64,000 nt of DNA from Rhodocyclaceae bacterium (GTDB lineage Bacteria; Pseudomonadota; Gammaproteobacteria; Burkholderiales; Rhodocyclaceae). The notes under the pieces are model-generated. The model was not told the DNA's origin and did not search any database. It saw only the letters and a list, made by a program, of their open reading frames with translations. A program made the translations under genes and the position numbers. Each line of letters begins with the position of its first letter. Within the stretch, counting starts at the first letter, position 1. Below, one piece after another: positions 1 to 64,000 of this stretch. The stretch lies in contig JAEUNL010000064.1 of assembly GCA_016791115.1 (NCBI GenBank), forward strand, positions 62,001 to 126,000, read 5' to 3'.

Positions 1-3000
1 AGAATCGCATCGGCAAGAGCGTCCACGCCGCCCGAACCCGGGAGGTCGATGAGCCCGCCCCAGCGCTCGGGTTGCTCGAGCGCGAACACGCGACCCACGC
101 CCCACAGCGGAGCCTGCCAGCGATCGACATGGTCGGCCTCGCTCACCGCATGCGCACCGCGCGTGATCAGCCATGCCTTACCCCGGCCCGGCGTCGCAGC
201 AAGCCTTGCAAGCAGGCGAAGTGGCTCGGTGCAGGCGAGTCGTTCGCAGGACTCCTGCGCGCCCGCTGCGTCGCCATCCTTCAGTGCGAGCGCACCAAGG
301 TAGACGACGTCTGTGTCGGCGTCGATGCCCGCAACCTCGGCCGCGACGACGCTTACGACCCGATCGCCACGCACTTCGAGTCTCTTCGCGAGAGCGGCAC
401 CAATGCCGTCGTCGTCACCCACGACAGCCCAGCTTCTGCGCGGGGCCAGGGCGCGCGCCATGACGATGGCCTGCTGGCCAGGGCCACGCGCGAGACCGGC
501 CCCGTCGGGACACGTCACGATCTCTTCGAAACCGCGGCGCGCAAGGAGGTCGCGCCATGTCGCGCGGTCGACAAGGGGATAACCAGGACGCAGCCCGGCG
601 TCCACGAACCGCCACCACCCTTCGGTAAGCCCGAAAGTAAGGTCGACCCAGGGCTCGGGCGCCACGCCTTCCAGCAGGAAGATGAGCCCGCCGGGCGCAA
701 GCAGGTCGCGCGCATGCGCGACCGAGGCGCCAAGATCGGCCGTCGCATGCAGCACGTTCGCGGCGACGATGATGTCGTACTGCCCGGCCTGGAATCCCTG
801 CGGAGCCGGATCGCGCTCGATGTCCAGAAGCGCGTACTTCACGAACGGGAAAGCGGCGAACTGCTCCTTCGCGCGCTCGAGGAAGACCGGCGAGAGGTCG
901 GTGAATGTGTACTCGACGCCTTCCGCGGCAAGCTCGGGCAGCACGTAGGTCGTGGTCCCGCCCGTGCCCGCGCCGATCTCGAGGATGCGCAGCTTCGCGC
1001 CGGCAGGCAAGCTCGCGACCGCCTCCCGGATCGCGTATGCGATCGCCCGATTGTACGTGCGCGCGAAGGGCGACTCGACGTAGAGGCTGCGCGCCTCTGC
1101 GAGAGAGCCGTCGGGGAACAGCAGCTGCAACGGATCCTGCGAGCCGTCGAGCACGCGCGCGAGTGCCACACCGCAGCGGCGCAGGGTGCGAAGTTCGCCG
1201 TCGACGGTGCCGAACCGGGCAAGGAGCGCATCGTAGTCTGCGCAAGTATCCGCCGCGTCGAACTGGCCCACGACCTTGAAACCGCCGCCTTCCCGTGCGA
1301 GCACGCCCACCTCGCAGAGGATGTCCAACAAGCGCGCGAAGAGCCGCTCGTGGCGCGCGACGATACGCAGGCGTGCGGCTTCCGAAGTGCGATCGAAGAA
1401 GCGTCCGCGCCCTGCGTCGAAGCCCAGCACCTGCAACGCGGTCGCGATGTGCGCACTGCTCAGGCGATCGAGCTCGGGCAGCAGCGCGGCGTAGATCGCG
1501 AGGTCGTGCTCAGTGGCCAGCGCATCGAAGCGCTCACGCAGCTTCGGCGCGAACCGCGTGGGCGGCTGCAGGGATGCCGCCACCGCTGGCCGCACCGGCG
1601 CGGCTTCCCAGTCCAAGCGGTAGTACAGATCGCCGCCCGTCGTGCGCGCGCCTTCGGCCGCGCACACGAGCGCCGCCTTCGACGCTCGGCGCAGCCTCAC
1701 CTCGCGCATCGTGCCCAGCACAGCGCCATCGGCTCCGCGCAGCGTCACGTCAGCACGCCATTCGGCGGGCCGCGCGCCGCCCGCGCCGTGCAGCCGCACG
1801 TGGGCCCAGCACGCCTCGGGAAGCGGCCGCGGCAGGTCGATTGACTCGACGCCGGTAAGCAGATAGACCTCGTTCGTGTCGCCGCTGTCGGGTAGCGCGA
1901 GGCCGACCGCCTGCAAAGCGCCGTCGACGAGAACGGGATGCGCCCAAGTGACAGGTTCCCTGGCGCTCGTTACTGGAAGCGCGATCCAGGCGAGCGCCTC
2001 GCCGTCGCGGCGCCGTGCGTGTCGCAGCGGCTGGAACGCGGGCCCCAGGTCGATGCCCAGCGCGGCGAGTTTGCCATAGTGCGGCGCGCATTCGGACGAT
2101 GCGCCGAGACGCTGCTCGATGACAGCGAGCGGCTCTTGGGGCGAGGCTTCGCCCGCAACTTGCACGAGGCGACCGCTCGCATTCAGTTTCCATTCGTCAT
2201 CGTCTTGCGCATCGGCCGCGCGGCTATAGACGTTGAACGCCCTGCCTTCACCCGAAGGCTCGGCCAGATGCACCTGCACGACACGGCCTTCTTCGCCGAG
2301 AAACAGGGGCTCGCGAATCGCGAAGCCTGCGACCACGGGCCGTTGCTCTCCGATCGCAGCCGCCGCAGACTGCACCATCTCGATGAACACCGGCCCCGCG
2401 ACGAGCGATGCCCCGTGTACGCGATGCTCGCCCAGCCAAACCGGCAATCGAGGCGTAAGAACCGTTTCGAAAACGGGCAGCGCCACGGGCAGGCGCGCGA
2501 CGACAAGCGGGTTGCTGCCGCCCGGTGGCGCCGCGCGTGTCCGGGACGCCGACGGGCCCGAAGACGCAATCCAGAACTTGCGACGCTCGAAAGGATAGGT
2601 CGGCATCGGCAGCGTGCGCAGGGCGTAAGGCGCGTCCAGTCCCGCCCAGTCGATTGGCGCCCCGTGCACATGGAGTTTCGCCACGCTCGCGAGAAGCTCG
2701 CTCCAGTCGTCCTTGCCGCGACGCAGGGACGAAAGCAGTAACGTCTCATCTTCGGGCAGCGTTCGCTGCGCGAGCGCAAGTAGCGTCGGATGCGGGCCGA
2801 CCTCCAGAAACACGCGATAGCCCTCGCGATAGAGCCAGTTGATCCCGTCGCCGAACCGCACGGGCTCGCGCAGGTGGCGGCGCCAGTAGCGCGCGTCGGG
2901 CGCGCCACTGCCGGGCAGCGCTTCGCCACCCGTCACGTTCCACGCGACAGGAATGGCGGGCGCGCGCATGGTGACTCGCTCGGCCGCGGCCTGCATCGCG

Positions 3001-5309
3001 TCCAGCGCGGGCTCGACCAGTGGCGAGTGCGCGGCGAGCGAGACGTAGAGCCGATGGCCCTGCACCTCGCGCTTCTCGAGTTCCTGCAGCAGCGCCTCGA
3101 CTGCGCGCTCCTCGCCCGAGATCACGACGCTGTCGGCCGCGTTGATCGCGGCGATCGCGACCTTGCCGCCAGTGCCCGCGACCGCCTTTTCGACCTCAGC
3201 GCGATCGGCGAACACCGCCGCCATCGTGCCGCCGGGCGGCAGCGCCTGCATGAGGCGCCCGCGCTCGGCGATGAGCGAGATTCCCTCCTCCAGCGTGAAG
3301 ACACCCGCCGCACACGCGGCGACGTACTCGCCCACGGAATGCCCGATGACCGCCGCCGGCTCGACGCCCCAGCTGCGCCAGAGCGCCGCCAATCCGTACT
3401 CGACCGCGAAGAGGGCAGGCTGCGTCCAGGATGTCTCGTGGATCGGCGACGCTTCGCCCGCGTCGGTCGAGAGCACTGACCTGAGCGTCCTGCCGGCCTC
3501 GTCGGCGCCGAGTTGCGCGTCGCAGCGGTCGATCACGTCGCGGAAGACGGGCGAGGCGTCGTAGAGCGCTTTCGCCATGCCCGGGTACTGGGCGCCCTGG
3601 CCGGTGAAGAGGAACACGACTTCGGGCACGTGCCCGGGGATGGCCTGTCCGCAAAAGACCGCGGGATGCGGCAAGCTCTTCGCGACTGCCCGCAACGCCT
3701 CGCGCGTGCTCATCGCGTCCCCCGCGACCACGGCCGCACGCTCGGTGAAGTGCGAGCGCCCCAGCGCGGCGGTGTGCGCGACGTCGCCCAGGTCCGGGCA
3801 CGGGGTCGCCTCCATCGCAGTTGCCCAGCGCTCGGCGGTATTCGCGAGCGACGCGGCACTGCGCGCCGAGAGCACGATGCAATGCTTCGGGCGCTGAGCG
3901 CGCGGCAAGCCCTCCTCGCGCGGCGCTTCCTCGATGATTGCATGCGCGTTGGTGCCACTGAATCCGAACGAACTGACGCCCGCCAGGCGCGGGCGCACGC
4001 CGCGCTTCCATGGCGCGCCCTGCGCGGTAACTCTTACGGGATAGTCGGCCCACGCAATGTGGGGACTCGGCTCCTTGAAGTGCAGGTGTGGCGGGATGCG
4101 CTCGTGCATGAGCGAAAGGACGATCTTGATCACACCTGCGATGCCTGCGGCCGATTCAAGGTGCCCGACATTGGTCTTGACCGAACCGATGAGGAGAGGC
4201 TGCTCGCGCAGCCGACCGGGACCGAGCGCGCCAGCGAGCGCGCGCACCTCGATCGGATCGCCCAGCGTCGTGCCGGTGCCGTGAGCCTCCACATAATCGA
4301 TGTCGCTCGGCTCCACACCCGCATCCGCGAGCGCCGCCCGGATCACCGCCTCCTGAGCCGGCCCGTTGGGCACCGTGAGCCCGCCGCTGCGTCCGTCCTG
4401 GTTCAGCGCCGTGCCGCGGATCACTGCGAGCACCCGATCGCCGTCGGCGCGCGCGTCAGAAAGGCGCTTGAGAACAACCACACCGCAGCCCTCGCCGCGC
4501 GAGAAACCGTCGGCTGCGGCGTCGAATGTTTTGCAGCGTCCGTCGGGTGCGAGCATGTGCGCTTTGGTGAGCGCCATGGTGGTCTCGACCGAGCACATCA
4601 GGTTGACGCCGGCGGCAAGGGCGACCCGCGACTCGCCTGTGCGCAGACCTTTCACCGCCAGATGCAGCGCCACTAGGGACGAGGAGCATGCAGTATCGAC
4701 CGAAAGTGCGGGTCCCTGAAATCCCATGAAATAGGAGATCCGCCCGGCGACGACGCTGTGCGCGTTGCCGGAAGCGAGATACGCGTCGATGTTGTCGATG
4801 CCGCGGTCGAGCACGCGCTGGGTGTGGTCGATGTTGCAGACGCCGACGTAGACACCCGTATCGCTGCCCGCCAGGCGCTCGGGTGCGATGCCGGCATGTT
4901 CAAGCGCCTCCCATGCCACTTCCATCAGCAGACGCTGCTGCGGATCCATCGTCTGCGCCTCGCGCGGCGAAATGCCGAAAAAGGCCGCGTCGAAGCCGCT
5001 GACGTCGTCGATGAAGCCGCCACAGCGAGTCGACACTCGCGCCGGCGCATCGGGATCCGGATCGAAGAGCGCGTCGATGTCCCAGCGCTCGCGCGGCACT
5101 TCGCGTATCGCATCGCGCCCCTGGTCGAGGAGGTCCCAGTAAGCGTCGATGTCGTCGGAGCCCCCGGGGAAGCGGCAGGCCATGCCCACCACGGCGATGG
5201 GCTCGCGCGCACGCACTTGCAGCGCCTCGACCTGCTCGTGCAGTTCAAGGGCAAGCAATTGCAGCCGTTTGGGCGAGAGCTTTTCGAGCCGATCCTGGAA
5301 GTCGTCCAT
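1..5309 (-). CDS. PKS6: type I polyketide synthase, KS-AT-DH-MT-KR(start), partial
   Basis: Sixth PKS of the operon; its 3' part lies beyond the left edge, so only about 1769 residues are seen. The ATG at 5309 is 7 bp after the PKS5 stop. The N-terminus has a docking-like helix (LSPKRLQLL) and then the KS, with active-site Cys near residue 207 in DTACSSS and both His motifs (EAHGTGT, KTNVGH). The AT has GHSVGE near residue 656; its specificity motif reads LAAH instead of HAFH, so the extender unit is uncertain. The DH keeps His near 959 ([11 protein letters not shown]) and the Asp in LVDGALQ, but Ala replaces the usual Pro of HxxxGxxxxP. A C-methyltransferase follows (GAGTGGTT near 1441, NVLHAT with the His of the proposed His-Glu dyad). 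The last visible part ([11 protein letters not shown]) is the N-terminal structural half of a KR region. Catalytic KR, possible ER, ACP and possible thioesterase cannot be seen. Confidence 0.93.
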
Positions 5310-5316
5310 CTTGTCC

Positions 5317-8300
5317 CTATTTCCTCTTGCCCAGTCGCGCGGCCAGTTGCTTCTCGACCTCTTCGTCGGAGAGATCCTCGATCGAGGCGACCCGGTCCGG
5401 CGTGGACGTGGGCACCGCGGCCTCGGCGAGCCCGAGCACGTCGTTCAGCAGGTAGTCGGTAAGCGTATCGATCGTTGGATAGTCGAAGAGCAGCGTCGCG
5501 GGCAGCGTGCTGCCGACGGCGTTGCCGAGCGTGTTGCGCAGTTCCACCGCAAGCAGCGAATCGAGCCCCAGTTCGCCCAGCGGCGTTCGCGGATCGACGG
5601 CACGTCCCGGGTCCACGCCGAGCGCGCGCAGCGCGCGCTCGCGCACGAAGGCGGCCAGCATCGGCCGGCGGCGCGCGCTCGGAGCCGACTTGATCCGTGA
5701 GCGCAGATCGCTCGCCGCATCGATGCCCGCCGTCGCCTCGGGGGCGGCCTGCGCGAGCCCCGCCACCGCGGCGAAGAACGCAGGTGGCGCACCGCGCTCA
5801 ACGCGCGCGAGGTAGCGCTGCCAGTCGATCGGCAGTACCGCGACCTGCGCACGATCCTGCCCCATGAGGCGCTCGAGCGCGGCCACCCCCTGCTCCGGGG
5901 TGATGCTCGACAGTCCCTGCTGGGAAATGCGCTCGGTAGCGGCACGGTCCACGGCTGCGCCCACCCCGGACCAAGCACCCCAATTGATGGAAAGGCCGGC
6001 GAACCCGCGCGAGCGTCGCTCGCGCGCGAGCAGATCGAGGAAGGCGTTGGCCGCCGAATGGTTGCTCTGCCCGGCAGCCCCCAGGAGCGCGGCGACAGAC
6101 GAGAACAGCACGAAGCCTTCGAGCGGGTCGGTGCGTGTAAGTCTGTCGAGGAGAAATCCGCCGTCGACCTTCGGTGCAAACACACGGGCGTAGCGCCCCG
6201 GATCCTGCTGCGCGAGCGTGGCGTCGTCGAGCACCCCCGCGCTGTGAAACACGCCCCGAAGCGGCGGCCCCGATGTGCGAAGCCGCACGAGAAAGGCGCG
6301 CAGCGCGGCCTCGTCCGATACGTCCAGCGCCTCAGCCACCACGTTGCCACCGAGCGCACGAAGCGTGTCGAGCAGTGGTGCCGATTCGGGCGTCACGCCT
6401 CGCCGGCTCACCAGCGCGATGCGGCCGGCCCCGCGTTCGATGAGCCACTTTGCGACCACCGGACCCAGACCGGACAGGCCGCCCGTCACGAGATACGTCC
6501 CGTCGCGCCTGGCTACGAAGGGCTCGGGGGCGCCGTGCCGCAGCACGATCTTGCCGGTGTGGCGCGCCTGCGCCATGAAGCGGAATGCGCGCGGCGCGTC
6601 GTCCAGCGCGAACACATGGCGCGGCAGCGAGACAAGATCACCCGAGCGCAGGCGCTCGGTCAGGCCGGTGAAGAGCCGTTCAATCAACTCCGGCTCGCGC
6701 GTGGCGGTATCGCCCCAATCGACCACGAAGTAGCGCCAGCCGCGCTTCTGCTGCTCGACCCATTCCGGCGTCTTGATCCCACGCTTGCCCATCTCGACGA
6801 ACCGTCCGTCCCGGGCGAGCACCGAGAAACTCGCTTCGACGGTATCTCCCGCGAGCGAGTTCAACACCACATCGACACCGCGCCCGCCGGTGGCCGCCGC
6901 AATCTGCGCGCCGAACGCGGCGCTGCGCGAATCGAACACGTGCACTACCCCCAATGCGCGCAACAGGTCGCGCTTGGCCTCCGAGCCAGCCGTTGCATAA
7001 ATTACCGCGCCGGTGCGAAGGGCGATCTGTACCGCTGCCATGCCGACGCCGCCCGCCCCCGCGTGAATCAGTACGCGCTCGCCTGGGCGCAATTGCGCAA
7101 GATGGTCGAGGCAGAAGAGCGCCGTAAGGAAGGCAATTGGAAACGCAGCGCCCTCTTCCGCACTCATGCCCTCGGGCCGCGGCTGAACGAACTCCAAGCG
7201 CGTTGTCACATGCGTCGCCAAACACCCTCCGCCCAGGCCCATCACGGCGTCGCCCACGCGCAGGCGCGCAACGCCCGGCCCCACTGCAGCGATACGCCCC
7301 GCGCATTCGCCGCCCAGAGGCCCCGGGTCGCCCGGATACATGCCCAATACGTTGAGTACGTCCTTGAAGTTGATCCCGCTCGCCTCGATGGCGATCTCGA
7401 CCTCGCCGGGTCCGGGCACGCGGCGCGAGAGTTCCCGGCGATGAAAGCCGTCGAGGGATCCTGCAGCAATCGGCAGAAGGCGAAACGGGGAAGCATCCGC
7501 AACGGCCATCGTGCGCGGCACACGGGCAAGCCGCGCGACCCGCCGCATGCTGCCTCTGAGCGCCACTTGCGCCTCGGCGCCTGACTCACCCAGTTCGGCC
7601 ACGAAGGCGTCAAGCGCGCCTTCGATCGAGTTCGGTTCGAGGTCGACGCATACTGCGCGCATCTCGGGATGTTCGAGCGACAGTGCCTTGCGCAATCCCC
7701 AGACGGGCGCCTGAGCGGGATTGATCGCGACGTCCGCGGGATCGGCCTGCTGCGCGCCGGCGGTCACCATCCACACGCGCGAGCCCAAGCCGGCACCCGC
7801 AAGCGCCTGAGCCGCGAGCATCGCGCTCACTGCGCCCAGCTCGCTTGCACCAGCGAGTTCGGCGAGACCCACGTCCTTCCAATCGGGTGTGTCGAGCGAC
7901 CACGCGTGCACGATGCCGACCGGCACACGGCCTGCAGCACGAAGCTCCGCCAACAGGCGGGCGTGATCCGCGGCAGACGTCGGCGTAATTGTCGCGGCGT
8001 CGCCTTCGAGCGTGTAACGCGCGCCAGGCTGCACCAACGTGCAGCGATCGCCGCGCGCAGTGAGTCGCCGGGCGATCCCCGTGGCTAGCCCCTTCGTGTC
8101 GGCAAAGATGAGCCACTCTCGCATTGCCGTATGCAGATCATCTGCGACCTGAGCAATCAGCAGCGTGTTCAAACCGATCGCACCCGCTTGCGCGACATCA
8201 CCCGCGACCGTCGATGCCGCGCCGAAGCCACACTCCCCGAGAAGCCTGACCCAGGAAGCGACGGGAAGCGTCGCGTAATCGGGCCGAAGCTCGCGATCCT

Positions 8301-11300
8301 CGAAGCACCACCAGCCCTCGGTAAGGCCCACGGTGAGATCGAACCATGCCTGCGGAACGGTCGCTTCCAGCAGCGCGAGCGCCCCACCGGGCGCGAGCAG
8401 CCGGCGAACCCGGCCGAGCGTCGTGCGCAGATCACGGGTGGCATGGATCACGTTGGAAGCGACGACCAGATCGAACGCGCCCGCCGCGAATCCCTGAACC
8501 TCGGGATCGCGCTCGAGGTCCAGAACCTCGAAGCGCATAAAGGGATGCATGCCGAAACGTTCGCGTGCGCGCGCGACGAAGAGCGGTCCCACGTCAGTGA
8601 AGGTGTATTCGACGCCTTCTAGCGGAAGGCGTGGCACCACGTGCGCCGTAGTGCCTCCCGTGCCGGCACCCACTTCGAGAATGCGCAGCTTCCGGCCTGC
8701 CTGCCTCGCCCGCGCAGCGGCTGTCGAGACCGCTTCGGCCACCAGCCCGTTGAAGAAGCGCGCGGGCGGTGAGTCGCGATAGATGCGCTCTGCGGTCTCT
8801 GTCTCGCCGCCGGGAAAGAGGAGTTGAAGCGGGTCGCACTCCCCGCGCAGCGCGTTCGCGAGATCGGGACCGGCGCGGCCGACCATTTCGAGCTCGTTCG
8901 CGATCGGCAGCAAGCTTGCGCGCATCGCGGCGAGCACGCGCGCCGGATCGGCACCCGCAAGATCACGCTTCACGACCCATCGCGCGTCCTCCTTCGCGAG
9001 CCACCCGGCTTGCGCCAGGAGCGAGAGGAAGCGGCCGAATAGCTGGCGGTGGCGTACCACGACATGCAGCTCACGCGCCAGGGCTCCCTCATCGAAGAAC
9101 GTTCCCACCTTCGGATTCCAGCCGAGGTCCGCCAACGCCTTGCGGATGAAGTCGGCACAGAGTGTGTCCATTCCCGCAAGACATGCATCGAAGGCCGGCA
9201 GACCCGCGGAAGCGCGTAGCGGTTCGACTGCGGCCTGCGCGGCTGACACCATCTGCGACACAGGCACCGCCTCTCTGGACGCCGTGCTGCCTGCCGCATC
9301 CTGCCAGAGCACTTCATAAAGGCTTTCGTCTAGCCAGCGCTCGCCGAGTCGGTCGAGCGCGTCGCGCGAAACGCGCTTCAAGCGGATGTCCGTCAGGTCC
9401 GCGAGAAGTTCGCCGCCCTCGTCGAATACCCGAAGTTGCGCGCGGCGCGTTGCCGCGCCCGTGCCGGGCTCGGCAACCGCGTGCGCCCAGCAACGCTCGG
9501 CGCCCCTGCGATGCAGCGTGTATGCGCCGATCGCCATTGGCAGGTAGAGATCCTCGGTGTCGGACACCAGCGCGGCCGCGAGCACCTGCACGCAGCCGTC
9601 GAGCAGCACCGGATGGATGTTGTACGCAGCACCTTCGCGCCGCAGATCCGCGTGCAGAACGATGCTGCCGAGGGCTTGCTGGTTTCCGGACATGAGCTCG
9701 CGTACGGAGCGGAATGCCGGGCCGAAGCCCAACCCGCGGCGTTCGAGCTCCTGATAGAACGCATCACGATCAAAGGCTTGCGGGCAAAGTAGTCGGGCCT
9801 CGGCAAGTGAGGCCCGCGACGCAGCCGGGTTCGATGCCGCACCGCCAAGGGTCGCGGTCACGTGGCAGATCCAGTCGGCGTCTCCGTCCGCATCTTCGGC
9901 GAGACTGCACACGCGCGCGCTTGCCGTGCCGCCGCCCGCGCGGTCCACCACGAGCTGCACGGTACGCGCGCTATCGGCGTTGAGGCGCATCGCCTCCTTA
10001 ATGGTTACATCGACGATCGGGTGCATGCCGGCGCCTAACACATCGCCCGCCGCGGCGAGCAGCATTTCCAGCCAACCCGTAGCCGGCATTACCACGTGGC
10101 CCTGCACGCAATGCTGGGCGACAAAGCGCGGCACTTCGATGCTCATGCGGCTCTCGTACACCTTCCCCGCAGCGGAGCGGATGCGCGTGCCCAGAAGCGG
10201 GTGGCCGGTTGCGCGGCCCGGCACCGCGGCCGGCCGAGTGCGCGCCGCGAACCAGCAGCGCTCGCGCTGGAAAGGATATGTGGGAAGCCCGACGCGCCTC
10301 GCCGTCTCGCCCGCGTGGACCGCGCGCCAATCGATGTCGATGCCCTGGAGCCATGCCGATGCAACCGCGTCGAGTATCTGCGCGCGTTCGGGGCGGTTCC
10401 GGCGCAGCGTCGGAACGCGTGCCAACGAAGCATCACCGAGCGCGGACTCGATAAACGCGAGCAGTGCCGGGTGTGGGCCAACTTCGATGCACACGTCCGG
10501 ACGAAGACGCACGAGTGCCTGTGCTCCGTCGGCGAATCGCACGGCTTCGCGCGCGTGGCGCCGCCAGTAAGCGGGCTGCATCATCGCGGCAGGATCGGCT
10601 ACGTCGCCCGTGAGGTTCGAGACGAGGCGAATTCGCGGCTTCGACCACGCAACTTTTGCAGCCGAGCGCTCGAACTCTGCGAGCATCGGATCGAGCAACG
10701 GCGAGTGGAACGCGTGCGAGACTGTGAGCCGCTGGCAGCGCACGCCGCCTTCTTCGAACTGCCTGCACACTGCTTCGACCGCGTCCGCCGTGCCCGAAAT
10801 CACGGTCTGGTCGGGCGCATTCACCGCCGCAATCGCGAGCTTCGCCATCTGGCCGGCGACGACCGGCTCGATCTCGGCGGCCGGCACGTGGATCGCCGCC
10901 ATCGCACCGCCCGCCGGCAGCCGTCCCATGAGGCGCCCGCGCTCGGCAACGAGGCCAAGCGCATCCTCGAGGCTCATCATGCCGGCCACGCACGCGGCGA
11001 CGAGTTCGCCCACCGAATGGCCCATCACCGCCGCCGGCGTGACGCCATATGACTTCCAAAGCTCGGCGAGCGCGTACTCGACCGCAAATAGCGCGGGCTG
11101 CGTATATTCGGTGCGATCCAGCAGCGTCCCCTCACCCTCGGCCGGATAGAGAACTTCCAGCAGCGGCCGCTCGAGCCTGCCCTCGAGCGCCCTGGCGCAG
11201 CGGTCGAGCGCGGCGCGGAACACCGGTGCTGATTCATAGAGTGCGCGTCCCATGCCGGCGTACTGTGAGCCCTGCCCGGTGAAAACGAATGCGATGCGTG

Positions 11301-13007
11301 GCGGATCGCGGCGCTGCATTGCAGCTGTGCGGACACCCGGTGTCTCTTCGCCGCGGGAGAGTGCGCCCAGACGCTCCCGCAGCTCCTGCAGACTCGCGGC
11401 CGCAATGGTGGCGCGATACGCGAAATTCGCCCGGCCGACGTTGGCTGTGAAGCACGCGTCCGCGAGTGACGGCGCGTCGGGCCGCGCAAGCGCCTCTGCG
11501 TGGCGCGCGGCCAGCACGCACAACGCCTTCTCGTCGCGCGCCGAGAGCGTGTAGAGCGAATCTCCCGAATTGGTCGCCGCCGCCGGGTCGCCCTGCGGCG
11601 CTTCCTCGACCACGACGTGTACGTTGGTACCGCTGAATCCGAATGAGCTCACGCCCGCCAGGCGCCGTCCTCCGATCGGCTCCCACACCTGCGACTTCGT
11701 CGGTACCGTGAAGGGCAGTTCGGCCCACGCGATGTGCGGGCTCGGCTGCTTGAAGTGCAGATGCGCGGGGATCTCGCGGTGTTGCAACGCCAGCACCACC
11801 TTGATCAGTCCCGACACGCCTGCGGCGGCTTCGAGATGCCCGAGGTTAGTCTTGACCGAGCCGAGCCACATCGGCTGCGCCGGATCGCGACCTGGGCCAA
11901 AGACGTTACCGAGCGCCTGCACCTCGAGCGGGTCGCCAAGCTGCGTTCCCGTGCCGTGCGCCTCGAGCAGCCCGATGTCGGCGGGCGTGACCCGCGCGCG
12001 CGCGAGCGCCTCGCGGATCACGGCCTCCTGCGCTGGGCCGTTGGGCGCGGTGAGCCCGCTGCTCGGGCCATCCTGGTTGACGGCGCTGCCGCGGATCACC
12101 GCGAGGATGCGGTCGCCATCAGCCTGCGCCTCCGACAAACGCTTGAGCACCACGACACCGCAGCCCTCGCCGCGCGCGAAGCCATCGGCGGACGCATCGA
12201 AGGTCTTGCAGCGTCCGTCGGGGGCCAGCATGCGCGAGTGCGAGAAGGCAACAAAGAGGTCGGCCGAGAGCATGAGGTTCACGCCGCCGGCGAGCGCCAT
12301 CGAGCATTCGCGCGCGCGCAGCGCCTGGCAGGCGAGATGCACCGCGACAAGCGATGACGAGCACGCGGTATCGACCGTGAGGCTCGGTCCCTGCAGTCCG
12401 AGGAGGTACGATATGCGTCCCGAGGCGACGCTTTGTGCGACGCCCGAGGTGTAGTGCGAGTCGAGCAGGCCCGCGTCGCCGCTCTTGATCTGCAGGTAGG
12501 CGTAATCGGTGGCGCAGACGCCGACGTATACGCCGGTGGCCGAGCGCTCAAGCCTGTCCGGGGCGATCCCGGCGTGCTCGATCGCCTCCCAGCTCACCTC
12601 CAGCAGCAGACGCTGCTGCGGATCCATGCCGTTGGCTTCGCGCGGCGCGATGCCGAAAAACGCGGGGTCGAAACGATCGACCTCGCCGGTCAGGAACCCG
12701 GCCTCGCGGACCGCAATGCGACCCGGAATCTCGGTATCCGGGTCATAGTACGCGTCAATGTCAAATCTGCTCCGCGGCACCGGCCCCACGGCATCGCGCC
12801 CCTCATGCAGCACGCGCCAGAAGCCCTCGGGATCGTCGCCGCCGGGCACCCGGCAGCCGATGCCGATTACCGCGATGGGCTCGCGCACCGCCTCTTCGGC
12901 ACGCGCCAGTCGCGCGCGCGCGTCCTCGAGCGCGAGGAAGGCGCGCTTCAGCGGCGAGAGCTGCACGGCCTCGGCCGGCGTCCCGGGCGGCAACGCGGGC
13001 GTCGTGT

Positions 13008-13011
<4 letters not shown>
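5317..13011 (-). CDS. PKS5: type I polyketide synthase, KS-AT-DH-MT-ER-KR-ACP
   Basis: The protein has 2564 residues and is a complete single module with every reductive domain plus a C-methyltransferase, an order best known from fungal highly reducing PKSs and some bacterial lines. KS Cys lies near 215 (DTACSSS). AT Ser lies near 665 (GHSVGE) with HAFH near 765, predicting malonyl-CoA. The DH has an intact HCVQGHVVMP near 969 and LLDGCVQ. The MT has GAGTGGTT near 1449 and NVIHAT. The ER has the nucleotide loop HAGAGGVG near 1984. The KR has VTGGLSGLG near 2177, but its active-site segment reads GQSNHSAAN: His stands at the position of the catalytic Tyr. The ACP has GLDSLL with Ser near 2484. 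N-terminal LSPLKRAFLALEDARARL and C-terminal LSDEEVEKQLAARL look like docking elements. The ATG overlaps the PKS4 stop as ATGA. Confidence 0.95.
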
Positions 13012-17395
<4,384 letters not shown>

Positions 17396-17399
<4 letters not shown>

Positions 17400-20300
17400 G
17401 GCCGGGCCTCGTGCTGAAGCTCGCGCAGGAGCTCGGCCTCGGCTTCAGTCTCCGACATGGCGCGCACCTCCGCAGCAGCGCCATCAGGGGTGGCCTCTGT
17501 CGGGACCGCCTCGGGGACGAGCTGCGGAATCACAGACATGAGGTATGCCGCGAGCGATTCGAGAGTGGGATGGTCGAAGACGAGGGTCGCGGGAAGCGTG
17601 CATTCGACCGCACGGCTGATCGCGTTTTTTAGCTCTACCGTCATAAGAGAATCCATGCCGAGGTCGCGCACCGGCAGGTTCGGTTCGATGCGCCGCTGGG
17701 CCGGGACGCCCACCACCTTCCGCACAAGCGCTTCCAGGCGACCAACCAGGGCCGCGTGGCGCTGGTTCGCGGGCGTGGCGAGCAGATCCGCAACCAGGGT
17801 CGAGCCGTGTGCCGCCTCAGCTACGGGCGTCTTCAGCACGTCGGCGAAAAATCGGGGCGGGGAGTTGCCGTAGACCGCTCCGAGATAGCGCGCCCAGTCC
17901 ATCGGTATCACGGCGGACACCGGCACGCCACGCTCGACGAGCCGAAACATCGCCGATATGCCTTCCTCAACCACGATCTCGCCCACGCCCAGAGCGCTCC
18001 AGCCGCGCCCGCCCGTCCCGTGCGCTCCTGCCATGCCATCGCCGGCCCAACGTCCCCAAGCGATGCTCGTAACGGCGCGGCCCGCCGAGGAGAGCGAATG
18101 CGCCAGCGCATCAAGTGTCGAGTTGGCGGCAGCATAGTTCGCCTGCCCTGGATTGCCCAACCACGCTGCGCCCGCTGAGAAGAGCACGAAGAAATCGAGC
18201 GCCTTGCGTTCAGTTGCGGTCGCGAGGTTCAGCGCGCCCGCAAGCTTCGGTCTGAGCGCCTTCTCGAAGCGCGGCCAGTCCAGGTGCGCGAGTACGCCGT
18301 CATCGAGCACGCCAGCGGCGTGAACGACGCCACGCAACTTCGGTTCCCGAGCTGCAATACCCGCGATGATCTCGCAAACCGACGGGTCGCCTATGTCACA
18401 CAGAACTTCGCGGATCGAGACACCGCGCGCCGCGAGCACCTGAAGCACATTGCGCGCCTTGGGCGCGGGCGGACGGCGCCCCATGAGAACCAGATGCCGA
18501 GCACCGCGCGCCGCGAGCCCTTCGGCGACCGCGAGCCCGAGCGCGCCGAAACCGCCAGTCACGAGGTAGTTCGCGTTCGGATCGATCGACACGGTCCTCG
18601 GCCGCGGCGCATAGCGCCTAAGCACGAGTTTTCCAGTGTGCCGGGCGTGCACCATGGCCTCGAAAGCAGCGTGCGGTGCTTCGAGCGGGTGCACCGTGAC
18701 CGGCAACGGTTCGAGCGCGCCGCTTTCTAGCCGCTGCAGAAGGATCGCGAAGAGTGTGGGCGCCAAGGACGGATCGCGCAGGGCGTCGTCAGCGAGATCG
18801 AACGCCTTGTAGTTTATGCCGGGATACAGACGCGTGGCTTCCGCAGAACTGTAGATATCGCGCTTGCCCATCTCGAGAAAGCGCCCGCCGGGCTTCAGGA
18901 GAGCGAGGCTCGCCGGAATGAACTCGCCTGCAAGCGCATTCAGCACCACGTCCACGCCCGCGCCCCCGGTCGCATCGAGGATCTCGTCGCGGAACGTGAG
19001 GCTGCGCGAATCGAAGACATGCCTTACCCCCGCGGCGCGCACAAGGTCGCGCTTGGACTCGCTCGCGGTAGCGAATACGTCGGCGCCGATGAGTTGCGCG
19101 ATACGTACCGCTGCCATGCCCACGCCCCCCGCGGCCGAATGGATGAGGACGCGCTCGCCGCGCTTCAACGATGCGAGGCGCTCGAGCGCGTAGCTCGCGG
19201 TGAGATAGGCCACAGTGAGCCCGGCACCCTGCTCCTCGGTAATGCTGGCGGGCCGGCGTACGGCGAAGCGCTCGGGCACCACTACGCTGGTCGCGAGGCT
19301 TTCGGGGGCGAGTGCGATTACCTCGTCACCCGGCGCGAGCGAGTTCACGTCTGGACCCACGGCCGAGACGACGCCGGCGCACTCGCCACCTAGCGCAGCG
19401 ACCTTGCCCGGATACATGCCGAGTGCGCAGAGCACATCGCGGAAGTTGAGCCCCGAGGCGCACACCTCGATGCGGACCTCGCCAGGACCCGGGACGCGCG
19501 GCTCGAAGGCCTCGAGCGCCACGTCGTCGATGCTGCCGGGCCTGGGCACCGTGAGGCGGAACTCGCCGGCTTCACGAAGTGGCGCCAGTCGCGCGGTCCA
19601 CGCCTGGCCGGCGCGCACGGCTACGAGCGACTCAGCCGGATCGATCGAATCGACCACGGCCACGATATCCTGCACGCTCGCGCGCGCATCCAGATCGAGC
19701 ATCGAGCACGACAACTCGGGATGCTCGGCGCGAACGACACGGCCGAATCCCCAGAGAGCCGCGCCAGCCGGTGAAGCGCCCTCGCCGGGGCGGACGGCCT
19801 GCGCCCCGCGCGTCACGAGCCACAGGCGCGCGGAGCGCTGTCCGTAAATGCGCACGCACGCCTGCGCGAGATGCAGCGCAGACTGCAGCATCGATCGGAC
19901 GCCGGCGCTCGCGGACGCGCCGTCCGTTGTCGCAGGCGCGTCAAGCCCCGCCAGATGGACGACCGCCTCGGGCAGCCCGCCAAGTGTGACGGCTATGGCA
20001 TCGAGCGCACGTGCGACCTCGGCAGAATCGCGCGAAGCATCGTCGACGGACATCATGGCGACTGCGTCTCCGCGCTCCCGCAGGACGCGCACAAGCGATT
20101 CACCGGAACCGGAGCGATCAGGCACCACCAGCCATCGCTTCGTGGACGGTGCGGCCGCTTCGGCCGCAACCTCCCGCCAGACAAGCTCGTAGCCCGCCCG
20201 TTCGACGAGCCCCGCCGGCACAAGGCCCAGTGCCGCGGGCGATACGCGCTCGAAGCGAACGTCATCGAGTCTTGCGACAGGGGTACCGTCCTCGTTCCAC

Positions 20301-23300
20301 ACCGAAAGCTCGGCCCACAGAGCACGCGGGGCTTCCGGCTTACGCCGCACCGTAACGTGACACCAGACCACGGCTCCAGAATTTCCAAACACAGCGAGGC
20401 GCCCCGCGTGTGTGGGAAAGTACAACGGCTCTGCGCTAGCCCCTCTATCACCGGCAGCTACCGAAGCAAGTTGCAGGCAACCATCCAGCAGCACGGGATG
20501 CAGGATGAATCCGTTCGCGGTGGAACTCGGCAGGCGCACGCGTCCCATCGCCTCGCCCTCTGCACACCGGATTGAATCGAGGCTTCGGAACGCAGGCCCG
20601 AACTGCGCTCCCCGCGCAGCGAGCCCCGCATAGAATGCCTGCGGATCGACTTCATCCGATAGCCTTGACCGGATCGACTCCTCGCGCTCTGTCGCGCGCG
20701 CGGCTTCGCCTGGCAAGTGGGCCTCGACGCGTGCTGCGGCGATCACAAGCCACGCGCCACCGTCGCCTGGCGGCGCGCGCAGGATTTCGGCCGACCACGC
20801 GCCCCTGCCGGCGGACCGCAGGACCGTCTGCACTGTCACGCTGCCTTCGGCAGACAGGATGAGCGGCGCCCGGAACTCGAGGTCGCGCAGCTCGCACGCC
20901 ATGTTGGGCGCCAACTCGCGCGACGCAGCGAGCATCATCTCGGCGCTCGCCGTAGCCGGCCACACACTCCGGCCGTTGAATGAGTGCTCGCGCAGAACGG
21001 CGTGCGCGGAGTCGCCGGCTGCGGTCTCGAAAATCGCATCGCCCGTGGCCACGGGCACGCGCCATCCCAGAAGCGGATGGCGCCAGGTTCTGGTGGCTGG
21101 CCCCGACGGGGCGTCCGCGCCCTTTGGCTCGTCGACCCAGTAGCGCGCGCGCTGGAACGGATAGCGCGGAAGCTCGACACGCGCGCGCACCGCACGGCGC
21201 TCCACCCCGCTCCAATCGTCGACCACGCCGCGCACGTAGAGATCACCCAGTGTGCCGAGCCACGTCGTCCAGTCGTCGCGGCCGCGGCGCAATGACGAGA
21301 ACCACGCGATGTCCGCATCGGGAAGCGAGCGGTGCCCGAGGGCGGCAAGCACCGGATGCGGCCCAATCTCGAGCGCAGCGGCAATGCCCGACTCAACCGC
21401 CGTCCGGATGGCATCCGCATAACGTACCGGCGACTGCAATTGCTCGATCCAATACTTCGCGCTTCCCCACTCGGCGTCGGCGACGCGTCCGGTCATCGAC
21501 GAAATGATCCTCACCTCGGGCGCGGCGCGCGTAACACCGCCCGCCGCACGCTCGAAAGCGGCCAGCATCGGCCTCATGAGCGGCGAATGGAACGCGTGCG
21601 AGACCTTCATCGGCTCGGCGCGCACGCCCTCTTTCGCGAATGCCGCAATTGTCGCCTGCACCGCAGCCGTTTCGCCGGAGACCACCGTCTCGTCCGGGCC
21701 GTTGATGCCTGCGACAACTACCACGCCAGGAATTCTGGCGATCGTATCCTTCACCGCGGATTCGCAAGTGAACACCGCTGCCATTGCGCCACCATCGGGC
21801 AACTCCTGCATGAGCCGCCCGCGCAGGGTGACCAGCTTCGCAGCATCGTCGAGCGACATGACGCCAGCGCAGCACGCTGCCGCGAACTCGCCCACCGAAT
21901 GACCGAGCACGACCGACGGCGTGATCCCCACGCTCCTCCAAAGCTCGACAAGGGCGTACTGGATCGCAAATAGCGCAGGCTGGGTGTAGCGCGTCTCGTC
22001 GAGCGGCGCATTCTCCTCGCCCGGGGCAAACATCACCTCCAGCAGCGAGCCGCCGAGCTCGGTATCGATCGCAGCGGCGCAGCGCTCCAGCGCATCGCGG
22101 AACACCGGACTCGCCTTCGCGAGTTCGCGTCCCATACCCGCGTACTGCGCACCTTGGCCCGTGAAGAGGAAGGCCACGCCGGCATTGGAGGCGACAGCAA
22201 TGCGGGCGCGTCTCAGCTCGGCGCAATCTTCGCCGCGTGCAGCGGTGCGAAGGGAGACGACAAGCGCGTTCGCGTCTGGCCCGGTCACAGACAACCGATA
22301 TGGCATGTGAGCGCGACCTGCTGCGCCAGCGGGGCCGATCAATGCGACATCCGCGCCGTCGCGCTCTAGGCGCGCGGCATACAGGTTCGCCAGGGCATCG
22401 AGTGCCGCCGGGCTGCGTGCCGAAAGGGTGATGAGGTGAGGAGCCGGCGCGGCCGCGGCCATGTTCGCGGCAGCTTGGGGCTGCGGCGCCTCTTCGAGGA
22501 TCACGTGGGCATTGGTTCCGCTGAAACCGAACGAGCTCACGCCCGCAATGCGCCGGCCCTTGATCGGCTCCCACGGTTCCAGAGTCGTCGGCACGCGCAC
22601 CGGGATATCGGCCCAAGGGATGTGCGGCGTGGGCACCCGGAAGTTGACGTTAGGCGGGATCTGGCGATGAGCGAGTGCAAGCACTGTCTTGATGAGGCCG
22701 GTCACGCCCGCGGCGGCCTCCAGGTGTCCAACGTTGGACTTGACCGCGCCCACGACGAGCGGACGCGAACGGTCTGCACCGTAGACGGTCGCGATGCCAT
22801 CCATCTCGATGGGATCGCCGAGCGTGGTACCCGTTCCATGCGCCTCTATGTAACCTACCGCGTCGGGTGACAGGCCACTCGCGGTGAGCGCGTCGCGCAT
22901 CACGTCGATCTGCGCGAGGCCGTTGGGCACCGCGAAGCCGCTGCTCGGCCCGTCCTGGTTGACCGCCGAGCCGCGGATCAGCGCGATCACGCGATCGCCA
23001 TCAGCCAATGCAGTCGACAGGCGTTTGATGAGGATCACGCCGCAGCCTTCGGCGCGCACGAATCCGTTGGCCGAGGCGTCGAAGGTCTTGCAGTGGGCGT
23101 CCGGCGAGAGCATTCCCCAGCGCGCCAGACAGAGCAGAACCTCGGGCGATAGGATCAAGTTGACCCCACCGGCAATTGCCATGCGCGACTCGCCGTCGCG
23201 CACGCTGCGGCACGCACGGTCCACTGCCACCAGCGACGACGAGCACGCCGTGTCCATCGCGATCGCAGGCCCCTGAAGACCGAGGGTGAACGAGACTCGG

Positions 23301-23844
23301 CCAGCGGTTGCGTTGAGCGTGTTTCCCGAGACGATGTAGGCGTCCAGCTCGGAGTCACGCAGCCGGCGCGTGAGCAGGTGCAGATAGTCGGAGGTCGTGG
23401 TGCCCACAAAGACGCCTGTGCGTGTGCCCTTCAGGCTCGAAGGCGGGATACCTGCGCATTCGAGCGCCTCCCAGGTGACTTCGAGGAACAGACGCTGCTG
23501 CGGATCCATGAGCTGCGCCTCGCGACCTGCGATGCCGAAGAATTCGGCGTCGAAGCCGTCGACGCGGTCTAGCAACCCGGCCTTGTGGACCACGTTAATG
23601 TCAGCCGGCGAATGCCGGGCGGCATCCCAGCGCTCCGAGGGAATGTCGCGGATCGCATCTCCACCGGTTCTAAGCAGCTCCCAGAATGCCTCCGGGTCAG
23701 GCGCTCCAGGCAGGCGGCATCCGAGACCTACGATCGCAAGGGGCTCGGTGCGCGCGGCCTCCATCTGCTCGACCCGCTCGCGCATGCGGCGCAGCGCCTC
23801 GAGGGCCTGGCGTTGCAGATCGGGCGAATCGTTTCGCGGCGCAC

Positions 23845-23848
<4 letters not shown>
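17396..23848 (-). CDS. PKS3: type I polyketide synthase, KS-AT-DH-ER-KR-ACP
   Basis: The protein has 2150 residues and a fully reducing domain set without a methyltransferase. A predicted N-terminal coiled coil (LEALRRMRERVEQMEAAR) leads into the KS (Cys near 201, DTACSSS; EAHGTGT; KSNVGH). The AT has GHSVGE near 651 and HAFH near 751, predicting malonyl-CoA. The DH keeps His near 952 (HSFNGRSVWP) and LLDGCLQ. The ER has HSAAGGVG near 1573. The KR has VTGGFGALG near 1760; its active-site segment is FSAGAAWLGNPGQANYAAAN, where Tyr and Asn are present but the residue 13 before the Tyr, normally the catalytic Ser, is missing (Ala-Gly where Ser is expected). The ACP Ser lies near 2063 (GMDSLM). 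The C-terminal tail MSETEAEAELLREL is docking-like. The ATG overlaps the PKS2 stop as ATGA. If the KR is inactive, DH and ER would have no substrate, so this change matters. Confidence 0.95.
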
Positions 23849-29705
<5,857 letters not shown>

Positions 29706-29709
<4 letters not shown>

Positions 29710-32700
29710 GATGGCGTTGCCCCCTTGAGCAGCTCGCGCGCCTCTTCGTCGCTCATCCGCTCGATGTCGTCAATGAGTGCGTCGAACTCGGAATCGGCGG
29801 CGGCGATGGAAGCGGCCGGCGCGGGAGCGGCGGGCGCGTCGAGCGCGACCTGCAGGCGCTCTGCCAGGTGCTCGGAGAGCGCGAGGACGGTCGGATAGTT
29901 CCAGGCGAGGGTTGGCGAGAGCGGCACGCCGCCGCGCTTCTCGAGGCGGTTGCGCAGTTCGAGCGCCATCAGCGAATCCAGCCCGAGGGACTTGAGCGCG
30001 CGGTCGGAGGGCACACGCTGCGGGACCATGCGAAGCACCGCGCCCACCTCGGCCTTGATCGCGCTCTCCATCAGCGCGCGCCGCGGCGGTCCGGGCGGCA
30101 ACGCCGCGAGCGCGTCGCGAAGCGCGGGCTCGGCCTCGCGCGTCGCGTCGGCGGCCTCGGTGCGCTCGACGAGGTCCAGCACGTCCTCGCGCCCGAGGGC
30201 GGCATTCCAGCGGCGCGCGTCGAACTCTGCGCACACGGCGTACGCGGCGCCGGCGGCGATCAGGCGATCGATCGCTTCGATTGCAGTCGCGGCCTCGATA
30301 CCCGCGAAGCCGAGGCGGCGCAGAGAGTCTCCGCGAACGGCGGATGCCGCTGCCAGGCCCACCGCGGCGACGGGTCCGAACGCCACCGCCAGCCCGGGCT
30401 TGCCGCGCGCTTGCCGGTGCTGCGCGAGCGCGTCGAGGAAGGCGTTCGCCGCGGCGTAGTTGCCCTGGCCCGGCGTGCCGAAGAGCGAGGCGACCGACGA
30501 GAACATCACGAACGCGTCGAGCGCGTCGCCTTCGGTCAGGCGATCGAGGTTCCACGCGCCCATCACCTTGCCGTCGCGCGGCGCGCGCAGGCGCTCGGGC
30601 GTCATCTCGCCCACCGTCGCGTCCGCGAGCGTGCCCGCGGCGTGGAAGACGCCGCGAAGCGGCCCGCCCTCGCGGCGCGCCCGCTCCAGCGCGGCGGCGA
30701 GCGCCTCTCGATCGGCCACGTCGCATGCGGCGGTAAGCACCCGTGTGCCGGAGGCCTCGATTTCGCGAAGCTCGCGTTGGGCCGCCGGCGTGGGCGCGCC
30801 GCGGCCGAGCAGCATCACCGCGCCCGCGCCGCGGCGCGCGAGCCACCGCGCCACTTCGAGCCCGAGCGCACCGAGGCCGCCGCTCACGACATAACAGCCG
30901 TCGCCGCGGACCCTGGATCGCAGGTACGGGGCCGCGCGCACCCGCGCGGGCGCGGGCTCCAGCGACACCACGTGCTTGCCCACGTGAATGCCGGGCATCA
31001 GATCCTTGAAGGCCGCGACGAGATCGTCGGCGGCGAACGTCTTCACGGGAAGCGGACGATACTTCCCCGCTTCGAGGTCGGCCATCAGCTCGCGCAGCAT
31101 CCCCCCAAGGAGCGCAGGACGATCGTGCATCATCCGGTCGAGGTCGACCGCGAAGTACGCGAGGCCAGCGCGGAAAGGCCCAAGCTCCACGCGCGTGCCG
31201 CCGTAGATGTCGCGCTTGCCGAGCTCGACGAAGCGGCCGTACGGCGCGAGGCATTCGAGGCCCGCCGCGATCGCGTCGCCGGCGAGCGAGTTGAGCACGA
31301 CGTCCACGCCCCGCCCGTCCGTCGCGGCGCGCACCGCGCTCGCGAAATCGCCGCGCGAATCGAACACGTGGGCGACGCCCATCGAGCGCAGCAACGCGCG
31401 CTTCTCCTCGGTGCCCGCGGTCGCCAGCACCTCGGCGCCCGCACGACGCGCCACCTGCAACGCCGCGAGCCCCACGCCACCTGCAGCGGAGTGGACGAGT
31501 ACGCGTTCCCCCCGCTCGATTCGCGCGAGGTGCACGAGAGCGTAGATCGCGGTCAGGAATGCGATGGGAGTACCCGCCGCTGCATCAGAGGCAAGGCTGC
31601 GCGGCTTGGGCGCGACGAGATCGCCGTGCACCGGAGCGTGCTTCTGCAGGCAGCGATGGCCAATCGCAACGACCTCGTCGCCGGGACGCACGTTCGTTAC
31701 CGATGCGCCGACGCGCACAATCCGACCGGCGCATTCGATACCGAGGGGGCCGCGTCCGTTCTCGTAGCCCGGATACACGCCGAGTGCTGACATGAGGTTC
31801 ATGAAATTGAGACCGGCGTGTGCAACCTCGATCTCGACCTCGTGCGGCGAAGGCTCGAGGCGCAGCGCCGCCTGCCAATGCAGTGTGTCCGGCTCTCCGG
31901 GCGAGGAAATCTCCGCCCGTAGGCTCGGCGGGTCTGCGTCGTAGGCAGTGTCCTCATCCTCCTGCAAAGGCGACAATCGCAGGCGCAGCCATCGGCCGCC
32001 GCGCAACGCGAGCTGGCGCTGCGGGGGCTTCGCGCGAACGAGACCGGCGAGCGCCGGGGATCCGTCGGCTTCGAGGTCGACGAGCGTCACGTCCAGGCCC
32101 GGCTGCTCGTGGGCCCACACCCGGCCGAGCCCCCACAGTGCAGAGGCACCGAGTGCGGGCACGCTGTCTGCCTCGCCGGCTGAGACCGCGCCGCACGTGA
32201 CGAGCCAGACACGCGCGGGCGTACCGCTCGCAACTTGCCCGAGTCCGTGTGCGAGAGCGAGCGTATCGTCCCCGGCCTGACGCCAAGCCGCCTCGATCCA
32301 GTCGAGACTGTCGCCCACCCCGGCACACTCGAGCGCCCCCATGTGCACGATCTGCGCGCGCGCGCTCTCGCCTGCAAGCGCGGCGAGCGCGCGTGGCACC
32401 GCATCGCCCGAAGTCACATGCACGCTGCGCACGCCCCCCGCCGCGAGCGCCTGCATGAGCGTCTGTGCCGTATCGGCGGACGGGCAAACCACGACCACCG
32501 TGCCTATCGCAGCTGTCGCCGGACCGGGATCTGCGTCGATCCATTTGGCGCAATGCAACAACCCATCGAGGTTCGCCGCGCCCGACTGGCGCAGGCGCTC
32601 GAAGACGACGCCGCGCATCGCTGCGAGCAACTCGCCGTGCGCGTCGTGGATATCCGCGTCGCCGGAGGCGCGCGCGAAGGTAACGCTGAGTGCTGCATCC

Positions 32701-35700
32701 ACGGGAAGCGGACGCAGCAACTCCAGTCGGCCGATGCGGGTGGGAATCGGCGTCGCAGAATCGCTTGGCTCGCTCTGTAGAATCGCCCCCGCAATTGCCT
32801 GAAGCGCGGCGTCGAGAACCGGCGGAAACGCCACATAGCGCCGGGCGCGCGGATCAAGCGTTGCAGTATCGAGCTGCACGCTAGCCACGCCCTCCGCGTC
32901 TCCGAGTTTCATCTCCCGAAGGCCGCGGAAAGCAGGGCCGTAACCGAGCCCTGCCTCGTCGAGCATTGCATAAAGGTCGTCATGCGACAAGGTTGCAGCG
33001 TTCCCGCTCATCGGCGCGATTGGCGCCACGTCATCGGCGGCGACTACAACCCCTGTGGCGCGTCGCTCCCAGCGCTCGTCCTCGTCGCCACCTCGCCCAT
33101 AGACGTCGAAGCGCGCGTGATCTTCGCCGCTCCATTGCAGGCGGACCTGAAGGCGCGGCGACGTGCCGGGCGGAACCGCCCAAGCGTCAAGGAACTCGAC
33201 GTGCGCAAGCGCCCAGCGTTGCGTGCTCCGCGACTCGGCTGCGGCGGCAAGCGCAGCCTCACAATACCCGACCCCAGGGAAGAGCACCGAACCACGCACT
33301 CGGTGATCGGCGATCCACCCAAAGCGCGTCGGCGCGAGCATGGTCTCCCAGCAAGCCCCGCCTTCCGCAGCCGGATCGAAGCGGCGCTCGAGCAGCGGAT
33401 GCTGCGAGGAACGCGCCGCGTCGACGACGCCCGCCGCCGCGGTCTGCGAGGCGGCCTCCGTCCAAAGGCGCTCGCGCTGCCACGGATACAGCGGCAACGA
33501 CAGCCTCGGCTGGCAATCAGGCATGAGCCGGTTCCAATCGACGGGCAGGCCGGCGCACCATGCCGCACCCACGGCTGCGAGGAACGTGGCGAGCTCGGGC
33601 TCCTCGCGGCGCCCGCACGCGATCGCGGTCACGGATTCGCCGCAGGCCTGCGCGGTTTGCTCGATCGATTGCACCAGCACGGGATGAGGACCCAGTTCGA
33701 CGAAAGTCGTAATCCCGTCCTCAATCAGGGCCGACACGGCTTTCGAGAACATCACCGGCTGTCGCAGGTTGCGCGCCCAGTATCCGGCGTCGAACTCGCG
33801 GCCCTCGGCCTTGCGTGCGAAGACGGTCGAGACGATAGCCATGCGCTCGGAGCGTGGCTGCAGGTTAGCGAGGTCTACCTCCAGCTCGCGTGCGAGCGGC
33901 TCCATCTGCGGGCTGTGCGATGCGACGTCTACCCGCACGAGTCGGCAGAAGATTCCGTCGCGCTCGAGCTCCGCGATCACCGCGGCAACGGCATCCGGAG
34001 CGCCCGAAATCACACTAGACCGCGGGCTGTTGCTGACTGCGACCGAGACCTCGGTTTCGCGCCCGCACAGGCGGACACGCGCGTCGTCCATCGAGAGATC
34101 GACCAACGCCATTGCGCCCATCCCGCTCGTGCGGCGCATTAGCGCGCTGCGGCGGCAGATGATCCGCATTGCCTGTCCCAAGTCGAGAACTCCGGCGATG
34201 TACGCAGCGCCCACTTCGCCCATGCTGTGTCCCACAACCGCAGCCGGCTCGATGCCGAGCGAACGCCACAGATTCGCATAGGCGATAGCGATGGCGACCA
34301 GCACGGGCTGGATCACGTCAATCTCTTCGAGGCGGAACGTCCCGTCCCCTGGATTGGCCGTCAGTTGCTCGACGAGCGACCAGTCGGCATAAGGACGCAT
34401 CGCCCGGTCGCATTCCTCCAGCGCCTCGCGAAAAACTGGCTGCTCGCGAGAAAGCTCTCGCGCCATGCCGAGCCACTGCGCGCCCTGCCCCGGAACCACA
34501 AAGCACACGCGCCTCGGCGCCCCGTCCGCCGCAACTTCAGCCGGTGCGGCCGCGCAGCCCTCGGCGTAGTCGCGTAGAGAATCAATGAGCGATTCGCGGT
34601 TGCGCGAGACGAAAAAGGCGCGGTGCGACAAGGCCGTTCGCCGAATGGAGGCATTCCAACACAGCGCCTCGATCGGCACCTCAGGATGCGCCTCAGTCCA
34701 CTCAGCATAGCGTCGCGCGAGCGCCCGCAGCGACTCCGGGGAGCGCGCCGAAAGCACCAGCAGATTCGCCACCGCCGGGTGGACGGCTGACGGCACGCGC
34801 ATAAGCGCGGGCGCTTCCTCAAGCACGACGTGCGCATTCGTGCCCCCGATCCCGTAGGCACTCACGCTCGCAACGCGCGTAGGAGACCCTTCGGCTTTCG
34901 GCCAGTCTATGATCTGTGTCGCGATCTTCAGCGGCAGGTCCGACCAAGGGATGGTCGGATTCGGCTGGTTGAAGTGCAAGCTTGGCGGGATGGCACCGTT
35001 GCGCAGGACGAGCGCGGCCTTGATGAGACCAGCGACACCCGCAGTGGCCTCGGTGTGTCCGATGTTGGTCTTGATCGAACCGACCCAAGCGTGCCGCCCG
35101 GGCTCGCGGCCCTCGCCCAACACCTGGGAGAGCGCGCCAAGCTCGACCGGGTCGCCCGCGCGAGTTCCCGTACCGTGGGCCTCCACGTAGCCGACCGCCG
35201 CCGGAGCGACGTCGGCATCGTCGTAGGCCTGTCGCAGCAGTTCAATCTGTCCGATGCGGCTAGGCCGCCCCATAGAACCGCTGCTGCGGCCGTCGTTGTT
35301 CACGGCGCTGCCCCGGATTACGGCGTAGACATGATCGCCGTCGCGTTGCGCCTTCTCGAGCGACTTAAGCACCACGACGCCCACGCCCTCGCTACGTACG
35401 TAGCCGTTTCCGCTTGCATCGCCGAACTTGCAGCGCCCGTCAGGCGCCATCATCCGGCTCTGCGAATAGGCAATGTGGATGTGCGGCTGAAGAATTAGGT
35501 TGGCGCCGCCCGCCAGCGCGAGCTCGCACTCGCCCGCTCGCAGTGACTGCACAGCGAGGTGCACGCACGCGAGACCGCTTGAGCAGGCCGCGTCGATCGA
35601 GAGGCACGGCCCGCGCAATCCAAGTACGTATGAAAGTCGTGCGGCGGCACCATAGCGGCCGCTGCCCATCGTCATCGGAAAAGTGATGCGATCGGGATCT

Positions 35701-36122
35701 GTAAAGACGCGATTCTCGAAATCACTAGTCCACTGCCCCATGTACACTGCGGCGTTCGTGCCCTCAAGCGCCGCGATGTCCTCGCCGGCATCGTCCAGCG
35801 CCTCCCAGGCGGTCTCGAGCAGCAAACGTTGGTGCGGGTCCATGCACTCCGCCTCGACCGGCGCGATGCCGAAAAAGCCTGCGTCGAGTTCGTCGATGTG
35901 CGAGAGGAATCCGCCCCAACGCGTCATCATGCGGCCAGGCGTCGCGGGACGCTCGTCGAAGAAGCGGTTAAGGTCGATGCGGTCCGCGGGAATCTCTGAG
36001 ATGGCGTCGCGGCCCTCGAGGAGCATTCGCCAAAAGCCCTCGGGGTCTTCGACCCCGCCCGGAAACCGGCACCCGATGCCGACAATCGCGACTGACCGGC
36101 GGTCCCGCAGCGCGTCGCTCAC
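29706..36122 (-). CDS. PKS1: first-module type I polyketide synthase, KS-AT-DH-ER-KR-ACP
   Basis: The protein has 2138 residues. Unlike PKS2-PKS6 it has no N-terminal docking helix: the KS begins at about residue 9, which fits a first module that does not receive a chain from an upstream PKS. The KS Cys180 sits in an unusual DAACSSG (others have DTACS); His306 and His346 are present. The AT has GHSMGE (Ser613) and VASH at 713-716, closer to methylmalonyl-type ATs than to HAFH. The DH has His920 in HRVRGSVLFP and LDAALQ. The ER has HSAAGGVG. The KR begins near 1742, with Ser1876, Tyr1889 and Asn1893 all present. The ACP Ser is 2050 (GLDSLM). The C-terminal tail MSDEEARELLKG is docking-like. 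There is no loading module; the starter must come as acyl-CoA or from an unseen acyl-ACP source. The start is GTG, overlapping the thioesterase stop as GTGA. Confidence 0.95.
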
Positions 36123-36895
36123 GATGGGATACCTTCGTACGTAAGGCGGCCGACGATCTCCCCGGCAATCAGTGAAAGTTCGCTCAGCACCTCAGACGGT
36201 CTTTCCTGGAGATAGAAGTGGCCGCCGGCGAACGATCGGACGCGAAACGCCGCTGCCGTCTCGCTGCGCCAAGCCTCCAGATGCGCCCGCGGTACCAAGC
36301 GATCCTGCTCGCCACCGAAAACCGTGATTGGCATGGGCAACGGAGCCCTCGAACATGGCTGGAAAAGCTCAAGCGCTTCGATGTCGGCGCGCAGGCTTGG
36401 CAACAACAACGCCATCAAGTCTGGCTCGGCCCGAACCTCCTCCGGAATGCCACCGTACCGGCGCTCTATTTCAGAAATGAATGCCTGATCGTCGAGCAGG
36501 TGTATTGGCGGTTGCATATCTGGCACGTGAGGAGGGCGCCGCGCCGATACGATAAGTTGCTCCGGCACCGATTCGCCACGTGCAGCCAGAACCCGCGCGA
36601 GTTCGCACGCAACAACCGCACCCATGCTGTGGCCAAAGAACACGAACGGCCGCACGCAGTGCGCAGCCAGACGTTCTGCCAGCAAGCCTACCAGCACCTC
36701 AATGTTTCGCACCGGTGCTTCACCGAATCTGCCTTCCCTGCCGGGCAATTGAACCGCGCAAACCTCGACCGAAGGAGGGAGACCCGCATGCCAGAGCCGA
36801 TATGCAGACGCCCCTCCTCCCGCATGCGGGAAGCAGAACATTTTGAGTCGAGCGTCCGGTCGTTTACAGAACGTCCTGACCCACGATGACTGCAT
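36119..36895 (-). CDS. Type II thioesterase (stand-alone alpha/beta hydrolase)
   Basis: The protein has 258 residues and belongs to the editing thioesterases that accompany PKS/NRPS lines; they hydrolyse wrong or stalled acyl groups from carrier proteins in the cytoplasm. Evidence: CFPHAGGGASAY near the N-terminus (oxyanion region), nucleophile Ser in GHSMGA near residue 90, Asp in GGEQDRL, and His in GGHFYL near the C-terminus. The ATG at 36895 is chosen because a strong ribosome site (GGGAGGAG) lies just before it; a TTG 18 bp upstream would put that site inside the gene. It is the first gene of the overlapping thioesterase-PKS chain. It is not a chain-terminating domain, so product release must be elsewhere. 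Confidence 0.9.
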   Translation of the reverse strand: MQSSWVRTFCKRPDARLKMFCFPHAGGGASAYRLWHAGLPPSVEVCAVQLPGREGRFGEAPVRNIEVLVGLLAERLAAHCVRPFVFFGHSMGAVVACELARVLAARGESVPEQLIVSARRPPHVPDMQPPIHLLDDQAFISEIERRYGGIPEEVRAEPDLMALLLPSLRADIEALELFQPCSRAPLPMPITVFGGEQDRLVPRAHLEAWRSETAAAFRVRSFAGGHFYLQERPSEVLSELSLIAGEIVGRLTYEGIPS

Positions 36896-36917
36896 GAAGG
36901 CTCCTCCCACCAATTGG

Positions 36918-36929
36918 GATTGTACAATC
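36918..36929. promoter_or_regulatory. 12-bp perfect palindrome upstream of the thioesterase-PKS operon
   Basis: GATTGTACAATC is its own reverse complement and lies 22 bp before the thioesterase ATG. On the minus strand it contains TACAAT, which could serve as a -10 box, but no good -35 box is seen at 16-18 bp. It could be an operator or chance. Confidence 0.25.
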
Positions 36930-36981
36930 TATGCGAACTGATCCATGCCAGCGACGTAACTGCTGCTCGATGAATTCGCAA

Positions 36982-37260
36982 TTACAGGCAGGTCCGACCC
37001 TGACTGGAGTGTCCATCTACGCGGCGAACCTCCGCATCCGTCGCCTGGTTCCTACGGTCGGCACCGATCGAACCTGCTGCAACAACGTGCAGGGAATCGC
37101 CGTAGCCTAGCGCACTATCGGCCCCGGTCTGCGTACCAAAATTCACGCGCGCGCTGCATTCACGGCAGTGACTTTTGACTTGCACGGTTCGACAGCAATG
37201 ACAGCAACACATCGCGACAAGAATCCCAATAGATCGTGCTGCGCGCGCAGCGGCGTTCAT
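36982..37260 (-). CDS. Doubtful small ORF coupled to the phosphopantetheinyl transferase stop
   Basis: A 92-codon ORF starts with an ATG that overlaps the PPTase stop (ATGA), the same coupling seen between the PKS genes. The peptide has a Cys/His-rich run (CCCHCC near residue 18) and no recognisable domain. It fills most of the 361-bp gap between PPTase and thioesterase, in which I see no other gene and no clear promoter. Composition does not look like a typical conserved protein, so it may be chance. Confidence 0.15.
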   Translation of the reverse strand: MNAAARAARSIGILVAMCCCHCCRTVQVKSHCRECSARVNFGTQTGADSALGYGDSLHVVAAGSIGADRRNQATDAEVRRVDGHSSQGRTCL

Positions 37261-38126
37261 GTGTTTCCGCATCGCTCGACCAACGGTCTGTACCACTGAA
37301 CGACAGGCCGCGCCGAGCGGACGGATACAGCTCCGCAAAACCCCTCGAGCGGCACGAATCCCTGAACGTGCAAGCCTGCCAAGCGGCCCGACGGATCATG
37401 AACTTGAGCGAACCCGGTGTCACCGCTGGCATCGAACGGAATCTCGAATCTGTCCAGGCCGTAGCCAATGCCGATACCATCGGCCTTGACGACAGCTTCC
37501 TTGCGAGTCCAACAAGAATAGAACGCGCTGAGCCGTTCCGACGATCTCTGCGTCTTCAGCCACTGGAATTCAACGTCGGTGAAATTCGACCGCGCTACAT
37601 CCAGGTAGTCGTCGAAAGCTCTTATCCGCTCGATATCGACACCTATTGAATCGCCAAATGCCACGCCCATGATGGCCCAACCTCCGGAATGGGAGAAGTT
37701 GAACTGCAATTGATCGCCGTCCAAGGGAAAGCCGACGGATGGCTTACCCGTCGGTCCGTTGTCGAAGCAGATTTGGGCGGGATGCATATCGAAGTACGCA
37801 CCGATCAAATAGCGCAATAATCCGCGACCAATCTCGAAGTCACGCTTCAACGCCTCATTAGTGTAGCGACTGGCGCGTTCTCGCTCGTCCCGGCTCAACA
37901 GCCCGGACACGACGCTGTACTCAGCCACGGACAGATTCAAAGGGAATAACCAAAGCTGTATGCCTGCGTTGCCAGAATTCGCGATCGAACGGCCCAACTG
38001 ATCATCAATCGCCTGGAGCGATGTGCTCGGCGTGCCATCTGCTTCCTGGTGTTTCATCGCTAAGGGCAAGCTTCCCGTAAGCACGAAGGGCCCTTGGGTG
38101 TACTCACAATTCGAATTGCGTCTCAT
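37257..38126 (-). CDS. Sfp-type 4'-phosphopantetheinyl transferase
   Basis: The enzyme transfers phosphopantetheine from CoA to the conserved Ser of carrier proteins, here most likely the ACPs of PKS1-PKS6. Family marks are FNFSHSGGWAI, the Mg-binding GVDIE, and FYSCWTRKEAVVKADG (WxxKEA). These sit in the order expected for the two-fold Sfp fold. The start is uncertain. The ATG at 38126 gives 289 residues, but the Sfp core (LWLFPLNLSVAEY) begins only near residue 57, and no ribosome site is seen before this ATG or the next one at 38057. The first codons lie next to the transposon remnant and may derive from it. The gene has the same orientation as the PKS operon and lies immediately upstream of it, which fits a dedicated activating enzyme. 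Its lower GC and less uniform codon use than the PKS genes are an impression, not a count. Confidence 0.85.
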   Translation of the reverse strand: MRRNSNCEYTQGPFVLTGSLPLAMKHQEADGTPSTSLQAIDDQLGRSIANSGNAGIQLWLFPLNLSVAEYSVVSGLLSRDERERASRYTNEALKRDFEIGRGLLRYLIGAYFDMHPAQICFDNGPTGKPSVGFPLDGDQLQFNFSHSGGWAIMGVAFGDSIGVDIERIRAFDDYLDVARSNFTDVEFQWLKTQRSSERLSAFYSCWTRKEAVVKADGIGIGYGLDRFEIPFDASGDTGFAQVHDPSGRLAGLHVQGFVPLEGFCGAVSVRSARPVVQWYRPLVERCGNT

Positions 38127-38182
38127 GCGCAAAGGATATAGGCGTAAGCAAGATTGAGCATGGGCAAGGAGTGGAGCGAGGG

Positions 38183-38893
38183 CTATTCGTATCGGGCGGC
38201 GATACGCCGAAATTGCATAAACCGATTGATCAAGCGCTCGACAAGGTTGTGATCCCTTTAGAGGTGACGATCATAGACACCTTAAGCCAGGCGGTTGCTG
38301 CGAAGCGGGATGGCAACTTGGGCGCCCTATGCTTCGATTGCGGCCATCAATGCATCGGCGTCGTAGCCTTTGTCGGCAATTACGTAATGCGGCCCCGATC
38401 CTTCGATGTGCGTGGATGCGTCGCTGATGTCGGAAACTTGGTCGCCGGTCCGGTGTTAGCACAACGGGTTGCGAAAGGCTCCGACCACGGCATAGATCTT
38501 GGTATTCAATCCGCCCCGGCTGCGCCCGAGCGCCTGACAGCCTTCTGCTTTTTGGGCGCCCGCGGCGTGTTGGCGCACTCGCACGAGCGTCGAATCGAAG
38601 TACAACTGCTCCAACTCGGCATCGCTCCTGAGGGCTTTGGCCGTGTGCATCCAATTGCTTCCCTTCCTGCTCCAACGGGAAAAGCGCATTTAAACAGTGT
38701 GCCACGGGCCGGAATTCGTGGGCAGATCGCGCCACGATTAGTCGGTACGCGCAATCCCCCGCCCGGCCTCCACGAACAGTCGGCTGTTGTACCCCGTCGT
38801 GCCGCGTTAGTTCACCTTCTGTGGACACAATGGCTCGATACGTGCCCACTGATCGTCCTGCAACATGCTTCGATCCAGCCTCGCCGAGTCCAT
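38183..38893 (-). pseudogene. Decayed IS5-family transposase
   Basis: Fragments of an IS5-family DDE transposase can be read in order on the minus strand: an N-terminal piece (QDDQWARIEPL), WRDLPTNSGPWHTV, FDSTLVRVRQHAAGAQKA with the first Asp, ALGRSRGGLNTKIYA, VIADKGYDADALMAAIEA with the second Asp, and NLVERLINRFMQFRRIAARYE with the Glu. Several in-frame stops and at least one frame change separate them, so it cannot make an active enzyme. An open frame of 258 codons covers part of this region but in the wrong frame for most of it. The remnant marks the edge of the PKS cluster. Confidence 0.85.
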
Positions 38894-39173
38894 AAAGAGA
38901 GAATGTGCATAATTTTGTCATTTGTGAACAGACTCTAGCGTCTTGCCATGTTCGGCATTTCAGCTCGTCAGCCAACACAGGCCGCATCCATTGGCCACTC
39001 GCATAGTTCGGCGGCCTGACTCTATAACGCAATTTTCTCCAATCCACATCTCCTTAATCAGCGCGATTTCTCTCGATGCTTCGACACTTATCGCCAGTCC
39101 GTCACGAACCAACGCCGCTCCACGAATCGTCTGCCTACTGTGCAGGTGGCCGCAATGCTCAACGGAGGCGCGT
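38894..39173. other. Intergenic stretch between transposon remnant and transglycosylase
   Basis: No supported gene. Near 38920-38935 the minus strand reads GAGTCTGTTCACAAAT, which may be the right terminal repeat of the IS5-type element. A minus-strand open frame here (38960-39214) has no recognisable domain and overlaps the end of the transglycosylase gene. Confidence 0.4.
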
Positions 39174-40088
39174 TCAACGCGGGTAGCGTACCAATGAGAA
39201 TCGCCCGCTGACATCGCGCTCGAATGGATGCATCTCGCTCCTGTAGATGCTCATGATTCGCTGCACGTATTCCCGCGTTTCGGGAAAAGGTGGTATGCCC
39301 CGATATCTATCGACGGCCCCTTCGCCAGCGTTGTATCCGGCTACGACGAGGGGCACCTGCCCCCGGAAGTACGACAAGAGCCATCGCAGATAGGCAAGGC
39401 CGCCGCGGACGTTCTGCTCGGGATCGAAGGGCTTGCGGACATTGAAACGTCGCGCAGTCTCGGGGATGAGCTGCATCAGGCCCTGCGCGTTCTTCACGGA
39501 CCGGGCATTGGGATCGAAGTTCGATTCTGCCCGAATCACGGCGAGCGCGAGCCGAGGCTGAACGTTGTACTGCGGGGCCAGACGGCCAACCAGATCGGCG
39601 ATATATTTCGGCGCGGGCGGCATGTCGTCGACCTGTGGCAGCGCCTCGTCCTCGATTGCCTGCGCCTCGATCCTGGGCGGCCGCATGCAGTCCGGCGGAT
39701 CTGAGGCGCTTGGTCCGAAGAGATGCTGAATCCGTTGCGCATGCTCGTGGCCCTGACCTGCTGCGAGCCCAAAGAAGTACGAGGCGATCGCGTCGTTCCG
39801 GGGAATACCGCGTGAATTCGCGTACATCCAGCCGATGCTGAACTGGGCTTCCGCATCGCCTTGGCGCGCTGCCTCGCAATAGAGAGCCAGTGCCTGCGTC
39901 TCGTCCTTCTGAACGCCTTCACCGTGCTCCAGTGCGGTGGCAAGGGCAACCAGCCCGGCCGCCTCGGCGTCGCGCTCCGACTCTTCGGCGCGAGCGGGAT
40001 ATGACATTGCCGCGAGCACCAAGGCGATCGCCGCGAAAGTCGCGCATCGCTGCAACCAACCGCGCTTGAACATTCTCATTGCAGACAT
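39174..40088 (-). CDS. Lytic transglycosylase with Sel1-like repeats
   Basis: The protein has 304 residues. An N-terminal hydrophobic segment (residues 12-33, ending near PARA) is a likely signal peptide, so it should act on peptidoglycan in the periplasm. Residues 45-120 look like one or two Sel1-type repeats (ALALYCEAARQGDAEAQFSIGWMY). The C-terminal half is an SLT domain: catalytic Glu188 in IRAESNFDP, then AQGLMQLIPETARRF, YLRWLL and VVAGYNAGEGAVDRYRG. The enzyme cleaves MurNAc-GlcNAc bonds with formation of anhydro-MurNAc. The ATG at 40088 and another at 40073 (MRMF would begin at 40079) have no strong ribosome site, so the exact start is open. It lies between the transposon remnant and the tRNA genes and has no obvious tie to the PKS cluster. 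Confidence 0.9.
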   Translation of the reverse strand: MSAMRMFKRGWLQRCATFAAIALVLAAMSYPARAEESERDAEAAGLVALATALEHGEGVQKDETQALALYCEAARQGDAEAQFSIGWMYANSRGIPRNDAIASYFFGLAAGQGHEHAQRIQHLFGPSASDPPDCMRPPRIEAQAIEDEALPQVDDMPPAPKYIADLVGRLAPQYNVQPRLALAVIRAESNFDPNARSVKNAQGLMQLIPETARRFNVRKPFDPEQNVRGGLAYLRWLLSYFRGQVPLVVAGYNAGEGAVDRYRGIPPFPETREYVQRIMSIYRSEMHPFERDVSGRFSLVRYPR

Positions 40089-40249
40089 TTCAGATGACCC
40101 GAGCCAGCCGAGGACTACTATCCACTCCTTAACATATTGTCGGATTCCGACTGGATCGAAAAGCCAACGAACGGACTAATCCACTCGTCGCGCGGTCCCC
40201 ACCACGAGAATTGTGCGGGGCGCTGCCGCTTAGGGCCTGGAGAGATGCG

Positions 40250-40324
40250 CGCGGCAGGGAGGACTCGAACCCACCGACCCCCGGCTTAGAAGGCCGGTGC
40301 TCTATCCGACTGAGCTACTGCCGC
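40250..40324 (-). tRNA. tRNA-Arg (anticodon TCT)
   Basis: Acceptor stem GCGGCAG/CTGCCGC, D-arm GCTC..GAGC, anticodon arm CCGGC-CTTCTAA-GCCGG and T-loop TTCGAGT are all present. Discriminator is G and CCA is not encoded. The T-stem (GTGGG/CCTCC) has one U-C mismatch and one G-U pair, which is a little weak. Confidence 0.9.
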
Positions 40325-40343
40325 AATGAGAAAGGGAAAACGA

Positions 40344-40421
<78 letters not shown>

Positions 40422-40432
40422 AAGAGGCCCGG

Positions 40433-40461
40433 ATGTTACCCGCAGCAAGGTGGTAGGTCAA
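40433..40461 (-). promoter_or_regulatory. Sigma70-type promoter of the tRNA-Pro/tRNA-Arg unit
   Basis: On the minus strand TTGACC (-35) and TAACAT (-10) are 17 bp apart. The start of transcription would fall about 5 bp before tRNA-Pro. The stretch after the -10 is GC-rich (CCGGGCC), as in stringently controlled stable-RNA promoters. Confidence 0.6.
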
Positions 40462-40493
40462 ATGGGTCTGGGCGGGATTTTGGGCTAGGTAAA

Positions 40494-40522
40494 GAAAGAA
40501 AAAGGGCACCTTTCAGGCGCCC
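40494..40522 (-). terminator. Rho-independent terminator after pnp
   Basis: On the minus strand an 8-bp stem GGGCGCCT/AGGTGCCC (one G-U) with loop GAA is followed by TTTTTCTTTC. It lies 26 bp after the pnp stop. Confidence 0.85.
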
Positions 40523-40548
40523 TATCATATTGATTAAATTTATATTCC

Positions 40549-42708
40549 CTATTGCGGTTGCTTCGTTTCGCCTGAGCTTTGCTGCTGTTGCGTCTGCTGG
40601 GCACTTTCGTTCGAGACCGCTTTCATCGAGAGACGGATCCGTCCTTTTTCGTCAGTCTCAAGCACCTTCACCTTCACGACCTGCCCCTCTTTCAGGTGAT
40701 CGGCGACTTTCTCGATTCGTTCGTTTGCAATTTGTGAGATATGGAGAAGGCCGTCCTTGCCGGGCAACACGCTCACGATGGCACCAAAGTCGAGCAGGCG
40801 AAGCACCGTCCCCTCGTACACTTTGCCCACCTCAACCTCGGCCGTGATCGCCTCGATGCGCTTCTTGGCAACGTCCGCCATGTCGGCATTGACCGACGCA
40901 ATCGTCACTGTGCCATCGTCTGTAATATCGATCGTTGTGCCGGTTTCCTCCGTCAGCGCACGAATAACCGCGCCGCCCTTGCCGATTACGTCCCGGATCT
41001 TCTCCGGATTGATTTTCATCGTCAGCAGGCGTGGTGCATAGGTCGATACCTCGCCCCGATGCGTCGAGAGCGACGATTTCATCTGCCCAAGAATATGCAT
41101 GCGCGCGTCCTTCGCTTGAGCCAGCGCCACCTGCATAATTTCCTTGGTAATTCCCTGAATCTTGATGTCCATCTGGAGTGCCGTGACACCGTTGTCCGTA
41201 CCGGCCACCTTGAAATCCATATCGCCCAGATGATCTTCATCGCCGAGGATATCGGTCAGAACCGCGAACCGGTTTCCTTCCTTGATCAGACCCATTGCAA
41301 TACCTGCAACATGCGCTTTCAGCGGCACGCCTGCATCCATCAGCGCCAGCGATCCACCGCAAACCGAAGCCATCGACGAAGAACCGTTCGACTCGGTAAT
41401 TTCGGAGACCACCCGCATCGAATAGCTGAACTCTTCGGGCGAAGGCAGAACCGCGATCAACGCACGCTTCGCGAGACGTCCGTGGCCGATCTCGCGACGC
41501 TTCGGGGCACCGAAACGTCCGGTTTCGCCTGTTGCAAACGGAGGCATGTTGTAATGAAGCATGAAGCGCTCCTTGTACTCGCCAGCAAGCGCATCGATAA
41601 TCTGTTCATCCCGGCCAGTACCCAACGTCGCGATCACCAGCGCCTGAGTCTCACCGCGGGTGAAGAGTGCCGAACCGTGGGTTCGTGGCATGACGCTGTT
41701 GCGAATTGCGATCGGCCTTACGGTGCGTGTATCGCGTCCGTCGATCCGCGGTTCGCCATTCAGAATCTGCGAACGAACAATCTTCGCTTCGAGGTCAAAA
41801 AAGTGATTCTTGATCGTATTGACATCCGGCGCCAACGCGCCGTCTTCAAGCGCTGTCGTCAGTTGAGCAATCAATGAGCTACGGATCTCATTGACCTTCG
41901 CCGTTCTCAGTTGTTTCTGAGTCAGTCGATAGGCATCCCTGAGAGGGCCTTCCGCCAGATCGGCAATCCTGCTTATCAAGGCTTCGTCCTTGGCAGGCGG
42001 CTTCCAGTCCCACTCCGGCTTCCCTGCCGCCTCGACAAGCTCATTGATCGCATTGATCGCCGACTGCATCTGCTCGTGACCGAACACCACGGCGCCGAGC
42101 ATGACGTCTTCCGGCAACTCCATGGCCTCGGATTCGACCATCAGTACTGCGGCCTGGGTTCCTGCGACCACCAGATTGAGTTGACTCTCCTTCAACTGGC
42201 TTATGGTGGGATTGAGGAGGAACTGGCCGTTCTGATATCCGACACGGGCTGCACCGATCGGTCCGTTGAAGGGGATGCCGGAAACCGCCAATGCAGCCGA
42301 TGCGCCGATCAATGCCGGAATATCCGCATCCACTTCGGGATTCAACGAGAGCACATGAACAATGACCTGCACCTCGTTGTAGAACCCGTCTGGAAAAAGG
42401 GGGCGGATCGGTCTGTCGATCAGGCGCGACGTCAGGGTTTCCTTCTCCGAGGGACGCCCCTCTCTTTTGAAAAACCCCCCCGGGATTCGTCCGGCCGCGT
42501 AAAACTTCTCGGCGTAATCGACCGTCAGCGGAAAGAAATCCTGCCCGGGTTTCGCTTCTTTTTGCGCAACGACTGTCGCGAGAACAACCGTGTCATCCAT
42601 GCTGACGAGGACCGCCCCGGACGACTGGCGCGCAATCTCGCCAGTCTCCATCGTGACTGTGTGCTGCCCGTACGAAAAACTCTTCTTAGCGTGATTAAAC
42701 AATTTCAT
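40549..42708 (-). CDS. pnp: Polyribonucleotide nucleotidyltransferase (PNPase)
   Basis: The protein has 719 residues, normal for bacterial PNPase. It degrades RNA 3' to 5' by phosphorolysis and is the exonuclease core of the degradosome in the cytoplasm. Domains: first RNase PH-like half (about 10-145), helical linker, second RNase PH-like half (about 325-540, with [22 protein letters not shown]), KH domain ([20 protein letters not shown], about 555-610), and S1 domain ([23 protein letters not shown], about 622-690). The C-terminal tail is Gln-rich. It lies downstream of rpsO, as in many proteobacteria, with a terminator-like hairpin between the two genes and a terminator after it. Confidence 0.98.
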
Positions 42709-42762
42709 ATCCTCTCGTTCGGTTTCCGTCGTACATCATCGCGCATACATCGGACCAAAATG

Positions 42763-42798
42763 AAAAGCCGGCGTAGGCCTCATCAGGCCATCGCCGGC
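42763..42798 (-). terminator. Terminator hairpin between rpsO and pnp
   Basis: On the minus strand GCCGGCG/CGCCGGC encloses GGCC..GGCC and is followed by TTTTCATTTT. It should end part of the rpsO transcripts; read-through would supply pnp. In other proteobacteria this region also carries RNase III processing; no claim of that is made here. Confidence 0.75.
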
Positions 42799-42847
42799 AT
42801 CGAATCTGTTGCCCGCTCCACTGAACTGGGCGCGCAAGCATCGGCGC

Positions 42848-43117
42848 CTACTTGCGCAGACCGAGGCGCTCAATCAGCGAGCGATAGCTATCCACGTTCT
42901 TGCGCTTGAGATAGTCGAGCATCTTGCGACGCGCACTAACCATCTTTAGCAAACCGCGTCGCGAATGATGATCCTTGACATGGGCCTTGAAATGGCCGGT
43001 GAGGTCGTTGATGCGTGCAGTAAGCAGCGCGACCTGAACTTCGGGGGAACCGGTATCGCCCTTGGCACGTTGGTAGTCGCCAACGATCTTGGCCTTGTCT
43101 GCAGTCTGGATTGCCAT
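42848..43117 (-). CDS. rpsO: 30S ribosomal protein S15
   Basis: The protein has 89 residues, the exact family length. It binds the central domain of 16S rRNA early in 30S assembly. The signature [17 protein letters not shown] and the basic [22 protein letters not shown] are present. It has its own promoter just upstream and a terminator hairpin after it, followed by pnp. Confidence 0.98.
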
Positions 43118-43156
43118 GAATCTCTACCTATCGTCTTGTCTCTTGGAAAACATTGG

Positions 43157-43186
43157 ATTATACGTGCAAATTTGCAGTCTACTCAA
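43157..43186 (-). promoter_or_regulatory. rpsO promoter with internal palindrome
   Basis: Minus strand: TTGAGT (-35, 43181-43186) and a perfect TATAAT (-10, 43157-43162), 18 bp apart, in the truB-rpsO gap. The spacer holds the 12-bp palindrome TGCAAATTTGCA (43165-43176). Confidence 0.7.
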
Positions 43187-43213
43187 TCCCCTGCCACAGG
43201 AATGTGGCTGGAA

Positions 43214-44128
43214 TCAGGGTGACGCGACAGCGCCAACCACACGTTTCGGCCGGACGAAGCTTCCTTCAACTTCCCCCGTGCCCAGAAACTGCTCGTCGGG
43301 GCCATAAACCCGGACATCTCGGCCTGCACTTGGTTGCGGACCGAGTGCGACGGCTTGCCCGTGTCCGAAGGCACGCGCGGCATCATGCATCAACTCGACT
43401 TTGGTCCAATCCGTGATCAGATGATCGGCCGGTTGAAGCCAATCCGACGCATTGGCCAGATCGGCCTCGAGTCGCTCCAACTCTACGGCATCGCGAACCT
43501 CAAACCGCCCGATCCTCGTCCGGCGCAGCCCTGCCAAGTGTGCGCCACAACCAAGCAGCGCTCCGATATCCTCCGCGAGTACCCGAATGTAGGTTCCCTT
43601 GCTGCAATCAACGGAGATACGAGCCCTACTTCCGGCAAACGCGAGTACCTCGATTTTTTGAATCCGGACCGTCCTCGGCTGCCGCTCCAGTATCACGCCA
43701 GACCGGGCATATTCGTACAAGGGCCGCCCGGCGACCTTCAGCGCCGAATGCATCGGCGGGGTTTGTTCGATCGTGCCTACGAATCGGCTGCAAGCTGAAA
43801 CGAACTCCTCGGCAACGCAATTCGCTTCGCGACTTTCTACGACCACCCCTTCAGCATCGCCTGTATCCGTGCGGACACCGAGACACAGTTCGGCCTCGTA
43901 GCTCTTGTCAGCTTCGAGCAACGTCTGTGCGAACTTCGTTGCCTCCCCGAAGCACAGGGGCAACAACCCCGAGGCGAGCGGATCCAGCGTACCCGTATGC
44001 CCTGCTTTCGCCGCGTTGAACACTCGACGCACACGCTGAAGCACGGCATTGGAAGACAAGCCCGACGGCTTGTCCAGGAGCACCACGCCGTCGACTTTCA
44101 GTCGCGGCGGGCGACGAGGCGCATTCAT
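43214..44128 (-). CDS. truB: tRNA pseudouridine(55) synthase
   Basis: The protein has 304 residues. It makes the pseudouridine at position 55 in the T-loop of nearly all tRNAs. The N-terminus LLDKPSGLSSNAVLQRVRR and the catalytic Asp49 in HTGTLDPLASG are diagnostic; the C-terminal PUA-like part (ALGPQPSAGRDVRVYGPDEQ) is present. Its ATG follows the rbfA stop directly, with no gap, so the two are translated together as part of the rimP-nusA-infB-rbfA-truB operon. Confidence 0.97.
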   Translation of the reverse strand: MNAPRRPPRLKVDGVVLLDKPSGLSSNAVLQRVRRVFNAAKAGHTGTLDPLASGLLPLCFGEATKFAQTLLEADKSYEAELCLGVRTDTGDAEGVVVESREANCVAEEFVSACSRFVGTIEQTPPMHSALKVAGRPLYEYARSGVILERQPRTVRIQKIEVLAFAGSRARISVDCSKGTYIRVLAEDIGALLGCGAHLAGLRRTRIGRFEVRDAVELERLEADLANASDWLQPADHLITDWTKVELMHDAARAFGHGQAVALGPQPSAGRDVRVYGPDEQFLGTGEVEGSFVRPKRVVGAVASP

Positions 44129-44506
44129 TCAGATGTCGTCGCTCGATGTGTCGTGATCGGACTTTACGGCCTCGTCGATAAGACGGGACAAGCGATCGCC
44201 CTGCTCCACCGAGCGATCGTAGGCGAAGTGGAGTTCGGGAAGCGTGTGTATGCGAATGCGCCGCCCAAGTTCGCGTCGCAGAAAACCGCTCGCAGCACGC
44301 AGCCCAGCGAGCACTTCGCTCACGCCGGACTCCCCCTTCAACGAGGTAAAAAAAACCTTCGCGTGCGCATAGTCTGGCGAGATCTCGACATCCGTCAATG
44401 TCACCAGCCCCACCCTGGGATCCTTGACCTCAAGCTGGATCAATTCGGCCAGCTCGCGGCGAACCTGCTCTGCCACACGACTGCTGCGCGAAAATTCTTT
44501 GGGCAT
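44129..44506 (-). CDS. rbfA: 30S ribosome-binding factor A
   Basis: The protein has 125 residues. It is a small KH-fold factor needed for late maturation of the 30S subunit and for growth in the cold. Family features: SRSSRVAEQVRRELAELIQLEVKDPRVGLVTLTDVEISPDYAHAKVFF-type core (residues 6-53, read in pieces) and the conserved IRIHTLPELHFAYDRS segment. The acidic C-terminal tail SDHDTSSDDI is typical. It sits between infB and truB. Confidence 0.97.
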   Translation of the reverse strand: MPKEFSRSSRVAEQVRRELAELIQLEVKDPRVGLVTLTDVEISPDYAHAKVFFTSLKGESGVSEVLAGLRAASGFLRRELGRRIRIHTLPELHFAYDRSVEQGDRLSRLIDEAVKSDHDTSSDDI

Positions 44507-44527
44507 GGGCCAGCCAAGCGGGCACGA

Positions 44528-47224
<2,697 letters not shown>

Positions 47225-47241
47225 ATCTGCTCCTGCAACCT

Positions 47242-48720
47242 CTACTGCTGCTCAAACCAGTGGGCGCGAGCCGCCGTGATCAAATTCGTTGCCCGATCCT
47301 GATCGATCTCGGTGAGATCCAGCAACTCGTCAACGGCGAGATCGGCAAGATCGTCACGAGAACGCACGCCTGCACGAGCAAGCTTCGCGGCAAGCGGCTT
47401 ATCCATCCCTTCCAGGCCCAGCAGATCCTCGGAGACGTTCTCGAGTTGCTCCTCGTCGACGATCGCCTCCGTCAGAAGAACGTTCCGCGCGCGATTGCGC
47501 AACTCATTGACCGTCTCGTCGTCGAAAGCCTCGATCTCCAGCATCTCTGCGAGCGGGACATAGGCAACCTCTTCGAGCGTCGAGAATCCTTCCTCGATCA
47601 GGATGTTCGCGACCTCGTCATCGACATCGAGGCGGGACATGAAGATCTCCCTGATCCCCGACTGCTCTTCCTCGGATTTCTTCTGAGACTCTTCAACCGT
47701 CATCAGATTGATCGTCCACCCGGTCAGTTCCGAAGCCAGACGAACGTTCTGTCCGGCGCGGCCGATCGCGATTGCGAGATTGTCCTCGTCAACCACGACA
47801 TCCATGCTGTGTGCATCCTCATCCACGACGATGCTGCTTACCTCTGCGGGCGCCAAAGCGCCAACCACGAACTGCGCCGGATCCGGCGACCAGAGGATGA
47901 TATCCACGCGCTCGCCCGCGAGTTCATTCGTTACCGCCTGAACGCGCGACCCGCGCATGCCGACACAGGTTCCGATCGGATCGATGCGAGGATCGTTCGA
48001 CTTGACTGCAATCTTCGCTCGGACGCCAGGGTCACGAGCCGCCGAGCGGATCTCCAGCAACTCGTCGTCGATCTCGGGCACCTCCAGCGCAAACAGGCGA
48101 ATGATGAACTCGGGTGCGGTGCGCGACAGGATGAGCTGAGGGCCGCGTGCCTGCCTGTCGATCTTCAGCAAAAATGCCCGCACACGATCCCCGACGCGCA
48201 GATTCTCTTTCGGAATCATCTGATCGCGCGGAAGAAGCGCCTCGATGCGCCCGGCTTCGACAATTGCGTTGCCACGCTCGATCCGCTTGATCGTGCCAGT
48301 TACAAGATGCTCCTTGCGCTCAAGGAAGTCAGTCAGGATTTGTTCCCGCTCTGCATCACGAATCTTCTGCAGAATCACCTGCTTCGCGGCCTGCGCCCCG
48401 ATCCGGCCAAAATCGATCGGCTCGAGCGCCTCCTCGACGTAATCGCCGACCTGAACATCCGGCAATTCCTCGCGCGCGTCGATCAGCCCCATCTGCTGAT
48501 CGTCGTTCTCCACCTCTTCGTCCGGCAACACCACCCAGCGCCGGAACGATTCGTAGTCCCCGGTTTCACGATTGATCGAGACCCGAACATCCGCGTCCTC
48601 ATTGATTCGCTTCTTGGTGGCAGAAGCCAGCGCCGACTCGAGCGCAGCGAACACGATCTCCCGATCAACGTTCTTCTCGCGCGCCAGTGCATCGACCAAC
48701 AGCAACAAATCGCGGCTCAT
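47242..48720 (-). CDS. nusA: Transcription termination/antitermination factor NusA
   Basis: The protein has 492 residues. It binds RNA polymerase and modulates pausing, termination and antitermination. Order: N-terminal polymerase-binding domain ([20 protein letters not shown] onward), S1 (about 135-200), KH1 and KH2 (about 200-345, with [19 protein letters not shown] and [18 protein letters not shown]), then two C-terminal acidic helix-hairpin-helix repeats. The ATG at 48720 is chosen because it has an AGGAGG site just upstream; an earlier TTG would add 29 residues with no family support. Confidence 0.97.
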
Positions 48721-48754
48721 TTCCTTCCTCCTGCAATCCTGTCTTCGGTGCCGA

Positions 48755-49183
48755 TCAAAACTTCGGTACGAGGCGCGCCTTGTCGATCTGCTCAAAATCG
48801 AGCGCAATCATGCCTTTATCCGTCGTCAACAGCACCTTGCCTTCACTCAGGCCGCCGAGCAGCCCCGCAAAGTTGCGCTGACCGTCGATCGCAACACGAA
48901 CGCGCACATGCGCCTCATGGCCGGCGAAACGTTCGAAATCACCAAGTTTCTTGAGAGGCCGGTCGAGCCCCGGCGACGACACTTCGAGCCGGTCATAGTC
49001 GACATTCTCGACCGCAAACAGCCGCGTGAGGTGATTGCTGACGTTCGCGCAGTCATCCACTGAAATACCATTTGGCCCGTCGATGAACACACGCAACAGC
49101 CGCCCCTTCGGAGATGTTTCGAAATCAACCAGTTCGAAACCCAACCCCTCAACCGCCTGCTCGATGATTTCCTCGGTGCGCAC
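48755..49183 (-). CDS. rimP: Ribosome maturation factor RimP
   Basis: The protein has 142 residues from a GTG start, near the family length; earlier in-frame starts would translate the leader hairpin. It acts in early 30S assembly. Motifs: [23 protein letters not shown] and the conserved [11 protein letters not shown], with a C-terminal SH3-like part ([24 protein letters not shown], seen at the end). It is the first gene of the nusA-infB operon, 35 bp before nusA. Confidence 0.92.
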
Positions 49184-49214
49184 CCGCCAACAACCCTCAA
49201 CGATTCGCCGCCAC

Positions 49215-49240
49215 AAATAAAAAATGGGCGAACCGCCCAT
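49215..49240 (-). terminator. Terminator-like hairpin in the rimP leader
   Basis: Minus strand: ATGGGCG-GTT-CGCCCAT, a perfect 7-bp stem, followed by TTTTTTATTTG. It lies between the promoter at 49312-49340 and the rimP start, so it would stop transcription before the operon unless relieved. Confidence 0.8.
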
Positions 49241-49305
49241 CTTCAACCTACAAACCGCATCGGCTTGACCAAGCACATCGGCGTGCTGGACCAAGCCTGC
49301 GAAGA
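49219..49305 (-). ncRNA. rimP-nusA leader RNA, possible attenuator or small RNA
   Basis: From the predicted start near 49305 the transcript first forms a hairpin (GGCTTG..AGCAC / GTGCT..CAAGCC, 49259-49297) and then the terminator hairpin. The product of early termination would be about 85-90 nt. Leader attenuation would allow autoregulation of NusA; a free small RNA is the alternative. No protein coding is seen in it. Confidence 0.45.
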
Positions 49306-49311
49306 CTAAAA

Positions 49312-49340
49312 ATTATATCGGAAGGCGCCCCTACTGGCAA
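49312..49340 (-). promoter_or_regulatory. Strong sigma70 promoter of the rimP-nusA-infB operon
   Basis: Minus strand: TTGCCA (49335-49340) and a perfect TATAAT (49312-49317) with a 17-bp spacer, 130 bp upstream of the rimP start. Confidence 0.8.
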
Positions 49341-49348
49341 TCAGCCTG

Positions 49349-50506
49349 TTAATTTTCTGCCTGTTGGGGCCTCTTGGCACGGGCCGGGCGACGCCCGGAA
49401 CGGCGCGGGCCTTCCGGCTTCACCGACGGGCGCGGAAGATCGTCGCCGTCCGACGCCGGCAACGCGCTCTGCAACCCGGTTTCCAGCGCCCTCACCTCCT
49501 GCTCGGGCAGATCCATGGTCATGCCGCGTTTCAGGCGTGGCGGGAGCTGGATCGGCCCATAGCGGACCCGCATCAGCCGGCTTACCGTCAATCCGATCGC
49601 CTCGAACATGCGACGAACCTCGCGATTTCGTCCTTCGCTGATCGTCACGTGATACCAGTGGTTGGTCCCCTCGCCACCCTTGTCGAACACGGAGTTGAAA
49701 CGCGCTGCCCCGTCCTCGAGTTCAATACCCGCAAGCAGTTGTTCGCGCTGCGCCGCGGTCAGCTCACCAACCAGACGCACTGCATACTCGCGCTCGAGTC
49801 CATATCGAGGATGCATCAGTCGATTGGCCAATTCGCCACTGGTCGTGAATACGAGCAGCCCGCTTGTATTGATGTCGAGTCGGCCAACGGCTACCCATCG
49901 CCCACCGCGGAGCTTGGGCAACTTTACAAAAACGCTGGCACGCCCCTCGGGATCGTCGCGGGAAACGATCTCACCCTCCGGTTTGTGATAAAGCAACACG
50001 CGCGGCAGCCGCTGCTTCATTCGAAGTTCGACGAGTTTGCCGTTCACCCGAACCTTGTCGGCTGCCGAAACCTTCTGCCCAACGGCAGCTGGCAATCCAT
50101 TGACGCTCACGCGGCCAGCCAGTATCCATTCTTCGATCTCGCGTCGGGATCCGACCCCGGCTTGGGCAAGCACCTTGTGAAGTCTCTCTGGCGCCACAAG
50201 GACGACGGCTGCATCCTTGTTGCCACGACCTCCGGTACGCCCCGGCTGCCGCGCAACGGGAGCGCGCTCGGCCTGCAACCCCGGCGCCCTGCCCGAGGCC
50301 GGAACGCGGTTGCCGTCAACCTCACGCTCGGCCGAGATTGGAGCCCGATTGCCGTCCACATCCCCGTGCTCGTCGCGATGTAACCTGGGTGCCGGCCCGC
50401 GCGGACGGCCATGCGCTGGCGGCATCCCCTGCTTGCGCGGCCTCGGCTGGCCACTGGACGGCTGCCCGGCCCAGGGGCTATCAGGCTTGCGGCGTCGATT
50501 CGACAA
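49349..50506 (-). CDS. rluB: 23S rRNA pseudouridine synthase, RluB type
   Basis: The protein has up to 385 residues. It belongs to the RsuA/RluB/E/F family, and RluB makes the pseudouridine at 2605 of 23S rRNA. A basic, Pro/Arg-rich N-terminal extension (about 1-105) precedes an S4 RNA-binding domain ([20 protein letters not shown], about 109-165) and the catalytic domain with [14 protein letters not shown] (catalytic Asp near 214) and [15 protein letters not shown]. The C-terminal tail is basic and low in complexity. The start is uncertain: the longest frame uses TTG at 50506, inside the end of scpB; ATG at 50428 would still keep the S4 domain. It is the last gene of the trpS-scpA-scpB-rluB run. 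Confidence 0.92.
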
Positions 50507-51212
50507 GATCCATCACCCTTTCAATTTCGTTCAACGGTGGAAGTTCAGACAGACTGCGCAAACGCAGATCATCGAGGAACTTGCGGGTCGTCGCATACAG
50601 TGCCGGACGTCCGGGCGCATCCCGATGTCCGACGGCATCTATCCAGCCCCGGGATTCGAGCGTCTTGATCACGTTCGGCGATACCGCAACCCCACGAATG
50701 TCTTCAATGTCTCCGCGCGTCACAGGTTGCCGATAGGCAATGATCGCCAGCGTTTCCATGACGGCCCGCGAGTACTTCGGTGCGCGTTCGATCTTCAGGC
50801 GATCGATATATTGCTGGAATTCGGGCCGCGTCTGGAATCGCCACCCGGAGGCCAGGAACGCCAGTTCGACGCCACGGTCACTCCACTCGTCACGCAATTC
50901 ATCGAGCAGCCTTCGAATCAAGTCGGGTCCGGGGTCGAATTCGAACAACCGGCGCAGGTCCGCAACCTGCATCGGGCTCGCCGCAGCGAGCAAGGCGGTC
51001 TCAAGCACCCGTTTCGCCTGAAGCAAGGTCAGTCCGTCGGCGAGCATCGACGGCGCGACGGCCTCATCGGCAACGAAGCCGGACAACGAAACAGGCTCCA
51101 GATCCGCCGTCCCATCGGCGACGCCAGCCTCGACCGAAGCCAGTTCTATCTCGGAGAGCATCTCCGATTGCGCGCCCTCCGGCGTTGCCTCGGGTATATC
51201 AGGCAATGTCAT
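50481..51212 (-). CDS. scpB: Segregation and condensation protein B
   Basis: The protein has 243 residues. It is the winged-helix kleisin partner of the SMC-ScpA-ScpB condensin. The two winged-helix domains (about 65-215) contain the typical [31 protein letters not shown] stretch (read in pieces) and [15 protein letters not shown]. The first 60 residues are acidic and poorly conserved. It overlaps scpA by 14 bp and rluB by up to 26 bp, so the three are translated together. Confidence 0.95.
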
Positions 51213-52038
51213 GAACCGTCGCTTCCGCTAATCTCACGTGTATCGGCGCAAACGCCTCGCGCTGAGTGATCTCGACGAGCTTCTCCCGCGCCAGTTCCAG
51301 CATTGCGAGAAAGCTCACCACCAGTTTCGGCACGCCACCGGCAGTGTCGAACAAATCCTGGAACTCCACATACGCACCGCCCTGAAGGCGACGAAGAATG
51401 TGCGCCATGTGCTCGCGCACGGACAATTCTTCCTTGCGCACCTTGTGGTGCTGAACCATGCGCGCCTGCTTCATCAGCGACAACCAGGCCACTTGAAGGT
51501 CGTTCAGCGTCACCTCGGGCAAACGTTCCGCAATCTGCTGGGTGATCGCAACGTTCACCCATTCATAGTCCCGGAGGGCCTGCGGCAACTGATCGATTCG
51601 CGCCGCAGCGGCCTTCATCTGCTCGTACTCGAGCAGCCTGCGCACGAGTTCCGCGCGCGGATCCTCATCGCTATCCTCGACCTTGTTGGGCCGCGGCAAC
51701 AGCATCCGAGACTTGATCTCCAGCAGCATGGCCGCCATCAGGAGATACTCGGCCGCCAACTCGAGATTCCTGTGCCGCATCGACTCGACGTACTCCAGAT
51801 ACTGGGCCGTCAGCGGCGCCATCGGGATGTCGAGGACGTTGATATTGGCCTTTCGGATCAAATAGAGCAAGAGGTCGAGCGGCCCTTCGAAGCTCTCAAG
51901 GAACACCTCCAGCGCTTCCGGCGGAATATACAAATCCTTCGGCAACTCCGTAACCGGCTCACCGTAGAGGCGTGCGAGCGGCAACGGGTGTTGTTCGGGA
52001 GCCTGCGCCGTCGCGATCGGAATGACGTTGTCGCTCAT
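51199..52038 (-). CDS. scpA: Segregation and condensation protein A
   Basis: The protein has 279 residues from the ATG at 52038 (a GTG one codon earlier is possible; AAGGCGG lies just upstream). It is the kleisin subunit that bridges SMC heads. Signature: [35 protein letters not shown] (residues about 52-87, read in pieces), then [23 protein letters not shown]. The C-terminal winged helix is present ([19 protein letters not shown]). It lies 8 bp after trpS. Confidence 0.96.
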
Positions 52039-52046
52039 CACCGCCT

Positions 52047-53249
52047 TCAGCCGTAATCGAGCCCCATAGACTCGCGCACGTCACGCATGGTTTCCTGCGC
52101 CAGCTTGCGTGCCTTCTCGCAACCATCTGCAATGATGTCGCGCACCAGCGTAGGGTCGTCGAGATAGGTTTGGGCGCGTTCCCGCATCGGCTCCTGTTCT
52201 CGCAACACCGCATCGATCACCGGCTGCTTGCATTCTATGCAGCCGATGCCCGCGCTTCGACAGCCCTTCTGTACCCAGTCCCTGACGCCTTCGTCCGAAT
52301 AGATCACATGGAACTGCCACACCGGACACTTGTCCGGATCACCGGCATCGTTGCGACGCACGCGCTGCGGATCGGTTTGCATGGTGCGGATCTTCTTCGT
52401 GATCGCATCCGCATCCTCACGCAGCGAGATCGTGTTGTTATAGGACTTCGACATTTTCTGTCCATCCAGCCCGGGCATGCGCGAAGCCTCGGTGAGCAAC
52501 GCACCCGGTTCCACCAGAATCATCTTGCTCGATCCTTCGAGAAAGCCGAACAGACGCTCGCGGTCTCCCATGGACAGACTCTGATTGTCATTGAGCAGCG
52601 CGCGCCCCTGTTCCAGGGCCCCGTGGTCTCCATCCTGCTGGAAGCGCGTGCGCAACTCCTCGTAAAGCCTTGCACGCTTCGAACCGAGCTTCTTGATCGC
52701 CTCGCGCGCCTTCTCTTCGAAGCCGGGCTCGCGTCCATAGAGGTGGTTGAAACGTCGGGCCACTTCGCGGGTGAACTCGATATGGGGCACCTGATCCTCA
52801 CCCACCGGCACGCGATCCGCGCGATAGATGAGGATGTCCGCCGCCTGAAGCAGCGGATAGCCCAGGAAACCATAGGTCGACAGATCCTTGTGCGAGAGCT
52901 TCTCCTGCTGATCCTTGTAGGTCGGCACTCGCTCGAGCCAGCCCAAGGGCGCCATCATCGACATAAGCAGGAACAGCTCCGCATGCTCCGGAACGCGCGA
53001 CTGGATGAACAGCGTCGCCCGGTTCGGGTCGACGCCAGCCGCGAGCCAGTCGATGATCATGTCCCAAGCGGCATTCTCGATCTTGCCGGGCTCGTCGTAA
53101 TCGGTCGTCAGCGCGTGCCAGTCCGCGACGAAGAAGAGGCATGGAAACTCTGCCTGCAGCCCGACCCAGTTCTTCAGCACGCCGTGATAGTGGCCGAGGT
53201 GCAGGCGACCGGTCGGTCTCATGCCGGAAAGTACGCGTTCCTGGTACAT
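52047..53249 (-). CDS. trpS: Tryptophan-tRNA ligase
   Basis: The protein has 400 residues and is a class I aminoacyl-tRNA synthetase. HIGH-like motif in LHLGHYHGVL and KMSKS in GQKMSKSYNN. It is longer than the E. coli type (about 334) and belongs to the extended form with a Cys-containing insert (GCIECKQPVIDAVL), seen in many betaproteobacteria. The ATG at 53249 starts one base after the stop of the site-2 protease gene; an earlier TTG would overlap that gene. No clear ribosome site is seen, so translational coupling is likely. Confidence 0.95.
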   Translation of the reverse strand: MYQERVLSGMRPTGRLHLGHYHGVLKNWVGLQAEFPCLFFVADWHALTTDYDEPGKIENAAWDMIIDWLAAGVDPNRATLFIQSRVPEHAELFLLMSMMAPLGWLERVPTYKDQQEKLSHKDLSTYGFLGYPLLQAADILIYRADRVPVGEDQVPHIEFTREVARRFNHLYGREPGFEEKAREAIKKLGSKRARLYEELRTRFQQDGDHGALEQGRALLNDNQSLSMGDRERLFGFLEGSSKMILVEPGALLTEASRMPGLDGQKMSKSYNNTISLREDADAITKKIRTMQTDPQRVRRNDAGDPDKCPVWQFHVIYSDEGVRDWVQKGCRSAGIGCIECKQPVIDAVLREQEPMRERAQTYLDDPTLVRDIIADGCEKARKLAQETMRDVRESMGLDYG

Positions 53250-53250
53250 G

Positions 53251-53928
53251 TCAGATGGATGGGTAAGGTATGTGGATCTGAACGGCAAACTCTAGCAACG
53301 ACTTGACGGTGTCCATCACGGGTTCCAGCAGCATCCCGAGCACCCCGGTGAACAACAGGACCAGCAGGATCGTGAACCCGAAACGCTCCAGCCTGGCAAA
53401 TTGCCACGCCAGCCTGTGCGGAAGCAGGCTCAAGGCAATTCGACCGCCATCCAGAGGCGGTATCGGAAGAAGATTGAGCACCATCAGCACCAGATTGATC
53501 TGAACGCCAGCGCGTGCCATCTCTGAAACCGGTACGGTGTAGGCAAACTGAGGCAGGGTCCAAGCGAGCTTGAATGCGATCGCCCAGGCAAGAGCCATGA
53601 CCAGATTCGCGCCCGGCCCTGCCGCAGCAACCCAGAGCATGTCCTGTTTCGGTCTGGACAGTCGCGCAAACTCCACCGGCACCGGTTTCGCCCAGCCAAA
53701 AAGCAAGGGCATGCCTCCTGCGCTCGAGAGCAGATAAATGCCGAGCGGGACCAGCACGGTGCCGACGGGGTCGACATGGCGCAGCGGGTTGAGGCTGATG
53801 CGGCCCGCCAGATACGCCGTGTTATCGCCGAAATGTCGAGCCACATAACCGTGAGCCGCTTCGTGCAGGGTTATCGCTAGGAGCACCGGCAACACCCAGA
53901 TTGCCAGCGTCGGTATGAGTTCTTGCAT
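53251..53928 (-). CDS. Site-2 protease family (M50) membrane metalloprotease
   Basis: The protein has 225 residues, mostly hydrophobic, with about five to six membrane segments. The zinc site is HEAAH near residue 22 and the third ligand lies in LNLLPIPPLDGGR near 155-167. NPLRHVDPVGTVLVPL is a conserved loop of the rhomboid-like/SREBP-type bacterial subgroup. It has no PDZ domain, so it is the short class (YwhC-like), with unknown substrate. It lies directly upstream of trpS, a common pairing in betaproteobacteria, and probably starts the trpS-scpA-scpB-rluB transcript. Confidence 0.9.
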   Translation of the reverse strand: MQELIPTLAIWVLPVLLAITLHEAAHGYVARHFGDNTAYLAGRISLNPLRHVDPVGTVLVPLGIYLLSSAGGMPLLFGWAKPVPVEFARLSRPKQDMLWVAAAGPGANLVMALAWAIAFKLAWTLPQFAYTVPVSEMARAGVQINLVLMVLNLLPIPPLDGGRIALSLLPHRLAWQFARLERFGFTILLVLLFTGVLGMLLEPVMDTVKSLLEFAVQIHIPYPSI

Positions 53929-53999
53929 GTCGAATGGGGAAACTAACCCGGCATTCTACCAAAACCCGCTCCCGCGTTCCGCGGGGATGACCGCGCGAT

Positions 54000-54626
54000 T
54001 CAGGCCAGGCCGAAAGGGGTCAGACTGCCTCGCCCCGCACGGACCAGTACGGGGCTTCCATCGGTCAGATCGACAACGGTGGTCGCTTCCGCGCCGCATG
54101 GCCCGGCTTCGATCACCAGATCCACCTGATGCTCGAGCCTTTCGCGGATCTCGTCCGGGTCGGTCAGCGGCAAGGTTTCACCGGGCAGGATCAGCGTCGA
54201 CGTCAGCAGCGGCTCGTCCAGTTCCTCGAGCAGCGCATGCACGACCGGGTGATCGGGAACGCGCAATCCGATCGTCTTGCGCTTCGGATGCAGAACCCGG
54301 CGCGGCAACTCCTTGGTTCCTTCGAGGACGAACGTGTAGCTCCCTGGCGTCGCGCTTTTCAGCAGCCGGTATTGGGCATTGTCCACGCGTGCATAGGTCG
54401 CGATCTGGGACAGGTCACGGCACATGATCGTGAAATGGTGCCGCTCGTCGACGTCGCGGATGCGACGGATTCGCTCGAGCAGACCGGCATCGCCGGTCAG
54501 CCCGCCGAGTGCATACGCGGAATCGGTCGGAAACGCGATCAATCCGGCATCGCGAATGATCTCGACGGCATGTCGAACCAGCCGTGCCTGGGGCTGTTCG
54601 GGGTGCATGTGGAAATACTGGGCCAT
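54000..54626 (-). CDS. YciO-like protein (Sua5/YciO/YrdC domain)
   Basis: The protein has 208 residues. It has the YrdC fold (GLIAFPTDSAYALGG near 28-42; KRKTIGLRVPDHPVVHALLEEL; STLILPGE). The family contains TsaC/Sua5, which makes threonylcarbamoyl-AMP for tRNA t6A. The variant residues and the N-terminal MAQYFHMHPEQPQ are typical of YciO, whose role is less certain. It probably lies in one transcript with the phosphatase gene upstream (33-bp gap). Confidence 0.88.
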   Translation of the reverse strand: MAQYFHMHPEQPQARLVRHAVEIIRDAGLIAFPTDSAYALGGLTGDAGLLERIRRIRDVDERHHFTIMCRDLSQIATYARVDNAQYRLLKSATPGSYTFVLEGTKELPRRVLHPKRKTIGLRVPDHPVVHALLEELDEPLLTSTLILPGETLPLTDPDEIRERLEHQVDLVIEAGPCGAEATTVVDLTDGSPVLVRAGRGSLTPFGLA

Positions 54627-54659
54627 AACGTTGAACTCGCCGCGCCAATTGAAATGCGG

Positions 54660-55496
54660 TCAGGCTGCCAGTCGCTCCCACACCGGCTCCAGATCCGGCG
54701 GCAGGGGCGCGGCACGCCCGACGTCGACCACGCTTTCGCCGGGGCCATGGAAGTCCGAGGCGCGCGATGCCGCGAGACCATACTTGCGCGCGATGTGTGC
54801 ATAGTCGCGGACTGCGGCCGCATCGTGGGCACCCGCCACGACTTCCACCGCCTCACCCCCCAGCGCGCGAAACGCCGAAAAGAACCTGTCGCGCTCGCTG
54901 CCCGACATCCGGTAGCGGCCGGGATGCGCGACCACCGCCACGCCGCCCGCGCCATGTATCCAGCCAACCGCTTGCGCCAGCGAACACCACGCATGCTCGA
55001 CGTAGCCAGGTTTGCCTCGGGCCAGATAATGCTCGAACACGTTCGAGACGTCGCGCGCGTAGCGCTTTTCCACCAGCCAGCGCGCGAAATGCGAGCGCGA
55101 AATCAGCGCCGGATTCCCGACATAGCGCAATGCGCCTTCGTAAGCGCCGCGGATGCCGATCGCCGCAAGCGACTCCGACATGCGCTGCGCGCGCAAATCG
55201 CGGCCATCGCGCACCGACGCCAGCCCGGCCGACAGCGCGATATCCGCCGCGTCGATGCCGAGACCGACAATATGGATGGTCAACCCTTCCCAGGACACGG
55301 AAATCTCGACCCCGTTGATGAACCGGATGCCGAGCGCCTGCGCCTCGTCGCGGGCGTCGGCCAGCCCGCCCAGATGGTCATGGTCGGTCAACGCCAGCAC
55401 CTCGGCACCGTTGGCCGCCGCGCGCCGCACCAGATCGCGCGGCGCAAGCAATCCGTCCGACACAGTGGAGTGGCAATGCAGATCGACGTTCGTCAT
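54660..55496 (-). CDS. PHP-domain 3',5'-nucleotide phosphatase / RNase AM (YciV/TrpH family)
   Basis: The protein has 278 residues. The PHP metal centre is visible: DLHCHSTVSDG at 5-15, LTDHDHLGGL near 38-47, GVEISV near 65, VVAHPGRY and SRASDFHGPGE. E. coli YciV (Rnm/RNase AM) trims the 5' ends of rRNAs and hydrolyses nucleoside 3',5'-bisphosphates; a similar role is inferred. The ATG at 55496 is the natural start; a longer open frame reaching 56432 only reads antisense-frame sequence of the hydrolase gene. Gap to the hydrolase gene is 53 bp. Confidence 0.9.
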   Translation of the reverse strand: MTNVDLHCHSTVSDGLLAPRDLVRRAAANGAEVLALTDHDHLGGLADARDEAQALGIRFINGVEISVSWEGLTIHIVGLGIDAADIALSAGLASVRDGRDLRAQRMSESLAAIGIRGAYEGALRYVGNPALISRSHFARWLVEKRYARDVSNVFEHYLARGKPGYVEHAWCSLAQAVGWIHGAGGVAVVAHPGRYRMSGSERDRFFSAFRALGGEAVEVVAGAHDAAAVRDYAHIARKYGLAASRASDFHGPGESVVDVGRAAPLPPDLEPVWERLAA

Positions 55497-55549
55497 CTTC
55501 CGATGATAGCAAAGCGATACCGCGACGCCGGAGCACGACGCCGCACAGG

Positions 55550-56428
55550 TCAATCGCGCGAAAGAAAACGCTCGAGTGCCGCAGCGACCATTTCGGGCTG
55601 GTCGTGCTGCAAGTTGTGGCCGGCGCCGGCAATGTTCTCGACTGTCACGTTGCGGAAACATTCGAGCCGGCGGCAAATTTCGTCGGGCCGGCTGCCGAAG
55701 CGGTCGACGACATACCCTTCGTCGGCTATCAGCATCAGCACCGGCACCGCAATTGCACGCCACGCCGCCATCGATTCTTCGACGTGGTACAGCGTTGGCG
55801 AAACCATCTTGTGCCACGGGTCGCACGCCATCTCGATCTGCCCGTCTGCGCGCGTACGCGCGACGTTCGCAGCCAGGAACGCCGCCCGGGCCGGCGTCAG
55901 GCGCGGGTTTGCCGACATCAGGCGCCGCGCCAGGGCGCGGCGGTCTCGATAGATGCGCATTCGCGGCACCTCGCGCAGCTCGTCCAGCCAGCCGGCGAGC
56001 CGCCCCGGCGCATCGTCCGGCCCGGTCGGCCGCAAGCCGAGGAAGTCGAGCATCGCAACCTGCGTGACGCGTGCCGGGCGCGCAGCCGCATACATCGCGG
56101 CAATGTTGGCACCCATGCTGTGCCCGACCAGGCGCACCGGCTCCCCCGGCGAGTAATGGTCGAGCAAGCACTCGAGATCCGCGTAATAGTCGGGAAACCA
56201 ATAGGGACGCCGCAACCAGTCGCTGTCGCCGAAGCCCCGAAGGTCCGGGGCGATCACATGCCAAGCCTGCCACAAGGCCTCGACCACGAACTGGAAGGTG
56301 GCAGAGGAGTCCATCCAGCCATGCAGCACGAACAGCCGGGGTGCGTCTTCCGAACCCCAATGGCGGACGTTGCAGTGCATCCCGCGCACCGCGATCCGCT
56401 CGCAACGTGAAACACAAGGCACCGTCAT
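55550..56428 (-). CDS. Alpha/beta hydrolase
   Basis: The protein has 292 residues with an alpha/beta-hydrolase fold. LFVLHGWMDSSATFQ is the oxyanion HG motif; the nucleophile Ser is in VGHSMGANIA near 103; an acid residue is likely in LMLIADEGYVVD; the catalytic His is in GAGHNLQHDQPE near 274. There is no signal peptide. Substrate is unknown; it resembles hydrolases of the epoxide hydrolase/haloalkane dehalogenase/esterase superfamily. It is transcribed divergently from the glycine cleavage operon; the 338-bp gap between them holds the gcvT promoter, riboswitch and terminator. Confidence 0.85.
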   Translation of the reverse strand: MTVPCVSRCERIAVRGMHCNVRHWGSEDAPRLFVLHGWMDSSATFQFVVEALWQAWHVIAPDLRGFGDSDWLRRPYWFPDYYADLECLLDHYSPGEPVRLVGHSMGANIAAMYAAARPARVTQVAMLDFLGLRPTGPDDAPGRLAGWLDELREVPRMRIYRDRRALARRLMSANPRLTPARAAFLAANVARTRADGQIEMACDPWHKMVSPTLYHVEESMAAWRAIAVPVLMLIADEGYVVDRFGSRPDEICRRLECFRNVTVENIAGAGHNLQHDQPEMVAAALERFLSRD

Positions 56429-56458
56429 GCACGCATGGTAGCAGCGCCAGGCAGTCGG

Positions 56459-56487
56459 TTGTGGCGCCGCATCAATTCGCGTATAGT
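56459..56487 (+). promoter_or_regulatory. Sigma70-type promoter of the gcvT operon
   Basis: TTGTGG (56459-56464) and TATAGT (56482-56487) with a 17-bp spacer; transcription would begin near 56494, just before the first glycine aptamer. Confidence 0.7.
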
Positions 56488-56500
56488 CCCGGCCGTCGCA

Positions 56501-56692
56501 CGGGAGAGCGTGCGCCGCTTAGCGCGGCGGCACCGCCGAAGGCGTAACACCCGGAACCGCTCAGGCACCAAGGACCGGCGACGATTCAAGTCTGGAGAGA
56601 GGTGATCGAGGCTGAGGGGCCGAAGGTCATCCACCGAAGGGGCACGCGCAGAAGGCAATCCCGCTGCGTAATCTCTCAGGTACAAGGGACGG
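56501..56692 (+). promoter_or_regulatory. Tandem glycine riboswitch
   Basis: Two glycine aptamers in series. The first (56501-56577) has GGGAGAG, GCCGAAGG and GCTCAGGCACCAAGGACCG. The second (56592-56692) has GGAGAG, CACCGAAGGGGC, and CTCTCAGGTACAAGGGACGG. The short linker between them is as in the known tandem class. In known cases glycine binding turns the gcv operon on. Confidence 0.93.
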
Positions 56693-56694
56693 AT

Positions 56695-56737
56695 GGGGCT
56701 CGGATTGATGATCTTTGATCGATCTGCGCCCCTTTTT
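56695..56737 (+). terminator. Intrinsic terminator as riboswitch expression platform
   Basis: GGGGCTCGGATT pairs with GATCTGCGCCCC (one mismatch, two G-U pairs) and is followed by TTTTT. It lies between the second aptamer and the gcvT ribosome site (GGAGG at 56752). Confidence 0.75.
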
Positions 56738-56766
56738 CGTTTACCGCGTACGGAGGATGCCTAAGG

Positions 56767-57840
56767 ATGGCCAGACAGACACCGCTCCATGAGACCCACC
56801 GCGCCGCCGGCGCAAAGTTGGTCGATTTCGCCGGCTGGGACATGCCGCTGCACTACGGCTCGCAGATTGAGGAACATCATCTCGTGCGCCGCGCCGCCGG
56901 CATGTTCGATGTCTCCCACATGCTCGCACTGGACGTCACCGGGCCCGATGCCCGGCGTTGGCTGCAACACCTGCTCGCCAATGATGTCGCAAAACTCACG
57001 GATGCCGGGCGGGCGCTCTATTCCTGCATGCTCAACGAACAAGGCGGCGTGATCGATGATCTGATCGTCTATTACTTCGACTCGCGACGTTACCGCATCG
57101 TCGTCAATGCCGGCACGGCAGACTCCGATCTTGCGTGGATGCGCAAGACCCTCGAGGGCTTCGATGCCGCAATCGCATCGCGACGCGACCTCGCGATCCT
57201 CGCGGTGCAGGGTCCGCAGGCCGTCGAGGCCGTCTGGCGCGCGATACCCGGGAGCCGCAATGCCACGCATGCACTGGCGCCCTTCCAGGCAACCGAAATG
57301 GATGACCTGTTGATCGCCCGCACCGGCTACACCGGCGAGGACGGATTCGAGATCGCGCTGCCGGCCGATCGCGCCACCGCGACCTGGCAGGCGCTGCTTG
57401 ACGCCGGCGTAAAGCCCGCGGGACTTGGCGCACGCGACACGCTACGCCTCGAAGCGGGGATGTGCCTGTACGGTCAGGATCTCGATGCCAGCACCTCGCC
57501 GCTCGAATCCGGCGTTGGATGGACTGTGAACATGAAGACGCCGCGCGACTTCATCGGCCGCAGCGCGCTCGAGTCGGGCAGCCCGACGCGCCGTCTGGCC
57601 GGCCTGGTGCTCGAAGAACGCGGCGTGCTGCGCGCCCACCAGATCGTTGTTACCCCACAAGGCAACGGCGAAACGACGAGCGGCAGCTTTTCCCCGACGA
57701 TGAACTGCGCGATCGCGCTGGCACGCGTGCCCAAGGAAGTCGCGGTCGGTGATCGCGTCGAAGTCGAAGTGCGCGACCGCCGCCTCTTGGCGCGTGTCGT
57801 CAAGCCACCCTTCGTGCGCAACGGCAGGGTGCTCGTCTGA
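56767..57840 (+). CDS. gcvT: Glycine cleavage system T protein (aminomethyltransferase)
   Basis: The protein has 357 residues. It takes the aminomethyl group from lipoyl-GcvH, releases ammonia and makes methylene-tetrahydrofolate. The N-terminus ([27 protein letters not shown], read in pieces) with the conserved VDFAGW, DVSHM, and the folate-binding YTGEDGFEI region are present; [21 protein letters not shown] is the family block. GGAGG lies 10 bp before the ATG. It is first in gcvT-gcvH-gcvP and controlled by the riboswitch. Confidence 0.97.
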
Positions 57841-57879
57841 GCCGGTCAGCAACTGAACATTCAACGGAGAACCGACAAC

Positions 57880-58263
57880 ATGAACATTCCTCAGGATCTG
57901 AAGTACACCGCGTCACACGAATGGCTGCGCCTCGGCGACGACGGCGTTGCCACGGTCGGCATCACCGACCATGCGCAGGAGCAACTGGGCGACGTGGTGT
58001 TCGTCGAACTCCCTGAAATCGGCCGCAAACTCAAGGCCGGCGAGGAGTGCGCGGTCGTCGAGTCGGTCAAGGCCGCCTCTGACATCTATGCGCCGGTCGC
58101 AGGTGAAATCGTCGAGGTAAATCAGTCGGTCGTCGACGCACCGGAATCGGTCAATGCCGACGCCTATGCCGCATGGCTGTATCGGATCCGTCCCGATTCC
58201 GCCGCTGATGTCGCGTCGCTGCTGGATGCCGCAGGCTATCAATCCGAAGCCAACAAGGCCTGA
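57880..58263 (+). CDS. gcvH: Glycine cleavage system H protein (lipoyl carrier)
   Basis: The protein has 127 residues. It shuttles the aminomethyl group between P, T and L proteins on a lipoyl arm. The lipoylated Lys64 is in [13 protein letters not shown]-terminal YTASHEWLR and [19 protein letters not shown] match the family. It lies 39 bp after gcvT. Confidence 0.98.
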
Positions 58264-58284
58264 CCAATCGCCAGGCAATTCGAC

Positions 58285-61197
58285 ATGACCGATCGCACCC
58301 TTCCCCATGGCGCCGCCCTCGGCGAACTCCCCCTTTCGGCACTCGAACAGCGCGATGCCTTCATCGGGCGCCACGTCGGCCCGGCGGACGCCGAGATCGC
58401 CGAAATGCTGGCCGCGATCGGTGCGCCCAGCCTCGATGCCCTGATCGCGCAAACCGTGCCGCAATCGATCCGGCTCGATGCGCCGCTGGCACTACCCGCA
58501 CCGTGCCCCGAGCATGAGGCTCTGACGGCTCTGCGCACGATCGCATCGAAGAACCGTGCGGTGAAATCGATGATCGGTCTTGGCTACCACGGCACCATCA
58601 CGCCGCCGGTCGTGTTGCGCAACGTGATGGAGAACCCCGGCTGGTACACCGCGTACACACCCTACCAGGCGGAAATCGCGCAAGGCCGGCTCGAAGCCCT
58701 GCTCAACTGGCAGCAGATGGTGATCGACCTCACCGGCATGGAACTGGCCAACGCCTCGCTGCTCGACGAAGCCACTGCTGCGGCCGAGGCGATGGCAATG
58801 GCACGGCGAGTCAGCAAGGTGAAGCCGGATGCTTTCTTCGTCGATGAAGCTGCCTTCCCGCAAACAATCGATGTGGTGCGCACACGCGCCGAATTCTTCG
58901 GTTTCCGGCTCGTCTTCGGCCCGGCCGCGGACGCCGCGCAACACGACGTATTCGGCGCTTTGCTGCAGTACCCGAACGAACGCGGCGGCATCGCCGACCT
59001 GTCGGACATCATCGCGGCGCTCAAGACGAAGGGCGCGATTGTTGCTGTCGCCAGCGACCTGCTCGCCCTGGTCCTGCTCAAGTCGCCCGGCGCAATGGAT
59101 GCCGACATCGCGCTCGGCTCGGCCCAGCGCTTCGGGGTGCCGATGGGTTTCGGCGGCCCGCACGCCGCTTTCTTCGCGACACGCGACGCCCATGCGCGCG
59201 CCACGCCTGGCCGCATCATCGGGGTATCGAAGGACACACGCGGAAAGCCCGCACTGCGCATGGCGCTGCAAACGCGCGAGCAGCACATCCGGCGCGAGAA
59301 GGCGAACTCGAACATCTGCACCTCGCAAGTCTTGCTCGCCAACATGGCCGGCATGTATGCCGTGTGGCACGGCCCGCAGGGCCTGCGCATCATCGCCGAG
59401 CGCGTGCACCGCCTCGCCGCGCTGTTCGCGGAGGGCCTGCGCAACGGCGGCCTCACGCTCGTGGAAGACGCGTTCTTCGATACCTTGCATGTCGATTGCG
59501 GCGCACGCACCGATGCGATCCTCGCCGCAGCGCTGACGGCCGGCTACAACCTGCGCCGCGTCTCGCCGTCGCGCCTCGGCGTCGCGTTCGACGAATGCAG
59601 CACACGCGAGGACGTCGCCGCCCTGCTGTCGGCTTTCGGCGCCACTGCGGACCTCGACGCGCTTGATGCCTGCATCGCCGCTGCCGGTGGCGCGATTCCG
59701 GCCGGGCTGCGCCGCAGCGACGACATCCTTGCTCACCCGGTGTTCAACGTTCACCATACAGAACATGGGATGCTGCGTTACCTCAGGATGCTGCAGAACC
59801 GCGATCTCGCGCTCGACCATTCGATGATCTCGCTCGGCTCCTGCACCATGAAGCTGAATGCCACCAGCGAGATGATCCCGGTTACCTGGCGGGAATTCGC
59901 CGACATCCACCCGTTCGCACCGGCCGATCAGACCATGGGTTATCGCGAGATGATCGACGGCCTGGCGGGCCAGTTGAAGGTCATCACCGGTTTCGACGCC
60001 ATCTGCATGCAGCCAAACTCCGGCGCGCAGGGCGAATACGCCGGTCTGCTCGCGATCCGCAAGTACCACGCGAGCCGCGGCGAAAGCCATCGCGACGTTT
60101 GCCTGATTCCGCGCTCGGCCCACGGCACCAACCCGGCAACCGCGCACATGGCCGGCATGCAGGTGGTGGTGGTCGACTGCGACGAGCGCGGCAATGTCGA
60201 CATTGCCGACTTGCGCGCCAAGGCCGGCGAGCATACCGCACGCCTCGGCTGCCTGATGATCACCTATCCCTCGACGCACGGCGTGTTCGAGGAAGCCATC
60301 CGCGAAATCTGCGACATCGTGCACGCACACGGCGGGCAGGTGTACATGGACGGTGCCAATCTCAACGCCCAGGTCGGCCTCACCTCGCCGGCCGGCATCG
60401 GCGCCGACGTGTCGCACATGAATCTGCACAAGACCTTCTGCATCCCGCATGGCGGCGGCGGGCCGGGCATGGGGCCGATTGGCCTCAAGGCGCATCTCGC
60501 GCCGTTCATGGCCGATCACGTGTTCGCCCCCGGCGCGACGCGCCCGGGAGCGGTCAGCGCCGCGCCCTGGGGCTCGGCCTCGATCCTGCCGATCTCGTGG
60601 ATGTACATCACGATGATGGGTGCGCGCGGCCTGCGCCGCGCGACCGAGGTCGCCATTCTCAATGCGAACTACATTGCCGGCCGGCTTGGGCCGCATTATC
60701 CGGTGCTCTACACCGGCGCCAACGGCCGCGTCGCACACGAGTGCATCCTCGACATCCGCCCGATCAAGGCGGCCTGCGGCGTGAGCGAGGTCGACATCGC
60801 CAAGCGGCTGATGGACTACGGTTTCCACGCACCGACCATGTCCTTCCCGGTTGCCGGCACCATCATGGTCGAGCCGACCGAATCCGAGTCGAAGGCGGAA
60901 CTCGACCGCTTCATCGAGGCGATGGTCATGATTCGCGCCGAGATCCGCAAGGTAGAAAACGGCGAGTGGAGCGCCGAAGACAACCCGCTGCACAACGCCC
61001 CGCACACCCAAGCTGACATTATCGACACTGCATGGGCGCACACCTATTCCCGCGAGCAGGCCGCGTTTCCGCTACCCTGGGTCGCGCGCAACAAGTTCTG
61101 GCCCTCGGTGAATCGCATCGACGACGTGCACGGCGACCGCCACCTGTTCTGCGCCTGTGTGCCGATTGGGGACGAAGCGGACAACCCGCCGGCCTGA
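58285..61197 (+). CDS. gcvP: Glycine dehydrogenase (decarboxylating), P protein
   Basis: The protein has 970 residues, the fused single-chain (homodimeric) form. It decarboxylates glycine with PLP and passes the rest to GcvH. The PLP Lys716 is in [36 protein letters not shown] at the N-terminus and [26 protein letters not shown] (in pieces) are family blocks. It lies 21 bp after gcvH. No lpd (L protein) is in the window, so it must be encoded elsewhere, as is common. Confidence 0.97.
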
Positions 61198-61223
61198 GCC
61201 GGCAGTACGTGGAGCAAGCAAGG

Positions 61224-61745
61224 ATGATCTACTCACTCGGCGACAAGACCCCGAGCATCGATTCGCAATCCTGGATCGCACCCAACGCGATCGTGATCGG
61301 CGACGTGGAGATCCGGCGCGACGCGAGCATCTGGTTCAACGCCATCGTGCGCGGCGACTGCGACAAGATCGTCATCGGCGAAGGCAGCAATATCCAGGAC
61401 GGCGCGGTGCTGCACACCGACCCGGGCGTCAAGCTGGCGATCGGCAAGCACGTCACCGTCGGCCACCTGGCGATGATCCATGGCTGCACGGTCGGCGACG
61501 GATCGCTGATCGGCATCAACGCGGTGATCCTCAACAATGTCGTCATCGGCCGCGAATGCATCATCGGCGCCAACGCGTTGATCCCCGAAGGGCGCGTGAT
61601 CCCCGACCGCTCGCTGGTGGTCGGCTCGCCCGGCAAGGTGGTGCGGCAACTGAGCGACGAAGAGGCCGCCGGCTTGTACGAAAGCGCCCACCACTACGTC
61701 GATAACGCACGGGACTTCGCTGCCGGCCTGAAGCCGGTGGCGTGA
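61224..61745 (+). CDS. Gamma-class carbonic anhydrase-like protein (left-handed beta-helix)
   Basis: The protein has 173 residues of hexapeptide repeats ([40 protein letters not shown]). It carries the three His of the gamma carbonic anhydrase zinc site (VLHTDPG and VGHLAMIHG). Members of this YrdA/CaiE/PaaY group are mostly of unproven activity. The ATG at 61224 comes 26 bp after gcvP, in the same direction, so it is probably co-transcribed. It could hydrate the CO2 set free by glycine cleavage; that is inference. Confidence 0.9.
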
Positions 61746-61828
61746 CCCTCGCCGCCGCGCCTTGCAAGGTTTCACCCCTTTCGCCGGGGTGGCGCGTTAC
61801 ATTGGCGTCCCGATTGATGGAGAACGCC

Positions 61829-62554
61829 ATGACACGCACGACTTCCATTGCCCGCCGGCTGGTGCCCGCGCTCGCCCTGGTTGGCCTCGCGCTCCTTCCG
61901 CTCGCCTCCGGGGCCGAACCGATCACCAAGGCGCAGGTGACGATTGTCGACCTCTCGGCCGAATCGAACCGCAATGCGCCCAACGACCTCGCGCGGGCAA
62001 CCGCCTACTTCGAGGCGCAGGACGCGAACGCCGCAGACCTTGCCAAACGCGTGAATCGGAACATCGCCGCCGGTCTGGAGACCGCCAGAGCACACGCCAG
62101 TGTCAAGGCGAAAAGCGGCAACACCTCGACCTGGCCGGTCTATGGCAAGAACGCCCGCAACATCGAGGCCTGGCGCATGCGCAGCGAGATCCTGCTGGAG
62201 ACGCGCGACATGGCGGCGCTGTCGGAGCTGCTCGGCAAGCTGCAGGCCACGCTCTCTGTCGGCCAGATCACGCTGCAGCCCGCGCCAGAGACGCGCAAGA
62301 AGGCCGAGGACGAAGCCACGCTCGACGCCATTGCCGCATTCCAGGCGCGCGCGGCACTGATCGCCAAGGCGGCGGGCAAGACCCATCGCGTCCGGCAGAT
62401 GTCGATCAACACCGGCGGGGGCCGCCCGGTCTACCCGATGGCACGCGCCGCGCCAATGTCGATGGCAGCGGACGCGGCGCCGATGCCGGTCGAGGTAGGC
62501 GACAGCGCCATCACGGTCAGCGTCACCGGTCAGATAGAATTACCGATCGATTGA
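61829..62554 (+). CDS. SIMPL-domain (DUF541) secreted protein
   Basis: The protein has 241 residues from the ATG at 61829, which has GGAGA 5 bp upstream; an ATG 12 bp earlier overlaps that site. A signal peptide (residues 8-31, ending ASGAEP) points to export. The body matches the SIMPL/DUF541 family: residues about 36-135 form the first half, and the C-terminal Met-rich RQMSINTGGGRPVYPMARAAPM and IEVGDSAITVSVTG-like ending are typical. Function is unknown; relatives include periplasmic stress proteins and a signalling-pathway partner in animals. The 83-bp gap after the carbonic anhydrase gene shows no clear promoter. Confidence 0.75.
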   Translation: MTRTTSIARRLVPALALVGLALLPLASGAEPITKAQVTIVDLSAESNRNAPNDLARATAYFEAQDANAADLAKRVNRNIAAGLETARAHASVKAKSGNTSTWPVYGKNARNIEAWRMRSEILLETRDMAALSELLGKLQATLSVGQITLQPAPETRKKAEDEATLDAIAAFQARAALIAKAAGKTHRVRQMSINTGGGRPVYPMARAAPMSMAADAAPMPVEVGDSAITVSVTGQIELPID

Positions 62555-62597
62555 CGCCGAGGGGGACGCCCGGCGGCGTCATGCCCCGGGAGCCTCG

Positions 62598-63074
62598 ATG
62601 AACGCTTTGACGCGCGCCGCCGGGCAGGCGGCGCGATGCGCCACGCTGACTGCCGCTTCGCTCGCCGTACTGCTGGCCGGATGCGGCTCGATCGGCACAC
62701 AGAAATCCGCGTCACCGCCGCCGCAGCCCACGCCGCCGGCCGGCCCGCTGGCGCCGGTCCCGCAGGTTGTGCCGCCCTCGCCGTCATCACCGCCGCCCAC
62801 GCCGAAGCAGATGGTCGACCAGTACATCCGCTATCGCTGCGAAAACGGTTTCGACTTCGCCGTCACCTATCAGGGCAATGGCACCCGCGCGCTGGTCGAG
62901 CGCAGCGGCTACAGCGACCTGCTGCGGCTCACCGCGGCGGCGTCGGGCGCGAAGTATTCCGACGGCAAGCTGACGCTGCACGCCAAGGGCGACGGCGCGG
63001 TAATCGAACTGCCCGGCGGGCCCACCTATCGACAATGCCGCAGCCTGCCGGCAAAAGCAGCGCCGAAGAAATGA
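62598..63074 (+). CDS. MliC-like lipoprotein (C-type lysozyme inhibitor domain)
   Basis: The protein has 158 residues. The lipobox LLAGC near 26-30 makes it an outer or inner membrane lipoprotein. A Pro-rich linker (PPPQPTPPAGPLAPVPQVVPP, in pieces; about 39-70) precedes a MliC fold: YRCENGFDFAVTY, SGAKYSDGKLTLHAKGD and a final Cys (YRQCRS) that could form the family disulfide with the first Cys. MliC/PliC proteins inhibit host c-type lysozyme. GGGAG lies before the ATG. Its stop overlaps the dtd start as ATGA. Confidence 0.75.
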   Translation: MNALTRAAGQAARCATLTAASLAVLLAGCGSIGTQKSASPPPQPTPPAGPLAPVPQVVPPSPSSPPPTPKQMVDQYIRYRCENGFDFAVTYQGNGTRALVERSGYSDLLRLTAAASGAKYSDGKLTLHAKGDGAVIELPGGPTYRQCRSLPAKAAPKK

Positions 63075-63508
63075 TCGCCCTGATCCAGCGCGTGACCGAG
63101 GCCAGCGTGCGCGTCGACGGCGAGGTCGTCGGGCACATCGGCGGCGGGTTGCTCGCGCTGATCGGCGTCGAGCGCGACGACGGCGAAGACAACGCGGTGC
63201 GCCTGACCGAGCGCATGCTCGGCTACCGCGTCTTTGCCGACGATGCCGGCCGCATGAACCGCTCGCTGCTCGACACCGGCGGCGGCCTCCTGCTGGTGCC
63301 GCAGTTCACGCTGGCCGCCGACACGCGCAAGGGCACCCGCGCCAGTTTCTCGTCGGCGGCCGAACCGGCGCGCGCGCGCGAACTGTTCGAGCACATGGTC
63401 GCCCTCGCCCGCACGCGCTGCACCCTCGTGCAGACCGGCGTGTTCGGCGCCGACATGGCAGTGGCGCTGGTCAATCATGGCCCGGTCACCTTCCGGCTCG
63501 ATGCCTGA
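63071..63508 (+). CDS. dtd: D-aminoacyl-tRNA deacylase
   Basis: The protein has 145 residues. It removes D-amino acids (and Gly) wrongly attached to tRNA. Diagnostic motifs: N-terminal ALIQRVTEASVRVDGE, PQFTLAADTRKGTRASF (the SQFTL motif, here with Pro for Ser) and NHGPVTFRL (the cross-subunit Gly-cisPro). It is translationally coupled to the lipoprotein gene before it and overlaps the NlpC/P60 gene after it by 8 bp. Confidence 0.96.
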   Translation: MIALIQRVTEASVRVDGEVVGHIGGGLLALIGVERDDGEDNAVRLTERMLGYRVFADDAGRMNRSLLDTGGGLLLVPQFTLAADTRKGTRASFSSAAEPARARELFEHMVALARTRCTLVQTGVFGADMAVALVNHGPVTFRLDA

Positions 63509-64000
63509 GCGCCGGCCCGCCGGGCACCAGCGCCTGCGCATCGGCCGCGCCGCGCTCGTCGGCCTGGCCGCGCTCGGACTCCTGCTCGCCGGTTGCGCCA
63601 CCCGTCCGCCCGCGCCGCCCGAATCGGGCGGCATGGCTGCCGAACGCGCCCGCATCGAACGCGCGCGCGCCCACGAGATCGTGCTGCACGCACTCGCCTT
63701 GATCGACACCGGCTACGTATTCGGCGGGCGCAATCCGGAAGCCGGCCTCGACTGCAGCGGCATGGTGGCCTACGTCTACGAACAGGCTGCCGGCCTGCGC
63801 CTTCCGCACAACGCGGCGCAGATCGCGCGCCTCGCACAACCGGTATCGCGCGAGCGCCTCGGCCCCGGCGATCTGGTGTTCTTCAACACACGCGGCTTTT
63901 CCGCCTCGCATGTCGGCATCTACCTCGGCGACGGGCGTTTCGTGCACGCGCCTTCGTCGAAAGGCCGCGTGCGCATCGAGAGCATGGACAACCGCTACTT
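63501..64000 (+). CDS. NlpC/P60-family lipoprotein hydrolase, partial
   Basis: The frame is open to the window end, 166 codons seen. The lipobox LLAGC near 28-32 marks a lipoprotein. The NlpC/P60 cysteine peptidase domain has TGYVFGGRNPEAGLDCSGMV with catalytic Cys near 83, LGPGDLVFFNTRG, and the catalytic His in SHVGIYLGDG near 136; a third polar residue may be the His in VHAPSS. These enzymes usually cut peptide bonds in peptidoglycan stems. The start overlaps the end of dtd by 8 bp. Confidence 0.9.
   Translation, partial: MPERRPAGHQRLRIGRAALVGLAALGLLLAGCATRPPAPPESGGMAAERARIERARAHEIVLHALALIDTGYVFGGRNPEAGLDCSGMVAYVYEQAAGLRLPHNAAQIARLAQPVSRERLGPGDLVFFNTRGFSASHVGIYLGDGRFVHAPSSKGRVRIESMDNRY

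What the first reader, a model, noticed from the sequence alone, without database searches (positions are those of the whole stretch)
1..36895. Six-protein, one-module-per-protein PKS line with four C-methyltransferase modules in a betaproteobacterium
Seen: PKS1-PKS6 each hold one module, and PKS2, PKS4, PKS5 and PKS6 carry a methyltransferase between AT/DH and the KR/ACP part, each with the NxxHAT motif. Known: C-MT domains are frequent in fungal and trans-AT PKSs and less so in cis-AT bacterial lines. Inferred by co-linearity: unit 1 reduced, unit 2 alpha-methyl beta-hydroxy, unit 3 reduced, unit 4 alpha-methyl beta-keto, unit 5 alpha-methyl reduced, unit 6 alpha-methyl. I do not recognise a described cluster with this domain order.
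Basis: partly seen in the sequence, partly recalled or inferred. Interest (0 to 1): 0.75.

Follow-up and report, generated by a model that had tools for sequence, protein, structure and literature searches.

The report
Cross-phylum polyketide-peptide line with inserted module
The window shows the front part of a ten-protein assembly line that probably builds a methyl-branched polyketide joined to glycine and valine; related lines occur in distant bacteria, and this one seems to have gained one chain-building step by an insertion inside an older module.

Summary
But six is where the window ends. The same contig carries on with an EamA transporter, PKS7, NRPS1 (glycine-like), PKS8, NRPS2 with thioesterase (valine-like) and a cyclic-peptide-type ABC exporter: 8 PKS plus 2 NRPS modules, all PKS modules cis-AT. 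Eleven fetched relatives (Hydrogenophaga, Rhizobacter, Rhodocyclales, Phaeobacter, Chloroflexota and others), picked for similarity, share the order of the three C-MT modules. Ten paper searches showed no description of the family; MIBiG could not be searched. Against the sisters, PKS4 to PKS8 match whole modules. PKS2 and PKS3 look like one ancestral module opened between AT and DH: PKS2 has its KS-AT, then an MT-KR tail of module-5 type; PKS3 has a KS-AT that fits module 6, then an ER, ACP and tail of the ancestral type. A copy of the line's own module 5/6 junction could be the insert. This would explain the fourth C-MT and predicts one more ketide and methyl than in the sisters. Insertion is favoured, not proved: several domain trees do not decide. 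Interest moderate: an orphan family of a known kind with an instructive natural rearrangement.

The parts
37257..38132 (-). Sfp-type 4'-phosphopantetheinyl transferase (carrier-protein activation)
   Evidence: Pfam ACPS 2.1e-16; a PPT hit also lies within the fetched stretch of 5 of 11 sister clusters
36119..36913 (-). type II thioesterase (editing)
   Evidence: Pfam Thioesterase 4.3e-47; a TEII lies at the front of the line in 10 of 11 sister clusters
29706..36122 (-). PKS1, KS-AT(VASH)-DH-ER-KR-ACP, first module
   Evidence: 10 aa before the KS, no docking coil; KS-AT of sister module-1 type (66% identity over 885 aa to Rhodocyclales M1)
23845..29709 (-). PKS2, KS-AT(YAFH)-MT-KR-ACP; mosaic: KS-AT of sister module-2 type, MT-KR of module-5 type
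17396..23848 (-). PKS3, KS-AT(HAFH)-DH-ER-KR-ACP; KS-AT not of module-2 type (fits module 6), ER/ACP/C-tail of module-2 type
13008..17399 (-). PKS4, KS-AT-MT-ACP (C-methylates, no reduction) = sister module 3
   Evidence: 54-56% identity to 5 proteobacterial sisters
5317..13011 (-). PKS5, KS-AT-DH-MT-ER-KR-ACP = sister module 4
1..5309 (-). PKS6, KS-AT-DH-MT-KR-ACP = sister module 5; cut by the window edge (full gene C9:60680-67309; window = C9 minus 62000)
25720..26757 (-). C-MT domain of PKS2 (NVLHAT)
13500..14567 (-). C-MT domain of PKS4 (NAVHAT)
8137..9228 (-). C-MT domain of PKS5 (NVIHAT)
435..1592 (-). C-MT domain of PKS6 (NVLHAT)

Best explanation
This is the front of a cis-AT hybrid PKS-NRPS assembly line of ten modules on ten proteins, in gene order PKS1 to PKS7, NRPS1, PKS8, NRPS2-TE. 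Each PKS module adds two carbons; PKS2, PKS4, PKS5 and PKS6 each add one methyl from SAM. Read in order, the predicted thioester is starter-CH2CH(X)-CH(OH)CH(Me)-CH2CH2-C(=O)CH(Me)-CH2CH(Me)-CH=C(Me)-CH2CH2-CO-Gly-CH(OH)CH2CO-Val (the Gly carboxyl carbon being the CH(OH)), released by a thioesterase with Cys in place of the usual Ser, either as an acid or as a ring (22 members if the PKS2 hydroxyl attacks), and probably exported by the neighbouring cyclic-peptide-type ABC exporter. Shown: domains, motifs, gene order, likeness to sister lines. Inferred: starter, AT substrates (X), amino acids, order of use, ring. The line belongs to a family shared with distant bacteria. In this lineage an ancestral module 2 (KS-AT-DH-ER-KR) was most likely opened at the AT/DH junction and a [MT-KR-ACP | KS-AT] stretch inserted, giving PKS2 plus PKS3, one more ketide and one more methyl; the last NRPS, its thioesterase and the exporter also differ from the sisters.
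For: Domains. Active-site motifs: (several '-' or 'no' entries there are limits of my patterns; KS8 has TACSTS). Docking: PKS1 has 10 aa before its KS, PKS2-PKS7 have 32-44; PKS7 and PKS8 end in REEMTL and REELEF and each precedes a TubC_N NRPS. Exporter passes TIGR01194 (440.2 vs cut-off 286.2 bits). A-domain codes DILQLGMIWK and DALWLGGTFK (position rule and Gly/Val labels recalled). TE: Cys aligns with the Ser of 7crn. Family: 11 of 11 fetched sister clusters have modules 3, 4 and 5 in this order. Split: KS, PKS2 with sister M2 not rejected (AU p 0.38), PKS3 with M2 rejected (0.0036); AT, PKS2 with M2 not rejected (0.76), with M5 rejected (0.0046; and 0.007 for the Rhizobacter-type M5), PKS3 with M2 rejected (0.0048); PKS3 ER beside M2 ERs (92/90); PKS2 KR with module-5 KRs (96*, quick tree); window map with leave-one-out control. 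KS of PKS3 with module 6: the held tree is slightly better than the free one (p 0.57). Tail: NRPS2 at most 39% to sisters and GC 0.60, ABC 0.56, against 0.65-0.69 for the ten other genes measured.
Against: PKS3 DH and KR do not decide (KR with M2 0.35, M6 0.35, M6b 0.49; DH with M2 84 unstarred, with M6b 0.51); ER with M6 is only weakly disfavoured (0.08); the ER support of 92/90 is not starred. KS of PKS3 with M4 is not rejected either (0.38), and KS of PKS2 with the Rhizobacter-type M5 is not rejected (0.12). PKS2 has the same domain string as the Rhizobacter M5 modules, which are its best end-to-end hits (40%). PKS3 windows after the AT best match M2 in only 10 of 16, and margins in the KS parts are small. 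Groups for the AU tests were named after seeing quick trees, and the free AT, DH and KS searches missed better trees. Motif departures: PKS6 DH has Ala for the Pro and PKS7 DH Ser for the Gly of HxxxGxxxxP; NRPS1 C domain reads DHIVSDG and NRPS2 HHIIADN (sequence). Starter unexplained; no loading module seen. Nothing shows expression or a product.
Confidence: 0.68

Rival explanations
1. Reverse polarity: the ancestor had the extra module and the sisters lost it, a deletion fusing the PKS2 front to the PKS3 rear.
For: Trees of the parts are the same for insertion and deletion; CH71 also has an extra front module.
Against: All 11 fetched sisters, from Beta- and Alphaproteobacteria and Chloroflexota, have a single DH-ER-KR module right before module 3; the PKS2 KR sits beside the module-5 KRs of betaproteobacterial sisters, as expected of a local addition.
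Confidence: 0.17
2. Separate events: PKS2 is a module-5-type copy (or had its tail overwritten by one), and PKS3 is a duplicated module-6-like protein whose ER-ACP part was converted towards M2.
For: KS-AT windows of PKS3 match M6 best in 7 of 12, M5 in 3, M4 and M3 in 1 each; KS of PKS3 with M6 p 0.57; DH and KR do not reject an M6b origin; PKS2 has the domain string of Rhizobacter M5 and KS with that M5 is not rejected.
Against: Needs two or more events; AT of PKS2 with either M5 group is rejected (0.0046, 0.007); the C-terminal tail of PKS3 is M2-like as well.
Confidence: 0.25
3. Assembly chimera or decayed cluster in a draft genome.
For: The genome is a 73-contig draft, 92% complete.
Against: Each gene is one open frame; no near-identical repeats between PKS1-PKS6; the order of modules 3 to 7 recurs in other assemblies.
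Confidence: 0.05
4. The modules act iteratively or alone, like fungal highly reducing PKSs.
For: Domain order KS-AT-DH-MT-ER-KR-ACP resembles fungal HR-PKSs (recalled); the lovastatin synthase MT is among the solved relatives.
Against: Docking ends in order, positional conservation of modules, NRPS and TE at the end.
Confidence: 0.05

Closest known systems
Sister lines in Hydrogenophaga borbori LA-38, Hydrogenophaga sp. CS4-C022 and bin-2, Rhodocyclales MAG NC_groundwater_1816, Pseudomonadota MAG USSF (no description found)
   Same: Module 3 to 6 order, EamA, Gly-type NRPS and, in four of the five, a KS-AT-KR module. NRPS1 66-69% identical in all five; PKS6 and PKS7 59-62% in four (H. borbori is not among the best six)
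   Different: Single module 2; three C-MTs; last NRPS Gly-like and 1103-1131 aa, with no hit to my one-sequence TE profile
Rhizobacter Root1238/OV335, Phaeobacter 22II1-1F12B, Ca. Chloroploca Khr17, Chloroflexota MAGs CH71 and ANAER1
   Same: Modules 3-4-5 in order
   Different: Other NRPS tails, split operons in Phaeobacter and ANAER1, extra front module in CH71; module 5 without a detected DH in the two Rhizobacter
Curacin line of cyanobacteria (CurJ C-MT, CurL KS-AT)
   Same: Best solved relatives of the C-MT profile (5thy, 1.9e-115) and of PKS4 KS-AT (4mz0); cis-AT, one-module proteins (recalled)
   Different: Different chain and tailoring (recalled)
Cys-nucleophile NRPS thioesterases ObiF and SulM
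   Same: Cys as nucleophile (passages of PMC11298585)
   Different: Motif GTCFG here, not the Gln-Cys-Asn of SulM; neither name is among the 32 PDB hits at E up to 1e-5, so close kinship is not claimed

Membership tests
cis-AT modular type I PKS | KS, AT and ACP within each module | tested here: met
   8 of 8 PKS proteins
cis-AT modular type I PKS | ordered, non-iterative use of modules | not testable with these tools
   docking ends and order agree, no biochemistry
PKS-NRPS hybrid | C-A-PCP modules beside PKS modules in one line | tested here: met
   NRPS1, NRPS2 with TubC_N, C, A, PCP
PKS C-methyltransferase (CurJ type) | sequence relation to CurJ MT and NxxHAT with conserved His | tested here: met
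trans-AT PKS | modules without AT | tested here: not met
   AT in 8 of 8
Cyclic-peptide export ABC transporter (TIGR01194) | score over NCBIfam cut-off | tested here: met
   440.2 vs 286.2 bits
A characterised MIBiG cluster | same module order and known product | not testable with these tools
   no MIBiG copy; paper searches only
beta-lactone/beta-lactam forming TE (ObiF, SulM) | Cys nucleophile plus substrate with beta nucleophile | tested here: inconclusive
   Cys present; substrate unknown; Gln-Cys-Asn of SulM absent

The most novel reading that the evidence does not exclude
A natural cis-AT PKS in which one ancestral module was opened at the AT/DH junction by insertion of a [MT-KR-ACP | KS-AT] stretch, so that the front of the old module (docking, KS-AT) and its rear (ER, ACP, tail) now sit on two proteins and the chain gains a C-methylated ketide. 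Because the MT-KR part is of module-5 type and the KS-AT part fits module 6, the insert may be a copy of the line's own module 5/6 junction, placed by one recombination between AT/DH sites. The sister lines serve as the before-state, giving a testable natural rule for where PKS modules accept new units.
Probability: 0.5. Interest if true: 0.65.

Novelty: new variant of a known kind. Interest (0 to 1): 0.5.

Why it matters
A PKS-NRPS core kept in the same order in Pseudomonadota and Chloroflexota, with no product known to me, is a good target for product discovery, and four of the 11 carriers examined are cultured-looking records rather than MAGs by title (H. borbori, two Rhizobacter, Phaeobacter). 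If the split-module reading holds, it is a natural example of module accretion inside a cis-AT module; one paper says there is less evidence for such recombination in cis-AT than in trans-AT evolution (PMC9899208, passages), and a review says that crossover sites within modules may also have been used (PMC11907408, passages). It could guide where engineers insert units.

Tried and rejected
Trans-AT PKS: rejected, AT in each of the eight PKS modules. A broken downstream NRPS: the apparent break near C9:42001-42100 came from 100 bases that I had not fetched; after NRPS2 reads through in one frame. O-antigen-type genes left of the exporter: left out of the cluster. C-MTs as such: not pursued as unusual. 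PKS1 reductive loop: I first read it as a swap; the ER of PKS1 groups with that of CH71 module 1 (100/99), so a fully reducing module 1 may be old. tblastn of PKS4 and NRPS2 against plasmids gave only best places under 60% identity. In 61 genomes of relatives no listed match outside the own genome aligned with the whole of PKS4; the best full KS-AT matches were 36-40% identical (list cut). Paper searches, ten of ten: (8 papers; Chloroploca + polyketide synthase, 0; GABOB and others, 0), 63, 66, 71: no description of this family in the titles and abstract starts listed; I read found passages of three papers, no whole paper. Structure prediction was not used.

Rows dropped or weak: of 79 loci I chose 12 genomes by similarity and neighbourhood and fetched clusters from 11 (the 16-kb Xanthobacteraceae contig was left out), so 'k of 11' counts are not an unbiased sample. 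The ORF picker lost module 3 of H. borbori and Rhizobacter Root1238 and shows no module 1 for the USSF line; the two module 3s are seen. The KS test set left out ANAER1, Chloroploca and Root1238; the KR, DH and AT sets also left out CH71. KR, DH and AT trees used the simpler model (mixture=False). The M2 profile left out HydCS4 (assembly gap) and ANAER1. The leave-one-out control works for two proteobacterial sisters (Rhodocyclales 177 of 180, Phaeobacter 155 of 177 windows) but poorly for Chloroflexota (CH71 113 of 189, Chloroploca 90 of 165; sums mine); other sisters were not run.
Full report
What is in the window. The minus strand between 38132 and the left edge carries a phosphopantetheinyl transferase, a type II thioesterase and six PKS genes whose ends overlap or nearly touch. 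All four MT domains keep NxxHAT; their profile is closest, among solved structures, to the C-MT of CurJ of the curacin line; the KS-AT part of PKS4 is closest to CurL. Right of the transferase lie housekeeping genes (PNPase, TruB, IF-2, NusA).

The line does not end with the window. The window is C9:62001-126000 of a 3.97-Mb draft genome in 73 contigs. To the left follow the rest of PKS6 (2209 aa in full), an EamA transporter (C9:59802-60683), PKS7 KS-AT-DH-ER-KR-ACP (53323-59805), NRPS1 TubC_N-C-A-PCP (49934-53326), PKS8 KS-AT-KR-ACP (45352-49929), NRPS2 TubC_N-C-A-PCP-TE (41002-45273) and an ABC exporter (39323-40999) that passes the NCBIfam model for cyclic peptide export.

How it most likely works. 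PKS1 has only 10 residues before its KS, while PKS2 to PKS7 have 32 to 44, as expected if PKS1 starts the line. PKS7 and PKS8 end in REEMTL and REELEF, and each precedes an NRPS with a TubC_N docking domain; in sisters the KS-AT-KR module ends in REEIEF in 4 of 5 and REEFIL in one, and the module-6 protein in REEMTL or REELTL in three, with other endings in the rest. ATs of PKS3, PKS4, PKS5, PKS7 and PKS8 carry the HAFH motif (malonyl by the usual rule, recalled); PKS1 has VASH, PKS2 YAFH and PKS6 LAAH, which I leave open. A-domain codes read by alignment are DILQLGMIWK (Gly-like) and DALWLGGTFK (Val-like) (positions and labels recalled). Read in order this gives starter, reduced unit, alpha-methyl beta-hydroxy, reduced, alpha-methyl beta-keto, alpha-methyl reduced, alpha-methyl enoyl, reduced, Gly, beta-hydroxy C2, Val. 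The terminal thioesterase has GTCFG where 7crn has GWSLG, so Cys stands at the nucleophile; Cys is the less common choice, known in ObiF and SulM (PMC11298585, passages). Release as a ring fits the exporter but is not shown. No loading module was found, so the starter is unknown. Some motifs depart from the rule: PKS6 DH has Ala for Pro and PKS7 DH Ser for Gly in HxxxGxxxxP, and the C domains read DHIVSDG and HHIIADN.

A family across phyla. The best are Hydrogenophaga borbori (58%), Rhizobacter Root1238 (60%), another Hydrogenophaga (56%), a Rhodocyclales MAG (58%) and a Xanthobacteraceae MAG (54%), then Phaeobacter and Chloroflexota. Of 12 genomes chosen among these, I fetched 11 clusters. 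Modules 3 (MT only), 4 (DH-MT-ER-KR) and 5 (MT-KR, with DH in 9 of 11) stand in this order in 11 of 11; a DH-ER-KR module precedes module 3 in 11 of 11; a TEII lies at the front in 10 of 11; EamA occurs in 10 of 11. The first A domain reads Gly-like in 8 of 11. In the KS trees modules 1, 2, 3, 4 and 7 of the proteobacterial lines group by position and not by species; modules 5 and 6 do so for the two Hydrogenophaga MAGs, USSF and Rhodocyclales lines, while those of H. borbori, Rhizobacter and Phaeobacter form groups of their own, and several Chloroflexota modules group among themselves. The line is patchy: the PKS4 MT finds a match at E up to 1e-40 in 7 of 297 genomes of the family and 5 of 399 of the order, own genome included, and of these one other, at 57% identity, looks like an ortholog; its contig and place agree with the Rhodocyclales MAG. 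This suggests transfer or repeated loss.

Where this line differs. I cut PKS1 to PKS8 into 150-residue windows and scored them against profiles of each sister module. PKS4 matched module 3 in 18 of 19 windows, PKS5 module 4 in 34 of 34, PKS6 module 5 in 29 of 29, PKS7 module 6 in 26 of 28, PKS8 module 7 in 20 of 20. PKS2 matched module 2 in 10 of 11 windows starting at 1 to 751 (small margins in the KS, larger in the AT) and module 5 in 12 of 13 windows starting at 901 to 1801; one window between them is a near tie. PKS3 matched module 2 in 0 of 12 windows starting before 900 (module 6 in 7, 5 in 3, 4 and 3 in 1 each) and in 10 of 16 after, including the ACP and C-terminal tail. Leaving a sister out of the profiles, 177 of 180 windows of the Rhodocyclales line and 155 of 177 of Phaeobacter returned to their own class, but only 113 of 189 and 90 of 165 for two Chloroflexota.

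Trees agree in part. KS of PKS2 with module 2 is not rejected (AU p 0.38), KS of PKS3 with module 2 is (0.0036). AT likewise (0.76 and 0.0048). AT of PKS2 with module 5 is rejected for both groups of module 5 (0.0046, 0.007); KS of PKS2 with them gives 0.042 and 0.12. KR of PKS2 groups with module 5 (96*). KS of PKS3 fits module 6 (0.57, the held tree slightly better), but module 4 is not rejected (0.38). ER of PKS3 stands beside module-2 ERs (92/90, not starred); placing it with module 6, with the Rhizobacter/H. borbori/Phaeobacter module 6, or with module 4 gives 0.08, 0.028 and 0.046. DH and KR of PKS3 do not decide. The groups were named after first trees had been seen, so these p values flatter. 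The YAFH motif, found in the module right before module 3 in 9 of 11 sisters, is in PKS2 here, two proteins before PKS4. The simplest account is that an ancestral module 2 was opened between AT and DH and received [MT-KR-ACP | KS-AT], perhaps a copy of the line's own module 5/6 junction; deletion in the sisters or stepwise conversion remain possible.

The tail also differs: NRPS1 is 66-69% identical to five sisters, NRPS2 at most 39%; GC is 0.60 for NRPS2 and 0.56 for the exporter against 0.65-0.69 for the ten other genes measured. In 3 of 9 sisters whose downstream ORFs I read by eye, two alpha/beta-hydrolase-like ORFs follow the last NRPS (no family search).

Verdict. Real and of a known kind (cis-AT PKS-NRPS hybrid); undescribed as far as ten paper searches and my recall go, which is not a MIBiG search. 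The point of interest has moved from four C-methyltransferases to a widely shared orphan line and a probable natural split module within it.

Noticed in passing
C9:29469-38984 (L001:7469-16984), left of the exporter: Polysaccharide-type genes (sugar C-methyltransferase, epimerase, nucleotidyltransferase, PIG-L deacetylase, glycosyltransferase, DUF4910, ABC-2 and Wzt-type exporter parts), probably a separate O-antigen locus.
   Followed up: partly
38271-39047: 258-aa ORF between the transferase and a lytic transglycosylase without any Pfam or NCBIfam match at E up to 0.001; may not be a gene.
   Followed up: no
L110:13013-14910, L114:11178-12940, L117:15492-17263: Two adjacent alpha/beta-hydrolase-like ORFs follow the last NRPS in three sister lines without a TE hit (read by eye); they may release the product.
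   Followed up: partly
G070:C150:27792-39885 (Chloroflexi CH71; L115): Two front modules whose ATs both carry VAAH: an extra module-1-like unit in another lineage.
   Followed up: no
C9:41002-41862 (L004:3002-3862, NRPS2 TE): Thioesterase nucleophile is Cys (GTCFG) where the aligned solved NRPS TE 7crn has Ser.
   Followed up: partly
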